The notes under the pieces are model-generated. The model was not told the DNA's origin. It ran no database searches and saw only the letters and a program-made list of their open reading frames with translations. The position numbers and the translations under genes are program-made. Positions 1-64,000 of a stretch of 64,000 nt of DNA are shown here, piece after piece; the first letter of the stretch is position 1; the number at the start of each line of letters is the position of its first letter. Origin of the DNA: Bacillota bacterium (GTDB lineage: Bacteria; Bacteroidota; Bacteroidia; Bacteroidales; Bacteroidaceae); the NCBI GenBank assembly GCA_023664625.1, contig JAMPFD010000003.1, positions 42,384-106,383 on the forward strand, written 5' to 3'.

Positions 1-719
1 GGGGAATATCCGAGCATGCGCTTGCGCAGCTCTTCCGAGATATGCCTGTCCTCTTTCCAATAGACGAAGATATTTTCTTCCGTCTGATTCTGTATGATAC
101 GCATCTTTGAATCAGTATAGTTCTGCATCGGTGTGGCACCGTTGCCGAGGATATCAAAGTCATATCTGTCAAGATGGTCCGGCGTAATGTTCATAAGTAC
201 GGAGATGTCGGCACGGAAACTGAACATATTGTCCAACTGGAAAGAACTTATTTCAAGAACATACCAGTCATGGTCTTCCGTAGCAACCTGCATGGCATAT
301 GAGCGTCCGATATTTCCGGCAAGACCTACATCTATGCCGGCCTTGTTCATTATATAATATATGAGGGATGTTGTGGTTGTCTTGCCGTTAGAACCTGTAA
401 TACAGATTGTCTTTCCACGGCTGTAACGGCGTGCAAATTCCAATTCGGAAAGTACGGGAGTTCCCTGCTCAACAAGTTGCCTTACAAGCGGTGATGTATC
501 AGGGATACCGGGACTCTTCACCACTTCCTCAGCATCGAGAATACGGTCAGCGGTGTGCCTTCCTTCCTCCCACTCTATGCCGTTGGCATCAAGAATGGCC
601 TTGTACTTATCCCGGACGGTGCCCATATCAGAAACGAACACCTCATAGCCCTGTTTCTTTGCAAGAATAGCCGTGCCGGCTCCAGACTCTCCGGCTCCAA
701 GTATTGCAATCTTTCCCAT
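1..719 (-). CDS. murD: UDP-N-acetylmuramoyl-L-alanine--D-glutamate ligase (partial, C-terminus outside window)
   Basis: MurD adds D-glutamate to UDP-MurNAc-L-alanine in the cytoplasm during peptidoglycan precursor synthesis. The reading frame starts at an ATG at 719 (MGKIAILGAGESG, a Rossmann-like N-terminus) and runs off the left edge, so about 239 residues are visible. The Mur ligase ATP-binding loop GSNGKTTTT is present near residue 110, followed by NITPDHLDRY, which is the typical Mur ligase middle-domain segment. It lies about 100 bp downstream of mraY on the same strand, as expected for the division and cell-wall cluster. Identification is firm; the C-terminal ligase domain cannot be judged. 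Confidence 0.93.
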   Translation of the reverse strand, partial: MGKIAILGAGESGAGTAILAKKQGYEVFVSDMGTVRDKYKAILDANGIEWEEGRHTADRILDAEEVVKSPGIPDTSPLVRQLVEQGTPVLSELEFARRYSRGKTICITGSNGKTTTTSLIYYIMNKAGIDVGLAGNIGRSYAMQVATEDHDWYVLEISSFQLDNMFSFRADISVLMNITPDHLDRYDFDILGNGATPMQNYTDSKMRIIQNQTEENIFVYWKEDRHISEELRKRMLGYS

Positions 720-817
720 AATCTTCTAAAACTTTACATCGTACATTTCTTTCTCTTCCGCGGCATGGCCGCAAATGGCCGCGGCAAGCTTTTCTCTGCC
801 GTTACATGACCGGAGAA

Positions 818-2080
818 CTATCTTATCTTCAATGTTATTATGGCAAGTGCCGCAAGCAGCACTGTCGTTATCCAGAATCTCGTCGTAATCTTCGACTCCA
901 GCCAACATCCGCGAGGCCAGTTAAGCAAAACCTTTACATCAGGTGCAAGCTGTCCCGGCTGTATGCGGAAAGTGTCATGGATTGGAGCACGCTTGAAAAG
1001 ACGCAGTTTCTTACCACGCTTATTGCCATATTTTGCCACCTGAACCTGCAGCATCACAGAGACACTCTCCATGAAGAATATGAAACAGAGGACAGGAATC
1101 AGCAGTTCCTTGTGGATGATAATCGCCGTGACAGCTATGATTCCGCCGATGGCAAGCGAGCCGGTGTCCCCCATGAATATCTGTGCCGGATATGCATTGT
1201 ACCAAAGGAAACCTGTCAGTGCGCCTATAAAGGCACATAGGAATATCACCAGTTCCTGCGAGCCAGGTACATACATGATGTCAAAATATGACGCAAACGC
1301 AATATTCGATGATACGTATGCCAATATACCAAGTGCCACTCCGATGATTGCGGCATTACCTGAGCACATGCCGTCCATGCCGTCATTGAGATTGGAACCG
1401 TTGGAAACTGCCGTAACGACGATAATTGTCATCAGCACGAACACAGCCCATCCTGCCGCGTTCTTATATTTCCCGCAGAAACTGACGAACCATTTGTAGT
1501 CAAGGTTGTTATCCTTTACGAACGGAATCGTCGTGATTGTGGATTTCACGGGCTCACTCTTGTGCACCACAATCTCCGTGCCCTGCTTCTTCATGGAGAC
1601 ATTCTCACGTATGACGGCATCGGGAGACAGCCAAAGCGTGACACCGACGAAAAGGCCGAGAAGACATTGTCCGATAAGCTTGTACATCGGACGCAGGCCG
1701 TCTTTCGTAACCTTCATCTTTATATAGTCATCAACAAAGCCTATCGCACCGAGCCAGACCGTTGTCACAAGGAGGATTATCATGTAGATATTACGCAGCC
1801 TTCCGAAAAGCAGGCACGGCACAATTATGGCCACGAGTATTATCACCCCGCCCATCGTAGGCACGCCTTTCTTCTGCTGGCCATAAGGATCTATGGATAC
1901 ATCGCGCTGTGTCTCGCTGACATTACGCTTACGCAGCCATTTGATGAAATGCTCACCGAACCAGATACTTATGACGAGTGAGAATATCAGTGCCAAGATT
2001 GCACGGAAGGAAATATAGCTCCACAGATGTGCTCCGTGGAAGCCAAACTGCTCCAGGAAGCGGAAAAGGTAGTATAGCAT
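818..2080 (-). CDS. mraY: Phospho-N-acetylmuramoyl-pentapeptide-transferase
   Basis: MraY transfers phospho-MurNAc-pentapeptide from UDP to undecaprenyl phosphate, making lipid I at the inner membrane. The protein has 420 residues and about ten hydrophobic segments. The N-terminal part carries the family motif KKGVPTMGG followed by GFVDDYIK, which contains the paired catalytic aspartates, and later the NDGMDGM segment and GDTGSLAIGG. The length matches Bacteroidetes MraY, which is longer than the E. coli protein because of an extra loop (residues about 155-195 here). It sits between murE and murD, 27 bp downstream of murE, so it is almost certainly co-transcribed. Confidence 0.96.
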   Translation of the reverse strand: MLYYLFRFLEQFGFHGAHLWSYISFRAILALIFSLVISIWFGEHFIKWLRKRNVSETQRDVSIDPYGQQKKGVPTMGGVIILVAIIVPCLLFGRLRNIYMIILLVTTVWLGAIGFVDDYIKMKVTKDGLRPMYKLIGQCLLGLFVGVTLWLSPDAVIRENVSMKKQGTEIVVHKSEPVKSTITTIPFVKDNNLDYKWFVSFCGKYKNAAGWAVFVLMTIIVVTAVSNGSNLNDGMDGMCSGNAAIIGVALGILAYVSSNIAFASYFDIMYVPGSQELVIFLCAFIGALTGFLWYNAYPAQIFMGDTGSLAIGGIIAVTAIIIHKELLIPVLCFIFFMESVSVMLQVQVAKYGNKRGKKLRLFKRAPIHDTFRIQPGQLAPDVKVLLNWPRGCWLESKITTRFWITTVLLAALAIITLKIR

Positions 2081-2107
2081 ATTTATGTCTACTGTTCTGA
2101 TGGTTAT

Positions 2108-3562
2108 TTACAACATTCCGAAAGCCTTGCGCACTTCCTCACGGTCATCAAAATGGTGCTTTGTCTCACCTACTATCTGATAGTCCTCATGCCCCTTCCC
2201 GGCAATGAGAACGACATCTCCAGGCACAGCCAGGGCTATTGCCGTCCGTATGGCCTGACGGCGGTCAGTGATACGTAGGACACTCTTCATCTGCTCTGCA
2301 TCAAGTCCTGCCTCCATATCGTCCAGGATCATCTCCGGATCTTCCTTTCGCGGATTGTCAGAAGTAAGGATAACCTTGTCACTCTGACGTACCGCCTCCT
2401 GCGCCATGACCGGACGCTTGCCCTTGTCACGGTTACCGCCGCAGCCACAGACGGTTATCACATGCCCTTTCCCATTCAGTACTTCGTGAATGGCTTTCAG
2501 CACATTATCTATCGCATCAGGAGTATGCGCATAGTCGACAACGGCAGTCACACCCTCCTTGGAACGGACAGGCTCAAGTCTTCCTGCAACACTCTTCAGT
2601 GTGGAGAGCACAAGGAGCACGTCTTCCTCTTTCTTTCCAAGCATCAATGCAGCACCATAAACAGCGAGCAGGTTTGAGACATTGAACTTACCTATGAACT
2701 GTACGGCGACCTCCTTCCCGTTGATTTCAAGAAGCATGCCCTCGAAATGGCATTCAAGGATACGTGCCTTGAAGTCCGCCATGCCACGGGTGCTGTATGT
2801 CTTCACCACCGCTTTGGTGTTCTGTGTCATCACCATGCCGTTCTTATCGTCGGCATTGGTGATTGCAAAAGCTCCCTTCGGCATGCTGTCGAAGAAGAGT
2901 TTCTTCGCATCACGATAGTTTTCAAACGTTCCATGGTAATCCAGATGGTCACGGGTAAGGTTTGTGAACAGTCCTCCGGCAAACTCCAGCCCTCCGATGC
3001 GCTGCTGGACAATGGCATGACTTGAGCATTCCATGAAAGCATATTCACATCCCGCTTCCACCATACGTGCCAGAAGGCGGTTCAATTCTATCGGGTCAGG
3101 CGTAGTGTGCGATGCTTCAACAGCCTCATCCTCTATATAATTGCACACCGTGGAGAGCAGGCCGCACTTATGGCCCATCCTGCGGAACATATTATATAAT
3201 AAGGTGGCGATAGTCGTCTTGCCGTTTGTTCCTGTCACACCGACAAGCTTCAGCTTCCGCGACGGGTCTCCATAGAATGTCGTGGCGGCAGGACCAACTG
3301 CACTCTCACATGACTCCACCTGGATATATGCCACATTAGCATCAACATTTTCAGGAAGATCCTCACACACAACAGCCACGGCTCCGAGTTCTATGGCTTT
3401 CCTGATGAACCTGTGCCCGTCAACCTGCGTGCCCTTCATCGCTACGAAGATCTGACCCGGCTGTATCTGCCGGCTGTCAATATTGATTCCTGTTATATCC
3501 TTGTCAGTGTCGCCTACTGTCTTCAGTACGCTGACTCTCTTGATGATGTCCGATAGTTTCAT
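2108..3562 (-). CDS. murE: UDP-MurNAc-L-Ala-D-Glu:meso-diaminopimelate ligase
   Basis: MurE adds the third stem-peptide residue to UDP-MurNAc-Ala-Glu. The 484-residue protein shows the Mur ligase ATP loop GTNGKTT at residues 111-117, the segment [13 protein letters not shown] in the central domain, and DNPRKEDPE in the C-terminal domain. The DNPR motif is the known signature of ligases that use meso-diaminopimelate rather than lysine, so the cell wall should contain meso-DAP. It follows ftsI with an 85-bp gap and precedes mraY in the same direction. Confidence 0.96.
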
Positions 3563-3647
3563 GATAACATATTATAAATACTGTATGTCTATATCTGTGC
3601 AAATCCAAGATTTGCTCTGTTCATTCCCGCCGTTCCTGCTCATGGCG

Positions 3648-5831
3648 TCAGTCGAGTTCCAGGGAAATCTTCATACCCTTCTTTATCTTTGTATTAGGTG
3701 CGATACTCTGTTTGTGCACCTTGCCCCTTCCTGTTATATGCACCTTCACGCCCCTGCTCTCCATAAGATAGACGGCATCTCTTGCCCCCATTCCAATCAC
3801 GTCAGGGACAAAATGCTTTGACGGCGCACCGCCTTTTACAAGACTTACAGAGGCTGCGTTCTTCTTTGCCGTGCCCCATATAGGGTTTCCCGTGGCATAA
3901 GAGCCATTCCATCCTCCGCCCGTCTTCATTCCGAGACGCTTCAGGACATAGTCCGCAGCAAGAATATTGCCTCTCTTGACATCAGGGACAAGCACCGAGG
4001 AGGAATCGCGTGCTGTAAGGTGATCACGTTTCAGCTGCTGTGCCATGATACCTTCGGCAACATTATGGAACACCACTCCGCACATTCCGCCACCGGAAGC
4101 AGGGAGTCCGGTCTTCTTGAGACAGACGATGCAGGTGTACTGCGGATTATCATAAGGAAAGTATCCGCAGAATGACAGCCAGTAGCGCACTGTTCCTGAC
4201 TTATACGAACCGTGCTGGTCGGCAATCTGAGCCGTCCCGGTCTTGCCTGCCACACGGAAGGACTTACTGCCGGCTTTTTTACCGAGACCTCTTGAAACCA
4301 CACCTTCCAGTATTGCCTGTATCTTGTTCAGAGCCTCCTTGTTCTTATATGTCTTTTCAATGAGGCATACCGGCGGGAACTCCTTCACGGTTTTTCCGTC
4401 CTTGACAATCTCCTTCACAAAGCGCGGCTGCATGAAGCGCCCATTATTGGCAATGGAGTTATAGAACGCCACGGTGAATATCGGCGGTATCTGTGTCTCG
4501 TAGCCTATGGACATCCACGGCAAGGTTGTCTTTGCCCAATTGAGGTACTGTCCTTTTTTCTTTGCAGGTATCGGTTTACGGATGATGGCATGCTTCTGCG
4601 CTCCAGGGAACGGCAGGTCAAAGTCTATGCCGAGACCGAGACTGTGGATTTTCTCCACAAACTTCTCCGGATGGTCATGATAGAGTCCTCTGTCAATAAG
4701 ACGGCTGACACCGATATTGCTGCTGTAGTGCAGCACCTGTGGCACTGTCAGCACCCCATAGCCGCCACGACGCCAGTTATGGTCGCGCATCTCTCTGCCA
4801 TACATCGGCCACACGCCGCCGCCTGTATCAATGTTGTATGCCGCCGTCGTGTCAATCAGTCCGTCATCAAGAGCCGCGAAGATTGAAGCAGTCTTGAATA
4901 CGGAGCCGGGTTCGACAAGGTCAGAGACGGCATTGTTCTTCACCTCTCTGTAATAGTAATTGCCATTTCTGTCCGTAAGGCGTGCCATATTGACAAGAGC
5001 CTTGATGTCTCCCGTCTTGACCTCCATGACAATCACCACGCCAAGCTCACCGTTGACCTCTTTCATCTCTTCCACCATGGCATGTTCGGCAAGGTCCTGA
5101 ATATTGACATCAAGCGTAGTGACTATGTCCGCGCCGTCAACCGGTTCCTTCACCATTATGTCAAGATACTTGTTAAGCACCTTGCGGCGGTTTATGAGGC
5201 CTTTCTCTCCGCGGAGGACGGAATCATAGTACAGTTCAAGTCCGCAACGTGCAGAGTCTTTCATGCCGTACATCTCACCTATTGTCCTTGAAGCCAGAAG
5301 CCCGTTAGGACGTGTCCTGGCATTGAATTCCTCACAGTTGAAGCCGCTGCGGTATCTCGGCAGACGGAAAATAGGCAGCTGGCGTACCTCACAGAACACA
5401 TCGTAACTGACACGCTTGTTGACGATTCTCCAGTAACGGCTCTGCTTTTCCTTTCCTTCACGCAGATGCCTGCGGAAATCCTCCGCCGACTGCTGAGGGA
5501 ATATCTGGCTCAGGCCCTGGCATATAGAGTCTTCCTTCTCCGCCCAGAGCGTATCGGTCTCCGTCTCGTGCATTGTCTTGAAGTCAACGAAAAGCATATA
5601 CTCCGGCAGACTCGACGCAAGCAGCTGGTTGTCGGCACTGAGTATGTTGCCCCTGGTAGGATTGACAGGCACACTGTCCGCCTTCAGGCGGTCGGACACC
5701 CGAATCCAGTAGTCACGCTTCACAGTCATGATATAGCCTGCACGACAGACTATCACCACTGCCACCAGAAGCATTACCCAAGCGAGTATGCGATAGCGCA
5801 ACAACGAGGCTCTATAGTCAAATTTGCTCAT
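3648..5831 (-). CDS. ftsI: Division transpeptidase (class B penicillin-binding protein) with PASTA domain
   Basis: This is the septal peptidoglycan transpeptidase that cross-links stem peptides and is the target of beta-lactams. The 727-residue protein has one N-terminal membrane segment (about residues 13-35), a dimerisation domain starting near NPTRGNIL, and the three active-site motifs SVFK (310-313, catalytic Ser310), SSN (370-372) and KTGT (530-533). The C-terminus carries a PASTA domain (about 668-727, KHFVPDVIGMGARDAV) and a weaker PASTA-like stretch from about 628. PASTA tails are usual in Bacteroidetes FtsI and absent from the E. coli protein. It lies between ftsL and murE in the division cluster. 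Confidence 0.94.
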   Translation of the reverse strand: MSKFDYRASLLRYRILAWVMLLVAVVIVCRAGYIMTVKRDYWIRVSDRLKADSVPVNPTRGNILSADNQLLASSLPEYMLFVDFKTMHETETDTLWAEKEDSICQGLSQIFPQQSAEDFRRHLREGKEKQSRYWRIVNKRVSYDVFCEVRQLPIFRLPRYRSGFNCEEFNARTRPNGLLASRTIGEMYGMKDSARCGLELYYDSVLRGEKGLINRRKVLNKYLDIMVKEPVDGADIVTTLDVNIQDLAEHAMVEEMKEVNGELGVVIVMEVKTGDIKALVNMARLTDRNGNYYYREVKNNAVSDLVEPGSVFKTASIFAALDDGLIDTTAAYNIDTGGGVWPMYGREMRDHNWRRGGYGVLTVPQVLHYSSNIGVSRLIDRGLYHDHPEKFVEKIHSLGLGIDFDLPFPGAQKHAIIRKPIPAKKKGQYLNWAKTTLPWMSIGYETQIPPIFTVAFYNSIANNGRFMQPRFVKEIVKDGKTVKEFPPVCLIEKTYKNKEALNKIQAILEGVVSRGLGKKAGSKSFRVAGKTGTAQIADQHGSYKSGTVRYWLSFCGYFPYDNPQYTCIVCLKKTGLPASGGGMCGVVFHNVAEGIMAQQLKRDHLTARDSSSVLVPDVKRGNILAADYVLKRLGMKTGGGWNGSYATGNPIWGTAKKNAASVSLVKGGAPSKHFVPDVIGMGARDAVYLMESRGVKVHITGRGKVHKQSIAPNTKIKKGMKISLELD

Positions 5832-5986
5832 TTTATGTTATTCTCTGCTTGTATGAGTGAAAAATAAATGTATGAAGGATGGTAGTCATAAGGAAGTAAC
5901 TCACGGCATGTCCTGAAATAATTTCTGCCATACCGCGGATTTCTCCGCCACCCCCTGTGCAACCGTCAGGATTCGCTGCAACGGTC

Positions 5987-6520
5987 TCATTGTTCAGGAA
6001 CCTGTACGATAAAAGGCGGCTGGTCCGCAATATGCAGGGTACTGTCACGGTTCTCCTTCAGGCGTTCGACGACATGGCTCTGTCTTGATATTTCCGTAAG
6101 ACGGCTTGACGTGGAGAGAGCCTTGTATTTCACATCTGTAAGCTCTTTCTTCAGCTTGTCTATTTCCAACAGGCTCTTCTGACAGCTGTAGCGGTTGGAT
6201 ATATAAAACACGACAAAGCATGCTATGAGAAGCATCAGCCATACCTGACGTCTCAGTATCTGCGCCGTAAAGAAATCGCCGCCGAGAATCTTTATTACCG
6301 ATATGTCATGCCCATGCCCTGTATCTTCCTCATGAATTTGACTTTCCAAAGCCTCCCGGAACGTCTCTTCCTGCTTCTGCGGCTCGGCAACCTCGGCACT
6401 GCCGTCTCCTGTTTCATGTACTTCCGCGGCACCGCCATTTCCTGCTGTAACGGGAGCCGTCACGGCATCAGGAGAACCAAGTTCCTCCTCGTTGGTTATT
6501 ATGAGTTCGTCGTCTTTCAT
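5987..6520 (-). CDS. ftsL: FtsL-like cell division protein
   Basis: FtsL is a small bitopic divisome protein that partners FtsQ/FtsB and helps activate septal synthesis. The call rests on position and architecture: 177 residues, an acidic cytoplasmic N-terminal region of about 85 residues, one membrane helix (about 94-112, VWLMLLIACFVVFYISN) and a short periplasmic coiled coil with heptads (LLEIDKLKKELTDVKYKALS). Its start overlaps the rsmH stop by four bases (ATGA), which implies translational coupling. A gap of about 155 bp separates it from ftsI, and I see nothing recognisable there. Sequence conservation in this family is low, so the symbol depends largely on context. Confidence 0.85.
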   Translation of the reverse strand: MKDDELIITNEEELGSPDAVTAPVTAGNGGAAEVHETGDGSAEVAEPQKQEETFREALESQIHEEDTGHGHDISVIKILGGDFFTAQILRRQVWLMLLIACFVVFYISNRYSCQKSLLEIDKLKKELTDVKYKALSTSSRLTEISRQSHVVERLKENRDSTLHIADQPPFIVQVPEQ

Positions 6521-7461
6521 CTTTTTTCTGCGATACGCAGTTTAGCGCTGCGGCTTCTTGGATTATCCTTCTGTTCTTCTTCCGACGGCACGACAGGTTT
6601 TCCTGACACCAGAGTGTAAGGCGTACTTACACGTCCGAAGAAGTCCTGCTCACGTTTTCCCTCGACATTTCCTGTCTTCATTATGTTCTTCACCATACGG
6701 TCTTCGAGGGAATGGTAGGTTATCACGGACAGCCTTCCTCCGGGACGGAGAACCTCACCGGCGGCGAGAAGCATTTCCCTGAGGGCATCCATCTCGTGAT
6801 TCACCTCTATGCGGAGGGCCTGAAACAGGCGGGTGACATCCTTTTTCTCGCGTTCTTTCGGAAAACATCTCTGAGTCGCGGCGAGCAAGTCATGAGTAGT
6901 GACAATGGGCTTCTCCGCCCTTGCCCTGACAATGTTTGACGCTATCTTACGCGACTGTTTCAGTTCTCCGTAAAGATAAATGACGTCCGCAAGCCTTTCC
7001 TCCTCATACTCATTGACAACATCTGCGGCCGTCCTTCCCCCGCGCTTGTTCATACGCATGTCCAAAGGTGCGTCAAAACGGAAAGAGAAACCGCGGCTCT
7101 CATCATCAAAATGATGACTTGAGACGCCGAGGTCGGCAAGAATACCGTCCACGCCGTCCACGCCGTAATATCTCATCCAGTTTTTCAGATAGCGGAAATT
7201 CGAGCGTACGAAAGTCCAGCGGGCATCACCGGCAAGCCTTGTTCCGTCCTCCCGCGTCACTTCCGCATTGTTCTCCGCATCGGCATCCTGGTCAAACGAG
7301 AACAGCCTTCCGCTTTTGTCCATACGGGACAGCACTTCTCTCGAATGCCCTCCGCCGCCGAATGTCACGTCGACGTACACACCGCCCTTGCCGACGGCAA
7401 GACCATCGACACTCTCCTTTAGGAGAACCGGCACATGATATGTATGATTATCGTTCTGCAA
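6517..7461 (-). CDS. rsmH: 16S rRNA (cytosine(1402)-N(4))-methyltransferase RsmH
   Basis: RsmH methylates N4 of C1402 in 16S rRNA using S-adenosylmethionine. The sequence has HVPVLLKESVDGL at the N-terminus, the SAM-binding loop VDVTFGGGGHSR, DGILADLGVSSHHFDD, and the C-terminal KPVVPSEEEQKDNPRSRSAKLR tail that defines the family. No ATG is available in frame near the N-terminus. I chose the TTG at 7461, giving MQNDNHTYHVPV and 314 residues, because the alternative TTG at 7473 lies inside the -7 box. The gene heads the division cluster; mraZ, which usually precedes it, is not found between here and the divergent acyltransferase gene. Confidence 0.92.
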   Translation of the reverse strand: MQNDNHTYHVPVLLKESVDGLAVGKGGVYVDVTFGGGGHSREVLSRMDKSGRLFSFDQDADAENNAEVTREDGTRLAGDARWTFVRSNFRYLKNWMRYYGVDGVDGILADLGVSSHHFDDESRGFSFRFDAPLDMRMNKRGGRTAADVVNEYEEERLADVIYLYGELKQSRKIASNIVRARAEKPIVTTHDLLAATQRCFPKEREKKDVTRLFQALRIEVNHEMDALREMLLAAGEVLRPGGRLSVITYHSLEDRMVKNIMKTGNVEGKREQDFFGRVSTPYTLVSGKPVVPSEEEQKDNPRSRSAKLRIAEKR

Positions 7462-7470
7462 TTTTGCGTA

Positions 7471-7478
7471 CAAAGTTA
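7471..7478 (-). promoter_or_regulatory. -7 box (TAACTTTG) for rsmH and the division cluster
   Basis: The minus strand reads TAACTTTG, matching the Bacteroidetes -7 consensus TAnnTTTG. Transcription would begin only a few bases before the TTG start codon at 7461, so the message would be nearly leaderless. Confidence 0.55.
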
Positions 7479-7592
7479 CGAAAATTTCTCTACATCACAC
7501 CATTTTTACACAAACTTTTTCGTAAAAATATTTTCTTTCTTAAAATATGTGTTTTTTTTACCCTAAAAGAGAAAAATGTAAAATAATATCAT

Positions 7593-7600
7593 TACCTTTG
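7593..7600 (+). promoter_or_regulatory. -7 box (TACCTTTG) for the acyltransferase pair
   Basis: TACCTTTG followed by C matches the Bacteroidetes -7 consensus. It lies 15 bp before the ATG at 7616. It rules out the in-frame ATG at 7547, which would lie upstream of the transcript start. Confidence 0.6.
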
Positions 7601-7615
7601 CAAAGCATTATACGT

Positions 7616-8434
7616 ATGGAGAAAACCATTGACATAGACAGCTTGCTGAGAAGCAAAATGGGGGACAGGGCGAACCTGTTGCCACGCTGGTCCGTAAGCT
7701 GGCTTAAGCGAATCCTCCACGAAGACGAGGTCAACCGTTTCCTTTGGGAACACCGCAATGAGCAAGGCGTGCCATGGCTCCAAAGCTGCGTGGAGTATCT
7801 CGGCATGGACCTTAAAGTCGAAGGACTGGACAATCTTCCGCCCGCTGATGACGGACGGAAGTATACTTTTGTGTCCAACCACCCTCTCGGAGGGATTGAC
7901 GGAGTGGCTCTCGGAGCACTGATAGGCAGACATTACAACGGCAATTTCTCCTATCTCGTACGCGATGAGCTGATGTTCCTCCCGGGACTTGCACCGCTCT
8001 GCATACCGATCAACAAGACAGGAAAGCAGAGCAGGGCTTTCCCTGCAATGGTGGAAGCAGGGTTCGCATCGGACAAGCACATGCTCATGTTCCCTGCGGG
8101 ACTGTGCTCACGACGCCAAAAGGACGGAACGATACGCGACATCGCATGGACAAAGACCTTCGTAGCAAAATCCGTGGAGACCCGCCGCGACATCATCCCC
8201 ATACATTTCGGAGGACAGAACTCTGACAAGTTCTACCGCATTGCCAACATCTGCAAAGCCCTGCACATCAAGTTCAACATAGCAATGCTCTTCCTCGTGG
8301 ACGAAATGTACAAGAACCGTAACAGAACTTTCCGAATAAGCATAGGGAAGCCCATACCCTGGCAGTCACTGGACAAATCAAAAACTCCGATGGAATGGGC
8401 AAAAACAATACAAGACACAGTTTACTCCCTGTAA
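7616..8434 (+). CDS. glsA: Lysophospholipid-type O-acyltransferase, probable glycine lipid synthesis (GlsA-like)
   Basis: The 272-residue protein belongs to the PlsC-like acyltransferase superfamily and has no membrane anchor. It has the histidine motif NHPLGGIDG (His89, Asp95) and FPAG (159-162), which stand for blocks I and III of these enzymes. The spacing between His and Asp is one residue longer than in classical PlsC, as in the OlsA/GlsA-type group. It is followed 106 bp downstream by a GNAT-type N-acyltransferase. In Bacteroides such a pair, GlsB then GlsA, makes N-acyl-glycine and then O-acylates it to give glycine lipids. The product here is inferred from that pairing; an ornithine or other amino acid cannot be excluded. 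The start is ATG 7616, fixed by the promoter. Confidence 0.8.
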   Translation: MEKTIDIDSLLRSKMGDRANLLPRWSVSWLKRILHEDEVNRFLWEHRNEQGVPWLQSCVEYLGMDLKVEGLDNLPPADDGRKYTFVSNHPLGGIDGVALGALIGRHYNGNFSYLVRDELMFLPGLAPLCIPINKTGKQSRAFPAMVEAGFASDKHMLMFPAGLCSRRQKDGTIRDIAWTKTFVAKSVETRRDIIPIHFGGQNSDKFYRIANICKALHIKFNIAMLFLVDEMYKNRNRTFRISIGKPIPWQSLDKSKTPMEWAKTIQDTVYSL

Positions 8435-8469
8435 AAAAAACGTACGATATTTCCCTAACCGGAATGTCA

Positions 8470-8540
8470 TCAGCCTAAAACCTACAACCATACATACACA
8501 ACCGTAAAACCGCATAACCATACAACCATAAAACCTCAAT
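8470..8540 (+). repeat. AACC-type short repeats in the leader of the N-acyltransferase gene
   Basis: The 70 bases before the ATG consist largely of loosely repeated 8-10-nt words such as ACAACCATA, ACAACCGTA and ATAAAACC. The strand is nearly devoid of G. Comparable runs precede the starts of the dus gene, recO and the AraC gene in this window. Confidence 0.6.
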
Positions 8541-9566
8541 ATGGAACAGCCAATAATTCCACCAGTACCCAAAGAACTGCTGAAAAGCGAACTGACAGAG
8601 GATCGCCAGTTGCGTCTGACAAACAAAAGCCACAACAGGATATATATCATCACCGCGCACAACGCCCCTAACACCATGCGTGAAATAGGACGGCTGCGCG
8701 AGGAGGCTTTTCGTGCGGCAGGTGGTGGAACCGGCAAGGAATGCGACATCGACGAGTTCGACATCTGCGAGAACTGCTATAAACAGCTCATCGTGTGGAA
8801 CCCTGAAGAAGAGGAGATTATCGGCGGATACAGGTATCTGGAAGGAGAAGACTGGGAAATGGACGAGAACGGACAGCCGGTGCTGGCAACAAGCCACATG
8901 TTCCATTTCTCCGAGAAGTTCCTGCGGGAATACAAAGACCGGACGGTGGAACTGGGACGGTCGTTCGTCACCCTCGGCTACCAAAGCTCCGAGAAGGGAG
9001 CCAAGAGCATCTTTGCCCTTGACAACCTGTGGGACGGACTCGGAGCCATCACCGTGGTGAACCCGAAACTGAAGTATTACTTCGGGAAAATGACGATGTA
9101 TCCTTCATACATACGCCGCGGAAGAGACATGATTCTTTACTTCCTGAAACAGTTCTTCGGCGACAGGGAGGAGTTGATTTTACCGATAAAACCGCTGAAA
9201 ACGGACACTCCGGACTCTGAATTCGAGAATCTTTTCAATGCTCCGACATTCAAGGAGAACTACAGGATACTTAACCGCGAGATACGTGCCTTGGGATACA
9301 ACATTCCTCCGCTCATCAACGCTTACATGAATCTCTCGCCTACAATGAAACTTTTCGGCACTGCCATAAACTATGGATTCGGGGATGTTGAGGAGACAGG
9401 CATACTCATTGCCGTTGACGAAATATTCGAACAGAAGCGCGTAAGGCATATAGACTCCTTCATAAAGGACAATCCCGAATGCCGCACCATTACCTCCGGT
9501 GCCAACAAGGTTATCTACAAGGACAGCACTTCACTGCGGGGTGAGGACTTCAGTGAGGTGGAATAA
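8541..9566 (+). CDS. glsB: GNAT-fold N-acyltransferase, probable glycine lipid synthesis (GlsB-like)
   Basis: The 341-residue protein resembles the OlsB/GlsB acyl-ACP-dependent N-acyltransferases. It has REIGRLREEAFRAAGGGTG near residues 45-65, EEIIGGYRYL and VELGRSFV, which are typical segments of this group (the last holds the conserved ELGRSFV core). A further C-terminal region of about 150 residues follows the GNAT fold. It forms an operon with the O-acyltransferase upstream and ends in a strong hairpin terminator at 9585-9634. Expected activity is N-acylation of glycine with a 3-hydroxy fatty acid; the amino acid substrate is an inference. Confidence 0.8.
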   Translation: MEQPIIPPVPKELLKSELTEDRQLRLTNKSHNRIYIITAHNAPNTMREIGRLREEAFRAAGGGTGKECDIDEFDICENCYKQLIVWNPEEEEIIGGYRYLEGEDWEMDENGQPVLATSHMFHFSEKFLREYKDRTVELGRSFVTLGYQSSEKGAKSIFALDNLWDGLGAITVVNPKLKYYFGKMTMYPSYIRRGRDMILYFLKQFFGDREELILPIKPLKTDTPDSEFENLFNAPTFKENYRILNREIRALGYNIPPLINAYMNLSPTMKLFGTAINYGFGDVEETGILIAVDEIFEQKRVRHIDSFIKDNPECRTITSGANKVIYKDSTSLRGEDFSEVE

Positions 9567-9584
9567 ACATATATGAAACAACAT

Positions 9585-9634
9585 GCCGGGCATTGGAAAA
9601 ATACGGTTGCATACTTCCAATGCCCGGCTTTTTT
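9585..9634 (+). terminator. Rho-independent terminator after the acyltransferase operon
   Basis: A perfect 13-bp stem (GCCGGGCATTGGA, 9585-9597, with its complement at 9616-9628) is followed by TTTTTTG. Confidence 0.9.
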
Positions 9635-9809
9635 GTAAAAAACACCCATTTCATCGCATTTTAAGACTCTATATTACAAATTTTACCGATTTACAGGATG
9701 TACGCTTTCCTGATACAGGGCACATTTTTCTTCAAGCCGGAGGCGATATCGAGCATCAAGAGACTTTGCCGGCTGTCCCTACAGTAAAGGACACACAACA
9801 ACACATAAT

Positions 9810-9877
9810 AAGTAACTGTTGAAAATTATTTTATGATTGGATGTTTTCTTACTAAAACTAATTTTCAACAGTTACTT
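9810..9877 (-). mobile_element. Short TIR element S1 (68 bp)
   Basis: The ends are perfect 19-bp inverted repeats, AAGTAACTGTTGAAAATTA at 9810-9828 and its complement at 9859-9877. The 30-bp interior matches the right end of the long elements at 12883 and 22766 read in reverse, so this looks like an internal-deletion derivative with no coding capacity. Confidence 0.75.
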
Positions 9878-10031
9878 AAAAAACAACGTCATTTTGCCCC
9901 GCAAGAATCGCGTAGAATAAAATTTCTGTAAAAAGAGCACCGAAAAACCGAAAATTTCACGATTATTGCAAATATCCGATAATCAGTCATATCCTGAAAT
10001 TCACAACAAAAACAAAAAGGAAACATGAGAT

Positions 10032-10141
10032 AAACCGTTACCTTTTGCAACACGAAAGGTAACGGTTTGACTAGTAAAAGACAACGATTTACCATATAAA
10101 GTGTGATGATTTACTATTCAAACCGTCACACTTTGCATTAT
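10032..10141. repeat. 22-bp array A1, five units
   Basis: Five consecutive units start at 10032, 10054, 10076, 10098 and 10120. The 14-nt cores are AAACCGTTACCTTT, GAAAGGTAACGGTT, then two degenerate units, then AAACCGTCACACTT. The 8-nt spacers all differ. Confidence 0.8.
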
Positions 10142-10445
10142 AATAACATGAGTTTCACCATATATCCCTGTACGACATGACATGAAAACAGTAAAAACAC
10201 GGTCAAAAAGCCCAAATTCTTCCCATTATGGTAAATAAAACATTAGAAAACCCATACAGAATTTTCCAACAGCCTGCAACTGCAGAAGACACATGGCACA
10301 CCGACGGAACAAGTATGGAACACAGCAACCACTTCCTCGAAACCATTTATAAGCAAAAAAAGACAAAACGATTAATAAATATCAATTAAAACTTATATTT
10401 TATTACAATATAGCAACAAATACGGTATTTTTGTTACAATATCAC

Positions 10446-10453
10446 TACCTTTG
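10446..10453 (+). promoter_or_regulatory. -7 box (TACCTTTG) for the BspA-like gene
   Basis: TACCTTTGC matches the consensus. It implies a 5' leader of about 165 nt, much longer than the 1-15 nt leaders of other genes here. Confidence 0.5.
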
Positions 10454-10622
10454 CGGGGTATTTCCGACATTATGTTCCGTCTTATCGCGGTGCCAGGACA
10501 AGAATGTTCTGCAAATACCCTGCATGACAGACACATGGCCCCTGTAACACTCCGCTGCGGCAGGCACCGACAAACAAGACCAAGCACTGCGAAAAGAAAC
10601 ACATCAAACAACTTTTAAGCGT

Positions 10623-12755
10623 ATGAAGAAATTTTTCATGCTTGCCGTTGCCGCCGTCGTTGCACTGTCAGCCACAGCAGCCAATGGTGTTCAGGATTTC
10701 GGCAAACTCTTGAGGAATGCCGACAGGCAGCTCAAGGCAAACACCCTCACCATGGGCACAAGTGCTCAGCCGGCAAAAGCAAAGAGACAGGCGTCGGCAA
10801 ACGCTCCGGAGAGCATCACGGGAAAGAGTTTCATCACTGTCTACAACGACAGCAAGAACAATTTCAACGGCTATTTCACTGTTGCCGCTGACGGCGACGG
10901 CATCATCCTCGAAGGATTTGCGAAAGGCTATGACATAAAGGCTTCTTATGATGCAGCGACAGGCATAATCACCATCCCCACAGGTGTCGTCATCGGCACA
11001 AGCCCCACTTACGGCGATATCACTCTCCATGCGCTTGACGCAGAGAGCAAGCATTACCTTGACTCTCCAATCACAGGAACAGTGGAAGGGAACAAAGTGG
11101 CTTTCAACTACGGTGTATACGGAAGCGTGGTCTATAACGGAGAGCAGAGCGGACTGATTTGGATGCAGGACATTGACACCCGGGAAGCTACCGGCAAGAT
11201 GTCATTCACATTACAAGGTTCAAAGTTCGAATGTCCGGTGATGGTTACCAAGACTGCGGAGAACACCCTCAACATAGTTGGTATGAACACTCTCTTCACA
11301 AACGGCTATTTCTACAACGTTCCTGTAACTTTCAACGCTGCGACAAAGGCTGCGACTCTAAAGACGGAGACTCCTGTAGGCCATGCCATAGCAACAAACG
11401 GCACAGGCGTGAAGAACATCTATTACATGTTCAGTGTAACAACTGACGGACTGGTACGCGACCCGGCTTTCACCATTGCCACAGCAGACGGCGCATCCAC
11501 AATCACAGCAAACAGCAATCTCTTCCTCGGATATGACGCAAACGGTGCCGGACAATACAGCGGATGGACTCTTGAAAGCTTCAAGTTCGAGGTTGACTGC
11601 AACATTCTTACACAGGAAGTGCAGGAGGATCCTTATGCCAGCCCTACCGCTGCTACCGTAGGCAACATAACATACAGCCTTGACAACGATGCCAACACCG
11701 CTGAAGTTACAGGCTGCCTCGGAAGCGTGAAAGACCTTGACATTCCTGCAACAATAACCGTCAAGGACAATACATACACCGTCACATCCATCGCGGAGAA
11801 GGCTTTCTACGGCAACCGCACACTGACAGCGGTACGCATCCCTGCCACAATAAAGACTGTAGGCCATGATGCTTTCCGCAAACTTGACAACCTCAACAGC
11901 CTCTACATAGCCGACCTTGAGGCATGGTGTGCCATCGATTTCTACAACGGCAACGCCAACCCGATCTACAACGTATTCCCTACAAGCACGAGCAAGTGGG
12001 GCAAGGTCTATGTAGACAACGTTGCAACAACGGAGATCGTCATCCCTGAGGGAGTGACAAAGATCGGACGCGCATTCTACGGCTTCAAGTCGCTGACAAG
12101 CGTGACGCTCCCTTCCACCCTGACAGAACTCGGCGACCAGACGTTCGCCAACTGTACAGGCCTGACAACAGTGACCATTCCTGAGAGCGTGGAGAAGATC
12201 GGCTCTTCATTCTGGGGCTGCGAGGGACTTACGGAAATCAGCATACCAGGAAGCGTGAAGACTCTTGGCAACAGCACCTTCTACGGATGCAAGGCGCTGA
12301 AGAGCATCAAACTCAGTGAAGGCATAGAGACAATCGGCAGCATGACATTCTCAGGATGCAGTGCCCTTGAGGCCATCACCCTCCCTTCAACAGTGAACGA
12401 AATCAAGATGATGGCTTTCTCGGATTGTAAAGGCATAAAGGAAATCACCTCTCTCAACACCGTTCCTCCTACATGTGCGGGAGACAGAATGTTCGAGGAC
12501 TTCCTCACAGCCACTCTCTTCGTGCCTGAGGCTTCAATGGACGCTTACAAGGCTGCGACAAGCTGGAAAGAGTTCACAACCGTAGAGGCTGTGAAGACTA
12601 CAGGCATAGAGACTGTCTGCGGCGAGAACGCTAACGGCAAGAAAGAGTATTTCAACCTCCAAGGCATGAAGGTTGCCGAGAACGAGCTCACTTCCGGCGC
12701 TTACATCGTGCGTGATGGTGCCAAGACAACCAAGGTGTATATCAACGCGAAATAA
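10623..12755 (+). CDS. Secreted BspA-like leucine-rich repeat surface protein
   Basis: The 710-residue protein begins with a signal peptide (MKKFFMLAVAAVVALSATAANG). Residues about 60-340 form a beta-rich region of unknown family. From about 370 to 630 there are some seven LRR_5/BspA repeats of about 23 residues, with the pattern I-x-x-x-A-F-x-x-C-x-x-L-x-x-I-x-I-P. The last 35 residues (YFNLQGMKVAENELTSGAYIV...KVYINAK) match the short C-terminal domain common on secreted Bacteroidales proteins. BspA-type proteins act in adhesion to host matrix or other bacteria; the ligand here is unknown. It is transcribed alone, with a terminator at 12810. Confidence 0.85.
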   Translation: MKKFFMLAVAAVVALSATAANGVQDFGKLLRNADRQLKANTLTMGTSAQPAKAKRQASANAPESITGKSFITVYNDSKNNFNGYFTVAADGDGIILEGFAKGYDIKASYDAATGIITIPTGVVIGTSPTYGDITLHALDAESKHYLDSPITGTVEGNKVAFNYGVYGSVVYNGEQSGLIWMQDIDTREATGKMSFTLQGSKFECPVMVTKTAENTLNIVGMNTLFTNGYFYNVPVTFNAATKAATLKTETPVGHAIATNGTGVKNIYYMFSVTTDGLVRDPAFTIATADGASTITANSNLFLGYDANGAGQYSGWTLESFKFEVDCNILTQEVQEDPYASPTAATVGNITYSLDNDANTAEVTGCLGSVKDLDIPATITVKDNTYTVTSIAEKAFYGNRTLTAVRIPATIKTVGHDAFRKLDNLNSLYIADLEAWCAIDFYNGNANPIYNVFPTSTSKWGKVYVDNVATTEIVIPEGVTKIGRAFYGFKSLTSVTLPSTLTELGDQTFANCTGLTTVTIPESVEKIGSSFWGCEGLTEISIPGSVKTLGNSTFYGCKALKSIKLSEGIETIGSMTFSGCSALEAITLPSTVNEIKMMAFSDCKGIKEITSLNTVPPTCAGDRMFEDFLTATLFVPEASMDAYKAATSWKEFTTVEAVKTTGIETVCGENANGKKEYFNLQGMKVAENELTSGAYIVRDGAKTTKVYINAK

Positions 12756-12809
12756 ATTTTCAGCCGGCAGTATCGGCTGAAACAGAAAACCGGAAAACAA
12801 TTGAAAACA

Positions 12810-12849
12810 GAGGCTACGCTGCGTAATTACAGTGTAGCCTCATTTTTTT
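12810..12849 (+). terminator. Rho-independent terminator after the BspA-like gene
   Basis: A 12-bp stem (GAGGCTACGCTG with CAGTGTAGCCTC, one G-T pair) is followed by a run of seven T. Confidence 0.88.
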
Positions 12850-12882
12850 ATCAATAAACTATTAGAGTCTTTATAATAAAAC

Positions 12883-13147
12883 AAGTAATTACTGGAAATC
12901 AGTTCATACTAAAACCGCAGTTGTTTTTTAGCGGTTAATGTGCGGAGCCGAAGGAGTAATGCAGGCATTGTGACCGAGTGACAACTTTCCCGACAAGCCA
13001 TACGGGCAGAGCGAAACTTATTTCAGCTATGACGCGGCAAGGGACAGTACGCCAAGCGTTGGCAAGCGAGCGCGCTAAGCGACAAAAAAAAGAGCAATAC
13101 TTAGCGAGAAAATATCATATTATAAAATAATTTTCAATAGTCACTCA
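12883..13147 (+). mobile_element. Long TIR element L1 (about 265 bp, non-coding)
   Basis: It starts with AAGTAATTACTGGAAATC and ends with ATAATTTTCAATAGTCACT, imperfect inverted ends of the same family as S1. The interior shares long stretches with element L2 at 22766-23096, such as GCGTTGGCAAGCGAG and GAGTGACAACTTT. No open frame of note and no transposase are present. Exact ends are approximate. Confidence 0.65.
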
Positions 13148-13272
13148 TTACTGATGTCCCGCAAAACAAGAAAGCCGGAATTAAAGATTCATTTCCCCGT
13201 ATAGCCTGAGGCATGTCGGGAACATCACGATTTTCAGGACAGACAAAACGAGTCTCTCCACTTACTCAAACA

Positions 13273-13313
13273 GCATTCCCCGAAGATTACTATCGTAAAC
13301 CTTCGGGGAATGC
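13273..13313 (-). terminator. Hairpin downstream of the TlpA-like gene
   Basis: A perfect 13-bp stem (GCATTCCCCGAAG and its complement) lies 18 bp after the stop codon on the minus strand. The T-run after it is weak, so termination is probable but not certain. Confidence 0.55.
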
Positions 13314-13331
13314 CGTTAATTTATGCCACTC

Positions 13332-13886
13332 TCATTCAAACGTCACGAGACGCTCTATCTCCTTACGCAGTCCATCGGCGGTGATTGCAGTGCCGCAGAC
13401 GGTACCGTCAGGGTCTATGATGAAGAAAGCCGGAATCCAGTTGAGCTGCCAGTTCTTGAACGTAGGGTCCTCACGAGTTCTCTTCAGATTGCTTATCTGC
13501 GGCCACGGGAAAGACTCTTTCCTCAGCATCTCCTTCCAAGCCTCAGCCCGGAAATCGAAGCTGAAGCTGAGCCATCTTAGGGCATAGCCGTTTGGATTCA
13601 TGCCCTTCACATCCTCATACAAGGCTTTCAGGGCAGGTATCTCCCGCCGGCAGTCGCCGCACCATGTCGCCCAGAAATCCACAACGACATACGAGCCTTT
13701 GAACCGAGCGAGGTCAATGACCACACCGAGAGTGTCCTTTCCTGACAGCCCCGGTGCTTTGTCCCCGGCTTTCAGCGTGGGAAGATATTTGGCAAGTTCC
13801 TCCTGTGTAGGCACGAACCTGTCCTGTGCCGCAGCCGTAAAGGCAGAGGAGAGGCACAGCAAAGCACATAAAAGAAGCTTTTTCAT
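13332..13886 (-). CDS. TlpA/ResA-like periplasmic thiol-disulfide oxidoreductase
   Basis: The 184-residue protein has a cleavable signal peptide (MKKLLLCALLCLSSAFTAAAQ) and a thioredoxin fold with the redox motif WCGDC (Cys76 and Cys79). The segment AGDKAPGLSGKDTLG before it is the usual AhpC/TSA-like strand, and WIPAFFIIDPDG contains the cis-proline loop. It should act in the periplasm as a reductant, for example for disulfides in secreted or c-type cytochrome proteins; the partner is unknown. It lies 29 bp downstream of dprA on the same strand. Confidence 0.85.
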   Translation of the reverse strand: MKKLLLCALLCLSSAFTAAAQDRFVPTQEELAKYLPTLKAGDKAPGLSGKDTLGVVIDLARFKGSYVVVDFWATWCGDCRREIPALKALYEDVKGMNPNGYALRWLSFSFDFRAEAWKEMLRKESFPWPQISNLKRTREDPTFKNWQLNWIPAFFIIDPDGTVCGTAITADGLRKEIERLVTFE

Positions 13887-13915
13887 TATCGTTTTTTTTA
13901 TTTTCGTTATACAGG

Positions 13916-15058
13916 TTACTTGATATTATTCCCCTGTTCATTAAGATGATACATACCACCTGCGTACGGCCTCACCATACCCTGCATCTCCAGTTCAAAG
14001 AGCAAGGCTGCGATTTTCCCTATCGGCAGTCCGCTCTTCAGGGATATCGTGTTCAGCTGTGTGTCGCCATCTCCCAGCACATCAACTATCTTCTGCTGCT
14101 CAGGCGACAGTTCCGGAAAGGCTTCAAGCTGCACGCCCTTCTTGCGTTCCGCATCCTGCCGCTGCACTGTCTGCCATCCGAGACCATCCACTATGTCACG
14201 GGCGGAGAGAAGAATGGCAGCCTTATTGTCGTGTATCAGTGAGTTGCAGCCCTCCGAGGCATCGTCGCCCACACGTCCGGGGAAGGCAAACACCTCACGG
14301 TTATAGTCATTGGCAAGGCGTGCCGTGACAAGACTTCCGCCATGAGCCTTCGACTCTGCCACAACGGTACAGTCGCCAAGTGCCGCCACAATGCGGTTGC
14401 GCCGCAGGAAATTATGTCTGTCGCAGCGCGTCCCTGACGGATATTCGCTGACGACACCGCCATGGGCAAGCATCTCTGCCGCTATGCCGCGGTGTGACGC
14501 AGGATACATGGTATCCAGCCCGTGCGCCACAACTCCCACGGTATCCGCGCCTGCCGCCAGCGCAGCCCGGTGGGCACAGACATCTATGCCGTAGGCAAGT
14601 CCGCTGAAAATCACCACATCGGGCACCATGGCTTTCAGATCACTGACAAGGCGTTCCACACAGTCCCTGCCATAGGCGGTATTCTGCCGTGTCCCCACAA
14701 TGGAGACGGCATGGCGCGCATTGAGGTCGGCCGAACCCAGGAAGAACAGCCCCACAGGAGCGTCAAGGCAGTTACGGAGACGCTGGGGATAGTCTTCATC
14801 CTCAGGACATAGGAAACTTATGCCTTTCTTCTCACACCATGCCAGTTCCTTTTCCGCCCAATGCAATGCCACGCTCCAGTCGGAAGCGAGCAAGGAGCAT
14901 AGCGCATCGGAGGCATCCGGCACCATGCTGCGGACATCATTACGGCAGGCATTAATCTCTTCTGCCGTCCCCGCAGCGGCATAAAGTTCCTTGGCTGTCT
15001 GAGGGAAGTTGAATGTCAGGCGCTGGAAAGCCAGTGCTTTCAGTCTGTATTCACTCAT
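13916..15058 (-). CDS. dprA: DNA-processing protein DprA
   Basis: DprA binds incoming single-stranded DNA during transformation and loads RecA. The 380-residue protein has an N-terminal helical extension, then the Rossmann-like DprA domain with SIVGTRQNTAYG, FSGLAYGIDVCAHRAAL, and VVAESKAHGGSLVTARLANDYNREVFAFPG, which are hallmark segments. A C-terminal winged-helix domain (DTQLNTISLKSGLPIGKIAALLFELEMQGMV) ends the protein. I start it at ATG 15058 (MSEYRLKALA), because the upstream ATG at 15094 lies inside the thioesterase gene; the resulting overlap is 8 bp, which suggests translational coupling. Confidence 0.93.
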   Translation of the reverse strand: MSEYRLKALAFQRLTFNFPQTAKELYAAAGTAEEINACRNDVRSMVPDASDALCSLLASDWSVALHWAEKELAWCEKKGISFLCPEDEDYPQRLRNCLDAPVGLFFLGSADLNARHAVSIVGTRQNTAYGRDCVERLVSDLKAMVPDVVIFSGLAYGIDVCAHRAALAAGADTVGVVAHGLDTMYPASHRGIAAEMLAHGGVVSEYPSGTRCDRHNFLRRNRIVAALGDCTVVAESKAHGGSLVTARLANDYNREVFAFPGRVGDDASEGCNSLIHDNKAAILLSARDIVDGLGWQTVQRQDAERKKGVQLEAFPELSPEQQKIVDVLGDGDTQLNTISLKSGLPIGKIAALLFELEMQGMVRPYAGGMYHLNEQGNNIK

Positions 15059-15479
15059 CGAGATACTTTGCAAAAGCCTTGTTGCACACTTCACTTTCTG
15101 CCAGCCTGCCGTTTATGAGACATACCACGTCCACCTGACTGCGGAAACACAGAGTGTCATTCTCCCGAGCTCCGTCAGCCAAGGTGCGCAGGCGGTAGAT
15201 GTCATGGAAGAAAATATAGCGCAGTCCCTCTTTTTTCAGACGGATACAGGAGCGGAACTCGTCATCCGGACGCAAAGGAGACTTGTACTGGAGGTTCATG
15301 CGCGCCACGACGAAGTCTTCGCCTTTCGTGTGCATCTCTGAGAAGGATATTCCGCAATGCTGCAGGAACAGGTGGCGCGTATGCTCCGTATAGTGCAGGT
15401 AATTGGCGTTGTTCACGATGCCCTGGATATCGCATTCGTAGTCACGCACCTGCATGATGGTTTCATAATGGTATTTCAT
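15051..15479 (-). CDS. Hotdog-fold acyl-CoA thioesterase (YbgC/4HBT type)
   Basis: The 142-residue protein is a single hotdog domain. VRDYECDIQGIVNNANYLHYTEHTR carries the acidic residue and the D-x-Q-G-x-V-[NH]-N-A-x-Y motif of the 4-hydroxybenzoyl-CoA/YbgC thioesterases. It should hydrolyse acyl-CoA or acyl-ACP thioesters in the cytoplasm; the chain length cannot be deduced. It precedes dprA with an 8-bp overlap, an arrangement seen in other Bacteroidales. Confidence 0.85.
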   Translation of the reverse strand: MKYHYETIMQVRDYECDIQGIVNNANYLHYTEHTRHLFLQHCGISFSEMHTKGEDFVVARMNLQYKSPLRPDDEFRSCIRLKKEGLRYIFFHDIYRLRTLADGARENDTLCFRSQVDVVCLINGRLAESEVCNKAFAKYLDE

Positions 15480-15819
15480 TTGGTTTTATCAAGTTTGCAT
15501 CAGTACTGAGGAAATGATATTGTCATAGCATTCTTAATGAAGCCCTATCCCTTTGACATACAGGCATATACACCTGCAACACACTCTTCCGGCAATAATG
15601 CGGGAACAGAACGCATATCAAAAGGTAACGGTTCACTGTGTCAAAGGTTACCTTTTACAGTGTGAAAGATAACCTTTTATGGGACAAAAGGTAACCTTCT
15701 GTTTTTCCGTCCGCTGCCATGGGATAAGACTGCTGCCTGTACGGTGTCCGGCAGTCATGACGTTCCCTTGCGGGAAGCACGGCCATTGGCATGACTCTCA
15801 TACATGGCCGGCACTACTG
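15480..15819. other. Intergenic region with 22-bp array
   Basis: It holds array A2 (15620-15707) and a small inverted repeat CGGCCAT/ATGGCCG (15780-15810) just after the stop of the LOG-family gene. Nothing else is recognised. Confidence 0.6.
15620..15707. repeat. 22-bp array A2, four units
   Basis: Units start at 15620, 15642, 15664 and 15686. Cores are AAAAGGTAACGGTT, CAAAGGTTACCTTT, GAAAGATAACCTTT and AAAAGGTAACCTTC, each followed by a different 8-nt spacer. Confidence 0.85.
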
Positions 15820-16353
15820 TCACTCTCCGATAAGACGTGAAAGCTCACTGAGGCTGTCTGCCACGACAATGTAGTCACTCCAGTGTCCGCGCACCATTCC
15901 GTTCTCCTGCATGAAATCCAGCAGGGCGATTGTCGTGTCCCAGAAGCCGAGGACATTATAAAGGATGACCTTCTTTTTGTGGAAACCGATCGTGTTGCTT
16001 CCTGCCTGAGTGAATATCTCGTCGAGAGTACCTATGCCTCCGGGCAGTGCCACGGCGATGTCCGACCAGGCGGTCATCAGTTCCTTGCGGTCATCAAGGC
16101 CGTCGGTAGGTATGTACACATCGATATTGCCGGAGACACGGCCGGTCGTTTCCAATGCACGAGGCACCATTCCTATAGTCCGGCCGCCAAGCGCGTGGAC
16201 CGTGTCGCCTATGCAGCCCATCAGACCGCAGTTTCCGCCACCCCATACAAGAGTGTGGCCGGCGTTCGCCATCCATTCTCCGAGACGGCGTGTGGCATCA
16301 TAATATTCTTCGGCAATGTCGTTGTTTGCCGAACAGTATACAGCTATGTTCAT
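15820..16353 (-). CDS. LOG-family nucleotide phosphoribohydrolase (TIGR00730)
   Basis: The 177-residue protein has the Rossmann-fold lysine-decarboxylase-like (LOG) signature: VWGGGNCGLMG at 36-46 and PGGIGTLDE at 104-112. Characterised members cleave the N-glycosidic bond of nucleoside 5'-monophosphates, including cytokinin nucleotides; in this bacterium the natural substrate is unknown. Its start codon overlaps the stop of the DUF2851 gene by one base (TAATG), so the two are translationally coupled. Confidence 0.87.
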   Translation of the reverse strand: MNIAVYCSANNDIAEEYYDATRRLGEWMANAGHTLVWGGGNCGLMGCIGDTVHALGGRTIGMVPRALETTGRVSGNIDVYIPTDGLDDRKELMTAWSDIAVALPGGIGTLDEIFTQAGSNTIGFHKKKVILYNVLGFWDTTIALLDFMQENGMVRGHWSDYIVVADSLSELSRLIGE

Positions 16354-17582
16354 TATTCTACGGTTTTGTTCAAATATTCATACCCGAAACGGCAGCACAG
16401 ACAGTCACGGCGGTCACAGTATTGCTTCTTAAGCTGGATAAGCGCCTGCGAGTCTCCGGCGGAGCGGACGTCAAGCCCCACGTCACGCCACATCCTCGTG
16501 ACGGCGTTGTTCTCCGGAGGAAGTGATTCAAGCAAATCAAGCGCACGCTCACACAATTCTTCCTTTACGAAAACACGGCCATAGGCAAAAAGCATCGGTA
16601 TGGCGCAGTTTATCATGAGAAGACCGACACTGCTTTGTGACAGTCCCTGCCCGATAAGCCTGCCGAGACTTTCCGTATCCTCGCAGTCCAGCAGCTGCGA
16701 GAGCGAGGTGCGGCCCTCATGGAACAGGCGCGCAAGCTGCCGTATGCGCACATCGGGAAAATTCTGCGGCCTCATGCGCATGAACTTCCATGGAGGGGCA
16801 CACCGCTGACCGCCGGAAGGCATGATGTCATACATTGCAGCCGTGACGGAAAACTTCCGGCAAAGGTAGTCATACTCCTGCTGCATCCGCAGATTGTCCC
16901 TTATCAATCCCGCATGACCGAGAAAGAATGCCTCCACCTGAAACAGGTCGTCGCGGTGATGGGCAATGGACTTCAGCGGCAACGTTCTTGCCCATTGCTC
17001 AAGGGCATCAGCGTTGGAACCGAAGCCGAAACTGCGCGCAAGGGCGACAAAATAGGCATGCTCCCAGTCTCCTGACAACTGACGCAGATACTCCTCTACA
17101 GCGGCAGTCTTCTGCATGAGGCGTTCCGTCTGGAGAGATGCCATCCATGAGTGGACTTTCAGCGATGTAAGGTGCGGAATATTCCTGTAGCAAGGCGGAT
17201 AACTGTCAGTACAGAGCAGCTCTCCGTAATTGTCACGCACGTGCGCAGGTACATTTATTATAATTTCCGGTATCTCGCGGCCGCCGCTTGTCACAGCCTT
17301 CACCGCGCCGGAAGTCCTCGACACGACATGCAGGATGACATTGTCATATGCGGAATCCTTATCATGACGATGGGCAAACCAGTCTTTTGACGCAATATGA
17401 AGCTCAACATTCCCTGCCCACAATTCACCGCCGATACTCACCCTGGCATTGAAAAAATCCGGTCCTGAGTCAGTATTATGAAGCCCCGGGTCAATAACCT
17501 CCACATCCCTCCCGTCAGTGGTAATCAACGCTCCTGACGGCAAAATCCCGTGTTTCCAACAATAATGCAGAAGTTTTTCCAT
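16353..17582 (-). CDS. DUF2851 family protein
   Basis: The 409-residue protein has no signal peptide and begins with the family N-terminus MEKLLHYCWKHGILP followed by NTDSGPDFFNARVSIGG and WAGNVELHIASKDW. These charged residues in a beta-rich setting are reminiscent of nuclease folds, but no activity has been shown to my knowledge. The C-terminal half is helical with a four-Cys cluster near the end (CDRRDCLCCRFG), which may bind metal. It is coupled to the LOG-family gene. Confidence 0.8.
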   Translation of the reverse strand: MEKLLHYCWKHGILPSGALITTDGRDVEVIDPGLHNTDSGPDFFNARVSIGGELWAGNVELHIASKDWFAHRHDKDSAYDNVILHVVSRTSGAVKAVTSGGREIPEIIINVPAHVRDNYGELLCTDSYPPCYRNIPHLTSLKVHSWMASLQTERLMQKTAAVEEYLRQLSGDWEHAYFVALARSFGFGSNADALEQWARTLPLKSIAHHRDDLFQVEAFFLGHAGLIRDNLRMQQEYDYLCRKFSVTAAMYDIMPSGGQRCAPPWKFMRMRPQNFPDVRIRQLARLFHEGRTSLSQLLDCEDTESLGRLIGQGLSQSSVGLLMINCAIPMLFAYGRVFVKEELCERALDLLESLPPENNAVTRMWRDVGLDVRSAGDSQALIQLKKQYCDRRDCLCCRFGYEYLNKTVE

Positions 17583-17694
17583 GTCAATGCCTTGAAAATG
17601 TTATGTATTACTGCAAAGTTCGTCATTTTCCGACAATTTCGCAACTTTTTCCTATTTTTTTTTCATTTTTGCTTGGTATTTAAAAAAAAGTACG

Positions 17695-17702
17695 TATCTT
17701 TG
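17695..17702 (+). promoter_or_regulatory. -7 box (TATCTTTG) for the first OmpA-like gene
   Basis: TATCTTTGC matches TAnnTTTG. A TTTTTG at 17666-17671 may serve as the -33 element. The leader is about 50 nt and A/T-rich, as is common for highly expressed genes. Confidence 0.6.
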
Positions 17703-17756
17703 CACAAATACTTTATTCAAAGTAGTCTACTTATTTATTTTTAAAATAACATTAAT

Positions 17757-18905
17757 ATGAAAAAAATCGCAATGTTTGTTGCTGCCGCTGCGATAGCAGC
17801 TTCAGCAAGCGCACAGAGAACTGTGGTTACAGCTTCTAAGGCTACAGACAACATCTATGTTGGTATCAATGCCGGTGTTGCTGCTCCAACAACACACCAC
17901 TCTGTGTTCGGAAACCTCTCTCCTGAGCTGGGTGTACGCGTTGGCAAGAACTTCACAACCGTATTCGGTCTCGCAGTTGACGCTACAATGCACTTCTCAT
18001 CCATGCCATCTGAGTTCAACACAAAGACTTGGGTTGACAACACAAACATCTCTCTCCTCGGTACTGCAAACCTCTCTAACCTCTTCGCAGGATACAAAGG
18101 CGAGCCACGTACATTCGAGGTAATCGCCCTCGGCGGTTTCGGATGGGATCACACATACGGCATCGAAGAGAAGGCTAACGCCCTCACATCAAAGGTTGCC
18201 CTTGACTTCGCTCTTAACCTCGGCAAGAACAAGGCATGGCAGGTTTACCTCGAGCCATCCCTCACTTACGGTCTCAACGGCTGGGGTGACGCTGTCAGCG
18301 ATGACAACATGAAGTACGACATCAACTGCTCAGGCATGGCTCTTAAGCTTGGTGTGAACTACAAGTTCGGTACATCTAACGGCACACACAACTTCGCTGT
18401 CGAGCAGCTCCGTGACCAGGCAGAGATTGACGCTCTCAACGCACAGATCAATGCCGCACGTTCTGAGGCTGACGCTGCAAAGGCCGCTGCCGCTAAGAAG
18501 GACGCAGAGATCGCTCGTCTTAAGAAGGCTCTCTCTGACTGCGAGAACAAGCCGGCTCCTGTCGTAGAGACAAAGGCTGCCAATCTCCAGCCAAACGTAG
18601 TGTTCGCTCAGGGCAAGGCTGTTGTTGAAAAGCACCAGATGTCTAACGTTGAGATGATCGCTAAGTACATGAAGAAGTACCCGGAGGCTAAGATCAAGAT
18701 TTCCGGCTATGCATCACCTGAAGGCTCTAAGGAGTTCAACCAGAAGCTTTCCGAGAAGCGTGCTGCTGCCGTTAAGGACGTTCTCGTTAAGAAGTACAAG
18801 ATTGCAGCTGACCGTCTTGAGACAGAGGGTCTTGGCGCAACTGACAAACTCTTCGACGAGGTTGAGTTCAACCGTGTTGCTCTCTTCAATGACACAACAA
18901 AGTAA
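17757..18905 (+). CDS. OmpA-family outer membrane protein (tandem copy 1)
   Basis: The 382-residue protein has a signal peptide (MKKIAMFVAAAAIAASASAQ), an N-terminal beta-barrel of about 200 residues, a coiled-coil linker (about 222-262, DQAEIDALNAQINAARSEA) and a C-terminal OmpA-like peptidoglycan-binding domain. In that domain GYASPEGSKEFNQKLSEKRA replaces the usual GHTDxxGxxxYNxxLSxxRA, so the conserved Asp is missing while the Arg is kept. It pairs with a second copy downstream, like the two OmpA-like porins Pgm6/Pgm7 of Porphyromonas gingivalis. Codon use is strongly biased to GCT/GTT/AAG, which suggests high expression. Confidence 0.88.
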   Translation: MKKIAMFVAAAAIAASASAQRTVVTASKATDNIYVGINAGVAAPTTHHSVFGNLSPELGVRVGKNFTTVFGLAVDATMHFSSMPSEFNTKTWVDNTNISLLGTANLSNLFAGYKGEPRTFEVIALGGFGWDHTYGIEEKANALTSKVALDFALNLGKNKAWQVYLEPSLTYGLNGWGDAVSDDNMKYDINCSGMALKLGVNYKFGTSNGTHNFAVEQLRDQAEIDALNAQINAARSEADAAKAAAAKKDAEIARLKKALSDCENKPAPVVETKAANLQPNVVFAQGKAVVEKHQMSNVEMIAKYMKKYPEAKIKISGYASPEGSKEFNQKLSEKRAAAVKDVLVKKYKIAADRLETEGLGATDKLFDEVEFNRVALFNDTTK

Positions 18906-18928
18906 TATAAAATAATTATTTGCGCATG

Positions 18929-18966
18929 GAGGGTTTCTTTGAAAAAATAAAGAAACCCTCTATTAT
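18929..18966 (+). terminator. Hairpin between the two OmpA-like genes
   Basis: A perfect 12-bp stem (GAGGGTTTCTTT and its complement) is followed by TATTATT. The second gene starts only 20 bp later and no -7 box is visible between them, so this may act as a partial terminator or an mRNA-stabilising hairpin. Confidence 0.7.
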
Positions 18967-18986
18967 TAATTACTAAAGAACTCTAT

Positions 18987-20165
18987 ATGAAAAAACTTAC
19001 AATGTTTGTTGCTGCAGCTGCGATAGCAGTATCAGCAAACGCCCAGAAGACGACCGTCACAGGTCACAAGACATTTGACAACATCTATGTTGGTGCAAAC
19101 TTTGGTGCCTCTTCCCCTATCACAGGCAACAATATGTACAACATGGAGCATGACAAAGCATTCAAAGAGTTCAATGGAAAACTTGGTATCCGTGTCGGAA
19201 AGCATATCACTTCCGTATTCGGACTGGCAATCGAAGGTGAGGCGTACAAGTCATTCAAGAAAGACTATGCCTTCCTTGGCTCAAAGACTTTTGTGAACTC
19301 TGTTGACGTAAACCTCCTCTCAACCTGGAACCTCAACAATATTTTCGCAGGTTACAAGGGAGAGCCACGTGCATTCGAGGTATTTGCTATCGCAGGTGCC
19401 GGCTATGGACACGTATTCGGAGCGAACGGATTCAGCGACATTCACGCAAAGGTCGGTCTTGACTTTGCCTACAACTTCGGCAAGAATAAGGAATGGCAGG
19501 TTTATCTTGAGCCGTCACTCCGCTACTTCCTCTCTGAGACATCAAGAACAAAGACAACAGTGGACAACCGCTTTGACTTTAACATCAATAATGCAACCCT
19601 ACAGCTTTCCGTAGGCGTAAACTACAAATTCAAGAATTCCAACGGCACACATAACTTCGCAATCGAACAGGTTCGTGACCAGGCAGAGTTTGATGCTCTC
19701 AATGCACAGATTAATGCCACACGTTCAGAAAATAACGCTGTCAAGGCTGAGAATGAAAGCCTGAAGGCTGAAAACGCAAGACTCAGAAAGGCTCTCTCTG
19801 ACTGTGAGAACAAGCCGGCTGTCACAGAGACAAGCAATGCAAATCTCCAGCCATCTGTAATCTTTGCCCAAGGCAAGTCTCTTGTCCAGAAGTCTCAGAT
19901 GCCTAACATCGAGATGATTGCAAAATACATGAAGAACAATCCTGACGCAAGAATCAAAATCTCCGGCTACGCATCACCGGAAGGCTCAAAGGCATTCAAC
20001 CAGAAGCTCTCCGAGAAACGTGCTGACGCTGTCAAGAGCATACTCGTAAAGAAGTACAATATTGACGCTGACCGTCTTGAGACAGAGGGTCTTGGCGCAA
20101 CTGACAAGCTTTTCGATGAGGTTGAGTTCAACCGCGTTGCGATCTTCAACACTACAACGAAGTAA
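18987..20165 (+). CDS. OmpA-family outer membrane protein (tandem copy 2)
   Basis: The 392-residue paralogue of the preceding gene has the same layout: signal peptide (MKKLTMFVAAAAIAVSANAQ), barrel, coiled-coil linker rich in Glu/Lys/Asn, and OmpA-like domain. The C-terminal domain is almost identical to copy 1, including a stretch of about 41 identical bases, whereas the barrel has diverged. The pair probably forms hetero-oligomers that anchor the outer membrane to peptidoglycan, as known for Pgm6/Pgm7. It is probably expressed by read-through from the first gene and ends in a strong terminator. Confidence 0.88.
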   Translation: MKKLTMFVAAAAIAVSANAQKTTVTGHKTFDNIYVGANFGASSPITGNNMYNMEHDKAFKEFNGKLGIRVGKHITSVFGLAIEGEAYKSFKKDYAFLGSKTFVNSVDVNLLSTWNLNNIFAGYKGEPRAFEVFAIAGAGYGHVFGANGFSDIHAKVGLDFAYNFGKNKEWQVYLEPSLRYFLSETSRTKTTVDNRFDFNINNATLQLSVGVNYKFKNSNGTHNFAIEQVRDQAEFDALNAQINATRSENNAVKAENESLKAENARLRKALSDCENKPAVTETSNANLQPSVIFAQGKSLVQKSQMPNIEMIAKYMKNNPDARIKISGYASPEGSKAFNQKLSEKRADAVKSILVKKYNIDADRLETEGLGATDKLFDEVEFNRVAIFNTTTK

Positions 20166-20194
20166 ACAAACTTACTTCCATAACAAAACATCAT

Positions 20195-20227
20195 GAGGAG
20201 TCTCGTCTTCGGGACTCCTCTTTTTTT
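20195..20227 (+). terminator. Rho-independent terminator after the OmpA-like pair
   Basis: The stem GAGGAGTCTC/GGGACTCCTC is followed by seven T. Confidence 0.9.
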
Positions 20228-20316
20228 AGGCGGGTTCTAAAAATCAGGTCAAGACGGTTACCGTTTCCGTGCATGCGGACCACAGCAAGCACGGAACTCT
20301 TCCCAGTGCAAACGGA

Positions 20317-20471
20317 TAAGAAGGCCACTCCATCATGAATAAGAAAGCCATCCTGAAAGGAGGAAAAAGCCGTCAGGCAAGGACAGCAAAATCATTCCGT
20401 ACTGATAAGGAAATCATCCGATGAGGATAAGGACACCATTCTGCAGGAGTGAAAAATCTCTCATCAATGAC
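20317..20471. repeat. 22-bp array B (different sequence, same period)
   Basis: About seven units, starting at 20317, 20340, 20362, 20384, 20406, 20428 and 20450, align with period 22 (23 for the first step). The shared core is approximately TAAGRAARYCATYC, and the units end in GGA or TGA. Similarity decays toward the right. One family-A-like unit (GACGGTTACCGTTT) lies at 20254-20267. The surrounding 517-bp gap has no gene. Confidence 0.55.
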
Positions 20472-20682
20472 AAGAGCACTATCTATCCAGCACCAATCAT
20501 AATAAAACAAGCATCCAGGAACATCACCCGTTCCACAAACAGAGCGATACGAAAGACATTCCTGGCACCATCCCTATTCACCCATGAGAAAAGAATACGG
20601 CGAAACAGAAAGAGACCGGATAACGAACCCATCCTATAAAAACAAAACATTAAAACTTGATTTTTAGAATTCCACCATCAAC

Positions 20683-22626
20683 ATGGCAAACTTTGAAGAA
20701 TTAGGTGTCAATGACACCATCAGAAAGGCTATCGACGAACTCGGCTTCGTCCAGCCGATGCCGGTACAGGAGGCCGTTATACCAAAGCTCCTCAATGAAG
20801 GAAACGACATCATAGCACTGGCACAGACCGGCACAGGAAAAACAGCCGCTTTCGGCCTGCCTCTGCTTCAGCGCATAGACCTGTCCACACGCCGGACACA
20901 AGCCGTGGTCATGTCACCTACACGCGAACTGTGTCTGCAAATCAGCGATGACCTGAAGGATTTCGGAAAGTACATGGAAGGGCTCCACGTCACTGCCGTC
21001 TACGGCGGCGCACCGATAGACTCGCAGATAAGGCAGCTAAAGAAAGGCTCACAGATCATCGTCGCCACTCCTGGACGCCTCATTGACCTCATCGAACGTA
21101 GAGTGGCTGACATTTCCACCGCTACGACAATCGTACTTGACGAAGCCGACGAGATGCTCAACATGGGCTTTGCCGACAGCATCAACGCCATCTTCGAACA
21201 ACTTACCGCCGACCACCGCACACTGCTCTTCTCTGCTACAATGTCCAAGGAAGTTGAGAAAGTGGCAAAACAATATCTCAACAACTACGAAGAGATTGTC
21301 GTTGGATCACGAAACGAAGGCGCAGAAAATGTCGACCATACCTACTACATGGTGCAGGCAAGACAGAAATACCTCGCACTGAAGCGCATCGTCGACTATT
21401 ATCCTAAGATCTACGGCATAATCTTCTGCCGCACGAAACTTGAGACACAGGAGATTGCCGACAAGCTCATCAAGGACGGATACAACGCAGAGTCACTGCA
21501 CGGAGACCTCTCACAGCCGCAGCGCGACCAGACAATGCAGAAATTCCGCCAGCATACGGTACAGCTGCTTGTCGCCACCGATGTCGCCGCACGCGGACTT
21601 GATGTCAATGACCTCACGCATGTCATCAACTACGGCATGCCGGACGACACGGAATCCTACACTCACCGCTCAGGACGTACGGGACGTGCTGGAAAGAAAG
21701 GCTCCTCCATAGCCATCATCCACAGCCGCGAACAATACAAAGTGCGTGAGGTTGAGAAGATCATACAGAAGAAATTCATAAAGGGCACGCTCCCCACACC
21801 GCAGGAAATATGCAAGAAACAGCTCTTCCGCGTAATGGATCACATAACGAAAGTCGATGTCGACGACGAGACTATCTGCCCGTTCATGGAGGAGATACAG
21901 CGGCATTTCGAATACTTTGACAAAGAGGACATCATCAAGAAGATTGTAATGATGGAATTCAGCAAGTTCCTCGAATATTATGCCGACGAACCGGACATAG
22001 AGGAAGTCTCAGAAAGCAGAAACGGAAAGGACAAGAAACGTGACGGCCGCCGAAGGGACCGCGACGGAAAGGACCGCGGACCTGAACACAAGGCAGAGAA
22101 GGGATTCACCCGCCTTTTCATCAACCTCGGCAAGGCTGAGGGCTTCTATCCAGGAGAAGTGATGCAGTTCGTCAACCAGCACGTCTCAGGACGAGGCAAA
22201 GGCGGACAGGGAAAGCGTCAGGAAGTGGGACATATCGACCTCATGTCGCATTACTGCTTCATAGAAGTTCCCGAGAAAGATGCAGCCAACGTCATGGGTG
22301 CCCTTGACGGAACGACCTACCACGGACGCCCGGTACGCTGCAATGCCGAGGGAGACGGCAAGCCGGAAGGAACTTTTGATGCCCCGGCAAACCGGTGGAA
22401 CAGGGGTAACGACCGCTTTGACCGCCCGAAGAAAAGACGCCGTGACGATGGCAGGCCATTCATGAAACCGTCAAAGAAGAAGAACAGGCAGCAGGGCGAA
22501 TTTACCGCTGACGACTGGCATTCCCTGATGAACGGAAACCAGGACTTCGATTTCCACGGAGAGATGCCTGACTTCTCAGAAGAGGGATGGGCAAGAAGAA
22601 AACCGAAAAAGAACAAGAATAAATAA
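20683..22626 (+). CDS. deaD: DEAD-box ATP-dependent RNA helicase (CsdA/DeaD type)
   Basis: The 647-residue protein has a complete helicase core: Q motif region (FVQPMPVQ), motif I AQTGTGKT (47-54), PTREL, TPGR, DEAD in VLDEADEMLNMGF, SAT, and HRSGRTGRAGKKG. A DbpA-type RNA-binding domain follows (about 478-560, FTRLFINLGKAEGFYPGEV), then a basic tail rich in Lys/Arg. This layout fits helicases that assist ribosome assembly and mRNA decay and help growth at low temperature. It stands alone, behind a 500-bp gap. Confidence 0.93.
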   Translation: MANFEELGVNDTIRKAIDELGFVQPMPVQEAVIPKLLNEGNDIIALAQTGTGKTAAFGLPLLQRIDLSTRRTQAVVMSPTRELCLQISDDLKDFGKYMEGLHVTAVYGGAPIDSQIRQLKKGSQIIVATPGRLIDLIERRVADISTATTIVLDEADEMLNMGFADSINAIFEQLTADHRTLLFSATMSKEVEKVAKQYLNNYEEIVVGSRNEGAENVDHTYYMVQARQKYLALKRIVDYYPKIYGIIFCRTKLETQEIADKLIKDGYNAESLHGDLSQPQRDQTMQKFRQHTVQLLVATDVAARGLDVNDLTHVINYGMPDDTESYTHRSGRTGRAGKKGSSIAIIHSREQYKVREVEKIIQKKFIKGTLPTPQEICKKQLFRVMDHITKVDVDDETICPFMEEIQRHFEYFDKEDIIKKIVMMEFSKFLEYYADEPDIEEVSESRNGKDKKRDGRRRDRDGKDRGPEHKAEKGFTRLFINLGKAEGFYPGEVMQFVNQHVSGRGKGGQGKRQEVGHIDLMSHYCFIEVPEKDAANVMGALDGTTYHGRPVRCNAEGDGKPEGTFDAPANRWNRGNDRFDRPKKRRRDDGRPFMKPSKKKNRQQGEFTADDWHSLMNGNQDFDFHGEMPDFSEEGWARRKPKKNKNK

Positions 22627-22765
22627 GAGGAATAAAGAGAGCGGAGGAGAAAAGCAGGTCTTCCCGCACTCTTCTTCCCTGTTTCAAAAAACCGCTCTCA
22701 CCGGCTTCCCTGCAGCATAGGGAAGAAAGCCCTCCCCGCATTGAGGCAGAAGCATTCTCCCCGAT

Positions 22766-23096
22766 AAGTAACTGCCGGATATTAGTTTATACAAAAAAAG
22801 CAGTTCTTTTTCAGCCGGTTAGTGTACGGAATAGAAGGAACAATGCGGAAATTGTGACTGAGTGACAACTTTTCCGACAAGCCACACAAGCAGAGGGGAA
22901 CTTGTTTCGGCTATGCCGCGGCAAGAAAAGAAACAGTTAAGTGAGCGGAGACAAGGCTTGCCTGAGATCTGCAGAACGTGTGTTTCTTATATAAAAGTGC
23001 GCATAGCGTTGGCAAGCGAGTGCACCAAGCGGTAAAAAAGGACAAGGTTTAGCAAGTAAATATTCAATTATAGAATATTTTTCAATAGTAGCTTAT
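22766..23096 (+). mobile_element. Long TIR element L2 (about 331 bp, non-coding)
   Basis: It begins AAGTAACTGCCGGATATTAG and ends TATTTTTCAATAGTAGCTTA. It is collinear with L1 but carries about 65 extra bases in the middle (around 22930-23000). No transposase frame is present. Ends are approximate. Confidence 0.65.
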
Positions 23097-23156
23097 ACAG
23101 GAAGTCAACTCTTTCCGCAATCCATTGATTCTCAAAGAGAGAAGAAAAGACAAAAC

Positions 23157-23244
23157 AAAAGGTAACACTTTGCATTACGAAAGGTAACCTTTTATGTTGT
23201 AAAGTGTTACCTTTCACAAGACAAAAGGTAACACTTTATACTTT
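23157..23244. repeat. 22-bp array A3, four units
   Basis: Units start at 23157, 23179, 23201 and 23223. Cores are AAAAGGTAACACTT, GAAAGGTAACCTTT, AAAGTGTTACCTTT and AAAAGGTAACACTT, showing three half-site types (AGG, GTG and their complements). Confidence 0.85.
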
Positions 23245-23339
23245 ACCCTCATACCGGCACACTCCTTGTTCCACGGCACCGCCCCCATTCCCTGTGAAAA
23301 ATGACAATTCCTGAACCGCCGCATCAAGGTTCACAAGCC

Positions 23340-23464
23340 TCAAAACAACAACTCAAAATATCACACAACCATAACAGTAAGAAAACCGTACGCCCCACAA
23401 CCGTACAACCGCGAAAGCAAGAACCTGTAAATACATAACCTACAACCCATAACCACACAGAATC
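23340..23464 (+). repeat. AACC-type short repeats before the dus gene
   Basis: Words such as ACAACCGTAC, ATAACC, CCCATAACC and AAAACCGTA recur at 8-12-nt intervals up to the start codon. The strand is nearly G-free. Confidence 0.55.
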
Positions 23465-24421
23465 ATGAAAATAGGGAATATTGAATTAGGAGAGCGTCCA
23501 CTGTTCCTTGCTCCTATGGAAGATGTCACAGACATAGGCTTCCGCCGTCTGTGCAAACAGCAGGGAGCGGCAATGGTCTATTCTGAATTTGTCGCCGCCG
23601 AAGCCCTCGTACGCTCAGTAAAGTCTACCGTTGAGAAACTCACAATCTCAGAAGACGAACGCCCTGTCGGCATACAGATCTACGGCAGAGATGCCGATGC
23701 CGTGGTCGAAGCGGCAAGAATCGTGGAGTCGGAGGCACATCCTGATGTCATAGACCTCAACTTCGGATGCCCCGTAAAGAAAGTTGCAGGCAAGGGAGCA
23801 GGAGCGGGAATGCTCAGAAACATCCCCCTGATGCTCGAAATAACCGGCCGCGTCGTGAAGGCCGTGAACACTCCCGTGACGGCAAAGACACGCCTCGGAT
23901 GGGACCATGACAATCTTGTCATCACCACTCTTGCAGAACAGTTGCAGGACTGCGGCATACAGGCTCTCACAATCCACGGCCGCACACGGGCACAGATGTA
24001 CACAGGAGAGGCTGACTGGACACTCATCGGTGAAGTAAAGAACAATCCGCGCATCTCCATTCCTATCATCGGAAACGGCGACATAACCTCCCTCGCTGAA
24101 GCGGAAACGGCATTTGACAAGTACGGTGTCGATGCCGTGATGGTCGGAAGGGCAACTTTCGGATGTCCATGGTTCTTCAACAAGAACGAACTCTCACTTG
24201 AAGAGAAGTTCCAACTGCTGAGGGAACAGCTGCGCATCAACATCGAACGCATCGACGAACGCCGCGGCATACTCCATACACGCCGCCACCTCGCCGCCAC
24301 CCCGATATTCAAAGGCATACCGGATTTCCGCCGGACACGCATCTCCATGCTACGCGCAAACACTCTCGACGAACTGCTCCCAATACTCGACGAAGCAGAA
24401 CAGCACATCCGGGAAATATAA
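23465..24421 (+). CDS. dusB: tRNA-dihydrouridine synthase
   Basis: The 318-residue flavoenzyme reduces uridine to dihydrouridine in tRNA D-loops. It shows a TIM-barrel N-terminus with PLFLAPMEDVTDIGFRRLC, DLNFGCPVKKVAGKGAGAGML (catalytic Cys in NFGCP), KTRLGWD, IHGRTRAQMYTGEADW, GNGDI and VMVGRATFGCPWFF. These segments place it in the DusB-like group, so the symbol is a best fit. It is probably monocistronic, followed by about 190 bp to tRNA-Glu. Confidence 0.9.
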   Translation: MKIGNIELGERPLFLAPMEDVTDIGFRRLCKQQGAAMVYSEFVAAEALVRSVKSTVEKLTISEDERPVGIQIYGRDADAVVEAARIVESEAHPDVIDLNFGCPVKKVAGKGAGAGMLRNIPLMLEITGRVVKAVNTPVTAKTRLGWDHDNLVITTLAEQLQDCGIQALTIHGRTRAQMYTGEADWTLIGEVKNNPRISIPIIGNGDITSLAEAETAFDKYGVDAVMVGRATFGCPWFFNKNELSLEEKFQLLREQLRINIERIDERRGILHTRRHLAATPIFKGIPDFRRTRISMLRANTLDELLPILDEAEQHIREI

Positions 24422-24583
24422 CCAAAAACCACTCCGGGCACAAACCCGAGATTAAAACCCTGACGGAGGACTTCCATACCGACAAGAAGCAAAATACAGC
24501 ACATTATCATGCATTTTATGTTAATTAACTTTAACAAAAAGCAAATATTACACACTTAGCTTCTGTATTTCAGCTTTTTGTTG

Positions 24584-24591
24584 TACCTTTG
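24584..24591 (+). promoter_or_regulatory. -7 box (TACCTTTG) for tRNA-Glu and rpsT
   Basis: TACCTTTGC lies 18 bp upstream of the mature tRNA 5' end and has no competitor before rpsT. Confidence 0.6.
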
Positions 24592-24609
24592 CAACCGCTT
24601 TTACGCGAT

Positions 24610-24684
24610 GGCGCGTTCGTATATCGGTTAGTACCCAAGATTTTCATTCTTGTAAGAGGGGTTCGACTCCCCTACGCGCTACCA
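24610..24684 (+). tRNA. tRNA-Glu (anticodon TTC)
   Basis: A full cloverleaf of 75 nt can be drawn. The acceptor GGCGCGT pairs with ACGCGCT (first pair G-T), the anticodon stem is CAAGA/TCTTG around the loop TTTTCAT (anticodon TTC), and the T-arm is AGGGG-TTCGACT-CCCCT. The CCA end is encoded. Confidence 0.95.
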
Positions 24685-24818
24685 CTCAATATCGTGTATC
24701 GTCGCAGATGATGCGACAACAGTGGTGCACGAGGGTTTTAATCAATCCGCCCAGGGCAGCCCTCATAAGGCGCAAGACCCAAAGGCTATTAACAAATTCA
24801 TCAAAACAACAAGACAAA

Positions 24819-25070
24819 ATGGCAAACCACAAGTCATCAGAGAAGAGAATCCGCCAGACCAGGGTCAAGACTCTTCACAACAAGTACTACGCTAAGACTA
24901 TGCGTAACGCTGTACGCAAGCTCCGTGCTACCACAGACAAGACAGAGGCAACAGAGATGCTTCCTAAGGTTCAGAAGATGCTTGACAAGCTCGCAAAGCA
25001 GAACATCATCCACAAGAACAAGGCTGCAAACCTCAAGTCAAGCTGCGCACTCCACGTCAACTCTCTCTAA
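24819..25070 (+). CDS. rpsT: 30S ribosomal protein S20
   Basis: The 83-residue protein is Lys/Arg-rich ([19 protein letters not shown]...[15 protein letters not shown]), the typical all-helical S20 that binds the 16S rRNA 5' domain. The frame is open upstream to 24708, but the N-terminus of the family and the tRNA gene place the start at ATG 24819. It follows tRNA-Glu by 134 bp and is likely co-transcribed with it, then ends in a clear terminator. Confidence 0.95.
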
Positions 25071-25127
25071 GAGCCTGTGGAAAGACAATGACACAGTCGC
25101 GGTGTACAGCCGCAAACCATATATTGA

Positions 25128-25161
25128 AGACCGCTTATCTTTCATGATAAGCGGTCTTTTC
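25128..25161 (+). terminator. Rho-independent terminator after rpsT
   Basis: A perfect 12-bp stem (AGACCGCTTATC and complement) is followed by TTTT. Confidence 0.88.
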
Positions 25162-25227
25162 TATTAATGACACATCATCTGCGCCAACCCATTCCTACAT
25201 AAAAAGACAAGAAAGCCGTCCTGACAT

Positions 25228-25255
25228 AGTAACCGCCGGAGATTGGTTTATGCAG
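25228..25255 (+). repeat. Left-end fragment of the long TIR element
   Basis: AGTAACCGCCGGAGATTGG followed by TTTATGCAG closely matches the left end of L2 (22767 onward). The rest of the element is absent. Confidence 0.5.
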
Positions 25256-25263
25256 GACCTCAC

Positions 25264-25914
25264 TCACTTAAATGGGAATATTATACGGACATTTTCCCTT
25301 CTCGACAGTTCCCCTGGATTTGTCCCGGGCTCTCCTTCCGGAACTTTCATACCGTGACGCGCATAGAATTCTGTCCAATAAACCGGAATCTCACCCTCTG
25401 AATTACGGTACGTCATCGGAACGGTAGTAAAGACAGGAGCATTCCCATGCGTCACAAAGCTCTTTTGGACAAGCTCACTGCAATAAATTTCCTTGTTGTC
25501 AGGCAGATAAAGACTGTCATAATCACATCCAACAAAACCAAGGACATTTGCCATGGAACGGCTCCGGTCAACATCGCCCGTCACACGCCCGACAACCACA
25601 AGAGGCTTCTTGTCCTCCGAAACATTACGGGAAAGGAACGTATCCAACGGGGTCACGCAGACTCCCCTGCGCGGCAAAGCCTCAACAACGACACGCCTGC
25701 CGTCAATACAGGCGTACACTCCCACATGTTCTATGTTCAGACTCCCTACACCATCTGTAACATCAGTGATGGCATTTGACGTTCCAGCAATCTGAAAAAG
25801 CAGGTCACAGTCGCGCAACATGCATGCCACACCGTCCGCAGACTCATGCCGCGCCTGCATTCCCAAAGAGACTGACAGCAATAAAAGGTAAAGAATTTTC
25901 CTCATCATCCTCAA
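25264..25914 (-). CDS. YiiX/YebB-like permuted papain-fold hydrolase, secreted
   Basis: The 216-residue protein has a signal peptide (MRKILYLLLLSVSLGMQA) and the circularly permuted NlpC/P60-like fold of the YiiX group. The catalytic His is in IEHVGVY (His63) and the Cys in YCSELVQKSF (Cys145), in the permuted order His before Cys. Relatives are thought to be amidases or thioesterases acting on lipids or cell-wall peptides; the substrate here is unknown. A -7 box TACCTTTG on the minus strand (25929-25936) leaves a leader of about 10 nt. The gene is divergent from the beta-helix gene. Confidence 0.82.
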   Translation of the reverse strand: MRMMRKILYLLLLSVSLGMQARHESADGVACMLRDCDLLFQIAGTSNAITDVTDGVGSLNIEHVGVYACIDGRRVVVEALPRRGVCVTPLDTFLSRNVSEDKKPLVVVGRVTGDVDRSRSMANVLGFVGCDYDSLYLPDNKEIYCSELVQKSFVTHGNAPVFTTVPMTYRNSEGEIPVYWTEFYARHGMKVPEGEPGTNPGELSRRENVRIIFPFK

Positions 25915-25928
25915 TATTAATAATGGTG

Positions 25929-25936
25929 CAAAGGTA
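25929..25936 (-). promoter_or_regulatory. -7 box (TACCTTTG) for the YiiX-like gene
   Basis: The minus strand reads TACCTTTGC, 15 bp before the ATG at 25914. Confidence 0.6.
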
Positions 25937-25989
25937 ATAAATTAGAATAAATAAACGTGACAAAAGATCTCTAAATGAAAAATAAAGGG

Positions 25990-25997
25990 TAAATTTG
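25990..25997 (+). promoter_or_regulatory. -7 box (TAAATTTG) for the beta-helix protein
   Basis: TAAATTTGC fits the consensus. It lies 43 bp before ATG 26040 and makes the in-frame alternative start codon at 25995 impossible. Confidence 0.55.
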
Positions 25998-26039
25998 CAC
26001 TGGTTTTCCCACAAAACATCACCAATTACAAATAAACGA

Positions 26040-27464
26040 ATGAAACGAACAGCTTTTACAGTGCTGGCAGTCATGCTCTCAGCACTAACGGCATTGGCAG
26101 ATGCCTACAAGACACCGGGAGACGGAACCACATGGACTTTCAGCAAGCTTTCCGAAATTCCGGAAGCCGGACTGATACATGACGGTACCGTATTCACCAT
26201 GACAAACGACATCGAGATTGCCACAGGAGACAACTTCATGATAGAGAGCGGCATCAAGATACTCATGGCCGACAATGTCAGGTTCACCGTCTCCTCCGAC
26301 GCAGACTTCACCGCAACGGAAGAAGTCCTCTTCACCGCCGCCGGAGAAGAGGATCAGCCATACGGCATATACATGGCAAACAGCAGTTCCGTGACAAGGT
26401 TCAGGAACATAAATTTTGAGCACGCAGGAGTAAGATGTCTTGGAGAATACGGAATAGAGATGGAGAAATGCACATTTACGGCACACAACGGCCTCTCCGG
26501 CACCTCTGCCCTCACGCTCGGAACAAACGGAGCGGAGTTCCGCATCACCGGCTGCACGTTCACGCAATGCAGCAAAAGCGCCATCGGAGGAGCCGCCAAC
26601 TATGCCACTCCCGTAACCATAGAGGACTGTATCTTCACAGAGAACGGCACAGCAAACGCCAACTATCCTCAGCTGAACCTTACTGTGGCAGAGAACGTGA
26701 CGGTACGAAACTGCAAGATTGTCGGCAGCCCTGACCATAACATGGTCGGCGGACTTGTCGTCTCCAACCTTGTCGGATTCGCCGGAACATTGAACACTCT
26801 GATTGAAAACAATGAAATCAGGGACAACCGCTTCGGCATTGCGGCATATAACAGGCAGACAACGGTGATACGGAACAATACCATCACCGGCAACAAATAT
26901 GAGACCAATCCAATGAACGGAGGAAGCGGAATAAACGTCTATGACCCGTATAAAACCCAATGTACCATGATCACGGGGAACTATATTGAGGGAAACCTGT
27001 GGGGAATAACCGTGATCGGAGGACAGGACGTGAACATAGGCAAGACCGAAGACCCAGCATCCCCTGATTACAACCCGGGACTCAACGTGTTCCTCAACAA
27101 CGGCAACAACGGTGTCCCTTACGACCTTTACAACAACTCTCCCAGCACTGTCTACGCACAAGGCAATTTCTGGAAATCTGTCCCCGGACAAACCCGCGAG
27201 AACATAGAAAGCGTTGTCTTCCATAAGAACGACAATCCTGCACTCGGCGAGGTGATTTTCATGCCTGCACTCGAACAGGAGCCTACAGGAATAGAGGAAA
27301 TGCAGGACGGTATCGGCAAGGCTACGGAAATTGAAATCTACAGCATCGACGGAACATTCCTTGGGAAAACGGCTTCAGGCAACCTGCCGCACATAAAGCA
27401 GGGACAGTATATCCTGCGCATGAAGACAGGCCAAGGCACCGTCATACGCAAGACAACCATCTGA
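26040..27464 (+). CDS. Secreted parallel beta-helix protein
   Basis: The 474-residue protein has a signal peptide (MKRTAFTVLAVMLSALTALADA). Its body (about 100-370) shows repeated PbH1-type coils such as GTNGAEFRITGCTFTQCSKS and TLIENNEIRDNRFGIAAYNR, forming a right-handed beta-helix like those of pectate lyases. No polysaccharide-lyase catalytic set is obvious. The C-terminus (EIEIYSIDGTFLGKTASG...GQYILRMKTGQGTVIRKTTI) is the short secreted-protein tail also seen in the BspA-like protein. It is probably a surface or periplasmic glycan-binding protein; enzymatic activity is unknown. Confidence 0.78.
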   Translation: MKRTAFTVLAVMLSALTALADAYKTPGDGTTWTFSKLSEIPEAGLIHDGTVFTMTNDIEIATGDNFMIESGIKILMADNVRFTVSSDADFTATEEVLFTAAGEEDQPYGIYMANSSSVTRFRNINFEHAGVRCLGEYGIEMEKCTFTAHNGLSGTSALTLGTNGAEFRITGCTFTQCSKSAIGGAANYATPVTIEDCIFTENGTANANYPQLNLTVAENVTVRNCKIVGSPDHNMVGGLVVSNLVGFAGTLNTLIENNEIRDNRFGIAAYNRQTTVIRNNTITGNKYETNPMNGGSGINVYDPYKTQCTMITGNYIEGNLWGITVIGGQDVNIGKTEDPASPDYNPGLNVFLNNGNNGVPYDLYNNSPSTVYAQGNFWKSVPGQTRENIESVVFHKNDNPALGEVIFMPALEQEPTGIEEMQDGIGKATEIEIYSIDGTFLGKTASGNLPHIKQGQYILRMKTGQGTVIRKTTI

Positions 27465-27623
27465 GACCGCCGGCTATCCGTCCAGAACTTCATGCCGGAA
27501 TGAGCGATGCTTTCATGCTCTCTCTGACCGGAACCTGCGGAAACGGAGTCACGGAAAATCTGCAACAGCGGAACAAAGATAATGAAAATAATGCGTCATA
27601 CGAGTGCGCTTAATACTCGTAAA

Positions 27624-27657
27624 GGCCGCCTGTCATCCACGACAGGCGGCCTTTTTG
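27624..27657 (+). terminator. Rho-independent terminator
   Basis: A perfect 11-bp stem (GGCCGCCTGTC and complement) is followed by TTTTTG. It lies about 160 bp after the beta-helix gene. Confidence 0.88.
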
Positions 27658-27903
27658 TTTTTCTCAGCAATACCCCATTGAACCGAAAGCAAGGCTTGTA
27701 CGGCAAACAACGGCAGAATTGACTGCTCTTAGCTTTTGAATCAATGCCGGTTCCGGTTACTCCCGCACCTACTCAGCATCACTTCTCAGTCACATATATC
27801 TTGTGGACTTACGCCATAAACAAGACAAACAGCCGACATCTCACACGCACTTTCCCTATGAAGCCTGATCATTTATCTTCACACCCATGTGACATCAGTT
27901 TAC

Positions 27904-27991
27904 AAAAGGTTACGGTTCGCACCACAAAAGGTTACGGTTCATACTGTAAAAGGTTACGGTTTACAACGTAAAAGGTAATGATTTGTTTTAC
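27904..27991. repeat. 22-bp array A4, four units
   Basis: Units start at 27904, 27926, 27948 and 27970. The first three cores are identical (AAAAGGTTACGGTT) and the fourth is AAAAGGTAATGATT. This array shows most plainly that the core is fixed and the 8-nt spacers vary. Confidence 0.88.
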
Positions 27992-28116
27992 AAAGCACAA
28001 CCCTCTGATATTCAAAGAAATAAGAAAACAAAAAAGTTCCGGTAGACATTTAGGCCGGAATTATAGCCTCCATGTCCGCCGGAACCTGTTTATTATTGTC
28101 CTATAATATTGTCACA

Positions 28117-29721
28117 TCACCTTCCGAGCCAAGCCTCCGGATTCAGTTTCGCCGTTCCTCGGCGCAGCTGGAACTGCAGAATGTTATTGTTGCCGACAAT
28201 ACCGAGCTGCTGCCTGGCGGATACTTTCTGGCCTCGGGAGACACTTACGCTGCGCAGGTTGCAGTAAACAGAGATATACTGCCCGTGACGCACCATGACC
28301 ACCATCTGTCCTCCGTAGCCGAAGACGGCACTCACCTCACCGTCGTATATGGCACGGGCGGCACAGCCGGAAGAACCGAGAATATTGATACCCTTATTGT
28401 CAAGATGGACGTTCGGCAGACCGTCGACTGTGTACTGTCCGTAATGGCTCACTATGCGGTAGCTTCCGGTGACAGGTATCGGCAGGCGGCCGCGGTTTTT
28501 CTCAAACCCTCCGCTGGCAAGACGGTCATCCGAACTCATCCTCATGGCAGGCTCCGCATCTTTCTTCGCCTCGGCAACAGCCTTCTCTCCGCGGGCTTTC
28601 TCTGCAGCAGCCTTGCGCTCTGCGGCCTTTCTCTCTGCCTCTGCCTCACGGGCAGCCTGGTCGGCACGGGCCTTGGCAGCGGCATCTTTCCTTGCCGCCT
28701 CACGGGCAAGAGCCTTAGCCTTCTCCTCACGGGCACGGGCTTCGGCTATGCGCCGCGCATTCTCCTCATTCTTACGGGCAGCCTCGGCACGCTTGCGTGC
28801 AAGCTCTTCTGCGGCCTTTTTCCTTGCGGCAGCCTCAGCCTCGGCACGCTTTTTCGCCTCAGCCTCGGCACGAAGACGGGCGCGCTCCACCTCCTTGGCT
28901 ATCTCCGCATCTATCTGAGAATTGAGAGCAGCATCCTTCTTCTTCTGCTCGTCAATGACACTCTGTATCACTTTCTGCTGCTTTTTCAGCTTTCCGACAA
29001 GGGCCTGCTGCTCCGCATGTTTCCCTTGGAGTGCAGCCTGCTCCTTCTTTCCCTTGTGAAGAAGATTGTTCTTCTCACTCCTTACGGCGACAAGCTGTTC
29101 CTGTTTCTTGTTAATCTGCGCCTGCTTAATCTTCACCTGCTCACCCTGCACCTTTTGGTAAGACGCATATTCACGCAAGAACCGCAGACGGCGGTACATC
29201 TGCGTCATGGACTTTGCGGAGAAAATGAACATCAGCTGATCCTGAACCGAGTTATGGCGGTTCATGTAGCGCATGGCCTTGACATAACGGCGGCGGCGGT
29301 CGGAAAGCTGAAGGTTAAGAGTCGAAAGCTGACTCTCAAGGATATCTATGTTGCCCTGTATGCCTTGGATATCCTTGTTGATACTGTCAATATTGCGCCG
29401 GTAAGTCTCGATGTCGCCGGAGATAACCATAAGGTCCTGCAACTTCTTCTTTACGTCAGCCTTATTACGCCGCAAGGCAGCCTCCTGGGCCTTAATCTGC
29501 TTCTGCAATGCCGCACGCTGGTTCTGCAATCCCTTTATGGAAGAGTTAGTAGGTGTCTTCTGCTTGGCTTTCGGGCGTGTCTTGGAAGCCGGTTTCCTTG
29601 CCTGCGTGCGCTTCTGTGTGGCGGAGGTTGCGGCTGTTTTCTTTCTCTGAGTGCTACGCTGCTGTGCAGGCATGCCGAGGCATACGAGAACGGAGAGTAT
29701 TATGAGTACATGTCTCTTCAT
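28117..29721 (-). CDS. EnvC-like murein hydrolase activator (degenerate LytM domain)
   Basis: The 534-residue protein has a signal peptide, a basic linker, a long coiled coil (about 45-240 and an Ala/Glu/Lys/Arg-rich stretch from 255 to 400), and a C-terminal LytM/M23 domain (about 415-534). The zinc ligands of active M23 peptidases are not conserved: the usual H-x-G-x-D region reads VHLDNKGINI and the final HxH reads LQFQL. This matches EnvC-type activators, which switch on cell-separation amidases in the periplasm rather than cutting peptidoglycan. It ends the dut-TPR-DUF4292 gene row, a conserved Bacteroidales neighbourhood. Confidence 0.85.
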   Translation of the reverse strand: MKRHVLIILSVLVCLGMPAQQRSTQRKKTAATSATQKRTQARKPASKTRPKAKQKTPTNSSIKGLQNQRAALQKQIKAQEAALRRNKADVKKKLQDLMVISGDIETYRRNIDSINKDIQGIQGNIDILESQLSTLNLQLSDRRRRYVKAMRYMNRHNSVQDQLMFIFSAKSMTQMYRRLRFLREYASYQKVQGEQVKIKQAQINKKQEQLVAVRSEKNNLLHKGKKEQAALQGKHAEQQALVGKLKKQQKVIQSVIDEQKKKDAALNSQIDAEIAKEVERARLRAEAEAKKRAEAEAAARKKAAEELARKRAEAARKNEENARRIAEARAREEKAKALAREAARKDAAAKARADQAAREAEAERKAAERKAAAEKARGEKAVAEAKKDAEPAMRMSSDDRLASGGFEKNRGRLPIPVTGSYRIVSHYGQYTVDGLPNVHLDNKGINILGSSGCAARAIYDGEVSAVFGYGGQMVVMVRHGQYISVYCNLRSVSVSRGQKVSARQQLGIVGNNNILQFQLRRGTAKLNPEAWLGR

Positions 29722-29780
29722 CGTCAGTCTTTGGTACTGTCAGCGGGACAGTCTGCCGGATGGCGGCAGAGTTCCCTTTC

Positions 29781-30458
29781 TTATTTTGCGAAATCCATGA
29801 GTTTTGCCATAAGAACCTGTGCCGGAACTTCCTTGTAGGCAGGCTTCACGGAAGTGTAGGTCTCAAAGTTCCTTGTAGTGTTCGGTGCACCGATATTAAC
29901 CTTAACGGTGACCTTCCCGCCGTCCTTCATATTGGAATTGACAAGCTGTTCTATCATTTTTCCGAAGTCAGAGCCATTGATTTTCCTGCCGTCGGGTGAA
30001 TATAGGTTCTTCCATGCCATAGCCTCCACAGTCTTGAAATTGACATTATTCTTCACGAGAACGTCAAGACTGTTGTACGGAGCCTTGGTATATTCCCTGC
30101 CCATGCGGTTGACTATGAGGATATAATCAGGCGTAAACTCTATTATTCCCACTTCAATGAAGCCCATGAAAGTGAGGTTCATCCTCACCACCTGTCCCCG
30201 TTTCATCGCCAGCTTTCCTCCGAGATTGTATGAACTGCCGTCCCTGCCGACGGAAAGGTCAAGGTCAGCCATGAACTTCTGCACGGTTGTCTTCGGTTCT
30301 TCAATGGCTTGACGTGCCAAAGTCTCACGGTTCTCCGAGGCAACCGTCTCCCCTCCGGCGGTATTCTTCAGAGGCTCCTGTGTCACATGCTTTGAAGAAC
30401 CGCAGGCAGCAAGCACTGTTCCGAGCACCGCGGCACATATAATTGTCTTTACATTCAT
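29781..30458 (-). CDS. DUF4292 lipoprotein
   Basis: The 225-residue protein starts at ATG 30458, chosen because it gives a proper lipoprotein signal (MNVKTIICAAVLGTVLAAC). The body contains alternating beta strands (YNLGGKLAMKRGQVVRMNLTFMGFIEVGIIEFTPDYILIVNRMGREYTKAPY), resembling LolA/LolB-like half-barrels; DUF4292 members are thought to be related to that fold. A role in lipoprotein or lipid handling is possible but unproven. It lies between the TPR gene and the EnvC-like gene on the same strand. Confidence 0.82.
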   Translation of the reverse strand: MNVKTIICAAVLGTVLAACGSSKHVTQEPLKNTAGGETVASENRETLARQAIEEPKTTVQKFMADLDLSVGRDGSSYNLGGKLAMKRGQVVRMNLTFMGFIEVGIIEFTPDYILIVNRMGREYTKAPYNSLDVLVKNNVNFKTVEAMAWKNLYSPDGRKINGSDFGKMIEQLVNSNMKDGGKVTVKVNIGAPNTTRNFETYTSVKPAYKEVPAQVLMAKLMDFAK

Positions 30459-30623
30459 TGTCTTTGTATGGTTATGAGTCATTTTTCCTTCCATCATGAC
30501 GGCCTGATTCCACTGCCTGCCGTACTGTTCCGCAGGCAGAAGAGCCATGCATGAGATTGTCCGCGGCATCCTGTCCCTGCAACGTCATGCAGGACATTCC
30601 AAACCAGCCCTTACAGTCCGGAA

Positions 30624-32300
30624 TCACTTACGTCCTGCACCGGCGGAAAGTTTCTTGTCAATCTCTTTCTGATGGTCGAGATAAATGGTGTTGTCCTCTG
30701 TCTCATCAAGATTCTTTACGGCAAGGTCAATATAGATTTTTGCCTCCTCGAAGCGTCCCTGCAAATAGAGAATCCAGGCGTAAGTGTCAAGATATATCGG
30801 ATTGTTCGGTTCCGCCTTTATCGTCTTGAGACTCATTGCAGCCGCCTTGTCAAGGTCTCTGTTCTCTTCGGAGAGGTAGTATGCATAGTTGTTAAGACAC
30901 GGAATCTTGTCAGGGTCAAGGCGCAGGCAGTTCTCGTATGCGTCGAAAGCCTCCTTGGTTTTTCCAAGTTTATGCTGTGCATCGCCGAGAAGTTCATACA
31001 TCTCCACCGCCAGTTCTTTATCCTTTACCTCATCAACATGCTCCGAAGCGGTCACGAGCGCATCCACACACTGTTCTGTCTGATCGTTGAGGAAATAGCC
31101 AACACCGAGGAAATAGCTGAACGCCCATTCATCCGGATTATACTGAAGGGCAGGCGATGCAAGGCGTATCATCTCCTCATGGTCACCTTTTCCCCATGCC
31201 ATCTTTATCAGTTCGAAGCGTGCCTGTGCATGTTCCGGACGAAGATCGAGTATCTGCCGCAGCACGGTCTTCAGGGATTCCTCCGGCATTTGCTTCATTG
31301 TCATGTACGCAAGTTTCAGTTCCATGACCTGCGTATCTGTCTGCGGAGTCTCCAGAATCCTGTCAAAAAGGGCCAGCACTGCCGTGGAATCCGTCGTCGC
31401 CTGTTCCTGGCGGCGTATGTATTGCTTAAGAAGCAGGAGGCGTGTCGACTGCTGTGTCTTGGCGTTCAGCAATATCTTGTCACGGAAGAAGTCAGCGATG
31501 GTGTCCTGTCCTTCACTGCCGTAATAATCCATCATTGACATCTGTGCCGCCTCATTGTCAGGTTCTTCGGCAAGGACGGCACGGTATTCATCCATGGCTT
31601 CTTTCTTTCTGCCCTTTCCAAACAGCCAGTTGCCCATCATTACGCGGTAGTTCAGATCCAAAGGATGGCTGTCTGCAAGAGATTTAAGCTCACTGTATGC
31701 TTTCTTGTCCTCACCCATGGCCGTGTACAGCTGCACCTTTGACATTGTCAGCTGTTCCGACTGTCCCTCCTGAGTCTCAAGACGGTTGAGTGTTTCGAGA
31801 CATTTTGCGTTATCCTTCTGGAAGGAATATATCTGCAGGAGTAACTGCAGCATGTCCGTTCTCTCAGGAGTGCCGCGCACTATCTCCTCCGCCACAGCCG
31901 TGGCACTGTCGACCTCTTCGTTTTCCAGATAGACAGGAAGGAGGGCTTCCTTATAGGTTATGTTCCCGGGATTAAGTTCCGCAGCTTTCCGCATCATCAC
32001 AACCTTCAGCGAATCCTGACCTTTCTGACGGTAGCAGTCGGCGAGGAAGAAATATGTTGCGGAAGCCTTAGGGTCTATCTCGCGGCAACGCTCCAGCAGA
32101 ACCATGGCGGAATCGATGTCTCCTGTATTGAGACGTGTTACCGCACCGAGGAAAACATAGTTGTAACTGTTCTTCTCTTCATCCGTAAATCCTCCTTTTT
32201 CAAGGTAATCGTCGGCAGATGCCACTGATGCCACGATACCGAGAAGCACCGCGGCAAAAGCTCTGCGAAAGGCATAAGGCTGTCGTAACAAGATATTCAT
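30624..32300 (-). CDS. Tetratricopeptide repeat protein, exported
   Basis: The 558-residue protein has an N-terminal signal sequence (FAAVLLGIVASVASA) and TPR-type helices along its whole length, with recognisable units such as ATYFFLADCYRQKGQDSLKVVMMRKAAELNPGN and EAFDAYENCLRLDPDKIPCLNNYAYYLSEE. No enzymatic domain is visible. TPR proteins at this position in Bacteroidales are presumed to scaffold envelope complexes. It is 24 bp downstream of dut and likely co-transcribed with it. Confidence 0.83.
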   Translation of the reverse strand: MNILLRQPYAFRRAFAAVLLGIVASVASADDYLEKGGFTDEEKNSYNYVFLGAVTRLNTGDIDSAMVLLERCREIDPKASATYFFLADCYRQKGQDSLKVVMMRKAAELNPGNITYKEALLPVYLENEEVDSATAVAEEIVRGTPERTDMLQLLLQIYSFQKDNAKCLETLNRLETQEGQSEQLTMSKVQLYTAMGEDKKAYSELKSLADSHPLDLNYRVMMGNWLFGKGRKKEAMDEYRAVLAEEPDNEAAQMSMMDYYGSEGQDTIADFFRDKILLNAKTQQSTRLLLLKQYIRRQEQATTDSTAVLALFDRILETPQTDTQVMELKLAYMTMKQMPEESLKTVLRQILDLRPEHAQARFELIKMAWGKGDHEEMIRLASPALQYNPDEWAFSYFLGVGYFLNDQTEQCVDALVTASEHVDEVKDKELAVEMYELLGDAQHKLGKTKEAFDAYENCLRLDPDKIPCLNNYAYYLSEENRDLDKAAAMSLKTIKAEPNNPIYLDTYAWILYLQGRFEEAKIYIDLAVKNLDETEDNTIYLDHQKEIDKKLSAGAGRK

Positions 32301-32324
32301 AATGTCAAGAGTCTGTTCCGATAC

Positions 32325-32762
32325 TCACTTAACGCCGGTATGGCCGTAGCCTCCGGCACCGCGCTCTGTCTCGTCAAGTGCGTCCACTACTGTAAAATCC
32401 ACCGTCTCGTGTCTTGCTATGACCATCTGTGCGATACGCTCACCGTCATTGACGGTAAAGTCCGCGTCACTGAGATTCACCAGCAGCACGCCTATCTCTC
32501 CCCTGTAGTCGGCATCAATGGTACCCGGAGAGTTGAGAACCGTTATGCCATGCTTCAATGCCAGTCCTGAGCGGGGGCGCACCTGTGCCTCATATCCGGA
32601 AGGAAGTGCCATGAACAGCCCTGTCGGCACTATGGCACGCTGCATCGGGCGGAGCACTATCGGCTCATCAAGATTGGCGCGCAGGTCCATTCCTGCACTT
32701 TGTTCCGTGGCATAAGCAGGGAGCTGATGATGTCCCTTGTTTATTATCTTTACCTGTAACAT
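32325..32762 (-). CDS. dut: Deoxyuridine 5'-triphosphate nucleotidohydrolase
   Basis: dUTPase converts dUTP to dUMP and pyrophosphate, preventing uracil incorporation and feeding dTMP synthesis. The 145-residue trimeric-type enzyme has all five motifs: [43 protein letters not shown] and the C-terminal [10 protein letters not shown]. Its leader is unusually long if the minus-strand -7 box at 32975-32982 is the promoter, because a decayed repeat element lies between the two. Confidence 0.95.
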
Positions 32763-32796
32763 CCTTGTCTTTGATTTTTATGTGATATGAAAGAAC

Positions 32797-32967
32797 TGTC
32801 GGAAATTATTTCATGACGAAGCTGTTTTCCTGTAAAACTTGTTATTTTTCAGACAATTGACATTTGTCTCTCTGCCACAATGCAGGCATTGTTCCTTCAG
32901 TTGCGCCCATTAACCGTCCCAAGAAACAGCTGCATTCCATTACCAACTGATTTACAGCAGTCACTTC
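32797..32967 (-). mobile_element. Decayed long TIR element (L5) in the dut leader
   Basis: Read on the minus strand, the region shows AAGTGACTGCTGTAAATCAG, GGTTAATGGGCG, AAGGAACAATGC and GCATTGTGGCAGAG in the same order and spacing as the left half of element L1. Similarity is partial and the right end is not identifiable. Confidence 0.5.
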
Positions 32968-32974
32968 TTAGGTG

Positions 32975-32982
32975 CAAATTTA
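32975..32982 (-). promoter_or_regulatory. Candidate -7 box (TAAATTTG) for dut
   Basis: The minus strand reads TAAATTTGC. It would give a leader of about 205 nt containing the decayed element L5. Confidence 0.4.
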
Positions 32983-33046
32983 CTGTTTTTTCCCGAATAA
33001 AGCAAGAAATGTCAATCCTTAATACCTAATTCTTAATTTATTTTAC

Positions 33047-33054
33047 TACTTTTG
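33047..33054 (+). promoter_or_regulatory. -7 box (TACTTTTG) for dgt
   Basis: TACTTTTGC ends four bases before the ATG at 33059, which implies a nearly leaderless transcript. Confidence 0.55.
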
Positions 33055-33058
33055 CATC

Positions 33059-34408
33059 ATGATGAACTGGGAACAACTTATTTCTACAAAACGCCTCGGA
33101 CAGGAGGCCAGGCACATAGAACGCCACGATGAGCGTTCGGAATTCAAGCGTGACTATGACAGGCTCATATTCTCCGCTCCTTTCCGCCGCATGCAGAACA
33201 AGACACAGGTATTCCCTCTGCCTGGAAGCATCTTCGTGCACAACCGCCTCACCCACTCGCTCGAAGTGGCAAGCGTTGGCATGTCTCTCGGCAACGATGT
33301 GGCACGGGCCCTCACCGCCGTGCACCCAGAGCTACGAGATTCGCTGTTTCAGGAGATAGGGACAATAGTGGCAACAGCCTGCCTTGCCCATGACATGGGG
33401 AACCCGCCGTTCGGCCATTCGGGAGAAAAGGCGATACAGACTTTCTTCACCGAGGGCAAGGGAAAGTATGTCCGGGAAATGATAAGCCGGGAACTGTGGA
33501 ACGACATCACACACTTTGAGGGCAACGCCAATGCCTTCCGCCTCCTCGCCCACAGGTTCAAGGGACGCCGCGAGGGAGGTTTCGTAATGACGTACACCAC
33601 CCTTGCCTCCATCATAAAATATCCCTGCGAGAGCCGTATGGCGGAGAAGGGCACCGTCTGTGACGCTCCCGGCGCACATTACTGCGGCAAGGGAAAATTC
33701 GGGTTCTTTAACGATGATGCCCATATCTACAGGAAAATAACCACGGAACTTGGCTGCTACAAGCTCCGCCACCCACTTGTCTACCTTGTAGAGGCGGCTG
33801 ATGACATCTGCTACGAGATTATGGACATCGAGGATGCTCACAAACTGAAGATTCTTTCCTTTGAGGAGACGAGCCGCCTGCTCCTCGGATTCTTTGACGA
33901 GGAGACACAACAAGGCATACGCCGGCGTATCGGTGAGGAAGGTATAACGGACAGCAACGAGCAGGTAATCTATATGAGGGCAAGGGTCATTGGACTCCTT
34001 GAAAGTCTTTGTGCCAAGGTTTTCACATCCCATGAGCAGGAGATTCTCAGAGGGGAATTCCGTGGAAGCCTGATCGACGACATCCCTTCATTACCCCTTT
34101 CCGCCTACAGGAGATGTCAGGAGGTGTCGCGCGAGAAGATATACAGCAGCAAGCCTGTCCTCGACATTGAGCTTTCAGGTTACAAAATCATGGAGACTCT
34201 CATGGAGCAGATGGTGGACGCGGCGGTCTATCCCGACCGTTTCTACTCCCGCCAGCTTATACGCCGCGTCTCATCTCAGTATGACATCGAGGCTGACGAC
34301 CTTGAGACACGCATCCTTGCCGTCATAGACTACATCTCGGGCATGACGGATATCTATGCTCTCGACATATACCAGAAAATTAACGGCATAAGCCTGCCGA
34401 TAGTGTGA
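33059..34408 (+). CDS. dgt: Deoxyguanosinetriphosphate triphosphohydrolase
   Basis: Dgt-family enzymes hydrolyse dNTPs, preferentially dGTP, to the nucleoside and tripolyphosphate, controlling the nucleotide pool. The 449-residue protein has the N-terminal PFRRMQNKTQVFPLP, the HD-domain His in NRLTHSLEVA (His66), the metal pair HD at 111-112 in CLAHDMGNPPFGHSGE, and DDICYEIMDIEDAH. Two adjacent ATG codons (33059 and 33062) are possible starts. It is divergent from dut, which also acts on dNTPs. Confidence 0.93.
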   Translation: MMNWEQLISTKRLGQEARHIERHDERSEFKRDYDRLIFSAPFRRMQNKTQVFPLPGSIFVHNRLTHSLEVASVGMSLGNDVARALTAVHPELRDSLFQEIGTIVATACLAHDMGNPPFGHSGEKAIQTFFTEGKGKYVREMISRELWNDITHFEGNANAFRLLAHRFKGRREGGFVMTYTTLASIIKYPCESRMAEKGTVCDAPGAHYCGKGKFGFFNDDAHIYRKITTELGCYKLRHPLVYLVEAADDICYEIMDIEDAHKLKILSFEETSRLLLGFFDEETQQGIRRRIGEEGITDSNEQVIYMRARVIGLLESLCAKVFTSHEQEILRGEFRGSLIDDIPSLPLSAYRRCQEVSREKIYSSKPVLDIELSGYKIMETLMEQMVDAAVYPDRFYSRQLIRRVSSQYDIEADDLETRILAVIDYISGMTDIYALDIYQKINGISLPIV

Positions 34409-34536
34409 GTCAACGTGAAGCTGATGAATCCGGCACAAGAAAGCACGCCGTATCACACTTCTCATCTGCTTGATATACAATAACATGCGTAAAGCTATAG
34501 GCTTTTTACGAATCAGCATGTAAGGATGGCAATAAC

Positions 34537-34624
34537 GAAAGGTTACGATTGACAGGGTGAAAGGTAACGGTTCGCACCATAAAAGGTAACGGTTGACCAT
34601 GTAAAGTGTTACCTTTTGTTCATA
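34537..34624. repeat. 22-bp array A5, four units
   Basis: Units start at 34537, 34559, 34581 and 34603. Cores are GAAAGGTTACGATT, GAAAGGTAACGGTT, AAAAGGTAACGGTT and AAAGTGTTACCTTT. The array ends 15 bp before the AAA-ATPase fragment. Confidence 0.85.
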
Positions 34625-34639
34625 AGAATATCCAGACTG

Positions 34640-34843
34640 TCATTGGTGGTGGAGGCTACGGGCTCCCTGAAAGCAGTATTTCAGGGTGGAGACGAGGAGG
34701 CTCTTGCCGAAACGGCGGGGACGGCTGAGAAAATAGATCTTGCCGGCCGTCACAAGGGCGTATACAAAGGCGGTCTTGGCGACATAGGCATAGCCGTCGT
34801 CGATGATACTCTTAAAATCCCGGATGCCTACAGGGTACTTCAT
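34640..34843 (-). pseudogene. N-terminal fragment of an AAA-ATPase/PD-(D/E)XK family protein
   Basis: The 67-residue frame MKYPVGIRDFKSIIDDGYAYVAKTA...YFLSRPRRFGKSLLVSTLKYCFQG matches the start of the abundant Bacteroidales AAA-ATPase proteins that continue into a nuclease-like domain, normally about 500 residues. Here it stops after the Walker A region (RRFGKSLL), and no continuation is visible toward the 22-bp array A5. It is therefore a truncated remnant. Confidence 0.75.
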
Positions 34844-35002
34844 GGCTGTTAGAGGTTATCGGCAGGGAATGAATTATTTATCTTTCCGCAAAGATACGGT
34901 TTTTATTAAAAAAAATACAATTTTTCAAGGAGGATGAGTTTTATATTCTTATCGTCATCATATAAAGGAAGAACAAGAACCGGAGTTTATATGCAAGGTT
35001 AA

Positions 35003-35128
35003 TTTCGTCAAAACATCCATGATGATCCTCTGGAGGCTATTGCAGAAGATGTCCGTAGTAATTCTATTTCATACATTAAACCGCGTAATTCATACAACAC
35101 AATAATGGAGTATTTGGTTAATAAGTAA
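35003..35128 (+). pseudogene. Truncated open frame ending in TIR element S2
   Basis: The frame reads about 41 codons (DDPLEAIAEDVRSNSISY...MEYLVNK) without a start codon of its own. Its last codon and stop (AAG TAA) are the first bases of element S2. A 22-codon frame starting at ATG 34934 precedes it in another frame. I do not recognise the protein; it looks like a remnant cut by the element. Confidence 0.35.
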
Positions 35129-35190
35129 CTATTGATAATTATTTTATAATATAATGTTTTCTCACTAAAACTAATTTCCAACAGTTACTT
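35123..35190 (-). mobile_element. Short TIR element S2 (68 bp)
   Basis: The ends AAGTAACTATTGATAATTA and TAATTTCCAACAGTTACTT are inverted with a few mismatches. Length and interior match S1 (9810-9877). Confidence 0.72.
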
Positions 35191-35394
35191 ATAAAAAAAG
35201 GAGGTGACGTACCTTTATATAGAGACCTGTCTACAGAGGAACATGGCAAGGAGAGTCCCGTCAGAGTGCCTGTCGTATATCATGTAAAAACAAGGAAGCC
35301 ATCCTCAAGAAAGACCATCACGACAAGAGGAGATTAAGTGATGATTTATGGATGGTTACGAAATATTTTCCCAAAACTCTGGAGAGACCGTGGT

Positions 35395-35504
35395 AAAGTG
35401 TTACCTTTCGCAGAACGAAAGGTAACACTTCGCAATGTAAAAGGTAAGGGTTGACAACATAAAAGGTCACGGTTCATAAATAGAGCCGTGACCTTTTACC
35501 GTAT
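35395..35504. repeat. 22-bp array A6, five units
   Basis: Units start at 35395, 35417, 35439, 35461 and 35483. The last two (AAAAGGTCACGGTTC and GAGCCGTGACCTTTT) are complementary and form a 15-bp hairpin 66 bp after the infB stop, so this array may double as the infB terminator. Confidence 0.83.
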
Positions 35505-35569
35505 GTATGTCATCGTTCCGTGGCATGATGTCTCAGGTGCAAGGCACAGAGATGTCAGCCACCGTGGAT

Positions 35570-38383
35570 TTACAGATGCTGTTCGACCTCTATCTCAGTG
35601 AATGTCTCAATGATGTCACCAGACTGGATGTCGTTGCAGTTGACAAGGGAGATACCACACTCAAGACCGGTTGCAACCTCCTTGGCATCGTCCTTGTAAC
35701 GCTTGAGGGCATTGATGTTGCCGGTAAAGATTACTATGCCGTCACGGATAAGACGCGCCTTGTCGGAACGGTGGACCTTGCCGTCGGTGACCATGGCACC
35801 TGCGACAGTGCCGACCTTGGAGATTTTGAACACTTCCTTGACCTCGACAGTACCTGTGGCAATCTCTTTCTTGACCTTGTCAAGCATGCCTTCCATGGCG
35901 GAGGTAATATCGTCAATGGCATCATAGATGACAGAGTAGGTATTGATCTCCACGCCTTCATTCTCTGCAAGCTTCTTGGCTGCCACTGAAGGACGTACGT
36001 TGAAGCCGACAATCATACCGTTCTCGGCTGTTGAAGCCAGCATTACGTCGTTCTCGGAAATAGCACCCACGGCTCCCTGAATGACCTTCACCTCCACCTT
36101 CTCTGTGGAAAGCTTGATGAAAGAGTCGGTAAGAGCCTCGACAGAACCCTGTGTATCAGCCTTGACGATAAGGTTGAGGATATGGAACTCTCCGAGGGCG
36201 ATACGGTGGGCAATCTCTTCGAGAGAGAGAGTCTTTGTTGTTCTCAGGCTCTGCTCACGCTGCAGCTGCTGTCGCTTGTTGGCAATTTCGCGGGCCTCCT
36301 GCTCTGTTTCCATGATATGGAAGGAGTCGCCGGCCGACGGAGCGCCATTCAGTCCGAGGATTATCACCGGTTCTGCCGGTGCCGCCTGCTGCACTCTCTG
36401 GTTACGTTCGTTGAACATAGCCTTCACACGACCGTAGTATGTGCCTGCGATTACTATGTCGCCGACATGCAGTGTACCGTTGCTTACGAGCACGGTGGAG
36501 ATGAAGCCGCGTCCCTTGTCCAGCGAAGCCTCAATGATAGAACCGGTAGCCTTTCGGTTAGGGTTAGCCTTCAGTTCAAGCATCTCCGCCTCAAGAAGCA
36601 CTTTTTCCATCAGTTCATCGACACCAAGACCGCTCTTTGCCGAGATTTCCTGGCACTGGTACTTACCGCCCCACTCTTCGACAAGGAGGTTCATCTGTGC
36701 GAGGTCCTCACGGATCTTGTCCGGATTGGCACCAGGCTTGTCAATCTTGTTGATAGCAAATACCATAGGTACGTTGGCGGCCTGTGCATGTGCAATAGCC
36801 TCCTTGGTGGTAGGCATCACAGAGTCGTCGGCTGCAATGATGATGATTGCTATGTCCGTAACCTGTGTACCGCGGGCACGCATGGCCGTGAACGCCTCAT
36901 GTCCCGGAGTATCCAGGAAGGTTATCTTCCTGCCGTCGGCAAGTTTCACGTTGTAGGCACCTATGTGCTGTGTGATTCCTCCTGCCTCTCCGGCGATGAC
37001 ATTGGTGTTGCGAACATAGTCGAGAAGTGATGTCTTGCCATGGTCGACATGACCCATTACGGTGACAATCGGCGCACGTTCCTGCAAATCTGTCTCCTCA
37101 TCCGCCTCTTCGGTAATGGCATTCTGCACCTCGGCAGAGACATATTCCGTAGAGAAACCGAATTCCTCGGCAACCATATTGATGGTTTCGGCATCGAGAC
37201 GCTGGTTGATTGACACCATGACACCTATGGACATGAGAGTTCCGATAAGCTTTGTCACAGGAACATCCATCATCGTTGCGAGCTCAGAGACGGTGACATA
37301 CTCCGTGAGTTTCAGCACCTTGCTCTCCGCAGCCTCAGCTGCCATGGCGGCATCTCTCTGCTCTGCAGCAGCGTCACGCTTGTCCTTGCGGTACTTCGCG
37401 CCCTTCTTGTTCTGCGTCTGCTTATTGGTAAGGCGTGCGAGAGTCTCCTTTACCTGGCGTGCAACTGCTTCGTCATCAACCTCCTGAGGCTGATTGCTGC
37501 GGCGGTTCTTCTTCTTTGACTTCTTGTTGTTGCCTTGTGCGCCGGCGTTGGCATTAGCGTTCTGGCCGCCGTTGTTGCCTCCTTTGCCCTTCTTCGGCTG
37601 GTTGGCTACATCGTTTATGTCAACACGCTCCTTGCCGATGCGTGCACGCTTTTTCTTCTGGTCACGTGCCTGCTGAGCCTTTTCCTCACGCTCTTTTTTC
37701 TTCTCCTCCTTGGATTTCTTCTTCGGACGGGTGCTCTGGTTGATGGCAGAGAGGTCTATCTTGCCCAAGACATTGAAGGCCGGCTTCTTGTTTCTTTCAA
37801 GACGGAACACTCCGTTGTCGTCAGTCCCGCCGGCCGGCTCCTGCGCTTTCGGCTCTGGCTCTGGCTTTTCAGGAGCCGGAGCAGACTGTTCCACGACGGC
37901 AGGAGCAATCGCTTTCGTAGTCTCCGGTGCTGCCGGGGTCTCCGTCTTCTCAGGCTTTTGCTCTGCTTTCTCCTGCTTCGGAGCCGGCATTTCTGCTTTC
38001 TCGGCAGGCTCAGCCTTTACCGGTTCGGCGGCAACGGTCTTGTTCTTAGCAGCCTTGGAAGGCTTCTTGAACCGGTCAAGGTCAATCTTACCAAGAACAT
38101 TGAAAGTCTGCTTTTCCCCCTTCTGCTCAGTCTTGGCCGGCTCTGCGGCAGATGCGGCCTCTTTCTTTTCTGACTTCTTATCCTTCTTCTGCAACATCTG
38201 CTCTGCCTGGTTGCGTACCTCAGCGTCAGTGCTGAATTCCGTCTTCAGGGCAGAATACTGCTCATCGGTGAGCTTCAGGTTAGGATCGACACTCTCAATG
38301 CCGTATTTTTTCTCAAGGAACTCAGATACTGTCTGGATTCCGATGTTAAGTTCTCTGATTGCTTTGTTTAATCTTATGCTCAT
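35570..38383 (-). CDS. infB: Translation initiation factor IF-2
   Basis: IF-2 is the GTPase that brings initiator tRNA to the 30S subunit. The protein (937 residues) begins [12 protein letters not shown] with the IF2_N fold, has a long charged low-complexity segment (about 75-350), and a G domain with [19 protein letters not shown] and NKIDK, then domains II-IV. I chose ATG 38383 over the upstream frame because it fits the family and is preceded by AAGGAGG, an uncommon Shine-Dalgarno sequence for this phylum. It follows nusA closely (16 bp), completing the conserved rimP-nusA-infB row. Confidence 0.96.
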
Positions 38384-38385
38384 TG

Positions 38386-38398
38386 ATACCTCCTTCTT
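38386..38398 (-). promoter_or_regulatory. Shine-Dalgarno sequence of infB
   Basis: The minus strand reads GAAGGAGGTATC just before ATG, complementary to the classical anti-Shine-Dalgarno. Other genes in this window lack such a site. Confidence 0.6.
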
Positions 38399-38399
38399 C

Positions 38400-39662
38400 T
38401 TACTGTTCGAACTCTGCGCGGAGTACTTCGAGAACGTGGTCGACAGTCTCCTCCTCGAGGTCTGCCTTCTCAATTAGCATTTCACGTGGTGCGTTAAGAA
38501 CTGATTTAGCCGTGTCAAGGCCGATGGATTTAATTGCGTTTATCACCCAGTTGTCGATTTCATCGCTGAATTCCTCGAGGTAGATGTCCTCTTCTCCCTC
38601 GTTGTCAGGTGAGTCGCGGTATACGTCGATGGTGAACTCTGTGAGGAGTGAGGCAAGCTTAATGTTAAGTCCGCCGCGTCCGATTGCGAGGCTTACCTCC
38701 TCAGGTGCGAGGAAGACATCTGCCTTACGGTTCTCTTCATCGAGGGTTATGCTGCTGACGCGTGCCGGGGACAGTGCACGCTGGATGAATATCTTGGTGT
38801 TTGCGGAGTAGTTGATGACATCGATGTTCTCGTTGTTAAGTTCGCGTACAATTCCATGAATACGTGCTCCCTTGACACCCACGCAGGCTCCGACCGGGTC
38901 GATGCGCTCGTCATAAGTCTCCACTGCGATCTTTGCGCGTTCGCCAGGAATGCGTGCAATCTTATGTACCGTAATGAGACCGTCCGTGATTTCAGGGACT
39001 TCCTGTTCAAGAAGTCTCTGCAGGAACATAGGCGACGTGCGCGAAAGGATAATCTTCGGGTTGTTGTTCTCATTATCCACGCGGAGGATTACGGCACGTA
39101 CTGTCTCACCCTTACGGAAAGAATCGCTCGGAATCTGCTCAGCCTTAGGGAGAATCAGTTCGTTGTTCTGGTCGTCGATGATGAGTATCTCCCGCTTCCA
39201 TGTCTGATAGACCTCACCTGAGATCAGTTCGCCGACGCGGTCCTTGTACTGGTTGTAGATGGCGTCATGTTCCAGTTCGAGAATCTTGGAGGCAAGAGTC
39301 TGGCGGAGATTGAGGATTGCGCGGCGGCCGAAGCTTGCGAAATCGACAGACTCGGACACATCCTCACCGACCTCGTAGTCGGCATCTATCTTCTGCGCCT
39401 CCTTCAGTTCGATTTCCTTGTTCTCGTCCTGTACGGCACCGTTCTCCACGACGACGCGCTTCATGTAAATCTCAAGGTCACCCTTGTCAGGATTGACAAT
39501 GACATCGAAATTCTCGTCACTGCCGAAGATCTTGGCTATGACGTTGCGGAAACTCTCTTCAAGAACGCTCACAAGCGTTGTGCGGTCAATGTTCTTCGTT
39601 TCCTTGAACTCCTTCAAGGTCTCGATCATTGACGGCTGTTGAATAGTTGATTTTGTTGCCAT
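38400..39662 (-). CDS. nusA: Transcription termination/antitermination factor NusA
   Basis: NusA binds RNA polymerase and modulates pausing, termination and antitermination. The 420-residue protein has the N-terminal polymerase-binding domain (about 1-140), an S1 domain (about 145-215, ISGEVYQTW...LPKAEQIP), and two KH domains ([13 protein letters not shown]...[14 protein letters not shown] and [19 protein letters not shown]). It lacks the C-terminal acidic repeats of E. coli NusA, as is usual in this phylum. It lies between rimP and infB. Confidence 0.95.
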
Positions 39663-39782
39663 TTCTATGTTTTGGTTTTCTTATCTTTCTTTTGTCAGGC
39701 CATGTTCCCTCACCATGTCTGCCGTTACGGCGCAGACTTCCGGCCATGCCGGGGCCGGAGAACGGTGCGGGTTCCAGTGCCT

Positions 39783-40250
39783 TTATTTGAATTTCAGGAC
39801 ATACTTCGTATGCTTCACATCGTTCATGTCCAGCTCCATGTCCGTATCGACAAGTTGCGGACGCTTCTGTCCTTCCAGCTTTTTCTTTTCCTTCACGGTG
39901 ACAATGAACTTCGGTTCGTCGACACTTTTAAGGATTCCCGTGAGTTTCTTGCCGTCCTTACGCAGCACTTCCACTTCTTCGCCGATACAGTTTACGTATT
40001 GCTGCACGACCTTGAAAGGCTGTCCGAGTCCTGCCGAGCCTACTTCCAGTTCGTAGTCTTCTTCGTCACGGTTGAGGTTTTCCTCAAGGAAACGGCTCAG
40101 CTGAGCACAGTCCTCTATCCAGACGCCGTCCTTATGGTCAATCTCTACCACGATGCGGTCATCCGGTGTAACTTCCACATCAACGAGAAAATACTCCTTA
40201 TCACGGAGCCACTCGTTGACCAATGTCCTTACTGTTTCTTTGTTTATCAT
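39783..40250 (-). CDS. rimP: Ribosome maturation factor RimP
   Basis: RimP is needed for 30S subunit maturation. The 155-residue protein shows the family pattern: an N-terminal alpha/beta domain with LVDVEVTPDDRIVVEIDHKDGVWIEDCAQLSRFLEENL and YELEVGSAGLGQPFK (the usual ExSSPGxxRPL is altered to EVGSAGLGQPF), and a C-terminal SH3-like domain. It is the first gene of the rimP-nusA-infB operon, with a promoter and hairpin-bearing leader upstream. Confidence 0.92.
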   Translation of the reverse strand: MINKETVRTLVNEWLRDKEYFLVDVEVTPDDRIVVEIDHKDGVWIEDCAQLSRFLEENLNRDEEDYELEVGSAGLGQPFKVVQQYVNCIGEEVEVLRKDGKKLTGILKSVDEPKFIVTVKEKKKLEGQKRPQLVDTDMELDMNDVKHTKYVLKFK

Positions 40251-40342
40251 ATATTTGTATTATAAGGTGTGCCTAAAAACCTTTATTTTTTACGTACACA
40301 TCATATTGACAAGACATTGCCTTTCTCTCTTGTCTAAAATAA

Positions 40343-40374
40343 GAATGAGAGACCTCGGCTGAGGTCCCTCATTC
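40343..40374 (-). promoter_or_regulatory. Hairpin in the rimP-nusA-infB leader, candidate attenuator
   Basis: The stem GAATGAGAGACCTC/GAGGTCCCTCATTC (14 bp, one mismatch) is followed on the minus strand by TTATTTTAG. It lies downstream of the -7 box at 40388-40395 and 93 bp before rimP. It could also end recO transcripts. Confidence 0.55.
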
Positions 40375-40387
40375 CACTGAACGTATG

Positions 40388-40395
40388 CAAAGGTA
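40388..40395 (-). promoter_or_regulatory. -7 box (TACCTTTG) for rimP-nusA-infB
   Basis: The minus strand reads GTACCTTTGC, matching the consensus, in the gap after recO. The leader would be about 135 nt. Confidence 0.6.
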
Positions 40396-40476
40396 CACAT
40401 TATAATTAAGAAAACCGCGGCTGACAATCGGCTTCCCGTATATGTTTAAATATTATTAACACAACAGAGCATCTTG

Positions 40477-41118
40477 TCAGTCAAATATCTGCTGCAAAAT
40501 ATGCAAGGACTTCGGTTCCGGGAACGACGGGATATTCTGCCGGTAGTATCTCATCAGATGCTCGAGGAACGCCTGCCGCCGGTTCCTGGAGAGCAGGTAG
40601 CCGTCCATATTCTCATAAGTCATGCTGACGATGTTCCCGAGTTGCCATGAGTTGTCTGCGTGCTGAATGTCCCATCCGAGATATTTCGTGAGCATCACGA
40701 GGAAGGCTATATGGAAGTTTGCCGTCCCTTCCGTTGCGAGGTCAAGCCATTGCAGCGATGTTTCCACGAATCCGTACAGGCGGAAATCCGGCTGTCCTGT
40801 ACGTGTGGCGTATGTAAGAATCTCGGCAAGGAAGATCCCGACGGTCATTTTCGCAGGTTCGAAGCATAGTGACTGCCACGGCGCGAGGAGCCGGGCATCG
40901 GAGATTTTCTGCATCTGCTGCCTCGGGCGGTAGTCTATTTCCATGGCAAGCAGCGTTAGAGGCTGGAAGAGTTGTTTTTTCAGGCGTGTCCGCTGGGAGA
41001 GGGAGAGTTTCACCACGGAGGTCACTCTGCCGAGCTGCTCGGTGTAGAAGTCCACGATAATCTTACGGTCACCGTACTTCAGTGTGTGCAGGACAACGGC
41101 ATTGGTCTTTACAAGCAT
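40477..41118 (-). CDS. recO: DNA repair protein RecO
   Basis: RecO helps RecA load at gaps and anneals single strands in the RecFOR pathway. The 213-residue protein begins with the OB-fold segment MLVKTNAVVLHTLKYGDRKIIVDFYTEQLGRVTSVVKLS and continues with a helical domain. It lacks the zinc-finger cysteines found in some RecO proteins. The region upstream of its start (41119-41200) is rich in AACC-type repeats. Confidence 0.9.
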   Translation of the reverse strand: MLVKTNAVVLHTLKYGDRKIIVDFYTEQLGRVTSVVKLSLSQRTRLKKQLFQPLTLLAMEIDYRPRQQMQKISDARLLAPWQSLCFEPAKMTVGIFLAEILTYATRTGQPDFRLYGFVETSLQWLDLATEGTANFHIAFLVMLTKYLGWDIQHADNSWQLGNIVSMTYENMDGYLLSRNRRQAFLEHLMRYYRQNIPSFPEPKSLHILQQIFD

Positions 41119-41200
41119 TCTTCTATGGTTCTACGGTTGTAAGGTTATACGGTATTGGGGTGCAGGCTATTTGGCTTTACGGTTGCAGGCCGCAGGTTAT
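41119..41200 (-). repeat. AACC-type short repeats before recO
   Basis: On the minus strand words such as TGCAACCGTA, ATAACC, TTACAACCGTA and GAACCATAG recur up to the ATG, as before glsB and the dus gene. Confidence 0.5.
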
Positions 41201-41347
41201 AGGCACAGGTGATGTGAGACGGAATACGTGGCACTGTCTTGCGGTCATGCGGATACATATCGATGACTATGCCCCATGTTCAGGAACCGGCACCCCGCAG
41301 CTGAAGATCCAAGACCTTGCCACCCGCGGCCGAAGCCCCTTGTCAAA

Positions 41348-42223
41348 TCATCCATCGGAATGCCGGTAGGCGTTAGGCGACATGCCCACCTGTTCCTTGA
41401 AGAACTTTCCCAGAGCCGACTGTGTGCTGAAATGCAGGTCCTCGGCAATCTTTCCTATGGGCTTTGCCGTATGGCGCAGAAGAAGGCGTATCTCAAGAGT
41501 GGTGTATATGTCGAGCCATTCGCTCGGGGTGCGTGAGGACACACGCTTGACAACTTCAAGAAGTGTCTTGGGCGATACGCCGAGCTGTTCACTGTACCAT
41601 GATATGCGGCGCTCATGGCGGAAATTACCCTCAACCATCCTTATGAAAGTCTCAAAGGTCTCCTGGGACTTCAGACTGGTTGCAGGCTGCTCGTCAGTGA
41701 TGATGTTGCAGAAGTCGTATATCATCGCGGCAAGTATCATTCCGACCACCTGACGGCGGAACTTATGTCCCGTTTCTCCCACCTTTGACTTCAGCTGTGT
41801 CAGATATTCCTGGAACATGGCCACTTCCTCCTGGGTCAGGGAGATTACGGGGCGGTTGCGTGAGATTACGAAAAGGTTGGAGACATCGCGCACTTCGCGG
41901 ATGACGGAGTACAGATAGTCGTGGGATATGAGCAATGCCTTGCCGCGGAAGTCGTCACTTGTCTTTATGTCGCCAAGCACCTGTCCTTCCGCAACGATGA
42001 TGACATCATTTGGCTTCACCTTGTACTCGACGGTCCCGAGGGTGTACCTGCCCTCACCGCCCGTACATACTGCGGCAAGCACGCAATACATTTTCCGTGC
42101 CTCGCCCGGCAGGGGAAATTCCGTGAAATCTGTCAGTACAAGGTCCTCGTCCAAATGACAGCCGGGCTCGCAATATTGCATGAAACGCCTGATGCTGACA
42201 GGCAAAAGTGTTAGTTCCTTCAT
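41348..42223 (-). CDS. AraC-family transcriptional regulator
   Basis: The 291-residue protein has an N-terminal cupin-like sensing region (about 1-170) and a C-terminal double helix-turn-helix (about 205-287, GVSPKTLLEVVKRVSSRTPSEWLDI and IGKIAEDLHFSTQSALGKFFKEQVGMSP). The second helix-turn-helix matches the AraC signature. The effector and targets are unknown. It lies 89 bp downstream of the WYL regulator gene; no metabolic genes are adjacent, so it acts on a distant target or on itself. Confidence 0.87.
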   Translation of the reverse strand: MKELTLLPVSIRRFMQYCEPGCHLDEDLVLTDFTEFPLPGEARKMYCVLAAVCTGGEGRYTLGTVEYKVKPNDVIIVAEGQVLGDIKTSDDFRGKALLISHDYLYSVIREVRDVSNLFVISRNRPVISLTQEEVAMFQEYLTQLKSKVGETGHKFRRQVVGMILAAMIYDFCNIITDEQPATSLKSQETFETFIRMVEGNFRHERRISWYSEQLGVSPKTLLEVVKRVSSRTPSEWLDIYTTLEIRLLLRHTAKPIGKIAEDLHFSTQSALGKFFKEQVGMSPNAYRHSDG

Positions 42224-42312
42224 ATATGGTTTTGGGTTATGGGTTGAGGGGGATAAGGCTTTACGGCCGGAAGGGCATGGCGGTGGGAAGTTGAGGGGGT
42301 ACTTGTCCGGGC

Positions 42313-43251
42313 TTATGTCACCTCCTTCCTTACGGGCACGGACGGCATGAGGGACTGCTTGCGGACATATTCGTCAAGCTTCCCCCTGACATACGCTTCC
42401 AGCTCCGGGCTGTCAATAATGTCTACATGGTCATACAGCCCGAGGACAAACCTTCCGATGCCGAGCATCGAGCATACTTCCGTGGACAGAATCCAGCGGC
42501 CGCCTTCCTCCGCGATGTCATGCTCCGCACGCGGATACTCTTCGATGAGCACATGATATGCCAGCTGATCCATGCTGATACTCACCCTTGTGAGCGTCTC
42601 CGAGGCGAAATTGAAATAGTCATTGAACATCTGACGGTGACGGGCGGCGTGGGACCACTCCTCGTCAAGCATCTCGACATCCTCCATACGCGAGACGCGG
42701 AAGGTCTTGTTAATGCCTGACCGTGGCTCATAGGCACGCAAGTCTCGGCCTCCGTTCATCAGCAGGAACGGCTCAACCTTCCTGTCCGTGACGGAATTGG
42801 AATGAGAGGAGGAATAGCCGCGGATGGAAAGGACACGGCGGAGCTTTATCGCCTCGTATATCTTGCTCGCCACCTGTGCCTGATGGCGGCGCACTGGGTC
42901 GTTCTCGATGATGTCAAAGTCATAGAACCGCGACAGCTTCTGCTTCACGGAGCGTATCACGGCACTCCTGTCATCGGCTCCGTCAAGCAGCAGTTTCAGC
43001 ATCACCGCCTCGTCTTCCGTGAACTTCACTATGTCACAGAGACGCGAGATAAATTTCGACTGGCGCGAGATACTGTAGTACTGTCCGTGCTTTACCAGAC
43101 CGAAGTCGGCTCCCTTGAAGAACTCAAGGTAGTAATAGAGATTGCGGCGGCCTGTGTCAAGACGCTCGCACATCTGCTCTACGGTCCACTGCCTGTTCTC
43201 GGTGAGCATAAGGAGAAGCTCGAGCTGCAGTCCCAGTTTGTCGTGGCGCAT
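42313..43251 (-). CDS. WYL-domain transcriptional regulator
   Basis: The 312-residue protein starts at ATG 43251 (MRHDKLGLQLELLLMLTENRQWTVEQMCERL), a winged helix-turn-helix, and continues with a WYL domain (about 120-200) and a C-terminal extension (WCX-like). WYL proteins bind nucleic-acid-type ligands and regulate DNA repair, phage defence or stress genes. The longer upstream frame is rejected because a -7 box lies at 43376-43383 and the HTH begins at this ATG. No defence genes are adjacent. Confidence 0.82.
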   Translation of the reverse strand: MRHDKLGLQLELLLMLTENRQWTVEQMCERLDTGRRNLYYYLEFFKGADFGLVKHGQYYSISRQSKFISRLCDIVKFTEDEAVMLKLLLDGADDRSAVIRSVKQKLSRFYDFDIIENDPVRRHQAQVASKIYEAIKLRRVLSIRGYSSSHSNSVTDRKVEPFLLMNGGRDLRAYEPRSGINKTFRVSRMEDVEMLDEEWSHAARHRQMFNDYFNFASETLTRVSISMDQLAYHVLIEEYPRAEHDIAEEGGRWILSTEVCSMLGIGRFVLGLYDHVDIIDSPELEAYVRGKLDEYVRKQSLMPSVPVRKEVT

Positions 43252-43375
43252 AACGTTTGTTCTGCTTTTGTGTGAGTAAGTGGTTCCGGCGGCATGACGG
43301 ATGCCGGTTCTCCCCGGCCCTCTCCGCTGACGCATGACAGAAGAAATGCACGGCAGGGCAAGAGACTTTGAATGG

Positions 43376-43383
43376 CAAAGTTA
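43376..43383 (-). promoter_or_regulatory. -7 box (TAACTTTG) for the WYL regulator
   Basis: The minus strand reads TAACTTTGCC; leader length would be about 120 nt. Confidence 0.5.
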
Positions 43384-43640
43384 CTGATTTTTTCTGTATT
43401 TCTGACGGCTTTTGTATTTTTTATGATTTCCTTTTCATAAACCGTACGCACTGCTCCGCATCGTGCCGCACTGCCTTTCCATGAAAGGGAAAGATGCGGA
43501 CAGGAGAGATTTTTCCTGAAGGACAGAGGCATGAGTGCTGATGCAACCCGATAAAGACCGGACGATCCGGAGCATATTGCCACAAGATTCTCAAAGCCTT
43601 GGCCACCAGCCTGTTTCAGAGGCATATCTTTCCGGCTTTC

Positions 43641-43728
43641 AAAAGGTTACCTTTTGTGGTGCAAACCGTTACCTTTCACCATGCGAAACGTTACCTTTTG
43701 CAGGATAAAACGTTACCTTCCGTTTTTG
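43641..43728. repeat. 22-bp array A7, four units
   Basis: Units start at 43641, 43663, 43685 and 43707. Cores are AAAAGGTTACCTTT, AAACCGTTACCTTT, GAAACGTTACCTTT and AAAACGTTACCTTC. Confidence 0.85.
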
Positions 43729-43844
43729 CATCCATTATAAGTGCCTTCCCTGCTGCCGTGGTCCCTGCTGCCAAAGGGCATGTGGGGGACATGAAAAATG
43801 CGAGTCCGCAGAAAGGAATCTGCAAGACTCACATTATTATATAT

Positions 43845-43911
43845 AAGTAACCATTGAAAATTATTTCATGATTGAACATTTACTTACTAAACACATTTCC
43901 AACAGTTACTT
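43845..43911 (-). mobile_element. Short TIR element S3 (67 bp)
   Basis: It begins AAGTAACCATTGAAAATTA and ends TTTCCAACAGTTACTT, with the same interior as S1 and S2. Confidence 0.72.
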
Positions 43912-44051
43912 ACCGGACCGCGAAGTCATGTCATGCCGCCGGCTCTTATGTTCAAGACTGCCTGCAAACTTGCTCCGCATTCTCCACACTGTCATCTTCA
44001 GTGAAAAATCACGCAAAGACCGCCGTCATGACGCACAGGACGTGTTCCCCG

Positions 44052-44690
44052 TCACTTGAAGTCCAGGGGCAGCTCGCCCGTGCCGAGGAGGTTATACGAC
44101 AGGCGGTGATAGGGTGTCGTGCCGTACTCGCGGATGGCGGCACGGTGCTTCTTCGTGGGATAGCCCTTGTTTGACCTCCATCCGTACTGCGGATATTCCT
44201 CCGCAAGGGCGTTCATGTAGTCATCACGGTAGGTCTTGGCAAGGATGCTCGCCGCCGCTATGGCGAGATATTTTCCGTCACCTTTCACTATCGGCGTGTA
44301 CGGCAGCGGCTTCTCCGCCCGGTTGCCGTCAGGAAGCGGGGAATGGTATGGAGTGAAGCGGTTGCCGTCGATTATCAGTGCCTCGGGCTTTACCTTAAGG
44401 CCGTCTATGGCGCGGTGCATGGCAAGGAACGAGGCGCGCAGGATATTGATGCGGTCTATCTCCCCGGGAGTGACGATGCCCACAGCCCATGCCACCGCAT
44501 CGCGCTCTATCTGCCCGCGCAGAAGGTAGCGCTTCTTCTCCGTAAGCTGCTTGGAGTCGTTCAGGTCCTCGTTATGATAATCGTCTGGAAGGATGACAGC
44601 GGCGGCATAGACCGGACCGGCAAGGCATCCGCGCCCTGCTTCGTCGCATCCTGCCTCGACAAGACCGTCATAATAATGGTTTAAGAGCAT
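44052..44690 (-). CDS. rnhB: Ribonuclease HII
   Basis: RNase HII removes ribonucleotides from DNA-RNA hybrids. The 212-residue protein has [15 protein letters not shown] with the DEG-type acidic pair, [46 protein letters not shown] and the C-terminal [12 protein letters not shown]. The gene is divergent from a small membrane-protein gene. Confidence 0.94.
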
Positions 44691-44745
44691 CTGTTTAATT
44701 AAATTTGGTTAAATCTTAAAACTGTTTAACTAAGAATTTTCAAAA

Positions 44746-44762
44746 GTGAACTTATTGTTCAC
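44746..44762. promoter_or_regulatory. Inverted repeat GTGAAC-N5-GTTCAC, candidate operator
   Basis: A perfect 6-bp inverted repeat lies 10 bp upstream of the -7 box at 44773-44780, where a -33 element would be, between two divergent genes. No regulator is identified. Confidence 0.35.
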
Positions 44763-44772
44763 AATTCCATAA

Positions 44773-44780
44773 TACTTTTG
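44773..44780 (+). promoter_or_regulatory. -7 box (TACTTTTG)
   Basis: TACTTTTGC precedes ATG 44802 by 21 bp and excludes the in-frame alternative start at 44778. Confidence 0.5.
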
Positions 44781-44801
44781 CAACCGGAAACAAGGATTAA
44801 A

Positions 44802-45194
44802 ATGTCCGTCAGAATAATCTCAACATCAAAAACCATACAGACTATGAACAACGAAATGACCCTTCAGAACGGTTTCGGCGTCTCTCTCGATAAGGAGGCG
44901 CAGCGCGTGGCAAACTCTATCGGCACGTCTCTCAGGACGGGGAGAGGAATTATCGCAAAATTTCTCTGCCGGAAAGAGCGTGCGGAGCATGATGCTTTCA
45001 CCGCCATTTCCGCATGGTACGGCAGGATTCTTGAACAGACGGTCACCGTAAGGCAGGCAAAGGCTATGGTCATGGCTCAGGTGGCATTCTTCTGCCTCAT
45101 ACTGCCTCTCGAACTTGGACCGGTCTACCGCACGGCGGCACTTGCCTGGTTTGCATACACTCTGTCGCAATGCAGACTGCGGATGGCGGAATAA
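44802..45194 (+). CDS. Small hypothetical membrane protein
   Basis: The 130-residue frame (MSVRIISTSKTIQTMNNEM...) is preceded by a clear promoter. One long hydrophobic stretch at about 85-118 (AKAMVMAQVAFFCLILPLEL and following) could form one or two membrane helices. The N-terminal region is hydrophilic and partly helical. I do not recognise a family. An alternative start is ATG 44844 (MNNEM). Confidence 0.55.
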   Translation: MSVRIISTSKTIQTMNNEMTLQNGFGVSLDKEAQRVANSIGTSLRTGRGIIAKFLCRKERAEHDAFTAISAWYGRILEQTVTVRQAKAMVMAQVAFFCLILPLELGPVYRTAALAWFAYTLSQCRLRMAE

Positions 45195-45546
45195 CAGGAT
45201 TGTATACGAGGACCGCCATGCCGGCAATCGGCCTGCATACTTGTCAAAAGAATCAACCGGAACCCTATATAACGGTATTCTCAAGGATGCATGCCGGGAA
45301 TAACTGTGAGAACAGAAATATGCATGGACGATGATGCCCTTGACATTCTGAGCGGCAAGAGAAGACGAAGTGTTCATAAGACGGCCGGACATGACGGCCG
45401 GACATGTGACAGAGAGTGGTTCTGCCGGACGAATTCTAATTAAACATCTTAAGAACCATGTGCACAATACTGACAATATTGATATGCGCCGTAGCTTGGC
45501 TTAAGGAAGCACCGGACAGCGGCGGGAATGTGAAGCAATGGCTTCC
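45195..45546. other. Intergenic region of 350 bp
   Basis: It contains a tandem 13-bp repeat (GACGGCCGGACAT twice, around 45391-45416). No gene or terminator is evident. Confidence 0.4.
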
Positions 45547-46767
45547 TCAGAACATCCTTGCCACCCTTTCTATGCCTGCCACAAGGGCATCAACCTCCTC
45601 ACGGGTGTTGTAGAGGGCAAAGGAGGCGCGTGCCGTACCGCTGACTCCAAGGCGGTCCATGAGCGGCTGGGCACAGTGGTGACCTGTGCGGACGGCTATT
45701 CCGAGGCGGTCGAGCAACGTTCCCATGTCAAGATGGTGGATCTCCCCAACCTGAAAGGATATGACAGCGTCCTTCATGGCTGCGTCGGAGGGGCCGAAAA
45801 TCCTCATTCCTTCAATTGCACTCATTCTCTCCATGGCATACCGGGTCAGTTCCTGCTCGTGGGCGGCGATATTGTCCATGCCGAGGGCGGTGACGTAGTC
45901 AAGGGCTTTCGCCAGACCGTGGGTGGCGACATAGTCGGGAGTGCCGGCCTCAAACTTGAACGGCAGACGCTCGAAGACTGTCTTCTCGAAGGTGACGCTC
46001 TCTATCATCTCACCGCCACCCTGATAGGGCGGCAGACGGTCAAGCCATTCTTCCTTGCCGTAAAGCACGCCGATACCCGTCGGGCCGTATATCTTATGAC
46101 CCGAGAATGTAAAGAACTCACAGTCGAGGTCCTGCATGTCGACCTTGAAATGGGGTGTGGACTGCGCTCCGTCTATCATCACCGGGACTCCGTGTCCATG
46201 AGCAATACGGATGATTTCCTTCACAGGATTGACGGTGCCGAGCACATTGCTGACATGTGTGACACTGACAATTTTAGTCCTGTCGGAAAACAGACGGCTG
46301 TAGGCTTCCATGTCCAACGTGCCGTCATCATTCACCGGTATGACCTTGATGCCTATCCCTTTCCTGGCCGCCTGAAGCTGCCATGGCACAATATTCGAGT
46401 GGTGCTCCATGGCGGAGATTATCACTTCGTCACCTTCCCCCATAAAGGCATCGGAGAAAGAGGAGACGATAAGGTTGGCGCTCTCTGTCGTTCCACGCGT
46501 GAAAATCACCTCACAGGCGGAACGGGCATTAACGAACCGGCGCACGGTCTCACGAGCCTGCTCATGCAAATCAGTGGCCTGCTGCGAGAGATAGTGCACA
46601 CCGCGGTGGACATTGGCATTGACATTGTAGTATTCATCCGTCATCGCCTCTATGACAACCCTCGGCTTCTGCGTCGTCGCGGCATTGTCAAGATAGACCA
46701 AGGGCTTATTGTAGACCTCCCGTCCCAATATAGGGAAGTCCTCCCTTATCTTTGATATGTCGTACAT
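45547..46767 (-). CDS. sufS: Cysteine desulfurase SufS
   Basis: SufS removes sulfur from cysteine via pyridoxal phosphate and passes it to the SUF iron-sulfur assembly machinery. The 406-residue protein has the PLP lysine in TFSGHKIYGPTGIGVLYG and the catalytic cysteine in VRTGHHCAQPLMDRL, the short-loop form of type II desulfurases. The other suf genes are not in this window. Confidence 0.93.
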   Translation of the reverse strand: MYDISKIREDFPILGREVYNKPLVYLDNAATTQKPRVVIEAMTDEYYNVNANVHRGVHYLSQQATDLHEQARETVRRFVNARSACEVIFTRGTTESANLIVSSFSDAFMGEGDEVIISAMEHHSNIVPWQLQAARKGIGIKVIPVNDDGTLDMEAYSRLFSDRTKIVSVTHVSNVLGTVNPVKEIIRIAHGHGVPVMIDGAQSTPHFKVDMQDLDCEFFTFSGHKIYGPTGIGVLYGKEEWLDRLPPYQGGGEMIESVTFEKTVFERLPFKFEAGTPDYVATHGLAKALDYVTALGMDNIAAHEQELTRYAMERMSAIEGMRIFGPSDAAMKDAVISFQVGEIHHLDMGTLLDRLGIAVRTGHHCAQPLMDRLGVSGTARASFALYNTREEVDALVAGIERVARMF

Positions 46768-46864
46768 TTCTTTTTACCTTTTCTGTTAACCTGACGGAAA
46801 TAGTCCGGCAGAAGTCCCCCTGCCGTCATCAGGGGAAGCGGCAGTATTCTGTGAAAGAACCGGC

Positions 46865-47368
46865 TCAGCGGTATTCTTCCGGCACCTCATGCTTCCATTG
46901 CGAATAGGGTCCGGCAAGTAGGGAGGTATTATAATAATGTCTGTTCCCTGTCACTTCCGGTCCGATGAAGGAAGGACTGTCGAACGCCTCGTCGGCACTT
47001 CCCAGCTCAACCTCCGCGAAAACAAGTCCCTCGTTTGCACCATGGAACTCGTCAACCTCAAACGTATGGCTGCCGCTCCTGACGAGATAGCGCGTCTTGT
47101 CTATAGTTCCGCCACGGCATAGTTCAAGGAGCTGCTCCGCCTCGTCAATGGTAATCTCCTTCTCGAACTCATATCTGGACAGTCCTCCGTCACGGGAAGG
47201 CCCCTTTATCGTAAGGAAAGCCTCCGCGTCACGTATACGGACGCGCACCGTCGCACCGTCGACGGCCATATAGGCCTGCTGTATATGACAGGCGGAAAAG
47301 GCCTGTCCGCGCCACGGCGAGCCGGCCTTGCGGACAAGGAACTTACGTTCAATCTCCTTTCCGCTCAT
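46865..47368 (-). CDS. CYTH-domain triphosphatase-like protein
   Basis: The 167-residue protein starts MSGKEIERKFLVR, the ExExK signature of the CYTH fold, whose members bind triphosphates through a basic tunnel with divalent metal. Further charged strands (TVRVRIRD, LTIKGPS, RYEFEKEI) fit. Bacterial members mostly hydrolyse inorganic triphosphate; adenylate cyclase activity is less likely. Its start codon overlaps the stop of the 50-residue membrane protein (TAATG). Confidence 0.85.
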   Translation of the reverse strand: MSGKEIERKFLVRKAGSPWRGQAFSACHIQQAYMAVDGATVRVRIRDAEAFLTIKGPSRDGGLSRYEFEKEITIDEAEQLLELCRGGTIDKTRYLVRSGSHTFEVDEFHGANEGLVFAEVELGSADEAFDSPSFIGPEVTGNRHYYNTSLLAGPYSQWKHEVPEEYR

Positions 47369-47520
47369 TACTGGAACACGGCTACGACATAGAGAAGGAA
47401 TGCTATGGCAAGAGCTATCAGCACTCCGAATATGATATTGACTACGTTCTTACCTTCCTTTTCATCGCGTGCAGCCTTGCGTGCGCGGCCTAATTCTCTT
47501 TTTGACTTGTTGCGTGACAT
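47368..47520 (-). CDS. Small membrane protein, 50 residues
   Basis: The frame encodes MSRNKSKRELGRARKAARDE, then EKEGKNVVNIIF and a single membrane helix ending in VVAVFQ. A basic N-terminus followed by one transmembrane segment is a layout common among small conserved Bacteroidales proteins; the function is unknown. Its TAA stop overlaps the ATG of the CYTH gene by one base, and a -7 box lies 36-43 bp upstream, so it is likely real and coupled with its neighbour. Confidence 0.7.
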   Translation of the reverse strand: MSRNKSKRELGRARKAARDEKEGKNVVNIIFGVLIALAIAFLLYVVAVFQ

Positions 47521-47555
47521 AGTTTTAATATTTTAGTTTGTTAAGGTTTTTGATA

Positions 47556-47563
47556 CAAAAGTA
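47556..47563 (-). promoter_or_regulatory. -7 box (TACTTTTG) for the small membrane protein and CYTH gene
   Basis: The minus strand reads GTACTTTTG about 36 bp before the ATG at 47520. Confidence 0.5.
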
Positions 47564-47576
47564 CAGTCCCGTGAGA

Positions 47577-48692
47577 CTAATCCGTCACAGGGAATTCCAT
47601 CAGGAAAGCCTTTATGAAGCCGTCAAGCTTACCGTCCATGACGGCATCGACATCCGTTGTCTGGTAGTTTGTACGGTGGTCCTTCACACGCCGGTCGTCA
47701 AACACGTACGAACGTATCTGACTGCCCCACTCTATCTTCAGTTTTCCGGCCTCTATGGCAGCCTGAGCCTCAAGGCGTTTCTTCATGGCACGGTCATAGA
47801 GCTGTGACTTAAGGAGACGCATTGCGTTCTCACGGTTCTGCTGCTGCTTCCTCGATTCGGTATTGGCTATGAGGATTTCCTCTTCCTCTCCGGTATCCGG
47901 GTCGGTGTACATATAGCGCAGACGCACACCGGTCTCTACCTTATTGACGTTCTGTCCGCCGGCTCCTGAGGAGCGGAATGTGTCCCATGAGACCTTTGAA
48001 GGGTCGACATAGACTTCTATAGTGTCATCGACAAGCGGCGTTACGAAGACGGAAGCGAACGATGTCATGCGCTTTCCCTGTGCGTTATATGGAGAGACAC
48101 GCACGAGACGGTGCACGCCGTTCTCCGATTTCAGGAAGCCATAGGCGTACTCGCCGCCCTCTATCTGCATCGTGACGGACTTGATTCCGGCCTCGTCTCC
48201 TTCCTGAAGGTCGGAGATTGTCACCTTGTATCCGCCCTTCTCAGCCCATCTCTGGTACATGCGCATCAGCATCTCAGCCCAGTCCTGAGCCTCCGTGCCA
48301 CCCGCACCGGAGTTGATTTTCAGCACGCAGTCCATCGGGTCTTCCTCCTGACGGAGCATATTGCGCAGCTCAAGGGCGTCAATTGCCTTCACGGCACGCC
48401 CGTAGGCATCGTCAACTTCCTCTTCCGTCACCAGCTCGTCCTTATAGAAATCGAATGCAAGCTGCAGCTCGTCGGCGGCTGTACGCACCTCATCGTAACC
48501 GTCAATCCACTTCTTTATTCCCTTGACAAGCTTCATCTGTTCCTGCGCACGGACAGGATCTTCCCAGAAGTCCGGTGCCTGAGTGCGAAGGTCTTCCTCC
48601 TCATACTCCATCTTTTTTCTGTCGATGTCAAGGTACTTATACAAGGCATCTGCCCTGTCCTGTATGTCTTTCAGTTGGTCAAGTGTTATCAT
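47577..48692 (-). CDS. prfB: Peptide chain release factor 2
   Basis: RF2 ends translation at UGA and UAA. The 371-residue protein has the GGQ hydrolysis motif (RSSGAGGQNVNKVETGVRL) and the recognition loop VRVSPYNAQGKRMTSF. The recognition tripeptide is SPY where E. coli has SPF. The gene is one continuous frame without the in-frame UGA frameshift site that regulates RF2 in many bacteria. Its start overlaps the stop of the acyl-CoA ligase gene by four bases. Confidence 0.94.
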   Translation of the reverse strand: MITLDQLKDIQDRADALYKYLDIDRKKMEYEEEDLRTQAPDFWEDPVRAQEQMKLVKGIKKWIDGYDEVRTAADELQLAFDFYKDELVTEEEVDDAYGRAVKAIDALELRNMLRQEEDPMDCVLKINSGAGGTEAQDWAEMLMRMYQRWAEKGGYKVTISDLQEGDEAGIKSVTMQIEGGEYAYGFLKSENGVHRLVRVSPYNAQGKRMTSFASVFVTPLVDDTIEVYVDPSKVSWDTFRSSGAGGQNVNKVETGVRLRYMYTDPDTGEEEEILIANTESRKQQQNRENAMRLLKSQLYDRAMKKRLEAQAAIEAGKLKIEWGSQIRSYVFDDRRVKDHRTNYQTTDVDAVMDGKLDGFIKAFLMEFPVTD

Positions 48693-50497
48693 TCTTCGTA
48701 CATCTTGTTTATTATCTCGGAATAGTTCTTATTCAAAACGTTGCGCTTTGTCTTCAGCGTGTTCGTTATCTCACCCTTTTCGAGTGAGAAATGGTGAGGC
48801 ATAAGCGTGAATCTCTTTATCTGCTCATATCCTGCAAGTGACTGCTGCAGTGTCTCAAGGCGTTCGGCGAACATGGCGTTGACCCTCGCATCGGCACACA
48901 GCTGTTCACGGTCGGCAAACTCAATGCCGTTGTCGCAGGCGTATTTCTCCAGGACCGGATAGTTTGGGACTATCAGGGCTGAGACGAACTTGCGCTTGTC
49001 GGCTATCACGGCTATCTGCTCCACGTACTTGTCCACAAGGATTTTGGATTCGATAAGCTGCGGGGCGATGTACTTGCCGTTGGATGTCTTGTACAGATCC
49101 TTTATGCGCTCAGTGATATAAAGCTCGCCGTCCTTCATGTATCCCATGTCCCCTGTCCGGAAATATCCGTCGGAAGTGAATGCCTCCAGGTTAAGGTCGG
49201 GACGTTTATAGTAGCCTTTCGTGACTGTAGGTCCTTTCAGAAGAATTTCCCCTTCCTCCGAGAACTTTATGTCAAGGCTCTCTATAGGCCTGCCGATGCT
49301 TCCTACGGTGTATGGTTTGTCAATATGATCATTGCTGACGGTGGCGAGGGATTCCGTCAGTCCGTATCCTACGACCATGAATATACCTATGGAATGGACG
49401 AATTCCTCCACTTTCGGCGACACGAAGGATCCTGCCGTCGGGAAGAAGTGAGGATGCTCAAGACCGAGGCGTTTCCTTACGAGCGAGAAGACGGTCCTGT
49501 CCATTATCTTGTATTCAAGCTGCAGTCCAACAGGCGGGCGCTTACCCTTGCTCAGGTAGTCTATGTTGTGCCGCCTGCCTACCGACAGTGCATGAAGGAA
49601 CAGGCGTTGCTGCATGCCGCTCGCGGCTTCAATCTCAGCAGCCACGCCCGTATAGACTTTCTCCCAAAAGCGCGGCACTGCGGACATGCATGTCGGATGG
49701 GTCTCACGCATGGAGTCCTGCACATCGTGGGGATTGGTGTTGATTATCAGCGTGCATCCTTCGGTAAGGGCAAGCAGCGCCCAGCCTTTCTCGAAGATAT
49801 GCGCAAAGGGCAGGAAGCAGAGAATCCTGTCCTCAGGAGTGAGGTCAAGCCCCTTATGGTTGTCGGCAAAGGCGGCATGGAACTGTCCGTGGGAGAGCAT
49901 GACGCCTTTCGGGCTTCCCGTAGTCCCGGAAGTGTAGAGGATACAGGCGAGATCCTCCCATGTCGCCGAGTTCAGGCGTCTTTCGTACTCTGCCACGGCG
50001 ACACCGTCATAGCCCATCTTGATAAAGTCGTCAAAATAGATTGATGACGGGTCGTGGCCCGAGAGTCTCACTCCGCGGTCGAAGACTATTAGTTTCTCCA
50101 CCGTATGGCATACGTGCTGGACCCTGCGGGCACGGTCATACTGTTCCTGCTCTCCACAGAAAATGAACCTTATCCGTGCATCATTGACCATGAACTGTAT
50201 CGCCTCCTCACTCGTGGTGGCGTAGAAAGGCACCGTGCAGGCACGGATTCCCCAGGCTCCGAAGTCGGTATAGACATAATGCACTGTGTTCTGCGAGAAC
50301 ACCGCCACCTTCTCCTGTACTCCTATTCCTAAGGACAGCATTGCGAGAGAGACACGGCGGACCTGGTCGGAGAAGGTGTCCCAAGACACTTTCTTCCACT
50401 CCTTTCCGCCAAACTCCTTGTACTCGAGGGCAGTCTTCCCGCCATAGACTCTTGCCTGGTCGCGGACAAGAACCGAAAGATGACTGTTCGTCTGCAT
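48689..50497 (-). CDS. Long-chain fatty acid--CoA ligase
   Basis: The 602-residue AMP-forming ligase activates long-chain fatty acids with ATP and CoA at the membrane. It shows the P-loop LYTSGTTGSPKGVMLSH (about 188-204), the motif VGYGLTESLATVS, and YFRTGDMGYMKDGELYITERIKDLYKTSNGKYIAPQLIES, which includes the hinge and the C-terminal catalytic Lys region. It is FadD15-like. A -7 box at 50522-50529 (minus) precedes it. Confidence 0.9.
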   Translation of the reverse strand: MQTNSHLSVLVRDQARVYGGKTALEYKEFGGKEWKKVSWDTFSDQVRRVSLAMLSLGIGVQEKVAVFSQNTVHYVYTDFGAWGIRACTVPFYATTSEEAIQFMVNDARIRFIFCGEQEQYDRARRVQHVCHTVEKLIVFDRGVRLSGHDPSSIYFDDFIKMGYDGVAVAEYERRLNSATWEDLACILYTSGTTGSPKGVMLSHGQFHAAFADNHKGLDLTPEDRILCFLPFAHIFEKGWALLALTEGCTLIINTNPHDVQDSMRETHPTCMSAVPRFWEKVYTGVAAEIEAASGMQQRLFLHALSVGRRHNIDYLSKGKRPPVGLQLEYKIMDRTVFSLVRKRLGLEHPHFFPTAGSFVSPKVEEFVHSIGIFMVVGYGLTESLATVSNDHIDKPYTVGSIGRPIESLDIKFSEEGEILLKGPTVTKGYYKRPDLNLEAFTSDGYFRTGDMGYMKDGELYITERIKDLYKTSNGKYIAPQLIESKILVDKYVEQIAVIADKRKFVSALIVPNYPVLEKYACDNGIEFADREQLCADARVNAMFAERLETLQQSLAGYEQIKRFTLMPHHFSLEKGEITNTLKTKRNVLNKNYSEIINKMYEE

Positions 50498-50521
50498 ACC
50501 TTATTTATGTTTAAGTTGCCA

Positions 50522-50529
50522 CAAAGTTA
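50522..50529 (-). promoter_or_regulatory. -7 box (TAACTTTG) for the acyl-CoA ligase and prfB
   Basis: The minus strand reads GTAACTTTGTGG. The leader would be about 20 nt. Confidence 0.5.
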
Positions 50530-50573
50530 CAATCTTTTTCCGAAAATGAAGAATAAAAAAGGAAACTTTTTAC

Positions 50574-50581
50574 TAACTTTG
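50574..50581 (+). promoter_or_regulatory. -7 box (TAACTTTG) for the M20 deacetylase
   Basis: TAACTTTGC lies 16 bp before ATG 50598, back to back with the divergent promoter. Confidence 0.6.
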
Positions 50582-50597
50582 CACCAAAACACCTATA

Positions 50598-51665
50598 ATG
50601 GACAAGGAAAGAATCATAATGGAAGCCGTCGAGCTGCTGTGCAGTCTTATCGCCACGCCGCGGACAAGCCGTGAGGAGACTGCCGCCGCGGACATCATGG
50701 AACGATGGATGACCGGCCGCGGAATGTCCCCCGTGCGCTTCGGGAACAATATCCTGCTCGTATGCCCCGACTACAGCGAGGAGCGCGAGACTGTGATGCT
50801 CAATGCGCACATCGACACAGTGAAGCCTGTGGCAAGCTGGAGACGCGACCCTTATTCGCCGGCCATTGAGGGCGACATGCTCTACGGCATCGGGAGCAAT
50901 GACTGCGGAGGAGGTCTTGTGACATTGCTGCAGGTCTACCGTATCCTCACCGGAACGGAGCGGAAGTACAACATTGTCTATCTTGCCTCATGCGAGGAGG
51001 AGGTGTCGGGAGCGAACGGCATACGGCGCGTAATCCCCGGACTCCCTGCCGTCGCTCCGGGAATAAAGGTCGACGTAGCCATCGTCGGGGAGCCGACGGG
51101 CATGCAGCCTGCCGTTGCGGAGAAAGGACTGATGGTCGTCGACATGACGGCGCGCGGGAAGTCGGGCCATGCTGCAAGAAACGAAGGCGTGAACGCAATC
51201 TACGAGGCTCTTGACGACATGATGTGGATAAGAAACCATAAGTTTGAGAAAGTCTCGGAATTTCTCGGTCCGACACGCATGTCGCTCACCGTCATCAATG
51301 CCGGAACGCAGCACAATGTGGTGCCGGACGAGTGCCGCATGGTCATCGATGTGCGCTCGAATGAGCACTATACAAACGAAGAAATCTTCGATGAAATCGG
51401 CAAAAATGTGCGCTCCGAGATAAAAGCGCGCTCTTTTCACCTGCGCTCTTCGCACATCTCCACCGACCATCCGCTGATAAAGCGGTGCATCGCCATGGGC
51501 ATGAAGCCTTTCGGTTCGCCGACCCTCTCCGACCAGGCTCTTATGCCGTGGCAGTCGTTCAAGCTCGGACCGGGCGAGTCCGCACGCTCCCACTCCGCCG
51601 ATGAGTATATAAAAATCTCGGAACTGCGCCACGCACTTGATGTCTATCTTGAACTTCTCTCCTGA
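50598..51665 (+). CDS. M20-family amidohydrolase (ArgE-like N-acyl-ornithine/citrulline deacylase)
   Basis: The 355-residue zinc enzyme has the metal ligands of M20 hydrolases: HIDT (71-74), Asp102 in SNDCGGG, Glu133/134 in SCEEE, and Glu in VGEPTG, with a central dimerisation lid (about 175-285). In Bacteroidetes this subgroup usually removes the acetyl or succinyl group from citrulline or ornithine in arginine synthesis. No other arg gene is adjacent, so the substrate is an inference. Confidence 0.83.
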   Translation: MDKERIIMEAVELLCSLIATPRTSREETAAADIMERWMTGRGMSPVRFGNNILLVCPDYSEERETVMLNAHIDTVKPVASWRRDPYSPAIEGDMLYGIGSNDCGGGLVTLLQVYRILTGTERKYNIVYLASCEEEVSGANGIRRVIPGLPAVAPGIKVDVAIVGEPTGMQPAVAEKGLMVVDMTARGKSGHAARNEGVNAIYEALDDMMWIRNHKFEKVSEFLGPTRMSLTVINAGTQHNVVPDECRMVIDVRSNEHYTNEEIFDEIGKNVRSEIKARSFHLRSSHISTDHPLIKRCIAMGMKPFGSPTLSDQALMPWQSFKLGPGESARSHSADEYIKISELRHALDVYLELLS

Positions 51666-52085
51666 GATTTCATGAGAGAATACAATTCCTGACGGAACAG
51701 CTTCACATGCAAAAATAATGACGGAACAGCTTCACGGCAGCTGATTCCAACATCATGTGCAACGATTGAGAACCGCGCATGCAACCGCCCGGTTTTCAGC
51801 CACCGGAAAACCGCCTGACAAAAGGTGACGGTTTATGTTGCGAAAGGTAACCTCTCATACTGTCAAAGGTAACCTTTCATTATGCAAAAGGTAACCTTTG
51901 ACAAAACAATGTAGCACAAAGCGGCCATGCACGGGAGACAGGAAGAAGCACAGCCGGCATGACATGAAAAGGAAAAGAATCACCTGTTTTGATGCCAAAC
52001 AAGAAAAAAAATGAAAAAAAAACGCATCTGCCTGTAACTTTTCTCCTGCACAATCGTCTTCTGTATAGACAAGGCAAAAAAATAC
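51666..52085. other. Intergenic region of 420 bp with array A8
   Basis: It contains array A8 (51820-51907) and no visible gene or clear promoter. Confidence 0.6.
51820..51907. repeat. 22-bp array A8, four units
   Basis: Units start at 51820, 51842, 51864 and 51886. Cores are AAAAGGTGACGGTT, GAAAGGTAACCTCT, CAAAGGTAACCTTT and AAAAGGTAACCTTT. Confidence 0.85.
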
Positions 52086-52580
52086 ATGATGGACTATAAG
52101 TACATAGAACAGTTGCTTGAGCGTTACTGGGAATGCCGGACGACGCTCGAAGAGGAAGCAATCCTGCGCGCATTCTTCGCCCAGGAGAATGTCCCTGTGG
52201 AACTGTTGCAGTACCGCGGACTCTTCGCCGCACAGAGCGGAGAGCAGAAGCAGGTCAGAATCTCTGACGATTTTGACGAGCGTATCCTTGCCGTCATCAA
52301 TGATGAAAAGCCGGTAAAGGCACGCACCATAACGCTTTCACAACGTCTGAGCCCACTCTACCGCGCCGCAGCAGTCGTGGCAATTACCCTCACCCTCGGC
52401 ACGGCAGCACAGAAAGCCACAGAGCCGACAGACTCTCCCTACCCGTCCTTGACGGTCAAAGAGCCTGCAATCAGCACCGGTCCTTCCGTGGCAGTGAAAG
52501 ACAGTGTGAAGTCTGACTCCATAAAATTCGAGGGACAGCACTCACGTCTCCAGAACGTGCCGGAGATGATCATCAAATAA
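52086..52580 (+). CDS. Anti-sigma-factor-like single-pass membrane protein
   Basis: The 164-residue protein has an N-terminal acidic helical region (MMDYKYIEQLLERYWECRTTLEEEAILRAFFAQ), a probable membrane helix near 92-108 (LYRAAAVVAITLTLGTAA) and a periplasmic Ser/Thr/Pro-rich tail. The N-terminal pattern (LLxRYWxCxTTLEEExxLxxFF) is common to Bacteroidales proteins encoded next to ECF sigma factors, suggesting an anti-sigma role. No sigma factor gene is adjacent here, so it appears orphaned. It is followed by a terminator at 52653. Confidence 0.65.
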   Translation: MMDYKYIEQLLERYWECRTTLEEEAILRAFFAQENVPVELLQYRGLFAAQSGEQKQVRISDDFDERILAVINDEKPVKARTITLSQRLSPLYRAAAVVAITLTLGTAAQKATEPTDSPYPSLTVKEPAISTGPSVAVKDSVKSDSIKFEGQHSRLQNVPEMIIK

Positions 52581-52652
52581 GATATTTTCTAAGCTTTCCA
52601 TATAAAAACAAAACAATCTATTAAAACACTACTCTAATAAACACCCTATAGA

Positions 52653-52683
52653 AAAGGACCGACAGTGATGCCGGTCCTTTTTC
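52653..52683 (+). terminator. Rho-independent terminator
   Basis: The stem AAAGGACCG/CGGTCCTTT is followed by TTTC, about 70 bp after the anti-sigma-like gene. Confidence 0.75.
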
Positions 52684-52953
52684 TCGTCCCCCAACCGGAC
52701 ATTGGAATCTTGCATGATTCCAAGGCTTTTGCCAAATGGCTTCCCGGCTTCTTTACAGGAGTATGGCAGGGACATACGAATAAAGAGAAACAGAAAAGGC
52801 ACAGACAACTCCTAAAAAACAAAGAGACACGGCTATGCAGAAATTCCATGGGAACCACAGCATGACCATGTATGCCCGGCAATAAGTCCCGGCGTATAGC
52901 CACCGCATAGGCGGTTCAATACCATAGCAAAACACCAATAATATGTAAAAATG

Positions 52954-52984
52954 TTGCATTTGTAGAAGAAAAACAGTACCTTTG
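52954..52984 (+). promoter_or_regulatory. Promoter: -33 TTG and -7 TACCTTTG
   Basis: TACCTTTG (52977-52984) is preceded after 20 bp by TTG (52954-52956), a good Bacteroidetes promoter. It serves the chimeric TPR/DUF3244 gene, with a leader of about 95 nt. Confidence 0.65.
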
Positions 52985-53084
52985 TACCCAGAAAAGGAAA
53001 GCAGCCTGACTGTGTAAAACCCGCAACGGCCTATTATCGGCACGGCACACATAAACAGGCAAAAGTATACTCCCCCAGCCTGAG

Positions 53085-54125
53085 ATGACCTGCAAAAGAC
53101 TACTGTCGCCATTGAAAATAACCGTCGCTCTGATTATTGTGACAGCGGCGCTGTTATTTGTAATGCCATACGGAAAAGAGCGCATGGCAACACTGCTCAC
53201 CCGGGCCGAGCAGATGAACTCCGGCTATATTCCAATGGACACCGTGACTTTCATGGATGAAGTCCTCGGTTTCTATAACTCCCACGGCACGGCGGAAGAG
53301 AGAATCCGGGCAAACTATATGAAAGGCTGCGTCCTGCGCGACAAGGGCGACAGCCCCACGGCCATGGAGTATTACATGAAAGCCGTAGCCCTTGCCGACA
53401 CCGCCGACCGGACATGCAACTTTGAACTGCTGGGCAGAATATACGCCCAGATGGCTGAGCTGTTCCATAAACAACGCTATCCGCAGAAAGAACTTGAGAT
53501 GTGGAACAACGCAATCAGCATGGCAAAGAAAGCACAGGATACACTGATGTACGCAGAACACCTTGCTCACTCTGCAGAAATGTATGAATTTCTTGGAAAC
53601 AAGAATAAAGCAAGGAAAACAATAGAAAACGCTTATTCACTATACAACAATATCGGGAAGAAGAAATATGCCGCAGGTCTGTTGGCTATAATGGCATCAT
53701 ACGATTTGGAGCGTGGCTCCATACAAAGTGCGAAACAGAAGACAGACAGATACATCGGTGTATTGCTTCTAAGCGGAACGATTAATATACCGGCTGACGG
53801 CATCACTTCGACACAGCAGGATATGGACAATGTCCGTATAGAACTGCATTGTTCCTGGATTCCGCCCTACTCATCCCAGTATCCTATACGCAGGTCTCCC
53901 GCAAAACGTCCCGTAGCATACCTGTCAGGCGAGACCGTCTCTTTCCCTGCATTCACGGGCGGCTGCACGCTTGAACTGGTGGACGCCTCCACAGAGGAAG
54001 TCGTATACAGTCAGCATATCCCTGCGTCTGAGACAAGCTGCACGCTGCCGTCAGACATGAAAGGCGAGTATATCCTCCGCTTCACATTCGAGCAATATAC
54101 GCTGGAAGGGTATGTGGAGTTATAA
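53085..54125 (+). CDS. Chimeric protein: TPR sensor fragment fused to a DUF3244 domain
   Basis: The 346-residue product combines two unrelated parts. Residues 1-222 have an N-terminal membrane anchor (about 10-27) and TPR helices (AEERIRANYMKGCVLRDKGDSPTAMEYYMKA and further units) like those of large Bacteroidetes TPR sensor proteins, which normally continue for several hundred residues. Residues 224-238 (IGVLLLSGTINIPADG) resemble the end of a signal peptide, and 250-346 match DUF3244, a small secreted beta domain normally exported by its own signal. The junction lies near residue 223. I read this as an in-frame fusion by deletion; whether it functions is unknown. Confidence 0.7.
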   Translation: MTCKRLLSPLKITVALIIVTAALLFVMPYGKERMATLLTRAEQMNSGYIPMDTVTFMDEVLGFYNSHGTAEERIRANYMKGCVLRDKGDSPTAMEYYMKAVALADTADRTCNFELLGRIYAQMAELFHKQRYPQKELEMWNNAISMAKKAQDTLMYAEHLAHSAEMYEFLGNKNKARKTIENAYSLYNNIGKKKYAAGLLAIMASYDLERGSIQSAKQKTDRYIGVLLLSGTINIPADGITSTQQDMDNVRIELHCSWIPPYSSQYPIRRSPAKRPVAYLSGETVSFPAFTGGCTLELVDASTEEVVYSQHIPASETSCTLPSDMKGEYILRFTFEQYTLEGYVEL

Positions 54126-54165
54126 AAAATCAAGTATCTATTAAGTTAAAACATTATCAACCTTT

Positions 54166-54223
54166 TCGTTAAGCCAGATGAGCAGAACGAAACTTGTTTC
54201 GGTTCTGCCATGGCAAGAAAAGG
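54166..54223 (+). repeat. Fragment of the long TIR element interior
   Basis: The stretch containing GAAACTTGTTTCGGTTCTGC and GGCAAGAAAAGG matches the middle of L2 (around 22890-22930) and L1. No terminal repeats remain. Confidence 0.5.
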
Positions 54224-54256
54224 TAGAAAGAAATTCAACAAAAAAAAACTTATCAC

Positions 54257-55438
54257 ATGAAATACACATTCCTTTTATTGTTCGCAGCTATTCTTCTTGT
54301 AGCCTGCAGCGATGATTTGTCCGCTCCGGATGTCAGCGAAAGCAACGAACTTTGTTATTTAGGTTATGTTCCAAAGGGAGTGCCTGAGGAAATACACCTT
54401 TCAAATGGGCTGACAGTCTACATGGACGTTGACAGCACATTCTTTTGGGGAGATGTTATTTTCTCAAAAGACCAGATAAGGGCATTCAGCACCTCCACCA
54501 GACGTCGCTCCGCCGCAGTGAAGGCACGTGTGAAATACTGGCCTGACAAGACCATTTATTATAACATTTCCTCAGACTTCGACTCTTATGACCAATCAAC
54601 TATCAGAACGGCATTGAGCAATCTCAGCACTCATACAGGCATAAACTTCATTGAGTCATCCTCCTGCCCTCAAAGGCATTTGGAATTTCATGTGTCCAAT
54701 GGCAATAGTTCTTATATAGGTATGCAAGATGATGGTAATGTCATAAACCTTGCCCGCTACCAGCCTGTAGGAGTTGCCATGCATGAAACAATGCATAGCC
54801 TGGGATATTTTCATGAGCAGTCAAGAACAGACAGAGATCAATATATAACTGTCTATTTTGAAAATATCGAAAATGACAAGAAGTCTAATTTTCATACTTA
54901 TCAAGAAGATGGCTATGAAGGATTCAATATTGGTGATTTTGATTATAACTCCATAATGATGTACGGCTCTGGGCATTTCTCGGCAAACGGTCAATATACA
55001 ATGAAGAGAAATGACACGATGAACAGCTATGGCGGCGGATATATCTATGCAAACAGAACAGCACTTTCAGAGGGAGACATAGCAGGACTTTACTTTATAT
55101 ATGGCCCCACAAAAGCAGTCAATAAAAGGGAAGTCATTGACGAATATTCAACCCTTGACTGCCAAGACATTACATATTCCAATACTGTCAGCTTCCTTGA
55201 CAGCAACGGTGAGCCTGTCGTGCTGAAATACCCGAGACTCATAGTAGCCGAATATGAATACTACCACCAACGGGCAGGAGACTCTTATGAGTACAAAACC
55301 GCATACACTTGTTATTTTACAGCACCGGCAGGTGTCAGTTCATACTCGCTTCCCACCACAAACTATTATTATGAGGAAGAAGGATATGGCATTTTCAGAC
55401 AATCATTTCACGACTACTATTCTATATTCAACTATTAA
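54257..55438 (+). CDS. Astacin-type (M12A) zinc metallopeptidase lipoprotein
   Basis: The 393-residue protein has a lipoprotein signal with lipobox LVAC (Cys17), so it should be anchored in the outer membrane or exported to the surface. The catalytic domain (about 88-285) shows the astacin signature HETMHSLGYFHEQSRTDRD with His176, Glu177, His180 and His186, and the Met-turn SIMMYG with Tyr236 as fifth ligand. About 100 residues follow, ending in Tyr-rich strands (YYHQRAGDSYEYKTAYTC) of unknown fold. The pro-region before residue 88 is short. It probably cleaves host or dietary proteins; the substrate is unknown. A small DUF4377 lipoprotein gene follows after 15 bp. Confidence 0.88.
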   Translation: MKYTFLLLFAAILLVACSDDLSAPDVSESNELCYLGYVPKGVPEEIHLSNGLTVYMDVDSTFFWGDVIFSKDQIRAFSTSTRRRSAAVKARVKYWPDKTIYYNISSDFDSYDQSTIRTALSNLSTHTGINFIESSSCPQRHLEFHVSNGNSSYIGMQDDGNVINLARYQPVGVAMHETMHSLGYFHEQSRTDRDQYITVYFENIENDKKSNFHTYQEDGYEGFNIGDFDYNSIMMYGSGHFSANGQYTMKRNDTMNSYGGGYIYANRTALSEGDIAGLYFIYGPTKAVNKREVIDEYSTLDCQDITYSNTVSFLDSNGEPVVLKYPRLIVAEYEYYHQRAGDSYEYKTAYTCYFTAPAGVSSYSLPTTNYYYEEEGYGIFRQSFHDYYSIFNY

Positions 55439-55453
55439 ACAATCTACTCAATC

Positions 55454-55816
55454 ATGAAAACAAAAATCAGTTTATTGTTCCTTCTGTTGTGTTCCGTCTT
55501 CATTCTGTCATCATGCAGCAATGACGATGATGACGATTCCACAGCAGTTACAATTTATGTGTCAGCAACAACAGGGACATACGAGATATTCGGTGGTGAC
55601 AGGCTCGAAGGTATGCGGATACGTGAAGAGGGAAGCACACGATGGAATTGTGTCCGCTTCGACCTCATATCGGGCTTTACTTACGAAAAAGGCAAAGCAT
55701 ACATACTGAGGGTCATGAAGACGAGAATCAGCAACCCACCACAGGATGACGCAGAAATGCATGAGTACAGACTGATAAGACAGCAGGTTGTGGAGGACAC
55801 ATCCGGTTGGGAATAA
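55454..55816 (+). CDS. DUF4377-like lipoprotein
   Basis: The 120-residue protein has a lipoprotein signal (MKTKISLLFLLLCSVFILSSC, Cys21) followed by an Asp-run (SNDDDDDS). The rest (CVRFDLISGFTYEKGKAYIL...EMHEYRLIRQQV) fits DUF4377, a small beta domain related to META/HslJ-type proteins. It lies 15 bp after the astacin gene and is likely co-expressed with it; whether it inhibits, chaperones or tethers that peptidase is untested. Confidence 0.72.
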   Translation: MKTKISLLFLLLCSVFILSSCSNDDDDDSTAVTIYVSATTGTYEIFGGDRLEGMRIREEGSTRWNCVRFDLISGFTYEKGKAYILRVMKTRISNPPQDDAEMHEYRLIRQQVVEDTSGWE

Positions 55817-56227
55817 CGGCATAGCTCCGTCGGATTTACGCTAAATACAAACCATATTCCGTTCTGATAAGTTTTCAAGAAAATCAGCAACATAAGTCAG
55901 TCAACAGGTTCAATCCCGAACCGGTCATTAAAACGCACCATGTATTCTTTGTTGCTTTCTTGTATGCTTGTCTGTATTCTTTTTGTCTTTTTCCGTTCAT
56001 GGCAACATATATGAAAAAACAAAAGGTAACCTTTCGCAGTGTGAAAGGTTACCTTTTACATTGTCAACCGTTACCTTTTACAACATGAAAGGCAACGGTT
56101 TGCCATATTATATTCCTATCCTCTGCAACATACTCTTATACAACGCATTACAAACAATGACATTTCTCCGTCTCTTCGTCGTGGGAATAAACTCCCGAAG
56201 CGATGCCGGACGGATTCCGCAAAGCCG
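55817..56227. other. Convergent intergenic region with array A9
   Basis: It holds array A9 (56021-56108). No terminator with a good T-run was found for either flanking gene. Confidence 0.5.
56021..56108. repeat. 22-bp array A9, four units
   Basis: Units start at 56021, 56043, 56065 and 56087. Cores are AAAAGGTAACCTTT, GAAAGGTTACCTTT, CAACCGTTACCTTT and GAAAGGCAACGGTT. Confidence 0.85.
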
Positions 56228-57439
56228 TCATGCGAACACGAGAGTCTCTATTGTCTCAGGGCGGAAGAGGTCGTTGGCAACAGCAAGGATGTCGTCTGCC
56301 GTGACCCTGTCTATATCCTCGCAGAGAGTACGGACATCCTTCTCCCATCCATAGTGGAGGAACGACTTCGCGAAGTCGAGCGTGAAGCCCTCACGGGAGT
56401 CGCACGCCAGGGCTATCTGTCCCCTCAGCTGGCGTTTTGCCTGTTGCAGCTGACGCGGCGAAAGAGGTTTCTTCATGAGACGGTCAAGCTCGCGGCGTAC
56501 GATGCGCAGGCATCTCTTGACATCATGAGGATCACAGCCGAAATAGACGGACCACATACCTGTGTCGGCGAAGCTCGCCATGCCGCTCTCCACGGTGTAG
56601 ACAAGTCCGTGCCTCTCCCTCAGTGCCATGTTAAGGCGTGAGGACATGGCAGGGCCTCCGAGGATATTGTTGAGGAGATAGAGCGTTATGCGCCGCGGAT
56701 GATGTATGTCGTATGCCCTGCGCCCAAGCAGGACATGAGCCTGGTGAGTGCCGCTTACGGATATTTCATTCGCCACGGGAGGCTCAAACGCAGGCTGACT
56801 TCCCGCCTCAGAGACGGCAATGTCCCTGTGACACCGTGCCAGCGTCCGCCGGAGCTGTTCAAAGGAGATGTCCCCGTTGATGAAGAACACTGCATTGCCG
56901 GGACGGTAGAGACGTTTCGTGAAGCGCAGGGCATCGTCTGTCGAGAACGAGCGGACGGTCTCCTTCGTTCCGAGCACACTGTGGCCGAGAGGATGGCCGC
57001 GGAAGATGCGGTTCTCAAACTCGTCGTAGATAAGTTCCGCCGGCGAGTCGTTGTAGGACTCTATCTCGTCACAGATGACCTCCTTTTCCTTCTCCAGTTC
57101 CGCCTCGGGAAATACGGAGCGGAAGACCATGTCAGTGAGCAAATCCACGGCACGCGGAAGATGTTCCTTCAGGCAGGCGCAGTAATAGACCGTCGATTCC
57201 TTGTTGGTATAGGCGTTAAGTTCGCCGCCGACACTCTCTATGCACTGTATCACCTGCCACGCCTTTCTGCCCGAAGTTCCCTTGAAGGAGGCGTGCTCAC
57301 AGAAGTGCGCCAGCCCCTCCTCTCCCTGCCGCTCATCGCGTGTGCCGGCCTTTACGGCATAGCCGCAGTAGACCACGTTGCCCTGGGAAGGATGGTGTAT
57401 GATGCGGAGTCCGTTGTCAAGTGTGAAAGTATTATACAT
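56228..57439 (-). CDS. M16-family zinc peptidase
   Basis: The 403-residue protein begins MYNTFTLDNGLRIIHHP, the usual start of processing-peptidase-like M16 proteins, and has the inverted zinc motif HFCEH in EEGLAHFCEHASFKGT plus the distal Glu in EVICDEIESYNDSPAE. The C-terminal half is the second, non-catalytic M16 domain (PAMSSRLNMALRERHGLVYTV). I use ATG 57439; a GTG at 57469 would add ten residues. There is no signal peptide, so it may be cytoplasmic. It follows the transporter gene after about 45 bp. Confidence 0.88.
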   Translation of the reverse strand: MYNTFTLDNGLRIIHHPSQGNVVYCGYAVKAGTRDERQGEEGLAHFCEHASFKGTSGRKAWQVIQCIESVGGELNAYTNKESTVYYCACLKEHLPRAVDLLTDMVFRSVFPEAELEKEKEVICDEIESYNDSPAELIYDEFENRIFRGHPLGHSVLGTKETVRSFSTDDALRFTKRLYRPGNAVFFINGDISFEQLRRTLARCHRDIAVSEAGSQPAFEPPVANEISVSGTHQAHVLLGRRAYDIHHPRRITLYLLNNILGGPAMSSRLNMALRERHGLVYTVESGMASFADTGMWSVYFGCDPHDVKRCLRIVRRELDRLMKKPLSPRQLQQAKRQLRGQIALACDSREGFTLDFAKSFLHYGWEKDVRTLCEDIDRVTADDILAVANDLFRPETIETLVFA

Positions 57440-57483
57440 CTGTTTTTGGATTTTTATTTCTTTTGCCACAGGAAAGCCACTTT

Positions 57484-58875
57484 TTACAGCAGTTCATTTA
57501 CGAAAATGACGAGAATAAGTACGGGAATGACCCAGCTTACCAGGAAATAAAATACTTCCGGGAACCGACGGAGATCTATCCTGCCGTCGTTGGTAAGCAT
57601 TCGCACAACTTCCTTCTCCCCGAACTTCCGCATAAGGAGGCACATGAAAATCGCACCGACGGGCATGGCGAACTTTGCCACGAAGAAGTCAAAAAGGTCA
57701 AAGATTCCCATGCCCGACACTGTCACTCCGCTCCATTCTCCGAAAGACATTGAGCAGGCGAAGCCGGCAAGACAGGTGGCGAGGCCTATGCCGGCGACAG
57801 CGTTCCGGCGCCTGATCCCGAACCTCTCCGACACGAATGCCGTGGTGATCTCAAGCATGGAGATGCTCGAAGTCAGGGCTGCCATGGTGAGGAGAAGGTA
57901 GAAAAGCAATGTCACGATGTAGCACAGCCACGGTGTGGCACCAAAGGCTTGGTTGAAGACATTAGGCAATGTTATGAACACAAGTGACGGTCCGGCATCA
58001 GGATTGATGCCGACGGACATCGCTGCCGGGAAGATTATTATGCCTGCCACTATCGCTACCATTGTGTCTATGGCGGCAATGTTGAAGGCATCCTTGACGA
58101 TGTTCTCCTCGTTTGAGAAGTACGAGGCGTATGTCATAAGACAGCCGATGCCCACGCTCAGCGTGAAAAACGCCTGCCCCATTGCACTCAGAGCCACATC
58201 GGTGGTTATTTTCGAGAAATCGGGACAGAAGAGGAACTCCAGTCCTTTTGACGCATCAGGCAGCGAGAGTGAGCAGACGGCAAGGACAATGAGCAGGATG
58301 AAGAGCACCGGCATCATTATTTTCGACCCGCGCTCGATTCCTTTCTGCACACCCATCACCGTGATTGCCGCGGTGATGATCACGAATGCCACAAGCCATA
58401 CGACAGGCACTACAGGGTCGGAGGAGAACTCTGCAAAGGCTTTTCCTGTCTCCTCCACTGTCATTCCCATCATTCCGCCAACACCGGCAGAGGCGGTATA
58501 GCCGAGAGTCCATCCTGCCACGACACTGTAATAGGAGAGCAGCATGAAGCCTGCAAGGACACACATCGCACCGGTAAGATAGAAAAGGAAGGCGAGAGGC
58601 CGGGAGACAGAGACCTCACGGCTGTCGGACAGCCGCCTGAAAGTGGCATGGCAGTTGGTTCGTGACTTTCTTCCGAGAGCCATTTCGCATATAAGCACTG
58701 GCACCGCCACGGTCATTATGAACCCTATGTAAAGGAGTATGAATGCTGCTCCGCCGTGTGCGCCTGTCTCACAGGGGAAGCGCCATATATTGCCCAGCCC
58801 CACTGCACTGCCCGCAGCAGCAAGAACGGCACCCATACGTGAGCCGAAAGTTGCTCTCTTATCCATGTTTTCCAT
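57484..58875 (-). CDS. Sodium-dependent transporter of the NSS (SNF) family
   Basis: The protein (463 residues, about 11-12 helices) begins MENMDKRATFGSRMGAVLAAAGSAVGLGNIWRFPCETGAHGGAAF, the TM1 signature of the LeuT-like family with the sodium-binding GSAVGLGNIWRFP core. It imports a small amino acid or related compound with sodium. The upstream ATG at 58917 lies inside the terminator of the S46 gene and is rejected; ATG 58866 (MDKRATF) is also possible. Confidence 0.88.
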   Translation of the reverse strand: MENMDKRATFGSRMGAVLAAAGSAVGLGNIWRFPCETGAHGGAAFILLYIGFIMTVAVPVLICEMALGRKSRTNCHATFRRLSDSREVSVSRPLAFLFYLTGAMCVLAGFMLLSYYSVVAGWTLGYTASAGVGGMMGMTVEETGKAFAEFSSDPVVPVVWLVAFVIITAAITVMGVQKGIERGSKIMMPVLFILLIVLAVCSLSLPDASKGLEFLFCPDFSKITTDVALSAMGQAFFTLSVGIGCLMTYASYFSNEENIVKDAFNIAAIDTMVAIVAGIIIFPAAMSVGINPDAGPSLVFITLPNVFNQAFGATPWLCYIVTLLFYLLLTMAALTSSISMLEITTAFVSERFGIRRRNAVAGIGLATCLAGFACSMSFGEWSGVTVSGMGIFDLFDFFVAKFAMPVGAIFMCLLMRKFGEKEVVRMLTNDGRIDLRRFPEVFYFLVSWVIPVLILVIFVNELL

Positions 58876-58895
58876 GTAGGGATATTTATGATTAA

Positions 58896-58931
58896 AAGGG
58901 TTTGCAGCTGCTTCCACAGTTGCAAACCCTT
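58896..58931 (-). terminator. Rho-independent terminator after the S46 peptidase gene
   Basis: On the minus strand AAGGGTTTGCA pairs with TGCAAACCCTT (11 bp, perfect), followed by TTTT, about 20 bp after the stop at 58952. Confidence 0.82.
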
Positions 58932-58951
58932 GCTCTTTTCGTTATTTATGA

Positions 58952-61087
58952 TTATCTGTTGATTTCGTTTATGAGACGGTCAGCCTTGCCCCACTTGTCC
59001 ATCATGAAGAGGACATAGCGTATATCCACGCAGATACAGCGTGCGAGGGTGGCGTCGAAGAATATGTCGGCGGAGAGAGAGTCCCAGTTTCCGTCGAAGG
59101 CAAGGCCTATGAGACGGTTGTTGCCGTCAAACACCGGAGAGCCGGAATTGCCGCCGGTGATGTCGTTGCTCGTGAGGAAGCAGAGGTTCATCGTTCCGCT
59201 GACAGGATCGTTGTACTGGCCGAAGTCCTTTGCAGAGAAGAGCTCGTGCATGACCGGCTCTGCATAGTACTCGAAGTTATAGTCCTTTCCAGCAGTCTTC
59301 TCATCACCGAGAAGCATCTTCTTGTAGAGTGAGGAAGGCTCTGTATAGTAGCTGCTCTTCTTGCCGTTGAGGAGGTATCCGCCGACTTGTCCGTAGGACA
59401 TGCGGAGCGTGAAGTTGGCATCGGAATAGTGAGGCATGTCTTCCTCCATGCGGATTTTCGCATCGCAGAGCATGCGCTCCTGGTCATCGACGGTCTGGAA
59501 GATTTCCTCTGTGCCCTTGCGGATGAGCTGCATGGTGGCAAGAAGGTCCTGACCCATCTGCACGGCGATGTCGGAAGACATCTCTTTCTGCACTTTCTTC
59601 TTATTGAAGAAGATTGGCTCCGGGGACATCAGGCGTGACCGGTAGAGCTTCTCCACATAACCTTCATAGTCGTTGCCGATGGTCTTGTAGAACTCCGGAA
59701 CATATTCTTCCGGCACCTGCTCCTTATAATTCTTAAGGAGAGCGACGAGGATATCTTTCTCCGTTGCAAGGTCCCAGGTCTCGGAATTGTCCTTGAACTG
59801 ATTGTACTGCTTCTTCTTGTTGTTCTCCGGACCATAGACAGGGGCACCCATGGCGTAACGCATGGCACGTGTGACAATCTCGTTTGTGCGCCCGAAAGTC
59901 TCCATGAAATAAGTCAGAGCCTTACGCTTATCCGTCAGTTTGCCGTAAAGCTCACCGAGACTGTCTATGTCAAGCTCGCCCTTCAGGTAGCCTGTGCTGT
60001 CCTGATAGTGCTTGATGAGAGCTTCATGGCGCTGCTTAAGCCCGATGATGTCAAGGGAATCAATACATTTGTTCATGCCGAGGGCATTCTTCCAGTAGTT
60101 CGCACTCTGCGCATACTTTGAGTCATACTTGATACGGACGGCCTCATCGGCACGCATGTGGCGGAGCATCTCACGCTGCCTTACCGTGCGGACCTGATGG
60201 CGCGGAGCATTGCTGGCATCGCGCATCAGCTGGATGCCGAAGCTGGAGAGATAGCGTTCGGTGCTTCCCGGATAGCCCATTGTCATGGCGAAGTCGCCTT
60301 CCTTATAGCCCTCGTTGCTAACACTGGCATAGACTTCCGGATGGTAAGGAACGTTGTCCTTGGAATATTTTGCCGGTCCTCCTGTCTTCGGGTCACAGTA
60401 GACGCGGAAGACAGAGAAGTCGCAGGTCTGGCGCGGCCACATCCAGTTGTCTGTCTCACCACCGAATTTGCCCATGGACTTAGGAATTGCGAAGACGAGG
60501 CGCACGTCATAGAAGTCACGGTAAGTTGTGAGATAGTATTTGTTCCCCTCATAGAAAGGCTTTAGCTCCACGCGCAGTGTGGAGTCTTCCTTATGGACAC
60601 GTTCCTGTTCAACGGACTCAAGGGAATCGATGAGTGCCTCACGGCGGGAGTACGGGAGACTGTTGATATTATGTTTCATGACTTCGTCAGTATAGTCGCG
60701 CTGTGAAATCATGAACGCCACAAAGAGGTTCTCGTTAGGAAGCTCCTCCTCAAAGGACTTGCTTACGAAGCCGTTGAGCATGTAGTCATGCTCAACAGTC
60801 GAATGGGAGCGTATCGCTTCGAAACCGCAATGATGGTTTGTGAATACGAGTCCGTCCCTGGATACAACCACTCCGGAACAGAAGCCGCCGAAGTTCACGA
60901 CAGACTTGACTATGGCGTCGGAGTCATTGTACAACTGTCCGTAAGGCAGATGATAACCTTCCGTCTGCATCTTCTCGTAGACTGCCTGCGGAAGGTTGGA
61001 GAGCGTCCACATTCCCTCGTCAGCCTTTGCCTGGAAAGCACTGAAGAATGACTGTGCGAGGAAAGCGATAATAAATAGTTTTCTCAT
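58952..61087 (-). CDS. S46-family dipeptidyl peptidase (DPP7-like)
   Basis: The 711-residue periplasmic exopeptidase removes dipeptides from peptides to feed amino-acid fermentation. It has a signal peptide (cleaving near AFQAKA), the catalytic His in FTNHHCGFEAIRSH (His86), and the nucleophile in GGNSGSPVFDG. The position corresponding to residue 673 of P. gingivalis enzymes, 18 residues after the catalytic Ser, is Gly (in FDGNW). Gly there marks DPP7, which prefers hydrophobic P1 residues; Arg marks DPP11. It ends in a hairpin terminator. Confidence 0.92.
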   Translation of the reverse strand: MRKLFIIAFLAQSFFSAFQAKADEGMWTLSNLPQAVYEKMQTEGYHLPYGQLYNDSDAIVKSVVNFGGFCSGVVVSRDGLVFTNHHCGFEAIRSHSTVEHDYMLNGFVSKSFEEELPNENLFVAFMISQRDYTDEVMKHNINSLPYSRREALIDSLESVEQERVHKEDSTLRVELKPFYEGNKYYLTTYRDFYDVRLVFAIPKSMGKFGGETDNWMWPRQTCDFSVFRVYCDPKTGGPAKYSKDNVPYHPEVYASVSNEGYKEGDFAMTMGYPGSTERYLSSFGIQLMRDASNAPRHQVRTVRQREMLRHMRADEAVRIKYDSKYAQSANYWKNALGMNKCIDSLDIIGLKQRHEALIKHYQDSTGYLKGELDIDSLGELYGKLTDKRKALTYFMETFGRTNEIVTRAMRYAMGAPVYGPENNKKKQYNQFKDNSETWDLATEKDILVALLKNYKEQVPEEYVPEFYKTIGNDYEGYVEKLYRSRLMSPEPIFFNKKKVQKEMSSDIAVQMGQDLLATMQLIRKGTEEIFQTVDDQERMLCDAKIRMEEDMPHYSDANFTLRMSYGQVGGYLLNGKKSSYYTEPSSLYKKMLLGDEKTAGKDYNFEYYAEPVMHELFSAKDFGQYNDPVSGTMNLCFLTSNDITGGNSGSPVFDGNNRLIGLAFDGNWDSLSADIFFDATLARCICVDIRYVLFMMDKWGKADRLINEINR

Positions 61088-61244
61088 TGTCTTTATTTAA
61101 TTTTTAATGGTTTATTCATCTGAAAAATCACTTTTTTCATTGCGTGACGGCTTAGCTCTGCCCGCCTTTCTGCTGCATTTCTGTCAACCTCCTGACAGTC
61201 AGAATGCAGCTCATTCCTTAGCAGGGAAGACATTATTCCTTGCC

Positions 61245-62651
61245 TCAGAATCTTACGGAGAATGCTCCTCCGATGGTGAAGTATGTCATCTGTTTCTTCA
61301 AACCGGCATACATTGCCGTCTCACCGGCCTGTCCCACGGCCGTCACCGAAGACCTTGTATAAGTGTATCCGCACTTGGACATATCGACGTCGGCAAAGAT
61401 TTTCCATGCAAAATTCTCCCGGTAACGCCATGAAGCACTGATTCCGGCCACCCAGTTGACGGCACTTCCTCCTCTGACCCTCATGACTTCCAGAGATGAA
61501 GGGCTGTCTTTCATTACGCTGATACCGTCGGAAAGACGCACTCCGCAAAGCATCTTGGCACCCAGGGAGATGCTTCTGCCGATGGGAAGATTGCCGTAAA
61601 CGCCGGCATCGAGCGCCACATCAGTGAACGTATTGTCATCAATGTATGCCGTTCCGCCATAATTTTCCGCCAAAGACGGAATGTCAGCAGGAGTCACTGT
61701 GACACGTGCCATACCGCCAAAGCCTATGTTTCTGTTAGGGAAATAAGCCCCTTCAATGCCCGCCACTGTACTTGTGCATAATCCAATGCCCTCCTCCATG
61801 CCGTCATTACCGGGAAAATGCATCGTTCCAGGATGCAGTCCGACCCCCATCTGTACATCCATGAACGACGGACACGCGTCTGACGGCGGCCCGGACAGTT
61901 CAAGACGCTGCAGTCCGCGGTTACCATAAATCAGGTCACTGACAAAATATCCGAGTTCAGCGGACATGATTCCTATTCCAGCCCCTGCCATAACGTCGCT
62001 GACCCAGTGGCGGTTATGAGCCACACGGAGCACACTTGTGCCTGTGGCCACGGCATATCCGCCCACAGAAAACCATGGGGAGCGGGTCATTCCATATTCC
62101 TTATGGATGACTGTCGCCGCAGCAAAAGCCGTTGCCGCATGACCGGAGGGGAAGGACTTTGTGTCAGAATTGTCCGGCCGCGGCTCACATGAGGCACGCT
62201 TTGCCACGCTCACGGCAGCGGCCATGATGACGTTTGACGCCAACGCCGACGTCACAAAGCGCGGCCAGTCGGAACGTCCTTCATACCCTGCGAGCTTCAG
62301 TCCCGCAATCAGCGCATACGGAGCAAAGCGCGTATAGTTCTCCAATTCATGCCTGCCGTTGCTTGTCACTACGGTACACGTCGGTGAAAAGGGCTGCTTT
62401 TCCTCTTTTACAACAATGGCAGAGAGCACTATCGGCACTCCGGCGTATGTCACATCACGCTTCCAACCGTAATACTTTCCCTTCTTTCCCATGTCAAGAC
62501 ATTCCTCGCCAAGGAAGTTCCGGCAATGCGGCAGTGAATCCCCGTTCATTGAAGAGTCAGCACACGACATGCCTGCAGTACCGGCATACGTCCAGGAAGA
62601 ACATATCACGGCCACAGCCGCGGCAATGGTTCTCAGTATTACAGTAACCAT
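61245..62651 (-). CDS. Exported PAP2-family phosphatase with C-terminal outer-membrane-like region
   Basis: The 468-residue protein has an N-terminal signal sequence and a PAP2 acid-phosphatase domain (about 110-235) with KRASCEPRPDN, FPSGHAATAFA and LRVAHNRHWVSDV, carrying the conserved Lys, Arg, Pro, Ser-Gly-His and His-Asp residues. Residues about 250-468 form alternating strands that end in the aromatic pattern FTIGGAFSVRF, typical of outer-membrane barrels. A fusion of a PAP2 domain with a barrel is found in some Bacteroidetes lipid A or undecaprenyl phosphatases; the substrate here is unknown. Confidence 0.78.
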   Translation of the reverse strand: MVTVILRTIAAAVAVICSSWTYAGTAGMSCADSSMNGDSLPHCRNFLGEECLDMGKKGKYYGWKRDVTYAGVPIVLSAIVVKEEKQPFSPTCTVVTSNGRHELENYTRFAPYALIAGLKLAGYEGRSDWPRFVTSALASNVIMAAAVSVAKRASCEPRPDNSDTKSFPSGHAATAFAAATVIHKEYGMTRSPWFSVGGYAVATGTSVLRVAHNRHWVSDVMAGAGIGIMSAELGYFVSDLIYGNRGLQRLELSGPPSDACPSFMDVQMGVGLHPGTMHFPGNDGMEEGIGLCTSTVAGIEGAYFPNRNIGFGGMARVTVTPADIPSLAENYGGTAYIDDNTFTDVALDAGVYGNLPIGRSISLGAKMLCGVRLSDGISVMKDSPSSLEVMRVRGGSAVNWVAGISASWRYRENFAWKIFADVDMSKCGYTYTRSSVTAVGQAGETAMYAGLKKQMTYFTIGGAFSVRF

Positions 62652-62717
62652 AATATAATATTATATGTGTCGCTTCCTGTTCACTCTGCACACGTTATGC
62701 AATGCATTGCGTCACAG

Positions 62718-64000
62718 TCAGCGGCGTCTTATCTCCTCCAGACCTGCGGCAAAGATAGGATTCTCAAGATTGATTATCTCAAAATATGCGGATTCACCGT
62801 ATAAATCCCGCGCTATGAGCGCACTTAGCTGAGCCTTCAGATAAGGCATGCTCTTCTGCTTTTCCTCATCATCCGCAGGCTCTGCCTTATGTTTCCTGCC
62901 CTCTTCCACTATCGCCTCGATAAGCGTCTCAGGAACAGCAAAGTTCTGTTTGAAGTCCTCCATGGTCTTGAACTTCCTCAGCCGGCGGCGGTTCTTGTCA
63001 TAGTATTTTATGACCTCCTGCACGACAATGCCCTTCGCCACCAAGGAACGGTGGTAGCGGGTGTACTGCAAAGTATCGAGAGGCACGAAGATGTCCGGCA
63101 TTATGCCTCCTCCGCCATATACCGTACGGCGGGTCCTGAGCGTCTCGAACTTCAGGGAGTCGGCAAAATGTATGGAATCCCGGCAAGTCAGTTCGCCATG
63201 TTTAAGACGCTGCTCGAAGTCAAGGTCATAGGCCTTTCTGTCACCAGGCTTATACGGTTTCTGTATGCAACGCCCCGTAGGAGTATAGTAATGTGCCACC
63301 GTCAGACGTATCATCGAACCGTCAGGAAGTTCCACCGGGCGCTGAACCAAGCCCTTTCCGAAGGTTCTCCGTCCCACGATGACACCGCGGTCCTGGTCCT
63401 GTATGGCACCGGAGAGGATCTCTGCCGCGGAAGCCGTAAACTCATTGACAAGCACTACTATCTTTCCCGTCCGCATGCATCCCTTGCCGTCAGCCCTGAA
63501 CTCATGGCGCGGAATGCTCCTTCCTGTGGTATAGACGATGAGATCGCCTTTTTCCAGAAATTCATTGGCTATATCCTCCGCCGCGGACAGATAGCCTCCG
63601 CCGTTATCTTGCAGGTCAACGATAAGGTCGATCATACCGAGACGCATCAGCGAGTCCGCCGCCTGAAGCATCTCTCTGTGGGTCGCGGCACCGAAATTTC
63701 CGAGACGTATATATCCTATTCCCGGCTCTACCATGTACGCCGCGTCCACGGAACGGACGGGAATCCTGTCACGCGTGATTCTGAAAGCCAGCGGCTTGCG
63801 CTCTCCGGCACGCTTGACAAGGACCTCGACCTTCGTACCTTTCTTTCCTCGGAGCCGCTTCATGATGTCCGCCCTTGACATGTTCACTCCCGCAATGGCT
63901 GTGTCATTGACGGATATGATACGGTCGCCGGCAATGATTCCCACCTTCTCCGACGGTCCTCCGTGTACTGTCTGCAACACTATCAGTGTATCCTCAATGA
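62718..64000 (-). CDS. S41-family C-terminal processing peptidase (partial, N-terminus outside window)
   Basis: The frame runs to the right edge without a start, so the N-terminus is missing. It has a PDZ domain (HGGPSEKVGIIAGDRIISVND), then the S41 protease core with DLQDNGGGYLSAAEDIANEFL, the Ser in NEFTASAAEILSGAIQ and the Lys in GRRTFGKGLVQRPVELPDGS, the Ser/Lys dyad of CtpA-type enzymes. About 427 residues are visible. The C-terminal 110 residues are helical. It probably processes periplasmic or secreted proteins; the target is not identifiable. Confidence 0.9.
   Translation of the reverse strand, partial: IEDTLIVLQTVHGGPSEKVGIIAGDRIISVNDTAIAGVNMSRADIMKRLRGKKGTKVEVLVKRAGERKPLAFRITRDRIPVRSVDAAYMVEPGIGYIRLGNFGAATHREMLQAADSLMRLGMIDLIVDLQDNGGGYLSAAEDIANEFLEKGDLIVYTTGRSIPRHEFRADGKGCMRTGKIVVLVNEFTASAAEILSGAIQDQDRGVIVGRRTFGKGLVQRPVELPDGSMIRLTVAHYYTPTGRCIQKPYKPGDRKAYDLDFEQRLKHGELTCRDSIHFADSLKFETLRTRRTVYGGGGIMPDIFVPLDTLQYTRYHRSLVAKGIVVQEVIKYYDKNRRRLRKFKTMEDFKQNFAVPETLIEAIVEEGRKHKAEPADDEEKQKSMPYLKAQLSALIARDLYGESAYFEIINLENPIFAAGLEEIRRR

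Follow-up and report, generated by a model that had tools for sequence, protein, structure and literature searches.

Intergenic arrays of 22-bp palindromic units and a helically phased second palindrome as the likely parts of a dispersed PINSR-like element

The closest counterpart of the repeats analyzed here is PINSR, an intergenic and non-coding repeat of 188 bp from P. intermedia, to which the accessible portion of the published account assigns no known function (PMC4755523). The same portion counts 177 copies in one P. intermedia strain and 184 in another, with about three-quarters of the places conserved between strains, mentions the presence of PINSR also downstream of tnaA, and states that PCR detected the repeat only in four related species (PMC4755523). 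A repeat of similar dimensions is found in one of the genomes that we studied (G131); it is intergenic, spans about 190 bp, and is composed of four 22-bp units, a 27-bp palindrome and imperfect inverted ends that read TGTAAAGATAATTC...GAAAAATATTTACA in the aligned copies and were seen only in G131. A strict fragment pattern recovers 198 copies of this repeat, 104 in forward and 94 in reverse orientation, one of which lies downstream of a tryptophanase-like (tnaA-like) gene, at a distance of about 230 bp. Seventeen of 20 copies could be parsed, and the inverted partner of unit 1 is unit 3 in 15 of them and unit 2 in two. Judged by its size, copy number, intergenic place, and tnaA neighbor, and not by consensus letters, the G131 repeat is probably of the PINSR kind as far as the available account of PINSR extends. 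The statement in the preliminary description of our locus that no dedicated description of such arrays is known thus needs to be amended, since the arrays of the window very probably belong to the kind of element that PINSR represents; it stands insofar as the accessible text presents PINSR just as a 188-bp repeat (PMC4755523).

All nine arrays reported for the window, i.e., the complete stretch of 64,000 nucleotides that was analyzed, were recovered at their given positions with four or five units each. Six of them comprise four units (15620..15700, 23157..23237, 34537..34617, 43641..43721, 51820..51900, and 56021..56101), and three were called with five. In two of the latter (10032..10134 and 35395..35497), units 1-2 and 4-5 form inverted pairs and unit 3 is single, and these arrays fold as pair, single, pair. 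The third (27904..28006) possesses four strong units that extend to position 27984 and a weak fifth one with a score of 3.5; its first three units are near-identical direct copies and are not inverted. The division of the unit into a 14-nt core and an 8-nt spacer had to be revised, but its two-part organization was confirmed: each unit consists of a 15-bp palindromic core, RAAAGGTWACCTTTY, which can be written as RAAAGGT-W-ACCTTTY, and a 7-nt spacer of the pattern RYNNNRY. Since a palindromic core is combined with a gap of this pattern, every 22-bp unit contains two dyads that are 11 bp apart.

The claimed unit length of exactly 22 bp proved to be strict. In 464 kb of sequence, composed of the window and 400 kb fetched from the same genome, core matches scoring above 8 are spaced by 22 bp 75 times, followed by spacings of 44, 66, and 88 bp; spacings of 21 or 23 bp do not occur, and 1 bp and 111 bp are represented by single pairs. 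Thirty arrays were called in these 464 kb (18 with four units, five with five, two with three, and five with two); five versions of this sequence with shuffled mononucleotides yielded none. The preliminary description had staked its case on the presence of arrays elsewhere in the genome, and a strict one-core pattern indeed has 246 matches in the 2.87-Mb genome, compared with 0 for the reversed pattern. Extrapolation yields 150-190 arrays per genome of the Prevotella/Palleniella type, the lower figure being obtained when the array-rich window is excluded. In P. intestinalis, 20 of 20 loci, which were selected by a two-unit pattern, have four units.

The arrays are intergenic, as had been proposed from the window. 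None of the 30 arrays in the 464-kb sample overlaps a gene called by our home-made coding-score gene caller by more than 20 bp (two touch a called gene, by 2 and 20 bp), and overlaps of this size with called ORFs were found for 6 of 171 arrays when all array loci from several genomes were considered. The suggested preference for codirectional and convergent gaps holds within the window but not in the larger sample, where 17 arrays reside in tandem, eight in convergent, and five in divergent gaps; this distribution is close to that of the background gaps of at least 150 bp (98 tandem, 23 convergent, and 24 divergent). When a cruder gene caller was used, several arrays received a different gap type, and some were flagged as being covered by small ORFs. 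The neighboring genes are mixed and include those for the housekeeping proteins IF-2 and RNase HII, and 22 of the 30 arrays are more than 100 bp away from both of their neighbors. The near-background gap types and the mixed neighbors argue against control of particular genes, an explanation that we rejected. Between distant lineages, an array-adjacent homologue was found for 4 of 7 array-adjacent genes versus 4 of 28 others (p 0.03), but with upstream and downstream positions mixed; within Palleniella, the corresponding figures are 2 of 6 versus 3 of 19 (p 0.56). The elements are distributed along the chromosome in G010 and, among the copies listed, in G131.

Conserved bases in the flanks of the arrays reach to about position -38 and resolve into a second palindrome of 27 bp, GTAACN3YTGATWATCARN3GTTAC. 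The distances between its center and the array edge cluster at 14-15, 26, 37, and 48-51 bp and change in steps of about 11 bp (11.3-11.5; Rayleigh R 0.89, n = 102). The matrix used for these searches was trained beside the arrays of one lineage; the phasing outside of this lineage amounts to R 0.86 (n = 44). In the training lineage itself, 52 matches scoring at least 16 are located near arrays and three elsewhere, a comparison that is partly circular. Outside of the training lineage, matches scoring above 9 are enriched near arrays as well. In the 464 kb of this genome, 22 such matches are at most 120 bp away from an array and 63 are farther off (shuffle of the whole sequence, 42); three of the 22 near matches have their center only 4 bp from the edge and extend into the array. 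The corresponding near and far counts are 25 and 39 in P. intestinalis/muris (shuffle, 17), and 14 and 19 in the other non-training lineages (shuffle, 22). Seven of the nine window arrays are accompanied by a match above 9 and five by a match above 12; for the arrays at 35395 and 51820, no match above 9 was found. Listed with their score and the distance of their center from the array edge, the five better candidates are 23117..23143 (12.9; 27 bp), 27997..28023 (17.1; 26 bp, the weak fifth unit of the array being disregarded), 34462..34488 (12.7; 62 bp), 43591..43617 (14.9; 37 bp), and 56125..56151 (16.4; 37 bp), and the two weak ones are 9968..9994 (10.2; 51 bp) and 15545..15571 (11.4; 62 bp). 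A distance stepped by about 11 bp is expected for two proteins that touch each other on double-stranded DNA, and there is no reason for it in RNA; helical phasing of this type points to a complex of protein with double-stranded DNA.

The spread of the strict core is narrow. A two-unit pattern built on it matched 6 of 398 genomes of the genus, this genome included; arrays are present in the named genomes of Palleniella muris, P. intestinalis, and Prevotella bivia, in several uncultured Prevotella or Prevotellaceae assemblies, and in one contig labeled only Bacteroidetes, and viral contigs gave three two-unit matches. Many genomes of the same genus that do not possess the GGTWACC core carry the 27-bp palindrome, and 22-bp arrays of other palindromic cores adjoin the palindrome in such genomes. 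In 18 genomes of the genus, 43 of 59 palindrome sites lie beside an array with a period of 22 bp (best lag 22, supported by 34 or more of 66 matches); for random windows, a set that is not free of elements, the figure is 23 of 600. These 59 sites are not independent because G012 contributes 20 of them, eight of which are alignable copies of one element. An order-wide distribution of the palindrome was considered and dropped: its pattern matched 65 of 149 genomes, but the reversed-pattern control leaves codon use uncorrected, and 0 of 9 analyzed sites in G454 and G498, two genomes from outside the genus, had 22 bp as the best lag. By eye, several palindrome sites in G454 and G498 resemble coding DNA.

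Syntenic conservation, which the preliminary description had recommended for inspection, is evident from pairs of orthologous arrays that this genome shares with P. muris and P. intestinalis or that these two share with each other. In five pairs that compare P. muris with P. intestinalis, 9 substitutions were counted in 314 core positions versus 210 in 1883 flank positions (Fisher p 4e-7), i.e., the rate of change in the Palleniella cores is about one-quarter of that in their flanks. A sixth, identical pair, which is embedded in a 5-kb stretch of 98.7% identity, was excluded; eight other pairs were tried, four of which failed to align by this method. The window array at 56021..56101 has a four-unit counterpart at the same place in P. 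muris (L103), with 1 difference in 60 core and 9 in 321 flank positions. In three pairs from uncultured assemblies, core versus flank differences are 4/59 versus 72/489, 5/45 versus 44/465 (L075/L114), and 4/45 versus 63/378. Slow cores are thus clear in the Palleniella alignments but not in every pair elsewhere, and slow evolution reveals a constraint, not what causes it. Read directly from the DNA, the data establish how the element is built, its period of 22 bp, the stepping of the distance to the palindrome, the conservation of places in Palleniella, and the recurrence of this architecture with other cores elsewhere in the genus.

Overall, we lean toward viewing the arrays as part of a dispersed bipartite PINSR-like element, in which arrays and palindrome are predicted sites for a protein complex with a structural role, and which would have undergone an ancient spread followed by selection. 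The array would represent the body of this dispersed, non-coding, intergenic element, and the element would usually be composed of four palindromic sites that repeat every 22 bp, equivalent to eight half-sites of 11 bp whose orientation alternates, and of a single 27-bp palindrome placed on the helix face of the array. A protein that recognizes the site sequence, probably a winged-helix dimer, would occupy the array side by side on one face of the DNA and contact a second protein at the palindrome, so that a compact complex would form; the DNA binding of winged-helix and WYL proteins serves as the analogy. Past spread by mobility is likely in view of the similar copies in G012, where eight alignable, dispersed copies define an element of about 430 bp and seven of them are closely similar by eye. 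The copies would have been spread long ago by such a mechanism and would now be kept by selection in some lineages. Since a complex of this type would be indifferent to its position and to the orientation of the genes around it, it more probably structures or insulates the chromosome than controls particular genes. Of the options offered in the preliminary description, predicted sites for a DNA-binding protein are the best supported, by the phasing, the slow Palleniella cores and the intergenic location.

As a candidate for the array-binding protein, the WYL-domain protein encoded on the reverse strand of the window (42313..43335) is a weak lead. All of the 14 genomes first classed as positive for arrays or the palindrome have WYL; with G003 and G004 added, the figures are 16 of 16 positives versus 10 of 20 others plus one weak match. 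Sites with a 22-bp array make up 41 of 53 in WYL-containing versus 2 of 14 in WYL-free genomes, the sites not being independent and G017 being excluded; two G396 sites are too close to a contig end for analysis. A strict palindrome match occurs in 43 of 70 genomes with and in 15 of 40 without WYL (p 0.018), and an element is found at the WYL locus in 6 of 10 matched genomes versus 4 of 40 flanks, which are shorter (2.55 versus about 4 kb). Several observations speak against this lead: over all WYL loci, 15 of 26 carry an element, while plain 4-kb windows of element-rich genomes contain one in 23 of 45 (G131), 8 of 16 (G012), and 23 of 85 (this genome) cases; genomes with at least five palindrome matches are 12 of 70 with and 4 of 40 without WYL (p 0.40); and G127 and G174 possess a 22-bp-period site in the absence of WYL. 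Moreover, at most of the 26 loci the WYL gene adjoins an apparent rnhB, as a core gene would. Five to eight palindrome matches each are present in the WYL-free genomes G307, G397, and G167. It is a tentative possibility that the elements belong to a genus-wide chromosome-organizing system of Prevotella, in which a conserved 27-bp anchor and a phased four-site array would persist, the sequence being rewritten per lineage, and a fast-evolving binder, possibly WYL, would evolve in step with its dispersed sites, of which a genome may contain up to about 200.

A worn and purely selfish MITE-like element without host function, whose array and palindrome bind a lost or trans-acting transposase or integrase, is a rather doubtful explanation. 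It can account for the eight dispersed copies of the roughly 430-bp element in G012 and for the 198 G131 copies with their imperfect inverted ends, and several recombination systems use phased multi-site ends. Set against this are the constrained Palleniella cores at fixed places and the finding that the arrays are mostly not recent copies of one another. A comparison of spacer letters led us to reject recent copying within genomes for most arrays: relative to a shuffled best likeness of about 16.7 letters, near-duplicates are limited to L079/L128 and L074/L134 of one MAG (20 and 19 of 21 letters shared) and, in this genome, to the window array at 51820 and L029 (18 letters). No gene was called inside the closely related G012 copies L211, L215, and L216, which were inspected with their flanks, and no clear target-site duplication was found (best direct-repeat z 3.9 among 196 offset pairs). 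Near the arrays of this genome, the G131/G012 end motif has 0 matches and the upstream box 1 in 18. No element gene was visible in the examined stretches of the repeated copies at contig ends in G487 and G462, and the G012 locus L182 had no match among plasmid and phage records. The proposal that the arrays are targets of a mobilizing enzyme may hold for their past spread, but the classical RAYT enzyme (PF01797) was rejected for the arrays of this genome because it has no match there; none was found in G060, G125, and G172 either. PF01797 matches occur in 20 of 38 searched genomes, with one or two in each of G010, G065, and G053.

Hairpin pairs that act as bidirectional terminators or as stabilizers of mRNA ends are an unlikely explanation, although units 1-2 and 3-4 do tend toward inverted partners. 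In 66 four-unit arrays of uncultured Prevotella, the excess of reverse complements is z 6.1 for units 1-2 and z 6.9 for units 3-4, with units 2-3 below chance (z -2.6); the respective values are 1.6, 4.1, and -3.9 in 26 arrays of P. intestinalis and P. muris, and a weak 1.8, 1.6, and -1.1 in 27 arrays of this genome. Typically, one pair is near the consensus and the other has diverged (difference 3.49 versus 2.23 in shuffles, z 7.6, 123 arrays). As a point against the favored explanation, inverted pairs that covary down to rare bases exceed a simple binding-site model and look like base pairing or conversion between units. Because covariation resides mainly at the outer nine positions and the inner arm positions covary little, the idea of two hairpins with full 15-bp arms had to be modified. 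G.U and A.C mismatches are about equal in number (102 versus 113, no strand bias) and their types are mixed within arrays (117 of 236 same-type pairs, null 117.7), on which ground a strand-specific structured RNA was rejected. With no G.U-over-A.C strand bias, pairing may act on the DNA or may stem from conversion between inverted units, and our data are compatible with both alike.

The missing G.U bias also fits a use of hairpins on both strands, and some window arrays fold far beyond their shuffles (z -5.9, -6.5, -8.8, and -9.0). However, z is -0.6 for the array at 27904, five of the 30 arrays reside in divergent gaps, most lie more than 100 bp from both genes, and an RNA structure would have no need for hairpins spaced at exactly 22 bp or for a second palindrome at 11-bp steps. 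The stable, strand-specific hairpin close to gene ends that marks intrinsic terminators is not a property of the arrays. Rfam covariance models recognized only a tRNA in the window and had no match at E<=1 in 14 loci; together with the absent G.U strand bias and folding z-scores that range from -0.6 to -9.0 over the nine window arrays, this leaves the earlier suggestion of a structured RNA without support. A recombination or resolution site, with the 27-bp palindrome as crossover site and the array as accessory sites in the manner of cer/psi and resolvase res sites, is very unlikely: a core-like palindrome that is set off from accessory sites by whole turns would suit it, but a full palindrome that is strongly conserved and present 100-200 times should leave the chromosome scrambled, the Palleniella orthologues found hold their places, and no recombinase was detected among 20 window proteins scanned.

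The bipartite element that we favor can be set apart from several known repeat families. REP, BIME, and REPIN sequences are likewise short, palindromic, extragenic, highly repeated, and often arranged as inverted pairs; the arrays differ from them by their exact 22-bp unit, the presence of about four units, and the phased second palindrome. A CRISPR nature, already discounted in the preliminary description, does not agree with cores that vary and with 7-nt spacers that follow a common pattern, as judged from repeats and spacers. The BrickBuilt MITEs of Porphyromonas gingivalis also place short tandem units in dispersed elements of a Bacteroidetes host, but the available part of their description depicts 23-nt repeats without spacers, flanked by a leader and a tail, in 19 forms in one strain (PMC4596501); the arrays studied here consist of 22-bp units with RYNNNRY spacers. 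The TAACTGA direct repeats, which occur also in five Bacteroidetes, resemble the arrays in forming many small intergenic sets of unknown function; as portrayed in the accessible part of that report, they are heptamer direct repeats that lie mostly just upstream of start codons in its focal genome (PMC4679880).

For PINSR-type repeats, the literature that we found proposes neither structure nor function, and no description of the inner architecture of a PINSR-like element was found in the open-licence literature searched. Four phased 22-bp palindromes and an anchor palindrome turn such a repeat into a testable protein-binding model, which would tie a repeat limited to one clade to a family that spans the genus and would provide a natural case in which many binding sites change their sequence together at fixed geometry. 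The window arrays differ from the G131 repeat, the probable PINSR, in their core and end sequences, and the accessible description of the 188-bp repeat mentions neither 22-bp units nor a second palindrome (PMC4755523). They agree with PINSR in being dispersed, intergenic, non-coding, and present in high copy number, in places that are conserved between close relatives in the pairs found, and, through the probable G131 counterpart, in the architecture of four 22-bp units and a 27-bp palindrome. The arrays are real, and we regard them as a divergent PINSR-like element that is precisely built.

Some intergenic gaps that house arrays are also occupied by further dispersed repeats of approximately 50-190 bp, which reach identities of up to 100% over 52 bp and stand at variable distances from, and in variable orientations to, the arrays. 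Examples are found in the flank of the window array at 35395 and, elsewhere in the genome containing the window (G000), near position 17918 of contig C11 and near position 25569 of contig C1. Other genes of the window include two tandem genes for OmpA-family outer-membrane proteins (17757-20165) and an astacin-family (M12A) metalloprotease gene (54257-55438), whose neighbours on either side encode a TPR protein and a DUF4377 protein.

Between Palleniella intestinalis and P. muris, a 5-kb stretch containing an array and, as read, a gyrB-like gene is 98.7% identical (loci L072 and L130); the remaining array flanks of the two species differ by about 11%. This identity may reflect a recent exchange or a mislabelled contig.

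The 27-bp palindrome, the second motif found beside arrays, is carried in genome G174 by a dispersed element with few or no 22-bp units (L302, L303, and L305); this genome lacks a match to the WYL protein (42313..43335, minus strand), a weak candidate array binder. Near-identical copies of the palindrome motif are positioned near contig ends in G487 (L256-L258) and G462 (L260-L262), which suggests that other families carry a repeated element longer than the motif itself.

In the probable counterparts of the P. intermedia repeat PINSR in the same-genus genome G131 (L239-L247), unit types A and B exchange positions from copy to copy, while unit 1 retains an inverted partner. Among 17 parsed copies, the order A+B-A- was present in 10, B+A-B- in five, and A+A-B- in two.
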